From: Malania oleifera | Taxonomy: Eukaryota > Streptophyta > Magnoliopsida > Santalales > Ximeniaceae | NCBI RefSeq assembly: GCF_029873635.1 | Contig: NC_080422.1 | Coordinates: forward strand, 1,654,001-1,718,000 | DNA length: 64,000 nucleotides | Direction of reading: 5' to 3' | Part shown: in pieces, positions 1 to 64,000 of the stretch | How positions within the stretch are numbered: the stretch's first letter is position 1 | Layout of the letters: each line of letters starts with the position of its first letter | Notes under the pieces: model-generated | Told to the model about the DNA's origin: nothing | Database searches by the model: none | What the model saw: only the letters and a program-made list of their open reading frames with translations | Position numbers and translations under genes: made by a program

Positions 1-731
1 TTAAAATCCTAGATCCAAAAGGATTCTAAATACTGTTAAAAATAAAAATTTACTTTAATATGATTAAAAATATGAAAAAATCAAATATTAACGATAATAA
101 AAATCTTGTTCATAAATTTGATGTATTTTTTATTTTTTATTTTTATTTTATTTTTATTTTTTTGATAATTAAATATGAAATAATAATTTTATAATATTTT
201 CCTTTTCTTTTCTAAGTATATTTAAAGTTTCAAATGCAACCTTATTTTTGTGTGATTGTAAAAAAGCATCAGTTTCAGAAAATACAAAAGGGGAATCAAA
301 ACAAAACAGTATGACCAGTCCACCGGGAAATGAAGCCTGCGGGCTCCTTTACCCCAGGCCCAGTTTGGATTCCTCCTCTCGGACCAATTACACATTGGTG
401 GGCAGTCTTCGAGGACTTTCCAGGACAAAAAATAAGCCATAGGAGCTTCAGTACTCTTCCACACAAATATCCATGCAAAGTTTTTTAAGACCAAGTCACC
501 AAACCCCGCTCATCAGCTGTTGACAGCATTTACAAGAGCACCAAAGCATACTCAATCAAAACCCCACCTCTTTCTCTCTCTAACCCACTTTGGATTCTTG
601 TGTGGCTCTGCCAAAGTTCTTGACAACCTCTGACACCTCCATTAGTTTCGACAGTGCCACTAGAAAACACCGAGGCCCGGCAGACAGGAGCCAGAGATAT
701 TGAAGCTCGTACCCTGCAGTAGATATGCCAC
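1..731. other. AT-rich flank and presumed promoter region of the IQD gene
   Basis: The first 240 bases are very AT-rich with T-runs and hold no gene I can recognise. Bases 300-730 are more balanced and include a CT-rich stretch (570-590) of the kind common upstream of plant genes. Short open frames here on both strands have no family resemblance. The region most likely holds the promoter of the IQD gene that follows. Confidence 0.4.
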
Positions 732-734
732 AGA

Positions 735-743
735 TATATAAAA
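735..743 (+). promoter_or_regulatory. TATA box of the IQD gene
   Basis: TATATAAAA lies about 90 bases before the preferred IQD start codon at 832. A transcript starting about 30 bases downstream would begin near 765-770, at or just past an in-frame ATG at 766. This is one reason the ATG at 832 is preferred as the translation start. Confidence 0.5.
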
Positions 744-831
744 CACCTTTTCCTCTCTTCTACCCATGCCTTTATTTCCTCTACGCCTTCAGGTTTTCTG
801 TGAATGCATCAAAGTAATCTCACACCCGTCC

Positions 832-2833
832 ATGGGAGTTTCCTCGTGGTTAACTCTACTGAAAAGGGCCTTCAGGTCTCCTACTAAGGAACATACTGAG
901 AAAAGGAGCAGCAGAAGAAGAAAAGAGCAGGAGCAAGAAGAAGGAGAAGATGAAAAGGTATAGAACAAATTAGTTTTTAACGTTGTTTTCCAAAGTATTC
1001 AAAGTTCATTTAATTTAAATCTTGAGCTCGTGCAGCGGCAAGAGAAACAAAGATGGGTTGGCGGGAAACGTACTTACCAGGTTCAGCAATGTGGAGTTAA
1101 GGTAGCAGCAAATAATAGTTATGCACCTATGAATCCCATGGTGGCTGCTGAGGAAAGGCATGCAATTGCAGTGGCAGCAGCCACTGCGGCGGCAGCTGAA
1201 GCTGCAGCGGCAACAGCTCAAGCAGCGGTTGAGGTTGTTCGTCTCACAAGACCCTCCAGTTTTGTTAGAGAACACTACGCTGCTATTGTCATTCAGACAG
1301 CTTTCAGAGGTTACCTGGTGAGTCGAGTTAAAATGGGGTCTAAGAAGAGAAAATGACCAAGAAAAGGGTATCACCAGCGCAATGTTACTGCACTTTATAT
1401 CCCCATTTGCTGCTTCTTCGATTCTTTCTCGTTTCTTGAACCTCGATTTGAGTCCTTCATGCTAAATAGAGATTCATTGTGTAAAGGCAAGGAGAGCTCT
1501 TCGAGCGCTTAAGGGACTTGTGAAGCTTCAAGCTTTCGTGAGAGGACACAACGTTCGTAAACAAATGAAGATGACACTAAAATGTATGCAAGCTCTGGTT
1601 CGAGTGCAGAGTCGGATGAGGGATCACCGCACAAGGCTTTCCTACGAAGGAAGCCGGAGATCCATGTTTGCTGAAACCAACAACATCTGGGAGTCCAGAT
1701 ATCTTGGGGACATACGGAATAGAGTATCCATAGTAAGTAGTTAATTCCTTTCAAGTGGTAATTTTTTCATATTAAACTTAAGCATAGCCTTCTTTCACGT
1801 TTTGTTAGTAATCAACTTCTGTACCACAGTCCAGAGATGGGAGTTTCTTTGCTAAGGGTTTGGACCACCACCCTCATACAACAGAAGAAGTAGAAGCCAT
1901 GGGAAGGAAAGAAGCCGCGTTAAGACGAGGAGAAGCCCTGGCTCGTGCCTTCTCTAACCAGGTTAATTAAATCCCATCTCTCCATCTCTTTAGACATCTT
2001 TTTGATTTTGGAATTATGAGCTCATTCTACAATATTCTCATACCCACATGAAGATATGGTGGAGAGGTGGCAGAAACCCATCTGCAGGAGATGAAAGGGA
2101 GCTGGGAGAAAGAACAAAATGGCTTGATTGGTGGATGGCCAAAAGGCAATGGGAGAGCCGCAACAGCTGCAGAAACTCAACTGATAGAAGAGAGCCAGTA
2201 AAAACTGTAGAAATTGATACATCTAAACCTTACTCTTATTCTGCTCCCACCATCAAAAGATCACAGCGTCGATCTGTTGCTTCTCCCAGCCAAAGAGCAC
2301 ACACTAATCTGTCTCTCCACCAATCACCCATAACGCCTTCACCATCCAAAACCAGACCCCTACAAGTGCGTACGGCAAGTCCTCAATGCCTACACGAGGA
2401 GAAATGCCATCCAACAGCATACACCCCTACCTCAACTTATCATCACAATGGTGCCATGTACCACAGTGGAATAGGTACATGTTGGGGTACTTCTGCTGCT
2501 GTCACCCCCAACTATATGGCTGCCACCGAGTCCGCAAAAGCCCGGGTTCGATCTCAGAGTGCACCGAGACACAGGCCCTTGATGCCAGAGAGAGAACGTG
2601 GTGAATCAGTGAAAAAACGTCTTACTTACCCAGTTCCCGAACCAAGCAAGGGTACTATCAGCAATGGCTATGGCAATTTGAGCCAAAACCTGAGAAGCCC
2701 CAGCCTCGAGTGTGTTCCACATGGCAACTATTGCAGAATGGAGCAACATGCAAACCTGTTCTCAGGTTTTACAGAAAGCCTTGGTGGAGAAATTTCTCCA
2801 TCTTCAACTACTGCAGGGAGGTGGTTGGGGTAA
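832..2833 (+). CDS. IQD: IQD (IQ67-domain) calmodulin-binding protein, five exons, IQD16-18-like
   Basis: Spliced host gene. Exons read as 832-957, 1036-1317, 1487-1732, 1830-1961 and 2054-2833, all phase 0 with GT-AG introns, giving about 521 residues. The N-terminus [20 protein letters not shown] is typical of the IQD16-18 group. An alanine-rich stretch (about residues 90-110) leads into the IQ67 domain (about 122-190): [15 protein letters not shown] from exon 2 joined to [20 protein letters not shown] and [20 protein letters not shown] from exon 3, with the conserved intron splitting the first IQ motif. Exon 5 carries the DUF4005 signature ([20 protein letters not shown], near residue 414). 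IQD proteins are known to bind calmodulin and to act as scaffolds at microtubules, plasma membrane or nucleus, often affecting cell shape. An in-frame ATG at 766 would add 22 residues without IQD character. The gene looks intact. The exact orthologue number is not determinable here. Confidence 0.93.
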
Positions 2834-3300
2834 GGAAGTAAAAGTAAATGACGAACGATGATTGAAATGATGGTGATGATAAATCTAGCAGGTATGGTCT
2901 CTTCTATTGCAAATTGGGGTCTAAGGTAGCTGAAAATTGGGATGAGATTGCATAAAGGAATGGTCTTATTTGATGGTACATATCTGCGTCTATCGGTCAA
3001 GTTATTTTTCCTGTGTGAAGATGAGTCTACAATATCTCTATCAATAAATGACCATAATTGTCTCTTGCCAATTTTGTGACTCACAAGGAGGTTACTCCCG
3101 AAGGCATCTCTCTTGGACACAACCCACCTGCTGCAGGATAACTTGTCATAAACATTTGGCCCCCCTCAAATTGTATAACCAGTCAAACATCAGTAATAAT
3201 TTTGCATCCAAACAGGCAGAACAAGCCAAGCAGGCCAGCAAAAGCACTAGAAAATGTAGTATAGAGCTTCATCTGCACTCATTTACGCTTTAGAGGGTCT
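2834..3300 (+). other. 3' UTR and downstream region of the IQD gene
   Basis: AATAAA near 3042-3047, about 210 bases after the IQD stop codon, is a candidate polyadenylation signal. No further gene is seen. Confidence 0.4.
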
Positions 3301-3783
3301 ATATCTCTTGGACACTATAACATAATTTCTCATGTTGAGTAGTGAATGACCATAATTCAAGGGAAAAGGCTGAAGGATAGGGTCCTGAATCCACGTGGTG
3401 TGAGCTGCTTAGACAAAGCAGTTAGGGTCCACACTGCTCCATCCAACCAGCTCCTGCCAAATGGCACATGATGTCATGAGTCCTGCGTTATTTAGCCTAC
3501 CGTAATTCAAGAGGAAAACTATTGGAGGCAAGAACATAATTTCTATGTTTAAATAGTGAATGACCATAAATCAAGAAGGGGTTAAAAAAAAAAGGGGGAG
3601 TGCACAATGCTAACAATCTCCTATTTAATTTCAAATAAGCAACCCGGAAAAGTGGACTTTTAACCACACAAATGGAAAATGGATGAGGAAATGAAGACAA
3701 TATAACAATTTTCTATTTACAAAAAGGGAACAATTCATTGTGGCGTATTGTAGATAAGTTGATGGGCAATGATAGATGTGAAT

Positions 3784-3834
<51 letters not shown>

Positions 3835-4931
3835 AACACAGCGGTTGTGCATGCTTTGGCTTGTGTTTGGGTTTAACCCAACAAAGAATCTTTTTTTCGT
3901 TTTTGTTTGTAGAAGGAGCAGTAATATCAGTTGTGTCAACGCTCAATGACACAGAGTGGACCTCACAAGCCAAATCATCCAAACCAGAGGTGATTTGTGA
4001 GATCGAACTAAACAAATGTTTGGGAGCATAGAAATGGGACCATAAATTTGGATTTGTGTAGATTTTGACAAAATGTACTAGAAAATTATATTGAGTTTAT
4101 TATAAATCTCCATAAATCTAAATTCAAACTCTAAAATTCATGCTCTTAAATACTACTTAAGAAAACTTAGTTGGAAAGTCCGAAAGTCGGTAAAAGATAA
4201 CTTTTTTCTGTCAAACTTAATAACTTAAGCCTTATAGTCAACAATTTTAATTTTGAAGATGTCAAACACATAATTCACCCTTTTTAAAAGGTATATTGAA
4301 TGATCAAGTGTTACCATCCTAAATAGTCTAGTTATAAGGTTTACTTCTTTAATCTAGTGACAGCATATTGGTATACTTAATTGATAAAAACAATAAATGG
4401 TGATGGGCAATTCTGTCATGAACTCAAGCAGAATCAGGTCATTTGGCCTGCTGATCCTTTATCAGGCCTATATCAATTCCACAGGCCCTTCCTTTCAATA
4501 AAAGAAATTTATTGATTCCTTGGTCAATCCTTTTTTCCTTTTTCTTTGGGAAAATTTTCTTAACTAATACTTTTTTCAAGTCTTTAGACACCAAAGTAAT
4601 TGTAAAGAACATCTTCTTAGGACAATCACATGGCACAAAAATGTGTACTCACTCTCATCACCACAGGTCATAGTTACCAAAAAATGCTAATACCCTAGCA
4701 AACCACGTATTGGTACAAACATTCCAAAACATGAAACATTTTCATTCCAAAATTCTAAATCTATCCAAAGTTATAATTCAAGATTTTTCACATAACATAA
4801 CTTTTGTCGATTAAAAGTGAGGGATCATGATATTTTAATTCAATTTCTGTCATTATTAATCTATTTCTCAATATAAAGTCATTTTTACATTTAGAAAAAC
4901 CCCAATATCCTCCCCAAAATATACAAGTTAT
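3301..4931. other. Intergenic DNA without a recognisable gene
   Basis: The stretch contains one compound microsatellite (3785-3834) and a diverged local duplication: a segment around 3317-3362 (ending in AGTGAATGACCATAATTCAA) returns at about 3532-3575, and TCTCTTGGACAC occurs near 3108 and 3306. The rest is AT-rich. The open frames are short, overlap the microsatellite, and lack family features. Confidence 0.5.
3785..3834. repeat. Compound microsatellite (CT)n(CA)n
   Basis: About 17 CT units run directly into about 7 CA units. The apparent protein frames with Ser-Leu or Arg-Glu runs across it are artefacts of the repeat. Confidence 0.95.
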
Positions 4932-5340
4932 TGAGTGGTCTTGGGTCTTCTTAACCCCAAAAGCTAGCTCAATGGGTGAAACTTTCCCTCACACTTAATA
5001 ACTAACCACCAAGCCTCTTCCACAACCGATGTAGGACAAACCCCAACAATCTCCCCCTCAAACATCGGGCTCCAAACCCTTCACAAATTGGGATTAGGCT
5101 CCAAACTCCTCACGAATTGGGCTCACCAAATTGGCAGCACTACATGCCCAGCATCCGAGGAAGAAACCATGAGCTCTGATACCAGTATTGAGTGGTTTGA
5201 AGCCCGATGTGTTAGGGGGAGATTGTTGGGGATTGTCCTACATCGGTTGTGGAAGGGACTTGGTGGTTAGTTATTAAGTGTGAGGGAAAGTTTCATCCCT
5301 TGAGCTAACTTTTGGGGTTGAGAAGGCTTAAGACCACCCA
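4932..5340. repeat. Fold-back of a TRIM-type LTR repeat
   Basis: Two inverted arms of about 145 bases (about 4932-5077 and 5194-5340) flank a spacer of roughly 115 bases. Each arm carries the ACATCGG motif with AGGACAA/TTGTCCT, the AACTAACCACC block and the TTAATAACT block. The spacer contains CTCTGATACCAG near 5173-5184, the reverse complement of the initiator-Met-tRNA primer site. A partial extra copy (ACCGATGTGGGACAAACCCC) follows at about 5343-5366. Related sequence recurs at about 6000-6110. No coding capacity. Best read as head-to-head short LTR or TRIM copies. Confidence 0.65.
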
Positions 5341-5999
5341 ACACAACCGATGTGGGACAAACCCCAACACAAGTGTCATTACACTTTTTTCACCAATATA
5401 GATATTTATGTATACCATTCTACCCCTAACAATCCACATTTTAAAGCATGTGTTGTACCACGATCCCACCTTGTTCCACAAACTAGAACGTTCCACATTC
5501 TAGGTAGCATTACTACAGATAATAATTAGCACCTTGTGCCTCAATATACCCAAAGCCACTACCCATAAGTTTCAGGCAAAGGTAGAGTTGGCAGAACCTC
5601 ATATTAACTAATAATAGATATCGCTAGGAATTTCACATTCTAGAATTGGCATTTCGGCTATAGTTGTATGTGCGGTTTTAGATTCTTAATTGAAAGCAAA
5701 ATGTAAAGAAATGCTAGTGAGGAAGGTGTTGAGAATTTTACTTGTGAGTTTGTTCCACATTGGAAAATTTGAGTGGATGATGGGTGTTTATATACATGGT
5801 TGGGCCCAAGATCCAATAGGCTTAAGCTTTTGGGTCAAGTTAGTGTTCACTCATGTGTATCAAGCCCACCCATGGACTCTTTCGGTGCTAACAACTAGTA
5901 TCAAAGTTTGTTTCACCAACATTCTCCCTAGTGTGCCGTGTCGGAGGAGACCCCAATGGTTGCCTTGCCGGGAGAGACCCCGATGTGTGAGGGAGAGAT

Positions 6000-6115
6000 T
6001 GTTGGGTTATCCTACATTGATTGTGAAAGGGGATGAAAGTCAGTTATTAAGTGTGAGGGAAAGCCTCATTTTTTGAGCTAGTTTTTGGGGTTGAAAAGAC
6101 ACAAGACCACCCGAC
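6000..6115 (+). repeat. Third copy of the 4932-5340 repeat arm
   Basis: This segment reads in the same order as the right arm of the upstream fold-back (a TTGTTGGG start, TATCCTACAT, TAGTTATTAAGTGTGAGGGAAAG-like block, TTTTTGGGGTTGAAAAG). It lies inside the interior of the TRIM-like element, probably as an older insertion or as part of its body. Confidence 0.55.
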
Positions 6116-6271
6116 TCTTACATCCACGAGAGAGATAGCTAGTATTTTCTAAAAAATACAAAGGAGGAGGAGGAGATAGAATACTCACTCAAAACTCTCT
6201 CAACTCTCACAGCTCTCTCCAACTTCCCACTCTCTAATCTAAACTCTGTTTTTTTTATGTACATTACATTC

Positions 6272-6273
<2 letters not shown>

Positions 6274-6320
<47 letters not shown>
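6274..6320. repeat. (AC)n microsatellite
   Basis: About 23 AC units inside LTR-like sequence. Confidence 0.95.
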
Positions 6321-6323
<3 letters not shown>

Positions 6324-6402
6324 TTTATACACCAAGGAGTATTAACTACTCAAGAAAACTCCCACAATCACATTTCAATTTATCTCCTCTGTTCCTAACA
6401 AA

Positions 6403-6416
6403 TGGTATCAGAGCCA
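6403..6416 (+). other. Retroelement primer-binding site (initiator Met tRNA type)
   Basis: TGGTATCAGAGCC directly follows sequence ending CCTAACA, an LTR-end signature. It marks the 5' LTR boundary of a short LTR element whose other parts I cannot delimit. It is not a tRNA gene: only the 3'-complementary stretch is present. Confidence 0.6.
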
Positions 6417-7036
6417 ACGGTTTGTAACTCTGGGTGAGCGACATCGTAAAAATTCGATAGGTGAAACTAATTCTACTAACGTGCTAATAATTGGAGGACC
6501 AAGTGTGTGACTAAGGCCAATAAAGATCATCTAAGCTCGGGATGGATCCGAATAGGGTCAAGACGTAAGAGGTAGGATTGGTTTGGAGGTTCATGGAATA
6601 CAATCCGACGCACGTAAGGCGCTAGTGGTAAGGCCCACTTGAGCAACTGTTGAGAAATTGAGCTTGCTATCATAAGGAAGATGGTTTCCGTTCAAGAAGG
6701 AGCAGTTAGAACTCACAAGTGAGGGAAAGATTGTTGAGAATTCCACTTGTGAGTTTGTCCATATAAGAAAATTTGAATGGATGATGGATGTTTATATACA
6801 TGATTGAGCCTAAGACCCAATAGGCTTAAACTTTTGGATCAAGTTGGTGTTCACCCATACGTATCAAGTCCACCCATGAACTCCTTCGGTGCTAACAGAG
6901 GGATTCCAATTGTTCAAGAAACCCTTCTTGTTGAATTCCACATTCTTAATTTTCCTCATTTGAAATTACAGAATAATGCATCTTTTGGTCAACTTATTTA
7001 AGCTTGTCCTTTTTCCTAGCTTTGAAGATTCCCAGC

Positions 7037-7872
7037 CATGGTTTTTTGGGTTACCGATACTGTTACACATTGCGAAATCGGTGAGAAGAAAAATCACGGC
7101 CGTAGTGGCCGTTATGGACCACGACCGTTACGTAAAGGCCACTACGGCCGTTACGTAACCGCTATAAGACTGTTACACCAAAAATTTTACTTTATTTTTT
7201 ACTTTTTCTTCTCACTTTTTCCGTCTTTTTCATAAATCATTCTTAATATACCATGTGGCGAGAGGGGGGAAAGATTATAATGAGGATGACAATGATACAA
7301 AATTTACTATTTCTTTAAATAATCACAATAGATGCTTAATTAAACAATTTGAAAATACTAGTTAGGAAAATATTTTATTTTGATATTGTAATGTGATATT
7401 TATGTTCTATATTTTTCAACTTCAACCATTTTCTTTTCTAGCTATCTTATATTTGTATTATTTGTATGTCCTATGTGTCTAATAGATTAATAAAGTGTAT
7501 AATGTATTTTGTTCTATTAATTAATTTAGCACACATAAGAATTTATCACAGATAAGAACAATGAGAAGTATAAATACACACACGCACGTAATTTTTCTAT
7601 CAATGGTGGTTTAAAACAAATGTAAACTTGTTGCCCTTGTCAAATAACTTAGTTACTCGAACTAAAGGATCCAAAATACACTAAAACTCTTTCTAAGAAG
7701 GGCTAAAAGGTTAAAACATGCAAGTACACTAATATGCACAAGGTTGTGAGTGCTTCAAAAAAATTCACAGCCGTTACACCCGCTTCCCGTTATGTAACAT
7801 CCGTTACTCTCGCTTCCCGTTACACCCGTTACCGTTACGTTACGCTACCCACAACCGCGATTTAAAACCATG
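7037..7872. mobile_element. hAT-type MITE with 8-bp target duplication
   Basis: The element starts CATGGTTTT and ends AAAACCATG, and is flanked on both sides by the identical 8-mer TTCCCAGC (7029-7036 and 7873-7880). An 8-bp duplication is the hallmark of hAT transposons. Subterminal regions on both sides carry many CGTTAC/GTAACG and GGCCGTTACG motifs in both orientations, typical of hAT subterminal repeats. The 836 bases hold no transposase frame, so this is a non-autonomous element. The AT-rich middle has no visible function. Confidence 0.85.
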
Positions 7873-7880
7873 TTCCCAGC

Positions 7881-8580
7881 TCCCATACACATAAAGTGGC
7901 AGTATGCCGGTATAACTGCCTAGAACTTACTTGTGTGCTACTCGATCCAACAGCTCCCGCAATGCAATTCAACTCAATTCTATTGAACCTAGCTCAAGCT
8001 CAAGCTACCAAGTAGCTCGACAAGTTGAGTTCAAGTTTTCCAATACACTCACAAGCCTGATCGAACTTAATTAAGTTCAAATTTTTAGAACTCATGCCAA
8101 GTCATACTCGAATTCAACAATTTTAAGATCGATTGATCTCAAGTCAAGTTTTAAGCTTAAACTTTCAAGTTAAGTTTCAGTATCCCACTATATTGATTTG
8201 AGTCAATTCCAATACACCCCCACTCTAAATTGCAACAAAAAACAAGCATGTGAAAGTGCCACCAAATTTCAAACATCAACTTTTTAACAGATTTTTTTCT
8301 GCAGGTACTAAACAAAAGTTCATGCCCTATTATATGAAGCAACACTCGTCTTACTTCAAATGCTAAAAATATTTATCAACACAAACCCATGTACATCTTA
8401 AAACACCCTTTTAACAATTACAAACTCGATACTTTCAGAAAAAGAAAATTATGAGTAGCCCACTTGCAGAAACAAATCAACAAAACAAGGAACCCAAAAC
8501 CACAAATTTAAAAACAACACCCAAATCAAAAGCAGATTAATATGTGGAAAAATTAATCAGGATCACAGAATTGCTTATCT
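7881..8580. other. Intergenic DNA downstream of the coiled-coil gene
   Basis: No gene recognised. It includes a stretch rich in AGCTCAAGCT/AAGTTGAGTT motifs (about 7990-8160), a diffuse repeat of the type seen in plant intergenic DNA. It likely contains the 3' UTR of the - strand gene that ends at 8581. Confidence 0.4.
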
Positions 8581-9444
8581 TCAGCTCATGATAAGATTAT
8601 TGGAGCGAATTTGGTTCCTCTGCTTCATCAGTAAAATCCTCAGCTGAGCCTTCTGGCATTCCAGCTTCGCGCCCCAAGGCCTGCTCTTGGACCCGATTGC
8701 TCGAACCACCCTTGGAAATTCCACAAAGCCTTTGATCCCTCTCTTTATGTGAGGATTCTCAGCTTCCGTCGAAACCCTTCTCTGAATTGGTGATTCTCTG
8801 GAAAAACCAGAAGATGAAGCAGAAGCACTTACATTCACATTATCTTCTTGATCAATCCTCCGCTCCATCTTGGAAATACTAGATTTAGAGGCCTCCAATT
8901 CTAGCAGCTTTTCTTCAAAGAAAAACTTGGCGTCCGCGAGCTTCATCTGAACTCGCTCTTCCCTCAAAACCTCCGCCGTTCTCAGCATTTCTCTCTCTTC
9001 CTCTATCTCTCTCTTCATTCTACCGATCTGGGCTTTATCGGTAGAAACCTCCTTCGCGAGCTCTTCGCATACCCTCTCCAATGCTTCTCTTCCCCTTCTC
9101 TCCTCGCATAGCTCCCTGGCCAGTCTCTTGTTCAGGGATTCCAGCTTCTTTCGAGCCCTGCGCTCGAGCTCGAGCTCGGCCCTCAATTCCACGATCTGGG
9201 TTCGAGCTAAATCGAGCTCAGAGTCCATGAAGAAGGTCAGATCCCAGAAAGAAGCAGAAATCCCGCGAGGCAGGCGACGAAGGCGCTTGATGTTATTAGT
9301 ACCAATTGAGCATTGAGAATAATAATAAAATGGGTTTTCGTAAAGCTTCCAGCTTGGGCAAGTGGAGGTGGTGATGGGGTCTTCAGATACGATGTTTTTA
9401 TTTCCGGGATTGTTTTCGGGGCTTCTGGTGATGATCGTCATCAT
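8581..9444 (-). CDS. BRANCHLESS TRICHOME-like coiled-coil protein
   Basis: Uninterrupted - strand frame. From the ATG at 9444 it gives 287 residues. The N-terminal third holds SWKLYENPFYYYSQ (about residues 31-44), a motif I associate with the BRANCHLESS TRICHOME (BLT) family. From MDSELDLARTQIVELRAELE (residue 73) to about residue 199 runs a charged heptad-rich coiled coil, including EEEREMLRTAEVLREERVQM and LADAKFFFEEKLLELE, the family core also seen in At5g41620-like proteins. The C-terminus has NPHIKRGIKGFVEFPRVVRA and AKLECQKAQLRILL. BLT in Arabidopsis controls trichome branching through the cytoskeleton and cell shape; the same role here is inference. The frame stays open upstream to 9672, but that extension starts without ATG and is a low-complexity Lys/Glu/Arg stretch, so the ATG pair at 9439-9444 is preferred. 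No intron signals are needed. It looks intact. Confidence 0.8.
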   Translation of the reverse strand: MMTIITRSPENNPGNKNIVSEDPITTSTCPSWKLYENPFYYYSQCSIGTNNIKRLRRLPRGISASFWDLTFFMDSELDLARTQIVELRAELELERRARKKLESLNKRLARELCEERRGREALERVCEELAKEVSTDKAQIGRMKREIEEEREMLRTAEVLREERVQMKLADAKFFFEEKLLELEASKSSISKMERRIDQEDNVNVSASASSSGFSRESPIQRRVSTEAENPHIKRGIKGFVEFPRVVRAIGSKSRPWGAKLECQKAQLRILLMKQRNQIRSNNLIMS

Positions 9445-9904
9445 CACCGTCGTCTCGTCCGTATGCTCTCTTTCTTCTTCTTCTGGCTTTTGTGTCTGCC
9501 TTTTCTTCTTGGTGGGTTTGCTTTCTCCTTCTCTGCCTCTCTTTTTCTTCTCTCTTGCTTTTTCCAAGCGGATTTTTCCTGTCAGCGCAGCGATTTGGAG
9601 TAGGCCCATGGATATTAATCTCTGTTTTGAAGAAACCGTAGAGGGTAAAGGGCAAGATTGGATCACATGCACTTCAGCATTATTAAATCCATGGTGGAAA
9701 CCCCCTTTCGTTCAAACAATCAACTCCTGCTCTGTTCTCTCTCTCACTCTCTCGCCGAAGTTGCAGACAGTGAGGGTATTATAATTGCGGCCCAGTTGCC
9801 AGCCAATGCGCCTACTCTTTGGGACATTTTTAAAATCATAATAGAATAATCCCCAACAAAAAAATGGTAGAATTTCCCACAAAAAGAAAAAGAAATGACT
9901 TTTC
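9445..9904. other. 5' UTR and promoter region of the coiled-coil gene
   Basis: On the - strand this stretch is GA-rich just before the start codon, like many plant 5' leaders. Frames on the + strand across 9313-9784 are the mirror of that purine run and not genes. No confident TATA box was picked out. Confidence 0.4.
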
Positions 9905-10205
9905 TGTTTTTATGGCTTCTGGACAAAAGTTTCCTTCACTTTGTTCCTTGTTTCTTTTTCGTAACTATGGTGGTTTGATGCAAAAGGCAAGTTGTTAGGG
10001 GCACAGTTTTTATGGCTTCTGGACAAAAGTTTCCTTCACTTTGTTCTTTGTTTTCTTTTTTTTTTGGAATACGCATCGGGTATCCACGCATCCGTTTTAC
10101 GGTCCACGTGACTAATCTCACCCCTTGCCCCTAACACCTTGCCTTTTGCATCAAACCACCATAGTTAGGAAAAAGAAAACAAAAAACAAAGTGAAGGAAA
10201 CTTTG
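9905..10205. repeat. Fold-back plus 100-bp direct duplication
   Basis: Arms at about 9925-10003 and 10127-10205 are inverted copies of about 79 bases, over 90% alike by eye (shared blocks GTTTCCTTCACTTTG, ACTATGGTGGTTTGATGCAA, GTTAGGGGCA). In addition, the segment starting GTTTTTATGGCTTCTGG at about 9905 is repeated exactly 100 bases later (about 10005-10045), so part of the left arm occurs twice. No coding sequence. Origin uncertain: a MITE-like fold-back or an inverted duplication. Confidence 0.75.
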
Positions 10206-10435
10206 AATGGGTGACTATTGGTTGACTCTGTTGAGGAGAGCCTCGACGAGTGCTGCACGGCCCCTTAGTTGAGTCTAATTTGAGGGTCCGTGACAGTTGG
10301 TATTAGAGTACGGTGTGTGTGAGCACCATAAACGACAGAATGAAAACTTCAAAGTCCGTAAAGATATAGCGCGTTGAGGAGCTGGAGGCAAGAATGACAA
10401 ACCTTGAAACCTTGGAGACAAAGTTTTTCTATAGC
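10206..10435 (+). mobile_element. Gypsy fragment Q: LTR end, primer site and start of gag leader
   Basis: Sequence ending GGGTCCGTGACA is followed at about 10296 by TTGGTATTAGAGTA, a Met-tRNA-type primer site, then by a leader. Near 10372 the reading suggests a gag-like start (ELEARMTNLETLE). Only this piece is present before LTR L begins. A broken fossil fragment. Confidence 0.5.
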
Positions 10436-10933
10436 ACCCTGACCCGTCACGTGGGGTGCTACTTTAGTAACGTTTGTATTCATGATATCATATTCATTCT
10501 ATAAAAGCAACGGAAATAAATGAAACATCCTCCAAATACATTACCAGAATTCTAAACTATTATCATACATGGAAGTTTCCAAATTCTCATATCACAAACC
10601 ATAATAAAATACAAAACCCAACATGGTCCATCCAACCATTCTACATATCTAGGAATGTCAGACATAACTTAAATACATTAGAGTTTTTACAGACACTCAA
10701 AAAAACTAGCTATCACCCTACCCCGGAGCTCACTAAGTTCGATCTTGAGATGGTCCTGAAAAAATTTTTTTGTGCAACTTGTCAGTAAGACAAATTAAGT
10801 TAATATCAGTGTGTGACCAATATGAGTTTTAGTGTATACAGAAAACATCTCATTCTCCATTTAACCGAAATAGCGTTTCGCAAAATAATACTCACATACC
10901 TTTGAAAATATGCATTTGCTTTCACAATATGAA
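10436..10933 (-). mobile_element. LTR L, left part (outermost host LTR)
   Basis: LTR-type sequence in - orientation. It shares the CAGTAAGACAAATTAAGTTAA/TATCAGTGTGTGACC block found near the ends of the other long LTRs. It breaks at ATGAA (10929-10933), where element C starts, and resumes after ATAAA at 46463. The left edge is approximate. Confidence 0.5.
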
Positions 10934-11446
10934 TGTCACGCCCCGAACCCACAGATGTGGGCTCCAAGTGTGAATTTAGTAACCTAATATGTCTCTGTAT
11001 CAATTAAAACATACACGATATTACACTGAATGAGGGACCATCCCCATGGGGTACACATACCCTATACATTATCACATACACATACATACACATTAAGTAC
11101 GCAGCGGAAATGTTCTTTCTAATACATACAATGTACCATACCAAAGTCTATACATGACTAAAGTCTATGCTCCAAAATACAATACATACCCCCGGTGTCT
11201 ACAAAACCCAACAGTGACCACCTAATTACAAAATCAGTACTTACTCAAGTACTATATGTAGCTAACCGACAACCACGCCTTTCGAATGCTAGGACGCTAG
11301 TTTCGGCTACTCGAAGTGTAATGACCTGGAAAATACTGATATTTAAATATTAAAGAGAGAGGAAAATGGAAACAGGAACAAAAGAAGATAGTAGACTTCA
11401 TCGATGTTCGCTTTGCGTTCGTCAACAACATTGCATTTTGGAGATA

Positions 11447-11472
11447 ATAATAATAATAATAATAATAATAAT
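11447..11472. repeat. (AAT)n microsatellite in LTR A
   Basis: About eight AAT units. Confidence 0.9.
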
Positions 11473-11491
11473 TTCAAGGAATTGCCAGAAA

Positions 11492-11632
11492 ATTCGTAGA
11501 CGAATACAGGGTTTCGTCGACGAGAAAATACCGAGAGACAGATATGGGCTGCTTTGAATTTCGTCGACGAATACAGAGTTTCATCGATGAATTTAATGAA
11601 GGGTCAACGAGGTGACATATCTCGTCGACGAA
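11492..11632 (+). repeat. GTCGAC palindrome cassette, LTR A
   Basis: Five or six full or decayed copies of TCGTCGACGA lie just before CATAAATAG. The last is preceded by GTGACATATC, a decayed form of the GTGACGTGGC seen in sister LTRs. Confidence 0.85.
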
Positions 11633-12285
11633 TCTGGCAACATAAATAGTGGGAAATCGGGATTTTTTTTTTCATTTTCAGCGCCCCTTTCTCTCTCTCT
11701 CTCTCCTCTCTCTCTTTCTTTGTTTCCGGGCCTATTTCTCGCCGGATCGAAGATCTGAGGCTACCACAACGCTCCTGGCGAAATTCTTTGCAAGTCTACC
11801 GGAGTTGATCGTTGGAAAAGTTGGGTTGGATTTCGTCCCAATCTCAGGGTAAGACATTTTATTCAGTATTTTTCTTTCCCTCAGTTATGAGAAATGTTGT
11901 AGGTAAGAAAATATTGATATTTTGTTCTGGAGAATTGTGTTTTTAGGAAGTTGACCTAGGAACCCTGCGGGTATAGAGCCAGAATTTTTAGGGGCTTTTC
12001 AAAGTTAAGGTAAGCGAAATATGCTATGCTAGGAGTTTTCATAATGCTATTAGAGATTTCATGGACACATATTTATACCAGTTTATTATAAAGTATTTAC
12101 AGAATATGAATTTAAATGCTTGTGTGGTCTGAGTAGATTTTCACGTGATGAAGAATTTATACAACTTTTATAATGTATCATACTATACTGAATGCACAGA
12201 GATTATATAGAGAAATTTATATGCATATACAGCTTTTATATGAATAATTTCATGATACAGATATATATATACATACATACATATA

Positions 12286-12327
<42 letters not shown>
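12286..12327. repeat. (AT)n microsatellite in LTR A
   Basis: About 20 AT units followed by an (AC) run. Confidence 0.9.
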
Positions 12328-12337
<10 letters not shown>

Positions 12338-13500
12338 CACATATACATGTATATAGTTTTACTCAGATCAGTATATATATTACAATTTTATACAAAATAG
12401 TATGTACAGTGTTTAGCATGTCATGTTTTTCTTATTACCATAACATACAAAGTATATAGACAGAGTATATAGATAGATATACAGATGTAGCATCAAGATG
12501 CTACAGATACAATATACAGAGATTACAGTATTTACAATACATAAAGATAGCGTTATGGAAATTTTGGGAACATGATGAAAACAGTAAAAGAGTATATATG
12601 TATATAGTATCAGATCCCTATGGAAAGATTACAGACAGATATGGTTATAGAGCACGGTACCATTGCTATATACATATAGAGTGCAATCACATATTTCAGA
12701 TAATATGTGGGTACCATCTAACTGTGCTCGGAGTGGATGCAGCTCTCCAGTATGCTAGGTTGAGAGGGCCGGTTAGACGAGGCAGCAGCCAGTCCCGCGC
12801 TTAAGAGTGAATGCAATTTGGCCGGGCTGAGGTAGTGTAGAGTATGATGACTTACCTGGAGGGCCGACCAGGTTAAGTCCCGCCTATGGGCCGCACAACC
12901 TAGTCATGAGGGGTCAAATCATGACGTACAAAGTCCCAAGGATAAAACACAGTTATGTATATGTATATAGTTTTACAGTATATGATAAGTATGGTATGGT
13001 ATTATCAGTATGAAAAGTAGAAAATACAAACGATACAATATATTTTAAATTGTGAAAGAAAAATATGCTTTACAGATTATTTATTTCATTACAGTTCAGT
13101 TATTACTTAAAAGTACTCTTAACTTAGTTGCCACACACTAATAATAGTATATTTCCACTTACTAAGCGTCTGACTCACCCCATTACTTTAACATTTTTCA
13201 GGTGAGCCAGTTAGGCGAGCAGATCAGATGAGCGAATAGAGAGAGTGTTGATTACCCTGGTTATAGGGTGAGTTTTTTTTTTGACAAAGTTGTGTATATT
13301 TTTGGGTAGATGATGTTGGAGGGGTTAGTCTTGTATGGCTATGGCGAATATACACTGAATTTTGGTACTGTATAGTATATATATTTGAATGGTTGTATGA
13401 TTTATGTTTCCGCTACTTAGATACGGATATATAAATGGATAGAATTCTGAGGATATTACATGAAGGACCTAAAAAATATTTGTATAATCGAGGTGAGACA

Positions 13501-15837
13501 TGTAATGACGCGAAATTTAAAATAATTAGGAAATATAATAAATGAAATGGATTAATGGGTAATAAGGAAAAAAGAAAGAAATTAGAAGAGGAACAGCAGG
13601 CCTTGTCGACGAATGTCATGTCCTCGTCGACGAGTGTCCTTCTAAAGCTGGTGAATGAATCTAGTTGCTCGTTGACAAAGGAATCTAGAGAGAGTATATT
13701 TTGGAACTTTGAAATTCGGCAACGAGGGTATCTTCTCGTCAATGAAGTCTCTATAGTGCCTCGTCGACGAATCCATGTGTCTCATCGACGAAGCTCTGCT
13801 TATAAATAGAGAGTTCTTCATTTTTTCAGCGAAAACTCGCGACCTCTCTCTCCTCTCTCTCTTTCTAGGACGATTTTCCCACCTTCTCTCTTTGATTTCG
13901 GGTCGAATTTGACTCAGTTTGACAATTCGAAACTACCACGAGATTCGTGGGATCGTTCTTTGCAAGGCTGTAGGAGCTAATCGTTGGTTTAAGGGGTTTG
14001 GAAAATATCCCAAAATCAGGGTAAGTGAATTATTTTGGGATTTCCTTAATGAATATTGTTATTTGGAGCCTAGAAAGTAGTAAATAAGTATTTTCTTAAG
14101 ATTTGAGTTGATTGGAATTTATTTTAATTAAGTTAGGATTTTTGGATTCAGGGTCCAAGTGAACGCTGCGGGTATCGGTTCGGGGATCCTACCAACGTAG
14201 TTTAAAGTCAGGTAAGGGAGAAATTTATGTATTGAATCAAGTTTTTCATGAATTAAAAAGGATTATATGTTATTTATGTGTATATGTTTTTATGTGAGTT
14301 AAAAATGCCAGCCATGAAATTTACGTTTTCTAAACCTAGGATTGTTTATATAGTTATGTATATATGAAAGTAAAAGAATGAAAGTGAAAGGAATTTTCTA
14401 AGGAATTAAGTAAGAAATAAAATGTATTTTCAGCATATAAATGTTAATTATGGGTTGACTTATTTTGTAAGGAATGTATATAAATTTTATTGTTAAATTG
14501 TGTGACATGAGATTCTGTGCAAATATATGTTAAATGTATGAGATGTTGGCTAAATAAGTAAAGTATTGAGAATAAAATGTGATATGGACAATGTTACTTG
14601 TGTATGTTAAATGCAACCATGTAAATGTAAGACAGCTAAAAGACAGCCATGTTAGCAGTTTCTAGCGCATTTCTATGTGGACTAACTGATGATGGCTAAA
14701 GAGCAGCTGTAGTACGAATGAATGAAATGAAAATTTTATGCAATGAAATGACAATGGAATGACCATGAAATGAAATGACAAATGTGAACGAAGTAAATGG
14801 GAAAGAGTCACTTAAAGTGAAACGCAATGTTTAAGTTATGAACATGAACAGATGTGTATGAATGAATAATGACAGAAAGAAATAAGGTATTATGATATTA
14901 AAAGTATCTATATATATAGAATATATTACGATTGGGCGAGGCAAACTCTTCGCCTGAGGGCTTGTTGAGAAAGGCGAGTGCACTAGTAGTTTCAGATGTG
15001 GCAGTAACTGCATAACATACTAAGGTAAAGGAAACCTATTTGTATGGGCGGGTAGATTTTCCTATCCTTAGGACCTTTGCTGGTAAACTATTGTTGAATG
15101 TGTGAGTATGAGATCAAGTTAACACTTGAGGACTTACTGAGTAAGGTGAGTGCTCTAGTATGTTTTAGTTGTGACCTCAAGGTTGCGTAAGTATGAAAGC
15201 AGAGTGGTGCTACTTGTATGGGCGGGTAATCATCCATACCCTTGGGCAATCTCATGGGTTAAATATTTGCATGTGTTTATTTAAGTTCAGAAAACGATTT
15301 CAATTTTATGATAATGATTTGTAAATATATTTAAAATGATATCTATTTACCTCATGTGGCCACATGCTGTTTTAATATGTATGTTTCTTCCCTTACTGAG
15401 ATGTGTCTCACCCGAATATGATTATTTCTTTTTCAGGACATCCTCAAGGTCAGGCTTAGAGAGCTCGAGGGTTTTTAGCCTTTTGAGGATCGTATAAAGA
15501 GAAAGGGTATATGTTGATACTATTTTGGGGATGTAAATACTTATGTTTTATGTTTTATGCCGTTATGTTTTAAGGATGTTGTGAGAGAAATGGTTGTGAA
15601 TATACAGAAATGTGTTGGAGATCTATGTATCTATGCAAAATGCAGGTGATGGATAAATTTTATGGATTTATAGTTAGAAAATAGTACACCCTAGTATTAC
15701 GACATTATGATATTATAGTATAATGTTATATGGAGATTATGTTATGTTTTTTGCTGCGTATGTATTGATTTATGGATAATCAGGATTATATCAGGTATAA
15801 CACACCAAACCCGGGTTTATGGGTTTGGGACGTTACA
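13501..15837 (+). mobile_element. Solo LTR B (gypsy), inserted in the left LTR of C
   Basis: Runs TGTAATGACG to CGTTACA, 2337 bases, with a perfect AGACA duplication (13496-13500 and 15838-15842). It contains a palindrome cassette and TATAAATAG at about 13801. Its middle differs from most sisters: a GGGCGAGG...GGCGAGTGC module and two TTGTATGGGCGGGTA blocks (about 14930-15250), shared with solo LTR H. It ends with the CCTTACTGAGATGTGTCTCA block and a TTTTTCAGG. Confidence 0.9.
13603..13793 (+). repeat. GTCGAC palindrome cassette, LTR B
   Basis: Six or seven full or decayed TCGTCGACGA copies end just ahead of the TATA box at about 13801. Confidence 0.85.
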
Positions 15838-16547
15838 AGACACCTCTCAGTAAGGAAGAAAATATGTTATATCAGTATGTGGCATACAAGTGTTATTTCG
15901 ACATAAAACATGACATAATACAGTTCTAGTATTTTCACAATCCAGTTCCAGTACATACGATACCAAACATACTGTTAGTGTCGTCACACTTGAGCATCCG
16001 ATACCCTGCAATAACCAAAGCCCCATAACGATATCATTGCTAATACGGTGTCCACTCACACCCATTGGTGACCAATCGGAACAAACATGCGATATTTCAC
16101 ACCCTCGGATATAGAGCTGGACACTTTCGCCAATGGTATTTAGCCGAGAAATGGCATTTGCCTACAGTAATTAGCCAAGACGTGGCAAATTTCACAAAAC
16201 TTGGAACAATTTTAGAACTCATGTTCCTATACCCTTTAGCTTATGGTAGTTAGTTGTCACAACTGTTTTACAAAACCTTAACCCAAAAATCAAAACACGA
16301 ATTCAAAGGCTCCAAAACTATGAACCGAGTTCCCAAAACCTAAACATCAAAGAACTATGCTTCACTATAATTCTTACTACTACACATATACCGAAACGAA
16401 AATGAATTAGACCTTTACCTCGGTTTTGGGTCAAAACCCGAAAATAATCGAAACGAATTTTTGATCCGCTATCCTCGAAGAGATTCTCCTCCTAATCCAC
16501 GTAGTAACGTCGGATTGTTGATTCTAACAACCGACAGCCTGAAATCC

Positions 16548-16548
<1 letters not shown>

Positions 16549-16594
<46 letters not shown>
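16549..16594. repeat. (AG)n microsatellite in the left LTR of C
   Basis: About 22 AG units. The right LTR of C has a shorter run at the matching place (about 46081-46095), so the tract expanded or shrank after insertion. Confidence 0.92.
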
Positions 16595-16599
<5 letters not shown>

Positions 16600-16918
16600 G
16601 AGTTCTAAAGAGAGAGAGGTTTTAGATTTCTTAACCATGAAGCAATGGAAAATTCAACTTATAGACCTTTGACCTGGTCAGACTTGTAGTAACCCGACCC
16701 CAAGAAAAAATAAATAAATAAAATTAAAAATAAAATAAAATAAATAATAATAATAATAAATAATAAATAAACATAAAATAAATTAATAAATTAAGAGATA
16801 TTTTGGAGAAGATATTTTGAAAAGAGATATTTTGAGATATTTATATACAAATATCTTGGAGGAGATATTTATTTAGATTACCTAAGGGCTAAGTTAGGTT
16901 TTATTCTATAAATTCTCT

Positions 16919-16921
<3 letters not shown>

Positions 16922-16975
<54 letters not shown>
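16922..16975. repeat. (CT)n microsatellite in LTR D
   Basis: About 26 CT units directly downstream of the likely LTR TATA box. Confidence 0.93.
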
Positions 16976-16977
<2 letters not shown>

Positions 16978-18474
16978 ATCCTTCGCCGTCTGTCATCCGT
17001 TTCAAAAAACGGAGGGTACTGAGTGGATCAGAAGAGGAAACTCTACACTTTTAGTGGATCGAATCATCATTTCGAAGAGTTTCAGGTTTTCCCAAGAATC
17101 AAGGTAGAAATCTGATCCTAATTTTGATTCGATATTTGGATAGCAGTAGAAAACATAGTAAGGTTATGTTCTGTGGTTTTAGGTTTTCAGAATCTCGGGT
17201 TGTCGATTTGGACCGTTTTCATACGAACTTTCATTTCGAGTATAAGGTAAGGGGAATTTGATTACAACAACATATTTGGAAAACTAAACATCTAAAAAGT
17301 TAGTTTATGTTATTATGTATAATTTAACTGCTTATTTGTGAAATTCTACCGAGTAGAAATGTCGGTTTGACGATTTTACGATTTTTGGTAAAAATAAGGA
17401 TTTCAATGTATGATCTCCAAATTTTACAAATATTGTTAATTTGTGTTTATACTATAGTAGGAGTGTCACGACCTGCTCATTTTTCCACATATTTTTTTTT
17501 TATATATATAATATCAATATCACATATCCCATATTCCAACTCAGCCGGTCACAATCCACCTGGGCTCGTGGGCACCAGGGATATATCATAACATAAAGCA
17601 GAAGCCCTAGCAGCAGAAAATATACAAACATGTACATCTCAATACCATATACCACAATATACCAGAGTTACTACAATCACTGTATTTTCATATATACATC
17701 CTTAAAATAAAACCTAGGGACATTTCCCACAAAATCTAACTGTCCCTACAAAACTTACCCTTCAAAAAGGGCAGATAGACAGTACTATATTAGCGGGGCT
17801 TTTCCCGCTCTCCTATCCGGGGCTCCTGAAAAGTTAATAAGATTTAGGAGTGAGACACTTCTCAGTAAGGGAAATAAACTAATACTAATGTGTGGCAACA
17901 TGAGTATTCTGTGTTCAACATATATCATACATAACATGTTCAGTACTGTTTATTAAATCTAGTAAAACATACATATACCATTAAAACATGGCAGAACATA
18001 CTACATTTTTCATAATCATATTTCATCTCATATAATAATAATAATACAAAACATTCCTGGTAGGTTAGCTGGTTGTTGTCATGTATTACCCCCACATGAC
18101 TGGGTTGTGTAGCCCGAAGACGGGACCTGATAATGGTTGACCGACCACTGTTAAGTTAAACAGTAGTCTGTAAGTCCGATGGGTCTACCCAGACTAGTCT
18201 ATACACCAGGGGCGATAACAGTACAGTTCTTGAAAATAACCACATCGACCATCCAATCTCATACCACTCCGTACAGTGGCGTTAACACAAATATCATAAT
18301 CTCGAAGACCATGGACACATAGCAACGGTACCGTGCAAGTGCTAGCCTAGATCAAACCAACTAGGTTCTGATATCATATACATATACTAAAATTGTGATA
18401 CATGGATAACTCATATCATTAATTATCAAATCATTCATATCATTTTTCACATATACATATATCATGAAAATCAT

Positions 18475-18728
18475 CGGCCCGTATGCCGGTATTTCACATT
18501 TTATCATAGCTCGGCCTGTACATCGGCAAATCACATAGCACAGCCCGTACGCTGGCAAATCACATAACTCGGCCCGTACGCTGACAAATCACATAGCACA
18601 GCCCGTACACTGGCAAATCTCATCCACATAACACGGCCCGTACGCCGGCAAGCATATCCACATAGCACGGCCCGTACGCCGGCAAATCATATATATATAT
18701 ATATATATCTCGGCCCGTACGTCAGTTT
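18475..18728 (-). repeat. Tandem array of CGGCCCGTACGCCGGCAAAT units in LTR E
   Basis: About eight or nine units of 20-35 bases. Each has a CGGCC...GCCGG dyad core, separated by AT-rich spacers such as ATCACATA. One spacer is expanded to an AT microsatellite (about 18688-18708). Confidence 0.85.
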
Positions 18729-19440
18729 TCCATCATAGAAATCCATATCATCCTCATTCCCAAAAAACAGTATTTCACAACATTTCTATACTTATGCCAC
18801 ACTGAACAAATTTTCCATGTATTCAACATATCATCATTTAAATAGTATTTTCCAAATATAAATCATATATATAAATATATTTATTTTTTCTGAAACCAAA
18901 TGCTACATATATATACATGCATTTTCTCAAAACAAAATTAGTTTAGTTTATCCCCTTACCTGATTCTTGAAAAGCCCTTAAGAAAATCTTCCCCATACCC
19001 ACAAGGTTCTCAATTCAACACCCTGAAAATGAAAACTCGCAAAATTAAAGTTCAGTATTTTCGTTCGTACAACATTTTCTATAACTATCACTAAGTCAAA
19101 TTCGGCTTAAAAAGTCTTACCTCAATTTATGGATGATTCCCAATGTTCCCAATCAACACCCCTGAAAACGAAAACTTCCAGTATTAAACTTTAATATTTC
19201 AACGCGTATAACACTTTCTTCAACTGTCAAAAATCCAAATATTAAGTATAAAGCCTTACCTTGGATTTGGGATGAAATCCAACTTCGTTTTCCTGACGAT
19301 CCGCTCCGACAGATTTGCAGAGAACTTCGCCAGGAGCGTCGTAGTGGCTTCGGTTTGTTGATCCAACGTAAAACTGGCCCGGAATCGAAGAGAGAGAGAG
19401 TCGTAGGAGAGAGAGAGAGAACACACCAAATCCAAGCAAG

Positions 19441-19460
19441 CTTCTTGGAGAAGCTTGTAA

Positions 19461-19501
<41 letters not shown>

Positions 19502-19551
19502 TATCATGATAACTATTAATTAAAACAAAACTTCTTGGAGAAGCTTGTACC

Positions 19552-19610
<59 letters not shown>

Positions 19611-19620
19611 TTCTTTTCCT
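19441..19620. repeat. 90-bp tandem duplication around two AT microsatellites in LTR E
   Basis: CTTCTTGGAGAAGCTTGTA occurs at 19441 and 19531, each followed by a TATATA tract (about 19465-19498 and 19554-19602). The duplicated motif is itself a short palindrome (CTTCT...AGAAG). Confidence 0.85.
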
Positions 19621-20920
19621 TATCATACTATTAATTTTACTTGTTAATTTAATTTAATTATTTTATTTTATTATTTTATTATTATTATTATTTTTTTTTA
19701 AATTTTATTTTTCTCGGTTACTACAAGGAGAGGCTCGAATCCTTTATTTATTCAGTTAAACTATGTATATTGAATTTCTATCATTTAGCGGATTTTTGAA
19801 GCAATGAATGGAATTTTCTATACTATTGATATAGAATATGGGAACGAAGTTCCAAATTTGTTATATTGAGAATGTGATAAAGGAGGCCGGTGATACACCG
19901 AGCTGAATCAGTAAACAAAGAGGGGTAAACTGAGTAAAAAGACGCCGGTTTGAACCCAATGCTATTATTTGAATTTGTGAAAAATACTAGAATTGCGCAG
20001 GTTATCATATTTGTATAAATTGAATTTATGATATACGGAACCACAGCTTGAGAGTCCCGGGAGGGTTGAAAAATACTTTCTTTGCAGGGTGAAATGAAAC
20101 CACTGTTATATGATATGACACAATATCGTAGCTAGATGTACACGTGCAACCACACGTATTAAACGATGTGGGTACCAAGATGGTCGGCTAGCAAGGTGAA
20201 ACCATTGACTGATATTGGGCCAATGGAGGCAGTCAGATCGTATGTAGGTACTCGGCAGTGTTTGCACGAACAAGGCATTGGACAAGTATCAGTGCACAAC
20301 CCGAGTCACGGGGTAAAACTGGTTATAAGGATATTTTGCTGTTGGTCATTTGATAAATCATTAAATGGTCGAAAGACAGATGTGAGAATTTTGTAATATG
20401 AATAATGATATACCTGATGCACAACTGTATTATAAATACTTGATTTATATTTCAGATGTTGAATTAAAATATGCATGTATTGCAGTCACACACTATTGTA
20501 ACTCCTTCTTCCTTACTGAGAGGTGTCTCACCCTATCATACAACCTTTGTTTTCAGGTCCATCAGTGCGTCAGTCCTAATAGCAAAAAGGACTAGGAGAT
20601 TGTTTTTGAACAGCTTACGTAAGCATCTGAATCTTGTAGAAAAACTTAGATGAAGTTCCTTTTTGGAGGGTTGTAATAATGAGAAGTATTCTAAGTCCGA
20701 ACTTATGTAAATTATGGATGTATTAGTAAACTCTGGTATAAGTCTAGTAGTAATCTCAATGGATGTTTATGTTTTTCCGCGACATTTATATCATGATTAT
20801 GTATGATTTACACCTGTATGTCCCTGTTTAGGGCGGGTTGTTTCCATATCTTGAACAGGTATAGGTATTTGATATATGATAGTGACACCTGAGTCCGTGT
20901 AAAGGGCTAGGTCGTTACAA

Positions 20921-21117
20921 GACTCATCGACAAGATGGCATCCTCATCGACGAGCCGCAGAAGGAAGTTCGTCGACGTTAAGGTGAACTCATTGATGAGC
21001 TTAAGATTTCAGGACTTCCCAAAATCTCTCGGTATTACCTCATCGACGACCTACTGAATCTTGTCGCTAAGCTGCACAAGGGACTTCGTTGACGAGAAGA
21101 GAAGCCCCGTCGACGAG
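20921..21117 (-). repeat. GTCGAC palindrome cassette, left LTR of C
   Basis: Several full or decayed TCGTCGACGA copies. In - orientation they precede the LTR TATA-like CTATAAGTT, now displaced beyond insert D (about 16657). Confidence 0.8.
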
Positions 21118-21200
21118 CCTTGCTGATTTTTTTTACCCTTTTAATTTTCCTTCTCTTCTCTTATTTATTTAATACACCTATCTCGGGTCAGGTTCTTACA

Positions 21201-21888
21201 ACCTCCCCTCCTTACAAAAATTTCATCCTCGAAATTTGTAATCTCTCATTTACCAACTCAACAGCATACCCAAACGCATACCCGACTCTAGAAAAAGCCG
21301 ACGGCCACCCACATAACGGCCCCATCCCAAATATATACATACTCTCACTTATGGCGGAGGAATACCGTAGTTACGTACATACCACCTCGGGAGCTCACAA
21401 TATTACATACTGTCCCAAAGACTAACCATACATCTTTACTATGATAACAGAAAATTATCTACATACTCATACCGATCCTGCTACCAAGCTACTACTTAGA
21501 ACAACTGTGGATATTTTCGGAATATTTTCGTCTCTAACTCCCAAGAAGCTTCCTCAATTGCGTGATTCCACCACAGTACCTTCACTAACGATATCTCCTT
21601 GGTATGCAGCTTCTGAACTTTACAGTCTAGAATCTGAATGGGTATCTCCTCATATGCCAAAGCATCTCTAATCTCTAAAGATTCGTAACTAATCACATGC
21701 GACAGATCTTGCACGTACCTTCTTAACATGGATACGTGGAATACATCATGGATCCTCGAGAGCGTTGGGGGTAGTGCAATCCTGTAGGTCACCGGACCCA
21801 CTCATTTCAGTACCTCAAATGGTCTGATATACCTCGGGCTTAACTTGCCCTTCTTCCCGAACCTCATCACTCCTTTTATCGGAGCGAT
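21201..21888 (-). mobile_element. Element C: polypurine tract and 3' end of pol
   Basis: The purine-rich AAGGAGGGGAGG (- strand) adjoins the LTR. The - strand frame at 21496-21801 reads the integrase tail (SRIHDVFHVSMLRRYVQD, LVKVLWWNHAIEEASWELE), typical of Tekay/Del-type gypsy elements. A fossil part of element C, not a host gene. Confidence 0.8.
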
Positions 21889-21945
21889 TGTAGAGACCTG
21901 AATAATTATTGTTATTTAATAATAGAAGTAGAAAAGTAATAGGGT

Positions 21946-22132
21946 CTCGTTGACGAACAAGGGATTCGTCGATGAGAATACACGAGGGGATCGTCAACGA
22001 GGACGCGTCTCGTCGACGAGAAGATACCGAGGGGATTTATCGCAATTCTAAATTTCGTTGACGAGGAGTAAGTTTTCGTCGATGAATTGCCTTCTTGACC
22101 TCGTCGACGAAGTGACGTGGCTCGTTGACGAA
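21946..22132 (+). repeat. GTCGAC palindrome cassette, LTR F
   Basis: About seven full or decayed TCGTCGACGA copies. The last two flank GTGACGTGGC and end nine bases before TATAAATAGG. Confidence 0.88.
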
Positions 22133-22900
22133 GGTTAGTGTATAAATAGGCCTAACCCTTATTTTTTGGCCGAAAATTGTGCAAAAATTCTTCTCTCTCC
22201 CCTCAAATCGTCCCTCCTCCCTTCTCTCTAAGATTTCAGGTCGGATTCTCACTAGTTCAACGATCTAAAACCACCATGACACTCTTAGGAAAATTCTTTA
22301 CAAATCTACAAAATGGATCATCGGTGGAGTTGCCTTGAAATTTATCCCAAATTCAAGGTAAGACTTTTTATTCAAAATTTGATCTTTTTATAGTTATAAG
22401 AAATGTTGTATACGAAAAAATACTGAAATTTAGTTCTGAGAGATGTTGATTTCAGGGAATTAAACGAGGAACCTTGCAGGTGCAGGACCAGTATATTATA
22501 AGGGGTTCTTTCCAGAAATCAAATAAGGGAATAAACTAAAGCAGTGATTTTTTTCATGAAAATTATTATGAAATTATTAGTAATTTATGTTCAGAAAGCA
22601 TGTATTGTATGTAAGTATCACTGAGAAAATGTACATTTGGGAAAATACTGCTACTATACTAGAGTGTATGTTTTTAGTATAAAATGCCAGAAAATATGAT
22701 TTCAGTATAGAATATATGGTTTTATTCAGCATTGTGTGACATGAATATTCTTTTTACACAAATTATATGATGTCAAAGTAATTTTACAAATAAAGTATAT
22801 TTCAGTAATTTTCAGAGATTATGAAATATTGCAATACATTATGATTTTAAAATACATGATAAGTAAATTATATATTTAGATTGATATGTGTGAAATGTTC

Positions 22901-23028
22901 GGCGCAAGTTCGTGATCGATAGCTGGTGCAAGGCCGTGTATTATGTATGATTTCGGTGTAAGGCCGTATTTATGTATGAATTCGACGTAAGGCCGCAGAT
23001 ATGAAAGCAAACGGCGCAAGGCCGCATG
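22901..23028 (+). repeat. Decayed CGGC...GCCG tandem array, LTR F
   Basis: About five units of the form GGCGCAAGGCCG / GACGTAAGGCCG with AT-rich spacers. Equivalent in position to the arrays in E, G, M and N. Confidence 0.7.
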
Positions 23029-24600
23029 AATTTATGTTATTGCAGAAAATACTATCAATCCATTTACATTAAATAGTATATTATCATGTATTATATGTTA
23101 TTAGAACTCAAATGATAGTTCAGTTCAGTTACAGGAGCATGGTATCGTAGCTATACAGATCAGATTATTACAGTTCATACTTGTGCTAACCGCTCCTGCA
23201 AATAGAGGGGGTGGGAGATGGATAGTCGATGTGACTTTCAGTATAGAGTTACAAACGTCCACCTGGTAGTCCGGACCAGGGTGTGGCGGGCCCATCGTAC
23301 TTACAGACATTTTTGACTCGGCTATAGTCGGCCAGCCATTGTCGGGTCTTGCCTTCAGGCGGCACAACTCGTCATGAGGGATAATACATGAAATTAGCTA
23401 GCTATATATCTTGGGTAAATTTTAGTATTATTAGTTATATCAAACAATTCATGAACCGTATGATTTATTAGAATTATGAAATTATGTGTTTACTCAACTA
23501 TGTTATGTTTAGTATTCTCCAGTATGTGAAATGTACAGTATATCTGCTATAACATTAAATATTTATGTTGTCACACAGTTGTATTTAGTTTATTTTCTCT
23601 TACTTAGAGGTGTCTCACCCCCAGCTTAAATAAATTTTCAGGAAACCTAGATAGACCGGCGGACCGAGGTCGCAGTTGAAACAGTAGTTGTTACCCTGCT
23701 AAGAGGGGAAGTTTCAAACTAGGATCAAGGGATTTTTGTTATGAGATCCTAGGTGTATTTTGATGTTTTGAGAATTGTATATAAATATGGTATTTGGTCG
23801 ATTGTAGATAACTCTGGTATTATGTATTTTATGGTTTGACGGATGTAATTTATAATTATTGCTGCTTAGGTTTCCGCTGTGTATGATAGGTGTGCGTCCC
23901 CGTTACTCACAGGTTTGGGTTGACTATATTATGTGTATTTAATTATATGGTAGGTTAAGCTGGTTGTTACATCGATCCTCAGAAATACCTTACCCCCCCC
24001 CCCACCTCGAATTCCAATTCACGACGGCAAACATAAACATAACTCTTTTGCCGACTCTGAGCCGATTTAATCCTATCTCTGATCAAACCAACCTTCTCAA
24101 AAGCCCGTTATACGAGTTTGGACCCTAATACCTGCCATTCACCAACCTCATCCCAATATAGAGGATGTAACCACTTGCCTATTTTACTGTACATATTTTT
24201 TTTATTTAACATAATAATCCTGATAAAACATAATCAACCTGGACCCTTGGATACTAGGAATATACCTGAAATACAACACTGATATCTAAGCAGCGAGAAA
24301 TGTAAAATCATAAACATATTAAATCATCCAACCAACACAATGCCAGAGTTTTAGTACAACTGTCGTATACATACACACATCCCAAAATATCCAAAATGCG
24401 CCCTAGGGTCACCACCCAAAATCCGTCAGACCCTAGCAAAATGACTTACCCTTCAAACGGGGTAGAACAGTCGAACTCTATAGCTGGGGTGAGACACATC
24501 TCAGTAAGGGAAATAAACTAATATCAGTGTGTGGCAATATGAGTATTTCGTGTTATACATATATCAGTACATAAATCATATTTGATAAAACTGCATGTAT

Positions 24601-27147
24601 TGTAAAGACCCGAAAAATTAAAATGATTAAAATAAATTTTTTAAAAAAATAATAAATGAACAGATAAAATGAATAGTATGGAAAAAAAATAAAAATAAAA
24701 ATATATATGAAATGAAATGAAATTAGACTAATTATTAATTAGTTAATTAATCGAATATTATTTGATTGAATTAATAAATTAATTAAACGTTATTTAAATA
24801 AATTAATTAAGTAATTTATATGATGAGTATATATATATAAGGATATGGTATATATATATATATGGTTAAAGTAATAAGTGTATATATATAATATAAAATA
24901 ATATAAAGATGAAATTAAGTGAATTGGATTTCAATGTCAAATTCATCCCTCCCCCTCTCTGCAATTGCTCCTGCTGCTTCTGCTTCCTGCGTGCAGCCAC
25001 TCACCTCCGTCTCCGTCTCTCTCCTTCTCTCAATTACTCGGCGAGTTTGCGACGGATCAGGAAACGGAAAGTGTCGTTGGAATCTTGGTTCTGCTGCCGA
25101 CATTTCTACTGGAGCAGATTTTTCATGGGAACGGCTTAGGTACTGCTCCTAGGGAAAGATAATTTTTCTTCATTTTTTTAATTGCGCTGTTAATATGTGG
25201 TTAAATCGACGAACGGACACCACCACGGGGTCCTAGTCATCGTCATCGTCATTTTGGCGTAAATAATTTTTCAATTGAGATTTTCTAGGCCCTACTCCAG
25301 AGCAAGAGTGAGATTTGAGAATTTGGTTAAATTTAAGGATAGTATTATTTATTTAGGAATTATGGTTCTAGGAAGTATTAAATTAATATTTTATTCATGA
25401 ATAATTTATTGGAACTAAGAATTTAATTTCAAGGTCCGGGTGAGCGCCGCAGGTATTTTTCGAAATCCCTGTTGGCGTAGTTCAAGAAACCAAGTATGGG
25501 AAAAATATATATTAAATCAGAATTTTTATGAATTTAATAAAAAAATAAATTATGTTATATGTACGTGTATATGTTTCGGTATGGGTAAAATGTCAACTGT
25601 TTAAATTATATTTCCTTCGAGTTTAGGGTTATTTATTAGATATGTATATGCAAAAATGAACTGATAAAAGTGAGAAATATTTTCAGGATAATTATGTAAG
25701 TAATGAAAGGTATTTTCAGTATATAAACATTAAATGTTGGTTGGCTTATTTTACAGGCAGTGTATGAATTTTATTACTAAATTGTGTGACATGAGATTCT
25801 GTGCAAATATATGTTAAATGTATGAGATGCAGGTTAAGTAAGTAAAGTAATGAAAATATGATATGGACAATATTGTCTGTGTATGTTAAATGCAACCATG
25901 TAAATGTAAGACAGCTGAAAGACAGTCATATTAGCAAATCTAGCACACTTCTGTGTAGACTAACTGATGACAGCTAAAAGGAGCAGTGTTAGCAGATCTA
26001 GCACGTTTACGTAGACTAACTGATGATGGCTAAAGACCAGCTGTAGTACAAAGTAATGAAATGAAATGTTATGCAATGAAATGACGATGAAAAGGCAATA
26101 AAATAAAATGACAAAGATAAATGATGTAAATGGGAAAGAGTCGCTTAAAGTGAAATACAAGGAAATGTTAAGTTATGAATAGGAATGAATGTGCATAAAT
26201 GTATAATGACAGAAAAGAATGATGTATTATGATATTAGAAGTATGTATGTACGTAGAACATGTTACGATTGGGCGAGGTGTACCTTTCACCTGAGGGCTT
26301 GCTGAGTAAGGCGAGTGCATTAGTAGTTACAGATGTGGCAGTAGCCGCATAACGTATTAGGGCAGAGGGAACCTACTTGTATGGGCGGGTAGATTTCCCT
26401 ATCCTTAGGACCTTTGCCTGTAAGCTATTGTTGAACAGTGTGAGTAGGAGATTAATTTATCACTCGAGGGCTTACTGAGTAAGGTGAGTGCCCTGGTATG
26501 CTTTAACTGTGACCTTTGGGTTGTCAAAAATATCAGACCAGAGGGATGCTACTTGTATGGGCGGGTAATCTCCCCTATCCTCGGGTAATCTCGTGGGTTA
26601 AATATTTGCATGTGTTTGATTAGGTTCAGTGAATGATTTCAAAAATTATGTTAACGATTTTCAAATGTTAAATAATATGTCATATATAAACTCATGTTGG
26701 TCACACACTGTTTTAATATATGATTTCTTCCCTTACTGAGATGTGTCTCACCTGAATATGAATTTATCTTTTTTTTTCAAGATTTCTTCGAGATCAAGCT
26801 TAGAGAGCTCGAGGATTTTTATAGCATTATTGGAAGATATAAGAAAAAAGGTATAAACATTTTAATGATGTTTTTGTAGAAAGTAAATATTTAAGTTTTA
26901 TGTTTTTATGTTTTAAGGCTATTGAGTAAGGAATGGTTGTGAAAATACTGAAATGCTTTTGGAGATATATGTAATTATGGAAATGCAGGTGATTGATAAT
27001 TTATTATGGATTATAGTTAGAATTAGTAAACTCTGGTATTATGTTATATGGAGATTATGATTATGTTTTTCGTTGCGTATGTTATGTTAATTATGGATTA
27101 TTAGGTTTAACGTGCCGGACCCGGGATTAAGGGTTTGAGGCGTTACA
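24601..27147 (+). mobile_element. Solo LTR H, inserted in the left LTR of G
   Basis: Runs TGTAAAGACC to GCGTTACA, 2547 bases, with a perfect TGTAT duplication (24596-24600 and 27148-27152). The middle matches LTR B (GGGCGAGG...GGCGAGTGC at about 26272, TTGTATGGGCGGGTA near 26377 and 26554), so B and H are one family. H has an AT-rich start and no GTCGAC cassette, unlike B. The short open frames at 24.9-25.15 kb lie in its leader and are not genes. Confidence 0.9.
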
Positions 27148-27654
27148 TGTATCATATCTAGGAAAATCATAATTTATCATAACATGGTATAACATACTGA
27201 ATTCCTATACATAAAAATCATCTTATATATATCTGTAAATGAAATAACACTCTGGATGGATAGCTGGCTGATGTCATGTCTTACCCCCACATGACTAGGT
27301 TGTGCGGCCCAAAAGCGGGACCTAGCAATGGCTGGCCGACTACGCTAGATCAACATAAGTCTATAAGTACGATGAGTCTATCCCTCCTGGTCCGGACACC
27401 AGAGGAACGCCTGCACTACCATAAAACTACATCGACTGCCGATCTCCCACTGCCCCTTACAGCAAGTGGTAGCACTAACATATACATGATCGCGATCATA
27501 TAGTTACGGTACCGTACTTCCCGAAAGCGTAAACTAAGTCATCCGGGTTCTGATAACATATAGTAAATCTCAAATAATGATACATAGTTATTTCTTAATA
27601 ATATCAATCAAGATAATATTTTGATGAATTTTTGTATGTCATAACGTATAAACC

Positions 27655-27745
27655 ACGGCCCTTACGTCGGCATAGCATGTCATATAAAAACCACAACCCT
27701 TACACTGGCATATCATGTAAAATCATGGCCCTTACATTGGCATAT
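27655..27745 (-). repeat. CGGC...GCCG tandem array, left LTR of G
   Basis: Three units of the CGGCCCTTACGTCGGCATA type with AT-rich spacers. The right LTR has four, so copy number differs between the two LTRs. Confidence 0.75.
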
Positions 27746-28452
27746 ATTTAACATACATAGTTTGAAATATCTATACTATTTCATTACCATACTTTAAACA
27801 TAGTTCCCGTATCATTTTAATACCTTCCTGAAAACAGTAATAACATGCTGATTTTGAAAACATATTATTATGATATTACATAAAATCATATAATTTTATA
27901 CTCATGCCACACAAAAATGATATTGTTCTATTCGTAAAAATCCACACGAAATCATATTCCCTACTGAACAGTATTAAAAGCATTTTCCTGTTAATAGCAG
28001 TATTTCCAAACTCAATTCCACAACAGGCATAATTTCCTTGAAAATAAAAAGCTGAATATTAATAAATAATTTCATGAAAAAACCAACTTAGTTTATCCCC
28101 TTACCTGACTTTCTAGGAAGCCCACCAAAACACCCAAAATCACACTTGTGTGTTCCCCAACTCAACACCCTGAAATTGATATTTTCCCAACAAAACTTCA
28201 GTATAAACCCATCTAATACCTTCCTTAACCCAGAAATACCAAATATCTTAATAAATATTAAAATAATCAACTTACCCAAATTTTAGGATGGTTCCCAAAT
28301 TAGCATAACCAACAAATCACTTCGGCAGATGTGTAGAGAATCTTCCCAGGAGTGACATGGCAGTTTCCGATCGTCGAACTAGCAAAGAAAAGGGCCAAAA
28401 TCAAATAGAGAAGGTGAGAGAGCTGAATTTGGGAGAGAGAAAAAATATTTTG

Positions 28453-30262
28453 TGTCATGCCCCAAACCTGGCAGTGGGCCCCAGGGTGTAATGTAGTAAC
28501 CTAACCTATCCATGTATCATACAAAACACACATGATACTATAATGAATGAGGGTCCGACCCCGTGGGATTTCCATACACCCTATACACATTCACATACAC
28601 GACATATATGCAGCGGAAAAGTTCATTCCATACATACATCGTACCATACCAGAGTCTATACAAACAGAGTCTACGCTCCATATTACAAAACATAACCTAG
28701 GGTGTCGGCAATACCCAAAACGACAACCATGTTACAGTCCAAGTACTTACACAAGTACTCTACGCAGTAAACTGACCACCACGCTCCCAACACTAGGACG
28801 CTAGTTCCACTTACTCGAAGGACCTAAAAACATATACGTATGATAGAGGTAAGACACATCTCAGTAAGGCAGATTCAGGTTATATTGGTGTGTGGCATAT
28901 GAGTGTTATCATGACATAAAACATAACACAGTTCAGTTTCAGTATTTCCACAATACAGTTCCAATATAGTTCTCAACATACACATGATCAATCAATCCAG
29001 TGTCGTCACACTCTTCGACACGAAGCCGACCCGCATTACACGGTGTCGTCGGCATATAGCGTAGCCACAGGCTCTCATGGCATCATTCCGGTACATTTGG
29101 TGGATCCACATCCTTCGGTGATAAGGCGGTAAGAGGCGATATTTCACTGCCCTCGGATATAGAGTTGGACACTCTTGCCACTGGCAGGTGGTATTTCACA
29201 CCCTCGAATATAGAGTCGGACACTCTTTCATAACCTAGAACAATTCGGAACACACATTCCTATATCTCATTTCAGTATATCACAACTCAATGTATATTCA
29301 TATAACAGTTCATTCCACACTTATTTGGTAATCACAAAATCATGATTTTCAAAATACAGTTTAAAACAAGTCAAGGCACGACCATCTCCATAACACAATA
29401 TACTCAACAATATATCCACGGTTTTCCAACGAAACCAGAGATGCAACCTAACACCCCTTTTTCCGCAAAACTGTAACGTGAAAACCTCATAACTTTTACC
29501 CATTAGATTTCCCCAAATAACTAGTCAAAACATACACAGAATCGTGAACCACAGTTCTACCGAATCTGATTTCAAAAATAACCGATATAAACAGAATCCC
29601 CTTAGCTTTCCCCAAAACTCCAAACACGAACTCTACGACTCCTAAACAGTGAACCGAATTCTCAAAACCTATAAATCACAGTACGATAATTACTTACAAT
29701 CTTACTCTCTACTGATTTACCGAAATGGAAATGAAAATCAAGCCTTACCTCGATTTTTGGGTCAAAACCCGAAGACCTCAAAACGAAGATCCATTCCACA
29801 AAACACGTAGAGATTCCTTTCCTGATCCTTGCAGTAATGTCAGATCATCGATTCTAACAACGAACGGCGAAGAAATCTAGAGAGAGAGAGAGTGTGGAGC
29901 TTCGAGTTCTAAAGAGAAAAAGAGAGAGAGAAAATTTTGATAACTTAGCCAAGAAGCAAAGGAAATGGATATTTATAGAGCCTTTGACCTGGCCAACCTT
30001 GTCGACAAGGCGGCGTCTTCATCGACGAGCTAGCGAACTAAATTCGTCGACGTCGTGATGGCCTCGTCGACGAGCCTGAGATTTATGGATTTTCTAAAAT
30101 CTCTCGACTTCTCCTCGTCAACGAACCTCTGCATTTCATCGCCGAACAATAGAAGAGCCTTCGTCAACGAAAACACTAGCTTCGTTGACGAAACCTGCTC
30201 AAATTATTGTTTTACCCTTTTCTTATTTATTTATTCCATATGTCACGGGTCAAGTTCTTACA
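28453..30262 (-). mobile_element. Solo LTR I (C family), inserted in the left LTR of G
   Basis: Runs TGTCATGCCCC to TTCTTACA, 1810 bases, with a perfect TTTTG duplication (28448-28452 and 30263-30267). It aligns along its length with the two LTRs of C, including the AGGACGCTAGTT, GTAAGACACATCTCAG and ACCTCGATTTTTGGG-type blocks. It shows the uninterrupted state of the site where A and B entered C. Confidence 0.9.
29999..30192 (-). repeat. GTCGAC palindrome cassette, LTR I
   Basis: About eight full or decayed TCGTCGACGA copies. In - orientation they stand just before CTCTATAAATA (about 29970-29980). Confidence 0.88.
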
Positions 30263-30317
30263 TTTTGCATGAATTTCCTCGCATAAAATCGGATGTGAAC
30301 CTATTTATACACTAGCC

Positions 30318-30492
30318 TTCGTCGACAAGACACAGCCCAAAAGAGAGTTCGTCGACGAACACTTATTCATCATCGACGAATTTCAGGCCCTGAAATAACA
30401 TCTCTCAGTAATTTCTTGTCGACGAGACACGCGTCCTCGTTGACGATCCCAATAAGCTGCTTCGTCGATGAACTCCTTGCATTCGTCGACAA
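30318..30492 (-). repeat. GTCGAC palindrome cassette, left LTR of G
   Basis: Six full or decayed copies. The LTR TATA box (GTATAAATAG on the - strand, about 30300-30309) lies ten bases beyond. Confidence 0.88.
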
Positions 30493-33400
30493 AATCCTGC
30501 TATAACCCCCTTTAAAATTTCCTTTTCTCCCTCTTTTATTATTTAATTGTTATTACATTCTGCCCTTCTTATAAAAATTTCGTCCTCAAAATTTACTATC
30601 TGTATCGACATCATCCTTTGAAGAAAATGGACTACTTATTTTATTACTTACCCTCACTTTTGGCGGAGGAATACCGTGGTTACATTCAAGGTTCTGGGAT
30701 ATTACAAATTCACATAAAATAAAATTCTCCCACAACCAAAATAGTCTCTACTACTAGAAAATGATTACATCTAACTAACCTACACAAAAGAAATTTTACA
30801 TATTCACCATTAACTTTTCCTAATTACTATTGATCCCCGCTGAAGAGATACGAGTACTTCTGTCGTCTTTGCTCCTCGGGTTCCCATGAAGCTTCCTCTA
30901 TTGCATAGTTTCTCCACAAGATTTTTACTAGAGGAATCTTCTTACTACGCAATTCTTGTTCTTTCTTGTCCAAAATCTGTACTGGTGCCTTCTCATACAC
31001 CAGAGTATTCCCGAATTCTATCTCACCATAACTGATCACATAAGAGGGGTCTGGGACGTATTTCCTCAACATGGAGACATAGAATACGTCATGTATTCTG
31101 GACAAAACGGGTGGAAGGCTAGCCTATAGGCAACTGACTCCACTCTTTCAAGGATCTCAAACGGACCAATAAGCCTAAGGTTAAGCTTACCCTTCCTTCC
31201 AAATCTCATAACTCCCTTCAATGGAGCTATTTTCAAAAACATATGATCTCTAACATCAAATTTCAGTTTCCTACGGTGAGTATCAGCGTAACTCTTCTGC
31301 CGGCTCTAAACTGCACTGATTCTATCTCTGATAAGCCAAATTTTATCATATGCCTGCTGCACTAGCTCTGGCCCCACAGATCGCTATTCACCTAACTCAT
31401 TCCAGTATATAGGAGAATGACATATTCTACCATAGAGCACCTCATAAGGTGTCATTCCAATGCTGGGCTGATAACTGTTATTGTATGCGAACTCTACCAG
31501 CGGTATAAATTGAGTCCAACTACCCTCAAAATCCAACACGCACGCCCGCAGCATATCTTCTAATATCTGAATCACCCACTCAGTCTGGTCATCCGTCTAA
31601 GCATGAAACATAGTGCTGAAAGATAACTGAGACCCCAGAGCCTCCTGAAAGCTCCTCCAAAATCGTGACATGAAACGTGAATCTCGGTCTGATACTATAG
31701 ACACTGGCACACCATGAGAACAGACTATTTTCTGAACATAAATATCTGCCAGTCTGTCCATGGAATAGCTAATTTTAATAGGAATGAAGTGAGTGGTCTT
31801 CGTCAATCTATCAACAACCACGCAAATAGCATTCTGACCATGCGGTGCCGGTGGCAAACCTGTCACAAAGTCTATAGATACATGATCCCACTTCCATTTT
31901 GGGATGTGAAAAGGCTGCAACTGGCCCGCTAGCCTCTGGTGCTCAGTCTTTACCTGTTGGCACATCAAACACTGTTGCACAAACTCGACAATTTCCCTTT
32001 TCATGCCGCTCCACCAATAAGATTCTTGAAGATCCATATACTTTGTAGTACTGCCTAGATGAATCGTGTACAAGGACCTATGAGCCTCCTCTAAGATCGT
32101 CCTCCTGATGTCCATATCTGTTGGCATGCACAACCTAGAACGAAACCTCAAGGCCCCGTCATTAGAAATACTAAATTCATCTCCCTGTCTGTCCTACACC
32201 TTAGCTATCAGCTCTGCTAATTCTGCGTCATCTCTCTGAGTTGTCTCAATCCTTTCCTGTAGAGTAGGTTGCACTACCAAGCTGGAAATAAATGCCTGAG
32301 GATTACTTTCTACCAACTCTGCAACAAGTCTCTTTAGATCCATCTAAATCGAATGTTGAACCTCCATAGCTGTTAGTACTGGTCCCAATGAATTCTTGCT
32401 CAGGGCATCAGCTACCACGTTTGCTTTCCCTAGGTGGTAACTAATGGTGCAGTCATAATCTTTAATAAGTTCCAACCACATTCTTTATCTCATGTTCAAC
32501 TCCTTTTGAATGAAAAAGTACTTCAAACTTTTGTGATCAGAGAATATCTCACATCTCTCACTGTACAAGTAATGTCTCCAAATCTTTAACGCGTGCACCA
32601 CTGCAGCCAATTCTAGATCGTGGGGAGGGTAGTTCTTTTCATACTCTTTCAACTGTCGGGAGGCATAAGCTACAACCCTACCATGCTGCATCAATACACA
32701 AACGATCCCTTTCAAAGACGTGTCATTGTAAATGACATAATCATCACCCCCCTGACGAAATGATCAGCAGTGGTGCTGATCTATACACGTTCTCTTAGAC
32801 CCGTACTTCTTCTTTACAAATAACACTGGAGCTCCCCATGGTGATACACTAGGCCAAATAAAACCCTTATCCAGCAAGTCTTACAACTGATCCTTGAGCT
32901 CTCCTAACTCTACAGGAGTCATTATGTAAGGAGCTTTAGAGATCGATTTTGTCCCGGAAAGTAGATCAATAGCGAAATCTACCTCGCGATCGGGAGGTAA
33001 GCCAGGTAGATCTTTTGGAAAAACGTTTGGAAACTCCTTAACCACTAGTGTATTGCACAATTTCAACTCATTTTTTGACACGTCCTTTTCAAACGCGATA
33101 AACCTCTAACAACCATCCAGGAGTAGTCTCCCCACATGTATGGCTGATACTAACTGAGACGGGGATTGCACACGTGACCCTTCAAACCTGAATTTTGGTC
33201 TTCCTAGAGGTCTGAATATTACTTCTTTCAAACGATAGTCTATACTGGTGTAATTAGCTGTCAACCAATCCATACCAAAAATTACATCGAACTCATGCAT
33301 GTCCAATACTATCAAGTTAGCTAGCAAGACTTTCCTTTGAATATCAATTGGACAATCTCGGAGCACTCTACTACACCTTACCACTGATCCTGTCGGCATA

Positions 33401-35930
33401 GTTACTAATATTTCGGTGTCTAGCAACTGTGTTTTTGCCCCACATAATCTGATACACCCCATAGACACGAACAGTTGTGTGGCTCCTGAATCAAACAATA
33501 CAATAACTTTAAATGAAAGCATGTTAACCATACTTGTCACCACATCGCCGATTGTCTCAACATCTCTAGGCGTCAAAACATAAACCCTCGCTGGAGCTAC
33601 ATTCTTCTGCTGGCCTCCACGGAGCGCCTGATAGCCTCCCCGGTACGATCTGAGAGCAGGAGCAGTACTAGGTGGTTGGGGTAATCTTGCACCAAATGTC
33701 CCTGCCTACCGCAGCAATAGCAGACGGTTCTCCCCACTCGACACTCTCCCAAGTGTCTCTTTCCACAAGTTTGATAGATAGGAAAATTCTGCACCGCCTG
33801 TAACTCACGACCTCCAGTCTCCTACCTCTGTCCTCTCCCATAGTTTCCTCTCCTCCATTGACCCTGCCTAGCTCCCAGCTGGAAGCCTGAAGGCGTAAAT
33901 CTCTTCTTCTGTCCCTGCTCCTCTGCATCAATCCGCTCACTAGCCTCAACCAATGCTGCTCTATCGACTAACTCAGCAAAGTCCTGTATTTTCAACACTA
34001 CTACCTACTTGTATATTCCACGCCTGAACCGTCTTTCAAATTGTCTCGCCTTCTTTACTTCATCATGAACAATATATGGGGCGAAGCAAGATAATTCTAT
34101 AAACCTCGCCACGTACTGCTGGACCGTCTGCTGTCCTTACTTCAAATTCAGAAACTCTTCCACTTTAACTTCCCTGACAGTGGCTGAGAAATATCTATCA
34201 AAGAATAATTCTTTAAATCAGTCCCATGTCATAGCTATCGATGTCATCCTTTGCTACTCCAAAAGTCTCACAACAGTCCACCACTTCTCAGCCTCTCATA
34301 TCAGTTTATAGGTGGTGAAGAGAACCCTCTGTTCCTCCGTACACTGTAATACCACAAAAACTTTCTCAATCTCCTGCATCCAATTCTTGGCGGCTATAGG
34401 ATCAACTCCTCTTAAAAATGCTGGTGGATTCATCTTGGTAAATTTCTCTATCGTGCACCAATGGCCTACAGACAGGCCTCCCTGCTCTCTGGAGCTCCTA
34501 GCGATCTCAGTCATAACCTACTGAGCCACACTGCGCAATACCGCATCAAAATTAGTCTCGTCTGCACTCGAGGGCCCTGCACCGTCACTACCGCTCGCAT
34601 GGGCTCCACCTCCTCCAGGGTCCATCCTGAAAAAACCATAAACATGACTCAAGGACCCTATTCTTGTAATTTACACATCTAACTACAATCTCCTATCTTG
34701 ACATCCTTATCTTATTTCAAGATTCAGTCCTACACTATAGAAACATAACCCGACAATAGTTTACTATGACTTTCCTGAAATCGTCACCCCAGGAAAGACA
34801 CAGAAACCACCATGGAAGTCCTACCTCTAAACTGCAAAACAAAACCTCAAATTATTTTCCTATACTCTAGTATTGTTTCTGCTGCACTCTAAAGTTTATA
34901 GAACTTAGCAACTTAGGCTCTAATACCAAACTATAATGACCTGCCTATTTTACCATACATATATTTTTTTTATTTAACATAATAATCCTGATAAAGCATA
35001 ATCAACCTGGACCCTTGGGTACCAAGGATATACCTGAAATACAACACTGATACCTAAGCAGCGAAAAACGTAAAAATCATATACATATTAAATTATCCAA
35101 CCAACACAATACCCGAGTTCTACTACAATTGTTATATACATACACACATCCCAAAATATCCAAAATGTGCCCTAAGGTCACCACCCAAAATCCGTTAGAC
35201 CCTTGCAAAATGACTTATCCTTCAGATAGGGTAAAACAGTCGAACTCTAATGCTGCAGAGCTCTATCTGCTCTTTTATCTAAGGCTCCTGAAATGTTTAT
35301 ATAGTTGGGGCAAGACGCCTCTCAGTAAGGGAAATAAATTAATATCAATGTGTGGCAACATGAGTATTTTTGTGTTATACATATATCAGTACATAAATCA
35401 TATTTGATAAAACTGTCCGTATCATATTTGAGAAAATCATAATTTATCATAACATGGTATGATATACTGAATTTCTATACATAAAAATCATTTCATATAT
35501 CTGTAAATGAAATAACACCCTGGATGGATAGCTAGCTAGTGTCATGTCTTACCCCCACATGACTAGGTTGCGCTGTCCAAAGGCGGGACCTAGTAATGGC
35601 TGGTCGACCATGCTAGATCAACATAAGTTTATAAGTACGATGGGTCTGCCCCTCTTGGTTCGGACATCATAGGGACGCCTGCACTACCATAAAACCACAT
35701 CCACTTCCGATCTCTCACTGCCCCGTACGACAAGTGGTAGCACTAACATATACATGATCATGATCATATAGCTACGGTACCATGCTTCCTGAAAGCCTAG
35801 ACGAAGCCATCCGAATTCTAATAACATATAGTAAATCTCAAATAATGATACATAGCTGTTTCTTAATAAAATCAGTCAAGATAATATTTTCATGAATTTT
35901 TGCATATCATAACGTATAAACCATTGCCCT

Positions 35931-36049
35931 TACGCCGGCATAGCATGTCATATAAAAACCACGGCCCTTATGCTGACATATCATATCATATAAAAACACG
36001 GTCCTTACGCTGGCATATCATGTAAAATCACGGCCCTTATGTCGGCATA
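35931..36049 (-). repeat. CGGC...GCCG tandem array, right LTR of G
   Basis: Four units of the ACGGCCCTTACGCTGGCATA type separated by TATCATGTAAAA-like spacers. Confidence 0.8.
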
Positions 36050-36798
36050 TATTTAACATACATAGTTTGAAATATCTATACTGTTTCATTACCATACTTT
36101 AAACATAGTTCCCATATTATTTTAATACCTTCCTGAAAACAATAATAACATATTGATTCTGAAAACATATTATTCATAAAATCATATAACTTTATACTCA
36201 TGCCACACAAAAATGAACATTGTGCTATTCGTAAAAATCTACACGAAATCATATTCCCTGTTGAACCGTATTAAAAACATTTTCCTGTTAACAGTAGTAT
36301 TTTTAAACTCAATTCCATAACATGCATAATTTCCTTGAAAATAAAAGCTGAATATTAATAAATAATTTCATGGAAATACCGACTCAGTTTAGCCCCTTAC
36401 CCGACTTTCTAGGAAGCCCACCAAAACACCCAAAATCACACCTGTGTGTTCCCCAGTTCAATACCCTGAAATTGATATTTTCCAAACAAAATTTCAGTAT
36501 AAACCCATCTAATACATTCCTCAACCCAGAAATACCAAATACCTTAATAAATATTAAAATAATCAACTTACCCAAAATTTGGGATAGTTCTCAAGTTAGC
36601 CTAACCAACAAATCACTCCAGAAGATGTGTAGAAAATCTTCTCAGGAGTGACGTGGCAGCTTTCGATCATCGAACCGGCAAAGAAAGGAGCCAGAATCGA
36701 AGAGAGAAGGTGAGGGAGCCAAAGTTGTGAGAGAGAGAAAAGGTTTTGCATGAATTTCCTCGTACAAAATCAGATTTTAGCTTATTTATACACCAGCC

Positions 36799-36963
36799 TT
36801 CGTCGATGAGACACGTCACCTCGTTGACAAGGCCCAAAAGAGAGTTCGTCGACGAACACTTATTCATCGTCAATGAATTCCAGGCCCTGAAATAACCCCT
36901 CTCGATAATTTCTCATCTCACGCGTCTCCGTCGATGATCCCAATAAGCTGCTTCGTCGACGAG
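36799..36963 (-). repeat. GTCGAC palindrome cassette, right LTR of G
   Basis: Same arrangement as in the left LTR, next to TTATTTATACACC (TATA box on the - strand). Confidence 0.85.
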
Positions 36964-37042
36964 ATCCTGCTGTGACCCCCTTTAAAATTCCTTTTTCTCA
37001 CTCTTTTATTATTTAATTATTATAATTCTTTGGGTCTCTACA

Positions 37043-37402
37043 GAGGAGACCGAAACTTCCGACCATACAATGCTTCGAACGGTGCCATCGTGATATTAGC
37101 TTGGAAGCTATTTTTATAGGCGAATTCCACTAACGGTACAAACTGAATCCAACTACCGCCAATGTCTAATACACACACTCGTAACATATCCTCCAAGGTC
37201 TGTATTGTCCTCTCTAACTATCCGTCAGTCTGGGGGTGGTACGTCGTATTGAAATTAAGCTTCGTTCCCAGTGCTTCCTACAAGCTCTTTGAGAATTAAG
37301 AAATGAACCTCGGGTCTCGATCTGAAACAATGGATACCGGTACGCCGTGCATTCTGACTATCTCCTGCATGTATAGATCTACTAGCCTACTCAAGGAGTA
37401 GC
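37043..37402 (-). mobile_element. Element C: integrase fragment between G and J
   Basis: On the - strand this holds the central integrase region ([27 protein letters not shown]). It continues C's pol across the G and J insertions. A short frame at 37296-37487 runs across the J boundary and is a chimera. Confidence 0.8.
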
Positions 37403-39050
37403 TGATTACGTGCCGAAACTGCGTAATTGGACGTTTAACCCGAGCTTTACGGTTTATATTTTTAATTAAATATCTAAAATTGTCCAATATTTTAATAAAA
37501 TGCCAAAATCATCATTCTTGAACTTTATTGCACTATTTATGAAGTTTTGGTAATTTTTTGTCGCAGGAAAATTCCCGGGAATCAAAACCAACACCTGTTC
37601 GTATTTTGTACATAACTTTTCCATCTAAGCTCTGATTGAGACCATTCAAATTTCTAGAGAAAGCGGAAAGGATTATCTACAACTTTTGTGTTTTGAGTTT
37701 TGTGAGATACGGGCTCCAGAAGAGCATAATTTGCAATGAATAGAGAATGAAAAAAATATATATATAGCAATTCGGGTTTCCTATTCGGGTCTAGGGCTTT
37801 CCCCCTCTATCCTATTTAACCCTTCTCTTTCTCTTCCTGCGTAGGCAGCCCCCATGGCTCCCCATTCTCCTCTTTTCCTTCTTCTTCTTCTTCTTCTTGT
37901 TCTTCTTCTTCTTCTTCTTTAGTTTGTTTTTTTTTTTGTTCTTTTCAATTCTGCTTCTCTCCCCTTGTCTCTCTTCCTTCCCTTTGTCTTTCCTCCCTCA
38001 CTCTCCCCCTTTCCTCTATTTCTCTTGGCCTCCTCTGCCCTCTTGCAGTACGACCAGCCTCCTCCACCATCTTCAGCAGTCCCCAAGAACAGCAGAACAC
38101 TAGCCGACTCCATAGCAGGACCACCAAAGCGCAGCAGCAATTTCTCCAGCACAGCAGCAACTTCATGGCTCCGTGGATTTGTTTCTCTCTCTCTCTCTTT
38201 TCCTTTCTTTCTTTCTTTTATTTACTTTTCTTTGAATCTTGGAATATTGAAGAAAGTTTAGTTTTTTTTTTAATGTTATTGGAGTTTTCTTTCTTTTTGT
38301 TTAAGTTGAGTAATGTTGAGTATTTCATTATTGTTAAATTAATCTCTTTGTTTATCTAATTGATAGTTATTTTAATTTAGCATTCTTAATTAAATTCAGA
38401 TATTTTTTTGTTGAAATTCGATTTAGTTAGGGTCTATGATTAGTAAAGGTTGTGTTTTTATTGTGGTCCGTTATTGTTTATGTCTTTTAAATTTCCGTTG
38501 AGTTCATGTTTACATTTAAATTGTGAGTCTTGATTTGATCTCTTAATTGTGCTAAAGGTTCGATTTTTAGTAGGTTTGGTTTTTTTTTAGTGTGTGTCTA
38601 ATTTAGTTTCCATTGTGTGTTTTTAATTCCATGTTCTAGGTTACCATCTTTAATTAGTGCGTGTGTCGATGTTTCCTTAGGTAGATTAGAGTTTCCATTC
38701 TAGCGTGTTTTAATTCCTTATTTGTAGTTTCCATTTTTAATTAGTGTGTGTCCCAATGTTTCTTTAAGTAAATTAGGATTTCTATTCTTGTTTCTTTTAT
38801 TTAGTACATGTTAGTTTTAGGATTTTTTAAATTACGTGCCATCTAATTTGTCAAAAGTAAAATTGAACAACTCTGAAAAACTTCGAATCTGAACTGAGTT
38901 CAGTACCTTTTTAATTTCGATTGGAAGAACGTAAAATTTGAGATTAAACGCATTCCCTGAGGAGACGATCTAGCCCTTGGGCTTTATATTACACGACAGA
39001 ACTCCTATACTTGGGATAGCTTCCGAGCTGCTCATTTTTCGAGTGAGTCA
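37403..39050 (+). mobile_element. Solo LTR J, a different lineage, inserted in the integrase region of C
   Basis: Runs TGATTACGTG to GAGTGAGTCA, 1648 bases, with a perfect GTAGC duplication (37398-37402 and 39051-39055). Near its end it has CCCTGAGGAGACGATCTAGC and CTTGGGATAGC, a phrase I associate with LTR ends of Tat/Athila-type gypsy elements, but the lineage is inference. A T/C-rich region at 37.86-38.25 kb gives Leu/Ser/Phe-rich frames that are not genes. It lacks the GTCGAC cassette and CGGC arrays. Confidence 0.8.
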
Positions 39051-39055
39051 GTAGC

Positions 39056-40223
39056 TAACCTTCATTAGTACAAAGTGAGTAGATTTAGTCAACCTGTCTA
39101 CGATCACCTAGATTGCATTCTGTCCGTGAAGTGCTAGTGGCAACCTGGTGACAAAGTCCATGGTAATATGCTCCCATTTCCATTCCGAAATACTCAATGG
39201 CTGCAACAGCTCTGCCAGCCTCTGATGTTCAGCCTTTACCTGCTAACATGTCAGACATTGCTCCATAAATCAAGCAATCCCCCTTTTCATGCCATTCCAC
39301 CAGAAAGATTCGTGTAAATCCCAATACATTTTCGTACTACCCAAATGTACCGTATACAAAGAACGATGCGCCTCTTCCAGGATCGTCCTTTTAATACCCT
39401 CGTCGTTTGGAACGCACAACATGGTCCTAAACCTTAGCACACCTCCCTCGGAGATGTTAAAATCTCCAGGCAACCCTTGCCGCACTTTCCCCATGGTCTC
39501 AACTAACTCCACATCACTAGCCTGCGTGGATTTAATCCTCTCAAATAAGGTTGGCTGGATCACCAAGCTAGCAATGAAAGTCTGGTGATTACCATCCACC
39601 AACTCTACACCAAGACTTTCCAGACTCTGTCTGAGATGATGCTGACATACTACTGTAGATACTAATGTGTGCCTTGACTTCCGACTCAACGCATCAGCTA
39701 CCACATTAGCTTTTCCCGGGTGATAGCTAATGGTGCAATCGTAGTCCTTGATTAGTTCAAGTCACCTTCTCTGCCTCATGTTTAACTCTTTCTATCTGAA
39801 AAAGTATTCGAGACTCTTGTGGTCCATGAAGATCTCACACTGTTCACCGTACAAGTAGTGTCTCCAGATCTTCAACGCATATACTACTTCTACCAACTCC
39901 AGAACATGCGTAGGGTAATTCTTCTCGTACTCCTTGAGTTGCCAAGAAGCATAAGCAATTACTTTCCCCTATTGTATCAGCACACACCCCAACCCCTTCA
40001 ACGATGCGTCGCTGTAAATCACAAAACCACCGTCCTCGGATGGGATGGTTAAAATCGCAGCAGTGACCAGTCGGTGTTTCAACTCCCGGAAACTCTACTC
40101 ACACTCATCAGTCCAATCAAATCTCACACCCTTCCTCATCAACCGTGTCAGAGGGCCAGATAACTTAGAGAATCCCTCCACGAATCGCTGGTAATACCCA
40201 GCCAGTCCTAGGAAACTCCGAAT
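39056..40223 (-). mobile_element. Element C: integrase N-terminal region and RNase H
   Basis: On the - strand: a zinc-finger and integrase start (LEEAHRSLYTVHLGSTKMYW), the linker MVADALSRKSR, and an RNase H stretch at about 39.8-40.2 kb. Matches the same region of element G. Fossil. Confidence 0.82.
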
Positions 40224-41516
40224 GTAACGACCTGCTTATATAAACCATTTTTTAAAAATATATATATAAACATATAGCAAACTTGTTTGTAATACTACTG
40301 AAAACATCTCAGACCCAAATGAGCACTGAGGAAAACTTTGTACACAATCCATTCCTAAGCAGCGGTAAACCTAGAACTGTAAACAATATATACAATACCA
40401 GAAAACTAAAAAAAGTCACAAAATATACATCACAAAATATCTAGCGACATCCATCAAAATCCTGGGATCTACCCCCACACCACTAACACCACAAAAACGC
40501 ATGCCCTTCTAGAAAGGGCAGCGCAAGAACTCCTCTACCCGCGAGCCTAATCTGTTCGCCCAACTAGATCACTTGAAAAAAATGGTAAGTCACTGGGATG
40601 AGACAACACTCAATAAGAGTAAATATGCTATTACTAGTGTGTGACTACTGAGTTACACATTTAAATCTACTAAAATAGTACTTGAATTTGTAAAACTACT
40701 AGTCTAGTATATTGTACAAGTCACATTTAGTGTAGCTTAAAATACAACTGGATATCTGAGTTTTCTAATCACACATAATTCTAATATTATAATAAAACTG
40801 CTGCTGTATTGTATATCTGTATGTATACATATTTATATGGAAACATCTGTGATAATATCCTGAGAAATGAATGTCATGATTTAACCCTTCATGACAGGGT
40901 TGTGCGGCCTGTAGGCGGGACTTACTCTAGTTGGCCTACTAGGCAAGTCAATCCATATCTCTATCAACCATCTGGCTCATCGCAGTCTCTCCGGGCATAC
41001 CATTACTCTATCTCGTCTAACCGGTCACCTCAACCCAGCTTTCTAGGGAGACTGCAATCTCTCCTATTACGGTTAGACAGAATCCACACACTATCTGAGA
41101 TATGTGGTTGCACTCTAATCTGATATAGCAATGGTACCGTGCTCTGCTATCTGAATCTGACTGAATATTTTCACAAGGTGTGATACTATTTAGTATTGAT
41201 ATATATAACTATCTTACTGTTTTTACCATGATATTGAAATAATCATAACATCTTTAAACTTATCTGCATAATCTGAATTTGTGATTGAATAACTGAATGA
41301 ACTAAATAACCGAGTGTTTATGGATTTGAAGTCATAGCATTCTGAATAATACTTTAAATCATATTTTTTCTAGAAAACTAATATCAATATCTTCCTACTA
41401 ATAAACTATAAAACATGATATTTGTAAAACTGTATAAATACTATACTAAACTGTAATATAATCATGCCATACAATACAGTAATTAAATCCCATGCTTTAA
41501 AATTTACATTGCCTAC

Positions 41517-41518
<2 letters not shown>

Positions 41519-41563
<45 letters not shown>
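41519..41563. repeat. (AAT)n microsatellite in LTR K
   Basis: About 15 AAT units. Confidence 0.93.
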
Positions 41564-41564
<1 letters not shown>

Positions 41565-42035
41565 TAGAAAATTGAATAATAATACCGATACCTATATAAT
41601 TTTTCGGCAAACTCTTTAAATTCCTAGTATAGCATATTTCCCTTACCTAACTACTGAAAAGCCCCTACAGTGTCTAGTCCTACACCCACAGGGTTCCCCA
41701 TTCAACACCCTGAAAGCAATATCTCCCTGAACAAAATTTCAGTACTACATTTCCTACAACTCTGAAAAAAATCAAATACTAATTAAAAATTCTTACCTTG
41801 AATTTGGGATGGAGTTCAAGTTAGCCTCACCAACAATCCATTCCAATAGACTTGAAGAGAACTTTCCCAGGAGTGTCGTGGTGGCCTCGGATCGTCGAAC
41901 GGGCAAGAATCGGGCCCAGAATCTTAGAGAGAAGGGAGAGAGTGCGTTTTAGAGAGAGAAAGAACTAGGAAGAAATGAATTTTGCAACAAAAATCTGATT
42001 TAGGCTATATATATAAAAATGTTGTCCATGTGGCC

Positions 42036-42226
42036 TCATCGACGAGCCACGTCACCTCGTCGACGAGTCAATAAAGACAGTTCGTCAACGAAGACGGTGC
42101 CCTCGTCGACGAATTTCAAGCCCTGAAAAACAGCCTCTCGGTAAATTCTCGTCGACGTGACTCGTGTTCCCATCAACGATCCTAATAGGCCACTTCATCG
42201 ACGAACGTACTGTACTCGTCAACGAG
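42036..42226 (-). repeat. GTCGAC palindrome cassette, LTR K
   Basis: About seven full or decayed copies. GCCACGTCACC sits between the two copies next to the TATA-like TATATATA (about 42007-42014). Confidence 0.87.
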
Positions 42227-42308
42227 ACCCTGTTTAAATCCCTTTTTAAAATCATTTTCCCTTTTTTTTCTTTATTATTTAATTCCAATAATCATCTGGG
42301 TTATTACA

Positions 42309-44964
42309 CCGAACATCCTACACACTCTTCGGTTTTACCAAGTCAACCACTACTTCTATCTTACTAGGATCAATTGAAATACCACCCTTCGACCAGAACT
42401 CGCATTTCTTTAACTTAGCATACGACTTCTTTTCATGTAGTACCTGAAGTACCAACCTCAGATGGTTTTCGTGCTCTTCCGAACTCTTAGAATAGACTAG
42501 AATATCGTCGATGAATACCACAACAAACTGATCCAGGTATTCATGAAAACCCTATTCATTAGGTCCATAAATACTGCAGGGGCGTTAGTCAACCCAAAAG
42601 GCATGACCAGAAACTTGTAGTGACCGTATCTTGTTTGGAAAGTAGTTTTCGCAACATCCTCAGTCCTAACTTTCACCTGATGATACCCTGACTATAAATC
42701 AATCTTTGAAAAGATTTGTGTTCCCTGCAACTAGTCAAATAGATCATCTATACGAGGCAACAGGTATCGATTCTTCATTGGTACCTTGTTAATCTCACGG
42801 TAATCAATGCACATCCTCATTGACCCGTCTTTCTTCTTTACGAACAACACTGGAGCTCCCCAGGGTGAAACACTAGGTTTAATAAAGCCCTTGTCTAGTA
42901 ATTCCTGCAACTGCTCCTTCAACTCCTTAAGTTCCGCTGGTGCCATTCGGTATGGAGCTTTAGAAATTGGTGCCTTGCTTGGAAGCAATTCAATAGCAAA
43001 CTCCACCTCACAATCAGGAGGCAAACTAGGTAAGTCTTCCGGGAATACATCCGGAAATTCGTTAACCACTCGGATATGTTCAAGTTTCAAATCATCCTAC
43101 AGTGGTTCCTTCACACAAGCTAGGTACCCCTGACAACCGTCCAAGAGTAACCTTCTCGCCTGCATAGCCAACAGAATATGTGGCGTCGAACGTACACACG
43201 ATCCCACGAACTTGTATTCCTGCTCCCCAGGAGGTCTGAACACTACTACCTTCCTATGACAATCAATCACCGCATAACTAGAGAATAACCAATCCATCCC
43301 CAGTATGACGTCAAATCCACACATGTCGTACACTACTAGGTTCCCCGGTAGCAGCTTTCCTTGAATAACCACTGGGCAGTTTCCTAATATCTTACTACAG
43401 ATCGTTACACTCCAAGTCGGTGTAGCCACAGATAACCACTCATCCATCACTTGGGTTTCAACCCCACACAGTTTCAAAAAACTTGCAGATATAAAAGAAT
43501 GGGTCGCTCTCGAATCAAACAAAACAACAACTCTATTTGAAAGCAACAACACGGTACATGTCACCACGTTTCTAGCATGTTTCGCCTCTACTGGAGTAAG
43601 AGAGTACACTCTCGCCGGAGCTATATTTGTCTGATAGTTTCCCCGAGGTATATAATTACTTCCACGGTTTTGGCTCGGTGCAGGCATATCGCTCCTCTGT
43701 GCTTGACAGTTTCGGGATATGTGCTCTAGTTTGCCACAGTTGTAGCAGTTATCCCAGAACGGCTGACATTCACCATCATGCCATTTACGGTACCTGGTGC
43801 ATCGCGCGGAAGATGGGTCCCCCTAAGGACCCTGCCGTTCGGTATTCTGGAAATAACTTGAACCATAATTCTTTTTCTTCTTCCAGTGTCCCTATCGAGG
43901 ACCAGTCTGAGAACCAGAAGATACTGACCTCTTCCTCTGTTCCTCTACCACCTCATCCCTCTAGAGGTCAGCCTCAACTATGATGGCTTTATCCACCAGG
44001 ATAGAAAACTCTCAAATCTGCAGCATACCCACAAGTCTGCGGATGTCCTTCCTTAGACCCTTCTCGAACCTCCGAGTCTTCTTATACTCGTTCGAGACCA
44101 AATACGGCATGAAACAAGATAGCTCAATATATCTGGCAGCATATCTCTGCACCGTCAGGGTTCCCTGAGTCAAGCTCGATAAATCATCAACCTTCACATC
44201 ATGAGTGGAAGTCGGGAAGTATCTTTCAAAAAATACGTCCTTGAAGCGGCCCCAAGTCATACCAGATGGACCAACTCTCTGCTTCTCAAGCAGACTCATA
44301 GTCGTCCATCATCTTTCAGCTTTTCCTGCCAGCTGAAAAGTAGAATAGAGAACCTTCTACTGGTTAGTGCAGTGCAGAACTTCCAATATCTTCTCTGTTT
44401 TCTGCACCTAGTTCTCTCCTACTATCAGATCGGGTTCTCTCGTAAACGTCGGAGGGTGCATGCGGGTGAACCTCTCTATGGTACAACCCGTTGAAGTAAA
44501 AGAGTGCTCACGTCTCCTAAAAATTCACCTGATCTTTCGCATGATCTGCCTCGTCAAACCCTGAGGCACAGAAGGAGACCCATCACTCGCAGTTCCTTCG
44601 GAACCACTTTCCAAGTTGTTATCCTTGGGCTATATTCTGAAAATAGGATAGGAATCAGTTAGAATTCCTATATCATACACAATTAACACAATCATTGAAA
44701 GCTAATCATGTAAACGACAACCCTCACGGGTCCACGTCTGTCCTACCACACCAACACAAAACCATCAATGGTTTGCCGTGGTTTTACTGAAATCGTCATT
44801 CTAGGAAAAACACAGTATGCTGTCAATGAATCCTTGCCTAGCTACCAGACAACCCTCAACCTACTCTACCCATTCACTATATTCCTATACTCTAGTATGT
44901 ACACCTATTCACGCCTAAACAAGTCTATAAGACTTAACAACCTGGTTTTACTCTAATACCAAGC
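42309..44964 (-). mobile_element. Element C: reverse transcriptase, protease and gag
   Basis: On the - strand: reverse transcriptase entry ([34 protein letters not shown], 42.73-43.09 kb) and a downstream piece ([20 protein letters not shown], 42.3-42.5), protease (VVLFDSRATHSFI, about 43.5), a gag knuckle region (about 43.7-43.8) and gag (44.0-44.6). A Met-tRNA primer site lies at about 44950-44964, directly against the right LTR. Broken fossil. Confidence 0.85.
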
Positions 44965-46185
44965 TGTCACGCCCTGAACCCGCATATGTGGGCCCCAGGT
45001 ATGAATTTGGTAACCTAACTTGCCTCTGTATCAATTAAAACATACATGATACTACACCGAATGAGGGACCGTCCCCGTGGGGTACACATACCCTATACAC
45101 AATCACATACACATCAAGTACGTAGCGAAAATGTTTTTTCTAATACATACAACGTACCATACCAAAGTCTATACATGACTAGAGTCTACGCTCCAAAATA
45201 CAGTACATATCCCCGGGTGTCTACAAAACCCAACAATGACCAGCCGGTTACAAAATCAGTACTTACTCAAGTACTATATGTAGCTAACCAACAACCACGC
45301 TCCCGAACACTAGGATGCTAGTTTCGGTTACTCGAAGTTCCTAAAAAACATTTGTATAATAGAGGTGAGACACCTCTCAGTAAGGAAGAAAATAGGTTAT
45401 ATCAGTGTCTGACATAAAAGTGTTATTTCAACATAAGACATAACACAATACAGTTCCAGTATTTTCACAATTCAGTTCCAGTACATACGTTACCAAACAT
45501 ACGGTCAGTATCGTCACACTCGAGCACCCGATACCCTACAATAACTGAAACCCCACAGTGATATCGTTGCTAATACGGTGTCCACTCACACCCATCGATG
45601 ACTGGTTGGAACAAACAGACGATATTTCACACCCTCGGATATAGAGCCGGACACTCTCGCCCATGGTATTTAGCTGAGACATGGCACTTGCCCACGGTAA
45701 TTAGGCGAGACGTGGCAAATTTCACAAAACCTGGAACAATTTTGGAACTCATGTTCCAATACTCCATAGCTTACGATAGATAGCTGTCATAGCTATTTTA
45801 CAAAACTTTAACCTAAAAATAAAAACACGAGTTCAACAGCTCCAAAACTACGAACCAAGTTCCCAAAACCTAAACATCAAAGAACTATACTTCACTATAA
45901 TTCTTGCTACTACACATATACCGAAATGAAAATGAAATCAGACCCTTACCTTGGTTTTGGGTCAAAACCTGAAAATCCTCGAAACGAATTTCTGATCCGC
46001 TATCCTTGAAGAGATTCTCCTCCTAATCCATGTAGTAACGTCGGATCATTGATTTCAAAAACCGACAGCCCGAAATCCTAGAGAGAGAGAGAGTATTCGA
46101 GTTCTAAAGAGAGAGAGAGAGGTTTTAGACTTCTTAACCATGAATCAATGGAAAATTCAACTTATAGACTTTTGACCCAGCTAGA

Positions 46186-46380
46186 CTCGTCGATGAGACG
46201 GCGTCCTCATCTACAAGCCGCATAAGGAAGTTCGTTGACGTCAAGGTGAACTCGTCAATAAGCCTGAGATTTTAGGATTTCCCAAAATCTTTTGGTATTA
46301 CCTCATCGACGAGCTACTAAATCTCGTCATCGAGCTGCACAAGGGACTTCGTCGACGAGAAGAGAAGCCCAGTCGACGAG
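46186..46380 (-). repeat. GTCGAC palindrome cassette, right LTR of C
   Basis: Same arrangement as in the left LTR, uninterrupted here. GTCTATAAGTT (- strand, about 46160-46170) is the likely TATA region. Confidence 0.85.
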
Positions 46381-46462
46381 CCCTGCTAATTTTTTTACCC
46401 TTTTAATTTTCCTTCTCTTCTCTTATTTATTTAATACACCTACCTCGGGTCGGGTTCTTACA

Positions 46463-47607
46463 ATAAACCAGTTCAATAAATACATACCATTTACATAAAT
46501 TAACATATATGCGTAAAGACACTCCCTGGGACTAAAGAACATGCTTAACCTCCATGATGGGTTATGCGGCCGGAACGCTAGGCTTAGCCCTAGTGGATCA
46601 ACCCAGACAAAGTCAAAGTAACCATCTGCAAGTATGTCTGCAAGCGTCCACAACCCAGTTGCAGGTCCAATTGCCTTACCACTTTTTGGTCCGGACCCTA
46701 GGGAAGATACAATATTTCTACGCAGGCCAATCGGCTAAAACCACCCTACACTTCGACTATAGTGTGGGCGCACATGGCCAAATAATTCTCTAACAACGGT
46801 ACCATGCTCACAATACAACTAGTCCTCAGAGTTCTTAAATCATATCATGCAATTTAAGTAATGAAAATTGTAGTATAAATCTCATTTCGTACAAAATCTG
46901 TCATTTCACAATAAAACCCGACTCTCAGCTGTTAAATACAACTCGGCTCTTAACCATAAAATACAACTTGGCTCTCAGCGGTCAATAGAACTCGACTCTC
47001 AGCCATCAAATAAAACCCGGCCTGCAACCATCATATCAAAACCTAGTATTTTACACCAACAGTTCCATTATTTTTTACTAACAATTCAGTATTTTAACAA
47101 CCAGTGTAAGTCGCCATTTTACAACATATTTTCTCAACCAAACTCAAATTCGATTATACAGTAAACCATAAAGATTATTCATCTGCCACACGATTTCAGT
47201 ATTTGAATATAATACAATAAGCAACCAAGAAAATATAGTATATTTAGTTCACAAGGTAAAACCAAGATTTCCACCGTTCGTTTCATTCAAAATACCATAC
47301 GATATACCATAGTTTATAAAACCTCACTTTGAACAGTTAGTTTTCAAAAGAACCTCTAAAATTGTAAGTATACATACATATAATGCAATTTAATCGATTC
47401 AAACTCAATAAAAACCTGACTTAACTTTATCGCCTTACCTATTTCTGAAAAAGAAATTGATTTCGTTTAGAAAATGAAAAATCTTAGCTTTTCGAACCCA
47501 CCACCGAAAACAAACCGGCAAGCCGAGAGAGGTGGGAAAGATGATCAGAGAGTAAACACGGGCTCCGGGTGAGCCTACGAGAGAGAGAGAGACAGAGAGA
47601 GAGAGAG
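46463..47607 (-). mobile_element. LTR L, right part
   Basis: Continues LTR L after element C. It has the conserved TGATGGGTTATGCGGCC block (about 46553-46570), AACGGTACCATGCT (about 46794) and an array of CTCGGCTCTCAGC-type units. It ends in a GA-rich run where LTR M begins, so M apparently landed in or at the edge of L. No coding sequence. Confidence 0.55.
46917..47045 (-). repeat. Tandem array of CGGCTCTCAGC units, LTR L
   Basis: About six units of 25-28 bases (ACTCGGCTCTCAGC + ATAAAAC spacer), a variant of the CGGC...GCCG arrays of the other LTRs at the equivalent place. Confidence 0.7.
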
Positions 47608-47687
47608 TGCAAAGACTCGAAGAAATTATAATAATTAAATAATAGGAGGAGGAGAGAAAAGAAACTAAATTTGGACTTCAAACAGGG

Positions 47688-47879
47688 TCTCGTCGACGAA
47701 CACGGCACGTTCATAGACGAACACGCTTGAGGGGATCGTCGACGGGGGCATGTGTCTCGTTGACAAGAAGTTACCAAGAGACTATTTTCAACTCTGAATT
47801 TTGTCAATGAGGAATAAGCATTCGTCGACAAACTTTCTTCGTGGCCTCATCGATGAAGTGATGTGGCTCGACGATGAGT
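47688..47879 (+). repeat. GTCGAC palindrome cassette, LTR M
   Basis: About eight full or decayed TCGTCGACGA copies ending six bases before TATAAATAG (about 47886). Confidence 0.88.
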
Positions 47880-47935
47880 GCAGGTGTATAAATAGCCTAA
47901 ACTTGATTTTTCTCTTAGAAATCACACGAAAACCT

Positions 47936-47942
<7 letters not shown>

Positions 47943-47986
<44 letters not shown>
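47943..47986. repeat. (CT)n microsatellite in the leader of LTR M
   Basis: About 22 CT units just downstream of the LTR TATA box. Confidence 0.93.
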
Positions 47987-47988
<2 letters not shown>

Positions 47989-48604
47989 GTTCATCCCTTC
48001 TCCCTTCTCTCTAAGATTATGGATTCATTCTTTGCCGGATCGACGATCGGAGGCCGCCACAACACTCCTGAGAAGTTTCTCTCCAAGTCTGCTGGAGTGG
48101 ATCGTTGGTGGGGCTAACTTGAACTTCATCCCAAATTTAGGGTAAGACTTTTTATTTAGTTTTTGGTTTTCCTACAGTTGTAGAAAATATAGTACTCGAA
48201 GAAATACTGAAATTTTGTTCAGGGTAATGTTATTTTCAAGGTGTTGAACAAGGAACCCTATGGGTATAGGACTAGTCATTTTAGGAGCTTTCCAAAAATC
48301 AGGTAAAGGGATAAATTAAGCCAAAATTTCATAAAAATGTATTTATTATTTTACAGCATTTAATTTTAGATAAATATGTATATTGTAGAATTATGTTGGA
48401 AATAATGTTGTTGATCAGAAATACAAATTTCATGTATAATATCAGAATTAAGATTATTATCTCTTTAGTGTGACATGACTAATGTTTACCATGGAAATTA
48501 TGATAAGGAAATACTATGCTTGCAAAATAAGTATGTTATTACTGCTTTCAGGAAAATGATAAAATGATATAAGAATTTTTCAAACTAAAGAATCTATATG
48601 ATAT

Positions 48605-48728
48605 ATCGGCGTACAGGCCGAGGTTTAATATGAAATACCGGCGTAAGGGCCGAATGCTTTTATCATATGAAATACCGGCGTAAGGGCCGTGATTTACAAA
48701 ATACAAAATATCGGCGTAAGGGCCATAA
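48605..48728 (+). repeat. CGGC...GCCG tandem array, LTR M
   Basis: Four units of the ATACCGGCGTAAGGGCCG type with AT-rich spacers (TTTATATGAAAT). Confidence 0.85.
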
Positions 48729-51700
48729 ATTTTATATGATATGTTATGCAAAGTTGTTTGAAGATATTAACATGATAGATATTATTATGAAATAGCTATG
48801 TATTATTGTTTGGAAATATGTTATATGTTATTAGAAGGTCGGCTTAGTTTAGGCTTTCACAAAGTGGACCGTAGCTATATGATCCTGATCATGTTTATGT
48901 TAGTGCTACCGCTTGCCGTAAGGGGTAGTGGGAGATCGGCAGTCGATGTGGTTTATTGTAGCGCAGGCGTCCCTTTGGTGTCCGGACCAGGAGGGGCATA
49001 CCCATCGTACTTACAAACTTATGTTGATTTAGCGTGATCGGACAGCCATTGCTAGGTCCCGCCTTTAGGCCGCACAACCCAATCATGTGGGGGTAAGACA
49101 TGACACCAGTCAGCTATCCACCTAGGGTATTTTCTACGTACAGTTATATGAGATTATTTATACGTATAGAAATTCAATATGTTATACCATATTATGATTA
49201 AATATGTTTTCCCACATATGATATAGATAGTTTTATTAAGTGTGATTTTTGTACTATTATATATATAACATGAAAATACTCATGTTGCCACATATTGGTA
49301 TTAGTTTATTTCCCTTATTGAGAGATGTCTCGCCCCTGTTATATAAATATTTCAGGAGCTCCAGATAGGAGAGCAAATAAAGCTGTGCAACGCTAGAGTT
49401 CGATTGTTCTACCCTGTCTGAAGGGTAAGTCTTTTGCTAGCGTTAGACGGATTTTTAGGTGGCAACCCTAAGACTCTTTTGGATATTTTGGGTTGTATGT
49501 ATTCATATGATAGTTATAGTAAACTTTGGTATTGTGTTAACTGGTAATTTGATATGTATATGATTTTACGTTTCCTGCTACTTGGGTATCAGTATTGTAT
49601 ACCAGGTATACCCCTTGCACCTTTGGGTCTAGGTGGATTATGATTTATCAGGTTGATTATGATTTGCCAAGATTATATGTGGGATATTTTTATGGGAAAA
49701 AAATTTGTAAAATAAGCAGATCGTTATAGTTTGGAATCAGAGCCTAGGTTGTTAGGTTTTGTAGAGTTTAGAGTGCAGCGAAAACGATACCAGAGTATAG
49801 AAAGGATTTAAGGTTTTGTTCTACAGTCTAGAGGCAAGACTTCCATGGTGGTTTCAGTGTTTTTCCTGAGGTGACCATTTCAGGAAAATCATAGTAAACT
49901 ATTGTTAGGTTGTGTTCCTAAAATGTAGGACTAGATCTAGAAATAAGATGAGGATGTCAAGATAGGAGACTATGTTAGGCACATAAATTATAAGGATAGG
50001 GTTTCTAAATCACGTTATTTGTTTTTCAGGATGGATCCGGGAGGAGGTAGTGCCCATGCGAGCGGTAGTGATGGAGCAGGGCCCTCTAGTGCAAGCAGCG
50101 CTGATTCTAATGCGGTATTACGCAGTGTGGCTCAGCAAGTTATGGATGAGATTGCTAGGAGCTTCAGAGAGCAGGGAGGCTCATCTACAGGCTATGGGTG
50201 CATAATAGAGAAGTTTACCAAGATAAATCTTCTGCCATTTTCAAGAGTACTTGATCCTGCAGCCGCCAAAAATTGGATGCAGAAGATCGAGAAAGTCTTG
50301 GAGGTATTACAGTGTACGGAGAAGCAAAGGGTTCTCTTCGCCACCTATAAACTGACAGGGGAAGCTGAGAGGTGGTGGACTGCGATGAAACTTCTGGAGC
50401 AACAGAGGACGATGCTGATAATTATAACATGGGATCAATTTAAAGAATTAATCTTTGACAGATATTTCTCAGTCACTGTGAGGGAAGCTAAAGTGGAAGA
50501 GTTCTTGAATCTGAAACAGGGACAGCAATTGGTCCAGCAGTATGTAGCGTGGTTTATAGAGCTTTCCTGCTTCGCTCCGTATATTATTCATGATGAAGTA
50601 AAGAAGGCGAGACAGTTTGAAAGAGATTTGAGGCGGGGCATATACAAGTAGGTGGTAGTGCTGAAGATACAGGACTTTACTGAGTTAGTTGACAAAGCAG
50701 TCTTGGCCGAGGCTAGTGAGCGTATGGATGCAGAAGAACAAGAACAGAAGAAGAGATCTACGCCTTCAAGCTTCCAGTAGGGACTTAAGCAGGGTCAATG
50801 GAGGAGAGGAAACTATGGTAGAGAACAGAGGTAGGAGACTAGAGGTCGTAAGGTTCAGGTGGTGCAAAATTTTCCTGTCTATTAGACTTGTCGGAAGAGA
50901 CACTTGGGAGAGTGTCGAGTGGGGAAAGTTGTCTGCTATCGCTGCGGTAGACAGGGACATTTGGTGTGAGACTGCCATACACCACCAGATACCGATCCTG
51001 CTCCCAGACCGTACCGGGGAGACTATTAGGCGCCTCATGGAGGCCACCAGAGGAATGTAGCTCTAGCGAGGGTCTATGCTTTGATGCCTGGGGATGCTGA
51101 TACAGTCGGCGATGTGGTGACAAGTATGATTAATATGTTTTTATTTAAAATTATTGTATTGTTTGATTCAGGAGCCACACATTCGTTTGTGTCTATGGAG
51201 TGTATTAGATTATGTGGGCCTGAAACACAGTTATTAGACACCGAACTGTTACTCACTACACCGACAAGGTCTGCAGTAAGGTATAGCAAAGTGCTCCAAG
51301 GCTGTCCAATTGATATTCAGGGGTAAGTCTTGTCAACTGATTTGATAGTATTGGATATGCACAGGTTCGATGTAATTTTTGGTATAAAGTGGTTGGCAAT
51401 TAATTACGCTAGCATAGACTAACGTTTGAAAGAAGTATTTTTTAGACCTTCGGGAAGATCAGAATTCAGGTTTATAAGGTCACAAGTGCAATCTCCGCCT
51501 CAGTTAGTTTCAGCTATTCAAGCGAGGAAACTGCTTCTGAGTGGTTGTTAGGGATTCGTGGCCTTTGTGAAGGAAATATTAGGGAATGAATTGAAGTTCA
51601 CTAGTACGCCAGTAGTAAAGGATTTTATAAATGTTTTTCCAGATGAGTTACAAAGCTTGCCACCTAATCGGGAGGTAGATTTTCCTATTGATCTGCTTTC

Positions 51701-54700
51701 AGGTACAACACCGATCTCTAAAACACCTTACCGAATGGCGTCAGCAGAATTGGAAAAATTAAAGAATTAGTTATAACATTTGCTTGATAAGGGTTTTATA
51801 CGACCTAGTGTATCTCCGTGGGGAGCTCAAGTATTATTTATAAAGAAGAAAGACGGGTCCATGAGGATGTGTATAGATTATAAAGAAATTAATAAGGTTA
51901 CAATCAAGAATAAGTATCCTTTATCCCGTATAGATGATTTATTTGACCAGCTCCAGGGTACACGGGTGTATTCTAAGATTGATCTCAGATCAGGCTACCA
52001 TAAGGTGAAAGTGAAAGCAAAAGATGTCTCGAAGACAGCTTTTAGGACCAAATATGCACATTATGAATTCCTTGTTATGCCGTTTAGTTTGACGAATGCT
52101 CCTGCAATATTCATGGATTTGATGAATAGAATTTTCCACCAATATTTAGACCAGTTTGTTGTTATTTTTATTGATAATGTACTAGTCTATTCGATGAGCT
52201 ATGAGGAGCATGCGATGCATTTAAGGCAAGTCTTACAGATGTTCAGAGAAAAGAAGTTGTATGCCAAGTTCAACAAATATAAATTCTGACTCGAGAAGGT
52301 TGTGTTTTTGGGGCATGTCATCTCATGGAATGGAATTTCTGTGGATCTTAGTAAAATTGATGCAATAGTAAATTGGGCTAGATGGAGGAACGTTAGAGAG
52401 ATCAAGAGTTTCTTGGGGCTGGTTGGGTATTACCATCGTTTTGTTAAGGGATTCTCAGAGTTATCAGGGTCTCTAACGCGACTGACTAGGACGAATGTCA
52501 GGTTTGAATGGGACGACAGCTATGAGCAGAGCTTTCAGGAATTGAAGCAAAGGCTTGTCACGGCACCAGTGTTGATCATCCCGTCAAAGGTGAGGGTTAT
52601 GTTATCTACAGTGATGCGTCCTTGAAGGGACTTGGTTGTGTATTGATGCAACATGGTAGGGTGGTAGCGTATGCTTCCAGACAACTGAACATCCAGAAAC
52701 TGACTTTCTGGAATCAATATCTCCTGTCCTATTGGAGTTACAATATCCAATTAGGGAATTCCTTGATGTATAAGAGATGCCAAAATGAGGAGTCCCTTTT
52801 ATATACTTGAGAACCCTCATTCCAGCCTTCCAGTGAATTTCTCGTGGCTTATTTGCAAATCTACTCAGAATACCAACTGCAAAACTGATATTGGGCCTTG
52901 TGTTGCACAGGTACACCAAACTCCCAATTAGGCTTCTCTACCTCTATCAACATATGGAGAGGGATCTTTAATGGAGAGCTTAATGTTTACTTCCATTGGA
53001 GTAACCGCTGGAGTGCATTCTGCCATCGCAAATGCCTTTAATAACTCGTGAGCATATTGTTGTTAAGAAATAAAGATTTCTCCTAGATGCTACCACACTT
53101 CAATGCCTAAGAAAAAGTGGAGTAGCCCCAAGTTTGTCATCTTAAATTCTGAGCATAGGCCTTCACAGATGTTGTTGATCTTCTCCTCATGGTCACCTGT
53201 AAGCACAAGATCATCTACATATAGTTCAATTATTACATACATCTCACTCTCCTTCAGTACATATAAATTTGCATTAGAGGTACTTCTACAAAATCCATAA
53301 TTGGTGAAGAAAGAATCAATCCTCTAGTACCAAGCTCTAGGGGCTTGTTTTAGCCCATATAAGGTTTTCTTCAACCTGCACACTTTGTTGTCTGAATTTG
53401 GAAATTCAAATCTAGGTGGTTGCATCACATAAACCTCCTCTTTAAGATGACCATTGAGGAATGTAGACTTCACGTCCATTTGAAATAGCACCTAGCTTAT
53501 GTCTGCAGTAGTAACCAAAACCAAACGGATTGTTTCCATGCGAGCTGTTGGTGCAAAGGTTTCAGTAACATCAAAACCTTCTACCTAAGAAAATCCTTGG
53601 GCGACAAGGCGTGCTTTGTACTTCTCTAAAGTACCATCAACTTTATATTTTACCTTCCATATCCACTTCGTGCCGATTACCTTCCTATGAGAGGAGCGAT
53701 CCACAATCTCCTAAGTATCATTTTTCATGATACTTTCATATTCAGCTTCCATAGTCGTTCTCCACTTCGCATCAGCCAGCGCTTCATCTAGGCTACTTGG
53801 TTCCTTAACTGTACTGATTATATCAGTCATTAAGGTCATATTTACCAAGTGTTATGCTGATCGTTGTTATTCGTCTATTCACTTCGACCTTCGAGGTCCA
53901 TCGGGTTGTGAACTTTGATTCACAGGTTCTAGATTGCCTTTGTCAAAGAGCTATTGTAACCGCCTTGGGTGTGGCTTCTGAACAGGTGCTACTGGTACAA
54001 CAGGCTGGTTTTGAATTTCTTCATCATTCACCTCAATCTGCTACTTTGAATGAGGCACATGGTGGGTTACTTTATCGGTTGATGATAAAGTGGGTTGATC
54101 TCTATCTCCCACTGAGTGTGGTCCTTCATCAAATACGACATATCGGCTTGTGACAATCTTCTTTGCCTCTACATCATACAAACGATATGCCTTCAATTTT
54201 GTACTATATCCCAAGAAGATGCACTTTCAACTCTTGTCATCTAACTTCCTTCAACTCTCATCTGGAACATGCACAAAACATCTGCAACCAAATGTTCTAA
54301 GATGAGAAATGGAGGGTTTCTTACCAGAGTAAGTCTCATGAGGTATTTTGTTCCCCAAAGCTTTAGTGAAGCATCAGTTGAGGATATACACAGTTGTATT
54401 AACAGCTTCTCCCCAAAACGATTTTGGAAGGTCTTGTGCCTTTATCATTGCTCTGGTCATCTCCATCATAGTGCAATTTTTCCGTTCCACAATGCCATTC
54501 TATTGTGGATTTTTTTAGTGCCGAAAATTGGCGCTTAATGCCAAATGCACTGCAATAATTGTTGAACCCCCCTAATGTGAACTCGCCTCCTCGATCAGTT
54601 CGAAGTTTCTTTAACTGCAAACCTGTCTCATTTTCAACAAGTTTATGCCACACTTTAAATTTTACAAAAGCCTCAGCCTTATCATGAAGAAAGTACACCC

Positions 54701-56576
54701 ACATCTTTCTACTATAATCATCGACTAACAGCATAAAATAGAAAGATCCTCCTAGTGCAGGAGTAGTCATTTTACCACAGAGATCTGCATATACCAGCTA
54801 TAGAGAAAGCTTTGATTTGTTGTTGCTCTCTTGTGGAAATGACATACGATATTGCTCACCTAGTATGCAAGCTTCACAAGGCTCTGCAGTATCAACTACT
54901 ACAGGCAGATCAACCACTATTTCCTTTCTCTGCATCTCCTTCAAAACTGCATAGGAGATGTGTCCAAATCTTTCATGCCAAAGTCTACTTGTTGTATTTC
55001 TAATTGTTGCGGCAAGTGTCACAAACTCATACAGGTCATTCTTTCGAATACCTTCGCCCACAATGCTATCATTGCTATCAATGATCTCAGCTTTTGTTTT
55101 CATAAATCGTACTCTATAATCACGGTCAATAATAGTAGCTACAGATAAAAGATTCCTCTTAATTTGAGGAACATAAAGGACATCTGAAAGAGTTTTACCT
55201 TGGTTATTTGTGGTTTTTAAGGAAATGGATCCAATGCCCTCTACTGGACACTCTGCATTATTTCCGACAATCACATTCATAGGTTCATGTAGAGACTTAA
55301 GGGAACCATATCAGTCCTTTTTGCTGGTCATGTGCCGGGAAGCTCCACTTTCAAATACCAATGAGCAATCTCTTAGTATTATTTGAGCAGTTGAGCACAT
55401 TTCTTATGTAACCATGAATAGATCTAATTCTAGTTCAGCATAATTTGCTACCTGTCTGACATTCCATGTAGGTTTCAACGTGCCATTCTTTTCATCGTGG
55501 ATACGCTTTCTGCAATCCTTGGCTGCATGCCCCTTTTTTTGTTGCAGTAGTAGCACGTACCAGAAAATCTCTTCTTGTTCTTTCCCTTATACTTTTCAAC
55601 ATTATTGTCATTGCCTTTGATCTGCACAGTGAAAGCACTACTGCTTTCATTTTCTCTGGTTCTCGGCCTCATCTCCTCCTCTAGTAGTAAGGCATAGAAT
55701 TCCTCAAAGGTTACTGCAGGAGTTCTAATCTGCGTACTAAGAGAAGTTACTAGACTGTCATATTTTGATGGCAGTACTCGAATACATCTTCGAGCTAACT
55801 CCTCACTGGTCTTTGCTATGCCCACTGCCGCCATCTGATCACACAGATTTTTTATTCTGGTGATGAATACTTCTGCCAATTCTCCATCATGTAGCTTTTC
55901 TACAGCAAGTTGATTCTCTAAGTTCTAAATGCGTGTCTCGTTCTTGTTTCATATTGATTCTTCAGACCATTTCAAGCATCTACAGCCTTGGATGTATGCT
56001 GAATCAACGTAAGTACAGAATCGGATACACTTGTGACAATAGCACAAAGTGCATCTGCATTCCATCTCTTCCATGCTTTGACAAGGGCAGCATCTGGAGG
56101 GATGATAACTTTAGGATTGGTGGGATCAGGCATGCCAATCGGTTCTAGATCCATACTTTGAGTTGTATCAAGTAGTTTATATGAATCCAGAATAGCACTC
56201 ATCTTGAACTTCCACAAAGTGCAGTTCGCGTCGTCTAACTTTCCTTCTGTGAATGCTAGTAGACGTATCTGAAGTGCTGGTGGAGATGCAGTTGTTGAAG
56301 ATGAAGTTTTGGCCATTGCAATGTCTCAACAATTATAGTTGTTTCTTCTTAGTAGCCTTCAGCTCTAATACCATGTAGAATAACAACACTAAGATCTGAT
56401 TTGAAGAAACGATTGAAGAGATAATACAAAGTTTTATCACAACAATCGGATTACAACAATCTATCCAACCATGCACTCACTAAATGAGCTTCAATGGAAA
56501 AAGGACAACAAATAGAAAAACAAAAGAAGACACAATCTTGCAGTCGAGATGTGTGTAGTGCTCTGGTGGGGGGGGT

Positions 56577-56588
56577 CTTATTTATAGC
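56577..56588 (-). promoter_or_regulatory. TATA box of the copia LTR
   Basis: GGCTATAAATAAG on the - strand, about 340 bases into the LTR. Position inferred. Confidence 0.5.
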
Positions 56589-56617
56589 CTCTAGTTCGTG
56601 GAAGAAGCACATGGGTG

Positions 56618-56735
56618 GCTCACCTACCATGGTAGGTGGTGGTAGCTCACCTACCATGGTCGACTTTGACATTAGCGGCCAACTTTGACATTAGTGGCCG
56701 TCTTTGACATTAGTGGTCGTCTTTGACATATAGTG
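56618..56735 (-). repeat. Palindrome and 19-bp tandem repeats in the copia LTR
   Basis: CACCTACCATGGTAGGTG (56621-56638) is a perfect 18-base palindrome, and half of it recurs at about 56647-56658. It is followed by four 19-base units of the GGCCGTCTTTGACATTAGT type (about 56658-56735). In - orientation these lie upstream of the LTR TATA box. Confidence 0.85.
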
Positions 56736-57004
56736 CCCACCGTTCACACTAAATAGGTCATACCGTCTTGGGGGGCGCTGCCCCCAAACCCCGGTGTCTC
56801 GGAGGGGAACGTCTTCTGTCTTCGTGATACCATTACGGTCTACTACTTCAACCTCATCTGAACCATATGTCAGGTAAGTGTGCCAATTAACTCGTGGGAA
56901 GTGGGCATTGCACACATATACACCAACACATACATCCATATATATGCTTATATGTGCGTATATGTGTGCCCATATGGATGTGTGTGTGACTCTATGTGTT
57001 GGAA

Positions 57005-57504
57005 TACTAAGTCTAAGACAAACCCTAACAGTTCTCAATCACTATTTTTTGCTCCTCAAACAACTAAAATACCACTTAGCATTTACAAGTTACCATTTAA
57101 TCACATTTTCGCACGCGCGTGTGTGTGTATGGAACAGGATAAACTAATTTCAAGGTTTCACAACATGCACATCATCTTCTACTTGTCTATATCTATTAAG
57201 AAGTTTAGCTTTAAATAGAAAAAATAGGAAACTTCGACTTTGGAGGTTGCAGAGCCTCCAAAAACGTATGTCATATGGGGATTATACTTACATTCCATAA
57301 GCCAGAATTCCTCATTGGGGGTGACATTGGGTAGAACAATAAAAGATCGAACATGGTTCAAAAGTTCATCAAGCTTAACTTTGGATTCCATTCTTCAATA
57401 TATACAGCTCTGATATAATGAATTCCAAAAGTGCAAGAAAGAAAGAAAGAGCAATGCTATCAAATATTTTAAAATGTAGATCAGTAGGAGTATGATACCT
57501 TCCA
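57005..57504. other. Non-LTR stretch with a possible small exon
   Basis: Between the copia LTR and solo LTR N. A - strand frame from the ATG at 57391 reads MESKVKLDELLNHVRSFIVL then PNVTPNEEFWLMECKYNPH and on to about 57230. Its composition is protein-like, but I recognise no family, see no clear splice donor at its end, and find no partner exon. It may be a first exon, a gene fragment carried here, or chance. No function is proposed. Confidence 0.25.
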
Positions 57505-57573
57505 CCCCATGTAGAGACCCGAAGAATTATAGTAGTTAAATAATAAGAGAGTGAGAAAAAGGAAATTAGCAAG

Positions 57574-57699
57574 TTCTCGTCGATGAGAAGTTACCAAGAT
57601 GCTATTTTCAGCTCTAAATTTTGTCGACGAGGAATGAGCATTTGTCGACGAACTTCCTTCGTGGCCTCGTTGACGAAGTGACGTGACTCGTCGACGAGT
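57574..57699 (+). repeat. GTCGAC palindrome cassette, LTR N
   Basis: Five full or decayed copies. The last pair flanks GTGACGTGAC and stops seven bases before TATAAATAG. Shorter than in M: the first pair is missing. Confidence 0.88.
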
Positions 57700-58389
57700 G
57701 CAGGTGTATAAATAGCCTAAAACTCGATTTTTCACTCAGAAATCACACGATGAACTTTATCTCTCTCTCTCTTGTTCGACCCCTCTCCCTTCTTTTTAAG
57801 ATTTTGGACTGGTCTCTTGCCGGTTCGATGATTCGAGGCCACCATGACAGTCCTGGGAAAGTTTTCTTCAAGTCTGCTGGAGTGGACCGTTGGTGGGGCT
57901 AACTTAAACTTCATCCCAAATTCAAGGTAAGACATTTATTTAGTATTTAGATTTTTTACAATTGTAGAAAATGTAGCAGTCGAAAAAATACTGAAGTTTT
58001 GTTCAAGAAGATGTTGTTTTCAGGATGTTGAACGGGGAACCTTACGGGTGTAAGATTAGACATTGTAGGGGTTTTTCATAAATCAGGTAAGGGGATAAAC
58101 TAAGTCAAGATTTTATGAAAATATATTTACTATTTTACAGCATTTAGTTTCAAACAAATATGTATATTGTAGAATTATATTGAAAATAATGTTGTTGACC
58201 AGAAATATGGATTTCATATATAATATCAGAAATAAGTTTATTATCTCTTTTGTGTGGCATGAGTAATATTTACCACGGAAATTATAATTATGAAATATCA
58301 TGTTTACAAAATAGGTATGTTATTACTATTTTCAGGAAAATGATAAAATGATACAGGGATTTTTCAAACCAAGGATTTTATATGATATA

Positions 58390-58545
58390 TCGGCGTAAGG
58401 GCCGAGAATTTTATACGATATGCCGGCGTACGGGCCGAACTTTTATATGAAATACCGGCGTAAGGGCCGAAGGCTTTTATGATATGCAATACCGGCGTAC
58501 GGGCCGTGATTTACAAAGTACAAAATGTCGGCGTAAGGGCCGTAA
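58390..58545 (+). repeat. CGGC...GCCG tandem array, LTR N
   Basis: Five units of the CGGCGTAAGGGCCG type, alternating GTAAGG and GTACGG centres, with TTTTATATGATAT-like spacers. Confidence 0.88.
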
Positions 58546-59723
58546 ATTTTATATGATATACTATGCAAAGATGTATAAATATATTAACATGACAGATATG
58601 ATTATGAAATAGTCATGTATCATTATTTGGAAATATGATATATGTTATCAGAACCTGATTGGTTTAATTTAGCCTCTCACGAAGCACGATACCGTAACTA
58701 TATGATCACAATCATGTTTATGTTAGTGCAGCTGATGTGGTTTATTGTAGTGCAGGCGTCCCTCTAGTGTCTGGACCAAGAGGGACAAACCTATCGTACT
58801 TACAGACTTATGTTGATCTAGCGTAGTCGGCCAACCATTGCTAGGTCCCGCCTTCGGGCCGCACAACCCAGTCATATGGTGGTAAGACATGACACCAACC
58901 AGCTAACCATCCAGGAGGTTTTCTATGTACAGTTATATGAGATGATTTATGTGCATAGAAATTCAGTATGTTATACAATTATATGATAAAACATGGTTCT
59001 CTTAGATATGATACAGACAGTTTTATCAAGTATGTTATGCACTATTATATGCATAACACAAAAACACTCATGTTGTCACACACTGATATTAATTTATTTC
59101 CCTTACTGAGAGGTGTCTCGCCCCAATTTATATAAACATTTCAGAAGCCCCAGATAGAAGAGTAGATAAGCTCCGCAGCGTTAGGATTCAGTTGTTTTAC
59201 CCTATTTGAAGGGTAAGTCTTTTGTTAGGGTCAGATGAATTTTTGGGTGACGACCCTAGGACTTGCTTTTGGATATTTTGGGTTGTGTGTAATTATATGA
59301 AGGATGTGGTAAACTCTGGTATTATGTTGGATGATAATTTGATATGTATATGATATTACGTTTCTTGCTACTTAGGTATCAGTATTATATTTCAGGTATA
59401 TCCTTGGTACCCTTGGGTTCAGGTGGATTATGAATTACCAGGTTGGTTATGATTTGTCAGAGATATTATATAGAATATTATTATGGAAAAAAAAAATAAT
59501 TTGTAAAATAAGCAAGTCGTTACACCCCAGGTCATAAGATATCAAAAAGGTCATAATTTATTTCGATTACTATTTGGATACATTATCTGAATTAACAGGA
59601 TGATAATTTCAAATTACACAAATTAAAGTAAACAGGATGCTATCTGCTCAGGGATATATTATGCACATAGACTATTAAAAATCAGTACAATAAGTGAATA
59701 AGGAATCAATTTTAGATGATAAA

Positions 59724-61760
59724 TCACCAGTAGTCCTTGCAAGAGCAAGATCCATTCTTGAAATGATGAAATCGATTCTGATCTCTCACAATTATTTCCC
59801 TCTTATACACCTTAGATATAACCTTCAAAGCAGAATGGCAGTCATTGCATGTTCGTAGATTCTTTACCACCCGAATAGTCTTTCCAGAAGGCGTGCTCAT
59901 AAGTCCAAAAGCAACAGCAATCCTCTCACTGTGGTATCCAACTGCACTCTCTTTCTCCTCTTCCTCTATGTCATGCAGCACAGAAGTTGTATCTGGCTTA
60001 TGCCCGTGAGCTTTTAATTCCTTCGCAATCTCATCTAAGAATGCATTAATTAGTGGGAATTGGGAATGTGAAGTGTCACCTGCCACAAACTCATGTATAA
60101 TATTGTCTACCTCAACTGAACTGCATCCGGGCGTCTTATGTGCTCCCTTCTCAATCATTAACTTTCGACATATGCCCACATCACTCCAGCGATTTAATGA
60201 TGCATATAGGTTGGACATAAACACATAATTTCCACTATCAGATGGATCCAACTCCAAGAGATGCCGTGTCACTAGCTCACAAAGTTCAGTGTTCTTATGA
60301 ATTTGACATGCTCGGAGCAGGCTTCCCCACACCACTGAATTTGGGTTTAAGGGCATGGTCCTTACGAGTTCTAATGCTTCTTTGAGAAGGCCAGCTCGAC
60401 CCAGAAGGTCAACCATGCAGCCATAGTGTTCAATTCGAGGTTCAAGCCCATACCTGAGTCGCATTTGAGAGAAATATTTTCTACCTGCAGAAACCAAGCC
60501 TGAATGGCTACAACCACTCAAAAGCCCAACAAAGGTGACCTCATCTGGATGTATCTTCTCCTTTTTCATGGAAGTAAAAACATCTATAGCCTCTTGCCCA
60601 TAACCATGCATTCCTAGTCCTACAATAATAGAATTCCAACAAAAGATGTTCCTCACTGGGAGTCCACGAAATACATCTACAGCAGCTTCTATGCTCCCAC
60701 ACTTACAGTACATGTCTATAAGAGCATTACCTAAAACAACATCCATTTTGAAATTTTTCCTTCTAATATAAGCATGAATCCATTCTCCTATATCTAAGGC
60801 ACCAAGATGGGCACAGGCAGATAACAAGCTAACCATGGTCACCTCAGTCGGCCTCACGTTTTCAGCTTGCATTTGCTGAAATGTCAAGATTGCTCTTCCA
60901 AATTCCCTACACTGTACATACCCAGATATCATCGTATTCCAAGTGACACAGTTTTTAACCGATCCAATTTGGTTGAACAACTCCTGAGCAAGTGTTAACT
61001 GCTCAGACTTACAGTAACCATCAATCATTGCATTCCACGAGACCACATCTTTAACCGGACAGCGATCAAACATCAACCGTGCAGAATCAATATCGCCGGA
61101 CTTGCAATAGCAAGTTATCATCGAATTCCAAGAACAAGAGTTCCGCTCCGGCATTTCGTCAAACAAATCCCGTGCTTCCTTGACATGCCCGTGCATACTT
61201 AAAGCTGAAACCATTGCATTATTTGCCACCACATCCTTTTCAGGCATTTCTACGAAAACTCGTTCAGCAGACCTTAAATTTCCAACTTTGGCATAAAAAT
61301 CAAGCAACCCAGTTTGTAAAATCACGTCGAACGGAAAACCCATTTTTATCATCTGGGAATGAAAAGCTTCGCCGATTTGGGTTGCGCAATTAACGGCACA
61401 AGAGCGAAGGATTGAAGTAAACACAGCCTTGCTGGGAACCACATTGTTATAGAGCATAACATTGTAAAAACTAACAAAATCTACGCCATTACCATGTCCT
61501 AACGAAACTCGAATCATTGAATTCCACAAAGAGGGGTCCGGATGTGGCAGCGTCTGCAGCAAAAGCAGAGCGTAACGGGGTTTCTGAGACCGATAACATG
61601 AAGAAAGGAAGGTCGTGAGGAAAGGAGTCGAATGGAGATAGCCGCTGGTTAGGATTTGAGCGTGGATTTGTTGAAGTTGTCCAAGGTTCAGGAGATCGTT
61701 GCGCAGTTTTGATGCTAGAGAATCGGCGAGAGATAAAAGATTTCTATGAATCGAATACAT
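59724..61760 (-). CDS. PPR protein, PLS class with E, E+ and DYW domains
   Basis: Single-exon - strand gene of 678 residues from the ATG at 61760, the usual intronless layout of plant PPR genes. After a short N-terminus come about ten P, L and S repeats, for example [34 protein letters not shown] and [21 protein letters not shown] and E+ motifs follow ([20 protein letters not shown], then [10 protein letters not shown]). The DYW domain is complete: HSE near residue 610, CNDC near 638-641, HHF, and terminal CSCKDYW. Such proteins bind organelle RNA and act in C-to-U editing, the DYW domain being the deaminase. Target site and organelle cannot be told from sequence here. The basic N-terminus is compatible with mitochondria or plastids. 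Solo LTR N ends 0.2 kb beyond the stop codon and a large fold-back lies 0.2 kb upstream. The gene appears intact, with no internal stop. Confidence 0.95.
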
Positions 61761-61763
61761 CAA

Positions 61764-61968
61764 ACAGCAGTCGTGCTCTAGTCAAGGAATCATCTTACAA
61801 GTTACAGAAGCCCAAAGGGGCAGCAATTGCCGCCAGGACTCAGGAGAGCGTTTAAAATTTCCTAAACGTATTGTGATTGTGTGTATTGTTTACTTCAAAT
61901 TTAGAATTGATTTAATCTCAGTCCAATCATCATTGTGCTCAATGTATTTCAAGTTGATATTAAGGAGC
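61764..61968 (-). promoter_or_regulatory. Presumed 5' region of the PPR gene
   Basis: About 205 bases between the PPR start codon and the fold-back at 61969. No strong TATA box is seen, as is usual for PPR genes. The assignment rests on position only. Confidence 0.35.
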
Positions 61969-62277
61969 CCCAGAGTTTTATCTAATTCGACCTTGTTGAG
62001 GTCTATTAATTTTTGTAGGACGGTGTTTGGAGTTTTTTCCTGGATTAACTTGTTTTACTAAAAATAATACCCTATTCTGAGAAATATTTCCTAAAATGAC
62101 TCTGACGAAATATCTTGCTGGACCAAGTAGCGATGTTTCGTTAGAGTTATTTTAGGAAATATTTCTTAGAATAGGGTATTATTTTTAGCAAAAAAAGTTA
62201 ATTTAGGAAAAAACTCCAAACACCGTCCTACAAAAATTAAAAGACCTCAACAAGGTCGAATTAGATAAAACTCTGGG
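61969..62277. repeat. 309-bp near-perfect fold-back (142-bp arms, 25-nt loop)
   Basis: Arms 61969-62110 and 62136-62277, from CCCAGAGTTTTATC to GATAAAACTCTGGG. I count about nine differences over 142 positions (about 94% complementarity). Most are G in the left arm against T in the right arm, so a + strand RNA would form G-U pairs there. The loop is ATCTTGCTGGACCAAGTAGCGATG-like, given here only by position (62111-62135). No coding frame and no evident target duplication. Candidate MITE or small-RNA precursor. Confidence 0.9.
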
Positions 62278-62311
62278 ACTGTGCATGAATGATGCTGGTG
62301 TAGACGTGTGG

Positions 62312-62419
62312 CAAATCTCGCTGGTTCATCCAGTGAGATTTGTTTGGGAACACTAATCGATGAACCATCCGGCACTGGACGCGTAGCAAATCTCGCTGGT
62401 TCGTCCAACGAGATTTGCT
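62312..62419. repeat. Two tandem short hairpins with an AAATCTCGCTGG stem
   Basis: CAAATCTCGCTGG pairs with CCAGTGAGATTTG (62312-62342). AGCAAATCTCGCTGG pairs with CCAACGAGATTTGCT (62385-62419). The two hairpins are 75 bases apart and direct copies of each other. An apparent protein repeat (SLDEPARFATR, twice) on the - strand is just the translation of this repeat. Confidence 0.8.
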
Positions 62420-62910
62420 TCATGTTGACTTTTTGAATTTGATCCCTATTTTGATGCTGACAAAGCACAAGTATTTCATATGTGCATTTAGTGTTTTTGA
62501 ACAGGTTTATGATTCAGCACACACATAAGGTAAAGGACATGGAAGCTTAGAGGAACATAAAAATCATATTTTCCGGCGTATTCCATGAAGACTAAAGAGC
62601 AAAAGACGAAGACGTTCATTTTAATTTGTATATGCATTTAATTTTTATCTTTAGTCTGTAATAATACATGCATCTGCATGATATGTTTTAAATGCTCAGA
62701 TGACCATAGACTGACCATAAGGGGCCACAGAACCTTAGAGATCACCCTTCGACTAGCTGACGCCAGATTTTTTAGGTGTCCTAAAGAAGACCTAAACTGA
62801 CCTTAGGACTTCCTATAATTTATAAAAATATGTCGTATAGTCTTAAACATTAATCATTATATGAATAGAGTTAATATACAAAGGGATTAGAACCGAAATG
62901 CATTAAAAAT
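62420..62910. other. Repeat-like DNA without a gene
   Basis: No protein family is recognised. It includes AAGACCTAAACTGACCTTAGG-like direct and inverted short repeats. It may be the body or LTR of an undetermined element that includes the palindrome array that follows. Confidence 0.35.
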
Positions 62911-62915
62911 GCGTG

Positions 62916-63305
62916 TTCGGTCGACCGAACTTTCCTAGTATAAATCACTTGGTCGATCGAACAGATCAGCGGTCAACAATTTGATCATGGCTTGGTTGAC
63001 AGAACCAGACTAGTTCAATTATGTTGGTCGACTGAACTTCCCCTGGTCAACACTTTAACCTTTTAGTTGACCGACAAGGAAAGTACTTCAACGTCCTGGT
63101 CGACTGAAGTTCCTCAGGTGATGTCCCAACTACCTGGTCGACCGAACTTCATAGTTCAAAGTGTCCCGATCGACCGAACCACGCTAAATTGGAAAATCAC
63201 TTTCAAATCTTCTGAGACGGTTGACCAACAACTAAGTACATTTTCTCCGCGGTCGACTGAACTTGGACACTTGGTCAACCGAACCTTAAGTTCGGTCGAT
63301 CAGTG
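62916..63305. repeat. Array of GGTCGACCGAAC-type palindromes
   Basis: At least twelve full or decayed copies of TTCGGTCGACCGAA in about 390 bases: about 62916, 62951, 62971, 62994, 63026, 63066, 63098, 63136, 63168, 63218, 63251, 63273 and 63290. They are spaced 20-50 bases apart with unrelated spacers. Variants are mostly C-to-T or G-to-A changes in the CG steps. The translated frame over part of it (63067-63327) has no family resemblance. Confidence 0.85.
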
Positions 63306-63310
63306 CTCTC

Positions 63311-63667
63311 AGGTTGGCGAGAATTAACAAGGTTAAAACACAGTTAAAATTTTATTAACCTTATTTAAACTTTTCCAAAAATCTCTAATATGTCCCTAAT
63401 GGTCAGATTTTCTAAAAATTCTATAAATGCCCCCTCATAACTCCAGATTAAAAATTTTGATTAACTCTAAATTTCTCTCTAATCCTTTGTTAATAAAAGT
63501 TCCTCCAACCCATTTTTATTGCAAAAATTTCTTCTTTGGGGCAAAATTTTTCAAACTAAACTCTCCAACTCTCTTTCCATCCATTCATTTCAAAATCATT
63601 TTGTAAAGAGAATGTATTTATTTTGGGCATTTATTTTCGTATTCACATGCTATACTCTCACATACTA
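63311..63667. other. AT-rich spacer between the palindrome array and LTR P
   Basis: No gene or clear repeat is seen. T/C-rich runs at 63480-63590 resemble an untranslated leader, but no coding frame follows. Confidence 0.35.
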
Positions 63668-64000
63668 TATAAGAACCCGAACCGTGATATATGGGTTTAA
63701 ATAATTAAGAGAGGGTAAAATTAGAATTTCAATAAGCTTCGTCGACGAAGCCAAAGTTCGTCGATGAAGGCCTTGTATTTCTTGTTGATGAAGTTCAGAG
63801 GCTCGTTAACGAGGAGAAGCCGAGAGATTTTGGGAAACCGAGAATCTCAGACTCGTCGGTGAGGTCACCGTTTCGTCGACAAGTTGTCTATATGACCTTG
63901 TCGACGAGGACACCATTTTGTCGATGAGGATGGCCGAGTCAAAGGGCTATAAATATCCTTTCTCTTTACTTCCAGGCTAAGAAAACTAGATTCTCTCTCT
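63668..64000 (+). mobile_element. LTR P (C family), cut by the window end
   Basis: Starts TATAAGAACCCGAACC, the C-family LTR start (TGTAAGAACC) with a likely G-to-A change, and matches the reverse complement of LTR I. It carries a palindrome cassette and CTATAAATAT at about 63948, then the start of the leader. The rest lies outside the window. Confidence 0.75.
63739..63929 (+). repeat. GTCGAC palindrome cassette, LTR P
   Basis: Seven or eight full or decayed TCGTCGACGA copies end about 19 bases before CTATAAATAT. Confidence 0.87.

Follow-up and report, generated by a model that had tools for sequence, protein, structure and literature searches.

A regularly spaced array of one CpG-rich palindrome ahead of the TATA box in LTRs of Ty3/gypsy elements of Malania oleifera

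The window analyzed here, a 64-kb stretch of Malania oleifera DNA, contains 12 cassettes of the 10-bp palindrome TCGTCGACGA, a cassette being defined in the window by at least three matches at two mismatches or fewer, together with the coding remains of the LTR retrotransposons that carry them (Table 1). Six of the cassettes lie in plus-oriented and six in minus-oriented LTRs, as the initial annotation had noted for both orientations, and a string resembling an LTR start is found 58-102 bp ahead of the cassette in 9 of the 12. The LTR around the cassette at 20924..21116 was apparently split by insertions into three parts (10934-11317, 15838-16687, and 20920-21201). Five ORFs of the window carry Retrotrans_gag, Ty3_capsid, RVP_2, RVT_1, Integrase_H2C2, and rve domains (rve at 32.5 bits, with a cutoff of 32.6); four lie between LTR pairs with cassettes and the fifth at 43097-43687. 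In element L009, RVP_2 and RT_RNaseH lie between its two cassettes, and two other ORFs of this element gave no match, so that the ORFs of cassette elements scanned at E <= 0.001 comprise seven of nine with gag-pol domains and two of nine without any match. The cassette carriers are Ty3/gypsy LTR retrotransposons, the full domain set being present in no single element.

Table 1. Palindrome cassettes and domain-bearing ORFs of the window
Feature	Position	Strand	Palindrome sites (bp)	TATA-like box after the last palindrome	Other
Cassette	11419..11631	+	6 matches at <=2 mismatches	CATAAATAG at 11641, 9 bp after	
Cassette	13603..13791	+	0, 21, 66, 113, 133, 158, 179	TATAAATAG at 13801, 9 bp	
Cassette	20924..21116	-		match absent	LTR partner ~44965-46463
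Eight-palindrome cassette	21947..22131	+	0, 19, 44, 63, 108, 129, 154, 175	TATAAATAG at 22141, 9 bp	
Eight-palindrome cassette	29999..30191	-	0, 21, 46, 67, 118, 138, 163, 183	TATAAATAT 21 bp on	GGTCAAAGG between
Cassette	30319..30492	-	0, 21, 46, 67, 113, 134, 164	TATAAATAG 9 bp on	LTR partner 36800-36962
Cassette	36800..36962	-		TATAAATAA 9 bp on	LTR start TGTAGAGACCC at 37042
Cassette	42036..42225	-	0, 21, 67, 113, 134, 159, 180	TATATATAT 20 bp on	
Cassette	46187..46379	-		TATAAGTT 20 bp on	LTR partner 20924-21116
Cassette	47690..47877	+	0, 21, 46, 67, 132, 157, 178	TATAAATAG at 47887, 9 bp	
Cassette, shortened	57577..57697	+		TATAAATAG at 57707, 9 bp	LTR partner 47690-47877
Cassette	63739..63927	+		TATAAATAT at 63948, 20 bp	GAGTCAAAGG between
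gag (Retrotrans_gag, Ty3_capsid) and RT (RVT_1) ORFs	50019..52289	+			gag 50019-50651, RT 51780-52289; inside the LTR pair that carries cassettes 47690 and 57577
Integrase (Integrase_H2C2, rve) and protease (RVP_2) ORFs	31597..33576	-			inside the LTR pair that carries cassettes 30319 and 36800

At one mismatch or fewer, TCGTCGACGA has 60 sites in the window compared with 0.67 expected from 100 dinucleotide shuffles (shuffle maximum, 2), and the 12 cassettes hold 59 of the 60. The motif is therefore far from being as common in shuffled sequence, and the palindrome cassette described in the initial annotation is confirmed in a stronger form than first stated. Across the 1.49-Gb genome the exact word occurs 132,361 times and the reversed word 1,383 times. 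An extra sample of 20 stretches of 10 kb (200 kb), taken at round-number coordinates on contigs C1-C6, holds 24 exact, 47 one-mismatch, and 58 two-mismatch sites, with 68 of the 71 sites at one mismatch or fewer inside cassettes; the 29 other palindromes made of the same half-site letters have no exact site there and at most eight one-mismatch sites each. Chance or composition as a source of the count is excluded by the shuffles, these 29 palindromes, and the reversed word. One word dominates the arrays, TCGTCGACGA accounting for 150 of the 179 palindromic 10-mers across 85 cassettes, and hand extrapolation from 15 cassettes per 200 kb gives a genome total of very roughly 60,000-185,000. Of 39 other sequence matches, the best 20 were retrieved. 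A 21-bp pair of TCGTCGACGA was also found in 10 IMG/VR contigs, none of which has more than two separate sites at one mismatch or fewer per 100 bp; nine of the 10 have 58-72% G+C and one 40%, and these pairs were taken as chance occurrences.

The palindromes, up to eight per cassette, form a lattice of about 190 bp with steps of 21-25-21-46-21-25-21, and 427 of 489 adjacent distances in the 85 cassettes (a hand sum) fall at 19-21, 24-25, or 44-47 bp. Across the genome there are 6,179 exact pairs at 21 bp and 2,498 at 25 bp but only 105 at 23 bp. A step of 21 bp corresponds to two turns of B-DNA. Helical phasing of all eight sites was considered and rejected; the 25- and 46-bp steps break phase, and only the 21-bp pairs are in phase. 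The array is likewise fixed with respect to the promoter: exact TCGTCGACGA stands 9 bp before TATAAATA in 6,897 cases and 14 bp before it in 6, a further 3,333 cases falling at 19-21 bp with the three lengths pooled. With a relaxed pattern, 11 of the 12 window cassettes have a TATA-like box after their last palindrome, the one at 20924 being the exception; the box lies at 9 bp in seven (with CATAAATA at 11641 counted) and at 20-21 bp in four, whereas the strict pattern TATA[AT]A within 60 bp recovers 9 of the 12. These counts uphold the earlier claim that palindrome position follows the LTR promoter and add to it the 21/25/46-bp lattice and the fixed TATA distance, both absent from the initial annotation.

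Palindromes and spacers differ sharply in conservation. In 23 of 27 cassettes (L019, L020, L022, and L024 are omitted for poor alignment), mean pairwise identity is 0.785 for palindrome columns, 0.466 for spacers, and 0.483 for flanks, and in all 27 it is 0.758, 0.429, and 0.455, the palindrome values being somewhat inflated because the sites were located with the motif itself. None of 186 rotated palindrome masks equals the observed difference. The cassettes thus do not align over their full length without a palindrome excess, and the earlier statement that spacers are far less conserved than palindromes holds. Spacers are nevertheless not wholly free to vary: those of 11 bp have a mean identity of 0.40, with 50 distinct sequences out of 78 (random 11-mers, 0.27), those of 15 bp inside one cassette reach 0.45 (20 pairs), and the 9 bp preceding the TATA box reach 0.55. 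Inside one cassette, 11-bp spacers are weakly alike (0.34 compared with 0.27 for shuffled letters). A recent minisatellite was rejected on this weak likeness and because no 46-bp array was detected in the window cassettes by Tandem Repeats Finder (score >=40).

The comparison of LTR pairs with between-element pairs, for which the sites were located by one and the same rule, bears on selection. In nine presumed LTR pairs, defined by nearness, orientation, and similarity (75-89%) rather than by target-site duplications, palindrome columns differ at 115 of 632 positions (0.182) and spacers at 88 of 931 (0.095), a ratio of 1.93 (bootstrap 1.35-2.59). Between elements, on the other hand, palindrome divergence is 0.204 and spacer divergence 0.386, a ratio of 0.53 (0.47-0.59), in a set with spacer divergence of at least 0.30 in which each cassette is used once (about 37 pairs per matching) and both LTRs of one element may occur in different pairs; the lower bound of the LTR-pair ratio was reached in 0 of 500 resamplings. 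Palindrome divergence is in fact flat, at 0.18-0.21, in the LTR pairs as well as in each of the four bins of spacer divergence. Because palindromes decay about twice as fast as spacers after insertion and yet stay near 0.20 between elements whose spacers have diverged, the word was kept in transposing lineages, and this, with the spacing and the TATA distance, supports the earlier suggestion that the sites behave as selected recognition sites. The same data make it hardly credible that the array merely descends from an ancient tandem duplication in an ancestral LTR and was copied with the elements while having no present function: such a history would fit cassettes that can be aligned end to end around a common core, and the weak likeness of spacers within a cassette, but without selection the CpG-rich palindromes should outpace the spacers between elements as they do in LTR pairs.

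The palindrome has three CpGs per 10 bp, and CpG transitions make up 167 of the 207 changes at palindrome sites, which points to germ-line methylation. A CpG-dense platform for the DNA methylation machinery or for CpG-binding proteins, with no dedicated transcription factor, would account for both observations, but it would not preserve the T and A positions, which have 3-9 changes each in 165 sites as against 20-47 for C and G, nor the spacing or the TATA distance, and we consider it highly improbable. Moreover, palindrome CpGs decay indistinguishably from the other CpGs of the same LTRs (76 of 313 compared with 37 of 116, p 0.14), and thus give no hint that methylation is kept off the resident copies. 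Like changes in both half-sites, observed and expected under independence at positions 1-5, were 0/0.1, 3/2.3, 10/7.9, 0/0.0, and 1/4.4; an excess was not found in this comparison, whose power is low given the share of CpG transitions, and palindromy as such would accordingly not be what is kept.

This last result also bears on a role in RNA. The palindromes lie in the U3 of the 3' LTR and hence in the transcript, where hairpins or RNA-RNA pairing might serve dimerization or packaging. Alternatively, such pairing would be incidental, with the host processing it into small RNAs, as has been suggested for Sireviruses of maize. Predicted folding of 14 cassettes is strong (mean z -3.69, with 26 of 28 folds below -2), and, according to citations in PMC10760457 and PMC5311732, the palindrome clusters of Sireviruses are hotspots of small RNAs. 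Such folding, however, follows from the repetition of a self-complementary word, and folding alone needs neither the exact word nor the preference for 21- and 25-bp steps over 23 bp nor the fixed TATA distance, while the two-sided half-site changes, at their low power, give it no excess; an RNA role therefore seems unlikely.

We infer instead that the TCGTCGACGA cassette probably serves the LTR promoter as its upstream activating region, bound by a sequence-specific and most likely homodimeric host factor. Up to eight copies of one 10-bp palindrome, with four pairs 21 bp apart and a fixed distance to the TATA box, would suit a putative factor that acts cooperatively at several sites and recruits the transcription machinery. 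The lattice, the fixed TATA distance, the sameness of the word between elements with diverged spacers, and its faster decay once inserted are shown; a bound protein, its nature as a host activator, its dimeric form, and joint action of several sites are inferred. Known host factors do bind LTR sites in the stress-responsive elements ONSEN (HSF) and EVADE (WRKY), reviewed in PMC12786077; the host factor proposed here is putative, and the retrieved text of that review describes no multi-site palindrome lattice, the string "palindrom" occurring 0 times.

The binder could also be encoded by the element. VANDAL elements, a separate group of DNA transposons, were the precedent named in the initial annotation, which speculated on an anti-silencing role. 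Like the cassette, a dense array of one short word in the promoter of an abundant group of transposons, the motifs bound by VANC21 in VANDAL21 form dense arrays of one word, there of nine bases, in non-coding regions of a single transposon group (PMC5735166). According to the same source, however, those motifs share one orientation, evolve by tandem repeat formation, and have a known element-encoded binder, whereas TCGTCGACGA is its own reverse complement, its spacers are only weakly alike, and no 46-bp tandem array was reported for the window cassettes. Nor was an extra DNA-binding ORF recognized among the nine scanned, a small search in decayed copies, and palindromic CpGs decay like other CpGs. 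Targets of an anti-silencing or activator protein comparable to VANC are thus very unlikely, and the VANDAL analogy is not supported.

A closer precedent, missed in the initial annotation, is found in the Ty1/copia Sireviruses, whose LTRs contain palindromic repeated motifs (RMs) (Bousios et al. 2010, PMC2829016). As described there, RMs are short CpG palindromes that number eight or more per element, cluster within the LTR a short way ahead of a conserved TATA box, and remain conserved while their flanks diverge, a layout of about eight palindromes that the TCGTCGACGA cassettes share; the Vitis RM CGGTCGACCG even has the GTCGAC core in common with TCGTCGACGA. On the other hand, a CGG-CCG signature is common to all RMs listed in that paper with the exception of Tnd-1, and TCGTCGACGA has neither half of it; RMs differ between most elements whereas one word is used here across families, and many Sireviruses have RMs also before ENV. 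The cassette elements differ further in their Ty3-type domains, the lattice, and the 9-bp or ~20-bp TATA distance. The palindrome region of maize Sireviruses (Genome Res 26:226, 2016, as cited in PMC10760457 and PMC5311732) is, like the cassette, a regulatory part of the LTR that is rich in palindromes and predicted to be strongly structured, and it is described as evolving rapidly; small-RNA mapping ties it to silencing. Among the matches listed for the open-licence literature, no title names TCGTCGACGA as an LTR motif, titles and abstract starts give no plant LTR motif for the word together with retrotransposon, and comparable arrays appear, by titles, abstract starts, and passages, only in Sirevirus work. 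Palindrome arrays of Sirevirus LTRs were thus already known, and what is new here are the Ty3-type carriers, the word, the lattice, the fixed TATA distance, and the selection test.

These data suggest that arrays of palindromes ahead of the TATA box occur in LTRs beyond those of Sireviruses and may have arisen by convergence. More tentatively, and with more doubt than conviction, one factor recognizing TCGTCGACGA, host or element-encoded, might be a master switch of many Ty3/gypsy families, and the eight-site lattice, convergent with that of Sireviruses, a general architecture of LTR promoters that need to fire through or despite CpG methylation. The cassette is a ready bait for the putative factor that drives this very abundant group of retrotransposons in a large plant genome. 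Its thousands of copies at every stage of decay are natural replicates in which activity could be related to the number of sites, their spacing, and the loss of CpGs. Setting fast decay after insertion against constancy between lineages is, in addition, an easy way to test LTR sites for function in any genome.

The two TATA distances are accompanied by different accessory boxes (TATA-distance counts omit 32 of the 85 cassettes, which the strict TATA rule does not orient). ACGT occurs in the last spacer of 21 of 29 cassettes with the TATA box at 9 bp, as in the cassette at 21947..22131, whose last spacer carries TGACGTGG, but in only 15 of 238 other spacers, and it remains in 12 of 17 cassettes when the family picked by similarity is left aside. 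GTCAA, on the other hand, is found in 8 of 16 cassettes with the TATA box 19-21 bp on, and TCAA in 0 of 29 with 9 bp. By subgroup, the last spacer has TGACGTG, which we take to be a bZIP-type box, if the distance is 9 bp, and about half of the cassettes have GTCAAAGG if it is ~20 bp, GTCAA being presumably W-box-like; such subgroup-specific boxes would resemble the pattern of a composite enhancer. The bases flanking the palindrome are mostly Y...R.

The palindrome arrays that the initial annotation had described in LTRs of the window are borne out by counts. At up to one mismatch, the 10-bp word TCGTCGACGA occurs there 60 times where 0.67 copies are expected, and 59 of the 60 fall within 12 cassettes. 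The genome-wide count that had been proposed, covering the 1.494-Gb assembly (510 contigs), gave 132,361 exact copies; the reversed word, a lenient control because it keeps the letters but has no CpG, occurs 1,383 times. Twenty stretches of 10 kb, sampled at round coordinates from six large contigs, contained 24 exact copies and no exact occurrence of any of 29 other palindromes of the same half-site letters, and 12 of these stretches held cassettes (15 in total). Under a 3-hit rule, a cassette was found at 38 of 40 loci on one contig (the first 40 clusters, at 93-999 kb, grouped by eye from the listed genome-wide matches), and 19 of 20 loci similar to one window U3 also had one (the best 20 of the 39 other matches taken). 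The array is a real, genome-wide, selected promoter array, a variation on an already known LTR architecture.

A complete cassette contains eight palindromes at steps of ~21, 25, 21, 46, 21, 25, and 21 bp, ~190 bp in total. Across 85 cassettes, 427 of 489 neighbor distances are 19-21, 24-25, or 44-47 bp, although a 46-bp step can also come from decay of an intervening site; genome-wide, exact copies are paired at a step of 21 bp 6,179 times, of 25 bp 2,498 times, and of 23 bp 105 times. The cassettes had been placed between the LTR start and the TATA box, and this position is upheld: LTR-start-like strings lie 58-102 bp upstream in 9 of 12 window cases, so that most of the short stretch from LTR start to TATA box is taken up by the cassette, and among the 53 cassettes that a strict TATA rule could orient, the box follows the last palindrome by 9 bp in 29 (17 of 38 once similarity-picked loci are set aside) and by 19-21 bp in 16. 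Rarer distances are 11-12 bp (n = 2), 40-42 bp (n = 2), and 30 bp (n = 4), the last of which would fit a decayed final site (9 + 21). An exact palindrome is followed by TATAAATA 6,897 times genome-wide at 9 bp, 6 times at 14 bp, and 3,333 times at 19-21 bp (three lengths summed). The two main distances are roughly one turn of the helix apart, a point given no weight here. Site number can expand beyond eight, as in L050:218-503 (13 matches), L067:258-545 (12), and L062:228-509 (10), where a few matches overlap. A cluster at L019:3971-4116 has a shifted, CTCGTCGACTAG-like word and no TATA box at the expected place, and may represent a different family whose site has changed.

Judged from their sequence, the cassette-bearing elements are Ty3-type. 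A gag ORF (Ty3_capsid match) and RVT_1 lie between the LTRs of the cassettes starting at 47690 and 57577, and integrase and RVP_2 matches between those of 30319 and 36800. The interval between the two cassettes of locus L009 has RVP_2 and RT_RNaseH matches, along with two further ORFs that gave no domain match. Single-linkage clustering at 75% identity divides the 85 cassettes into 13 clusters, and at 85% into 53, so the array is carried by many subfamilies.

The proposal that palindromes persist while spacers are less conserved also stands. Pairwise identity in an alignment of 23 cassettes is 0.785 in palindrome columns, 0.466 in spacers, and 0.483 in flanks (0.758, 0.429, and 0.455 with all 27, including the poorly aligned), and none of 186 mask rotations reached the observed difference, an excess whose absence would have spoken against the proposal. 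At 165 palindrome sites of these cassettes (19 gapped sites left out), T/A positions changed 3-9 times each and C/G positions 20-47 times each, with C-to-T and G-to-A transitions making up 167 of 207 changes, a pattern that prompted a comparison of two time depths. Decay after insertion was measured in nine presumed LTR pairs whose members share their orientation, lie 4.6-25 kb from each other, and are 75-89% similar. Within them, palindromes gathered differences at about double the rate of spacers (115/632 versus 88/931; p = 8e-7 if sites are independent), as expected of CpG-rich methylated DNA, the sole opposite case being L060/L061 (6/63 versus 14/80). In comparisons between elements, spacers reach a divergence of 0.41 at the greatest distances binned, whereas palindromes remain at 0.20, close to the value that decay after insertion alone had produced. 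For non-overlapping pairs, the palindrome/spacer divergence ratio is 1.93 (1.35-2.59) within LTR pairs and 0.53 (0.47-0.59) when different elements are compared. Read plainly, copies that later transposed had intact palindromes, whatever their spacers. Palindrome CpGs have decayed about as much as CpGs elsewhere in the same LTRs (0.243 versus 0.319; p = 0.14), which speaks against lasting methylation protection of resident copies. Within one cassette, palindromes are 0.826 alike, 15-bp spacers 0.447 (20 pairs), and 11-bp spacers 0.342 (84 pairs; shuffled letters, 0.270); this weak spacer likeness fits an old duplication with spacers since diverged.

If pairing or palindromy alone mattered, other palindromes should be common. 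The 85 cassettes contain 179 palindromic 10-mers; 150 of these are TCGTCGACGA, the word by which sites were found, and the next commonest, TCATCGATGA, has nine. At the 165 sites the two half-sites changed alike roughly as often as independence predicts, with a slight excess at one position (10 versus 7.9 expected, no significance test) and a deficit at another (1 versus 4.4). The exact word is thus kept, which points to probable recognition by a protein. The cassette may instead act in the transcript, through the 3' U3 RNA, a less likely role that would fit its strong folding (mean z -3.69; 26 of 28 folds below -2 for 14 cassettes on both strands), but the constant step and TATA distance favor promoter DNA over RNA as the probable target. 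Beside the palindromes, different subgroups add different boxes. Where the TATA box is 9 bp on, the last spacer holds a TGACGTG box, presumably bZIP-type; ACGT is found there in 21 of 29 such cassettes (12 of 17 when the similarity-picked family is left out), compared with 15 of 238 other spacers. Where it is 19-21 bp on, 8 of 16 cassettes have GTCAA, which we take to be W-box-like, seven of them as GTCAAAGG; TCAA occurs in none of the 29 cassettes with the 9-bp distance.

The closest known parallel is in Sireviruses (Ty1/copia), for which Bousios et al. (PMC2829016) describe palindromic repeated motifs with a CGG-CCG core in all but one. Each element has eight or more copies, mostly grouped upstream of the LTR's TATA box, and the classic elements used for comparison lack them; the Vitis motif is CGGTCGACCG. 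Later work, as cited in PMC10760457 and PMC5311732, ties palindromic LTR regions of maize Sireviruses to small RNAs. By analogy the cassette would work alike, but its location in Ty3-type elements and lack of a CGG-CCG signature set it outside the Sirevirus system. The VANC21 sites, as described in PMC5735166, are a looser parallel. Among the literature matches listed, none reports TCGTCGACGA in LTRs.

Other features of the window
Feature	Coordinates	Strand	Details
Second tandem repeat	18505-18693, 35902-36050, 48596-48724, 58376-58506	both, apparently	29-58 bp units, CCGTACGCCGG-like cores
LTR seemingly in three pieces	10934-11317, 15838-16687, 20920-21201		partner ~44965-46463
Second seemingly split LTR	24173-24593, 27149-28452, 30263-30553		partner 34939-37042
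Pentatricopeptide-repeat protein ORF	59724-61763	minus	679 aa; E motif and DYW deaminase domain (Pfam)
Self-complementary stretch	61966-62280		316 aligned bp, 90.5% identity
Self-complementary stretch	4931-5341		419 aligned bp, 79.7% identity

The second tandem repeat sits deeper within the LTRs of several cassette elements. Elements are deeply nested across 10934-46463, where the second split LTR may be interrupted by a solo LTR at 28453-30262. The two self-complementary stretches are perhaps MITE-like or foldback elements, and the pentatricopeptide-repeat ORF is the sole clear host gene recognized in the window.
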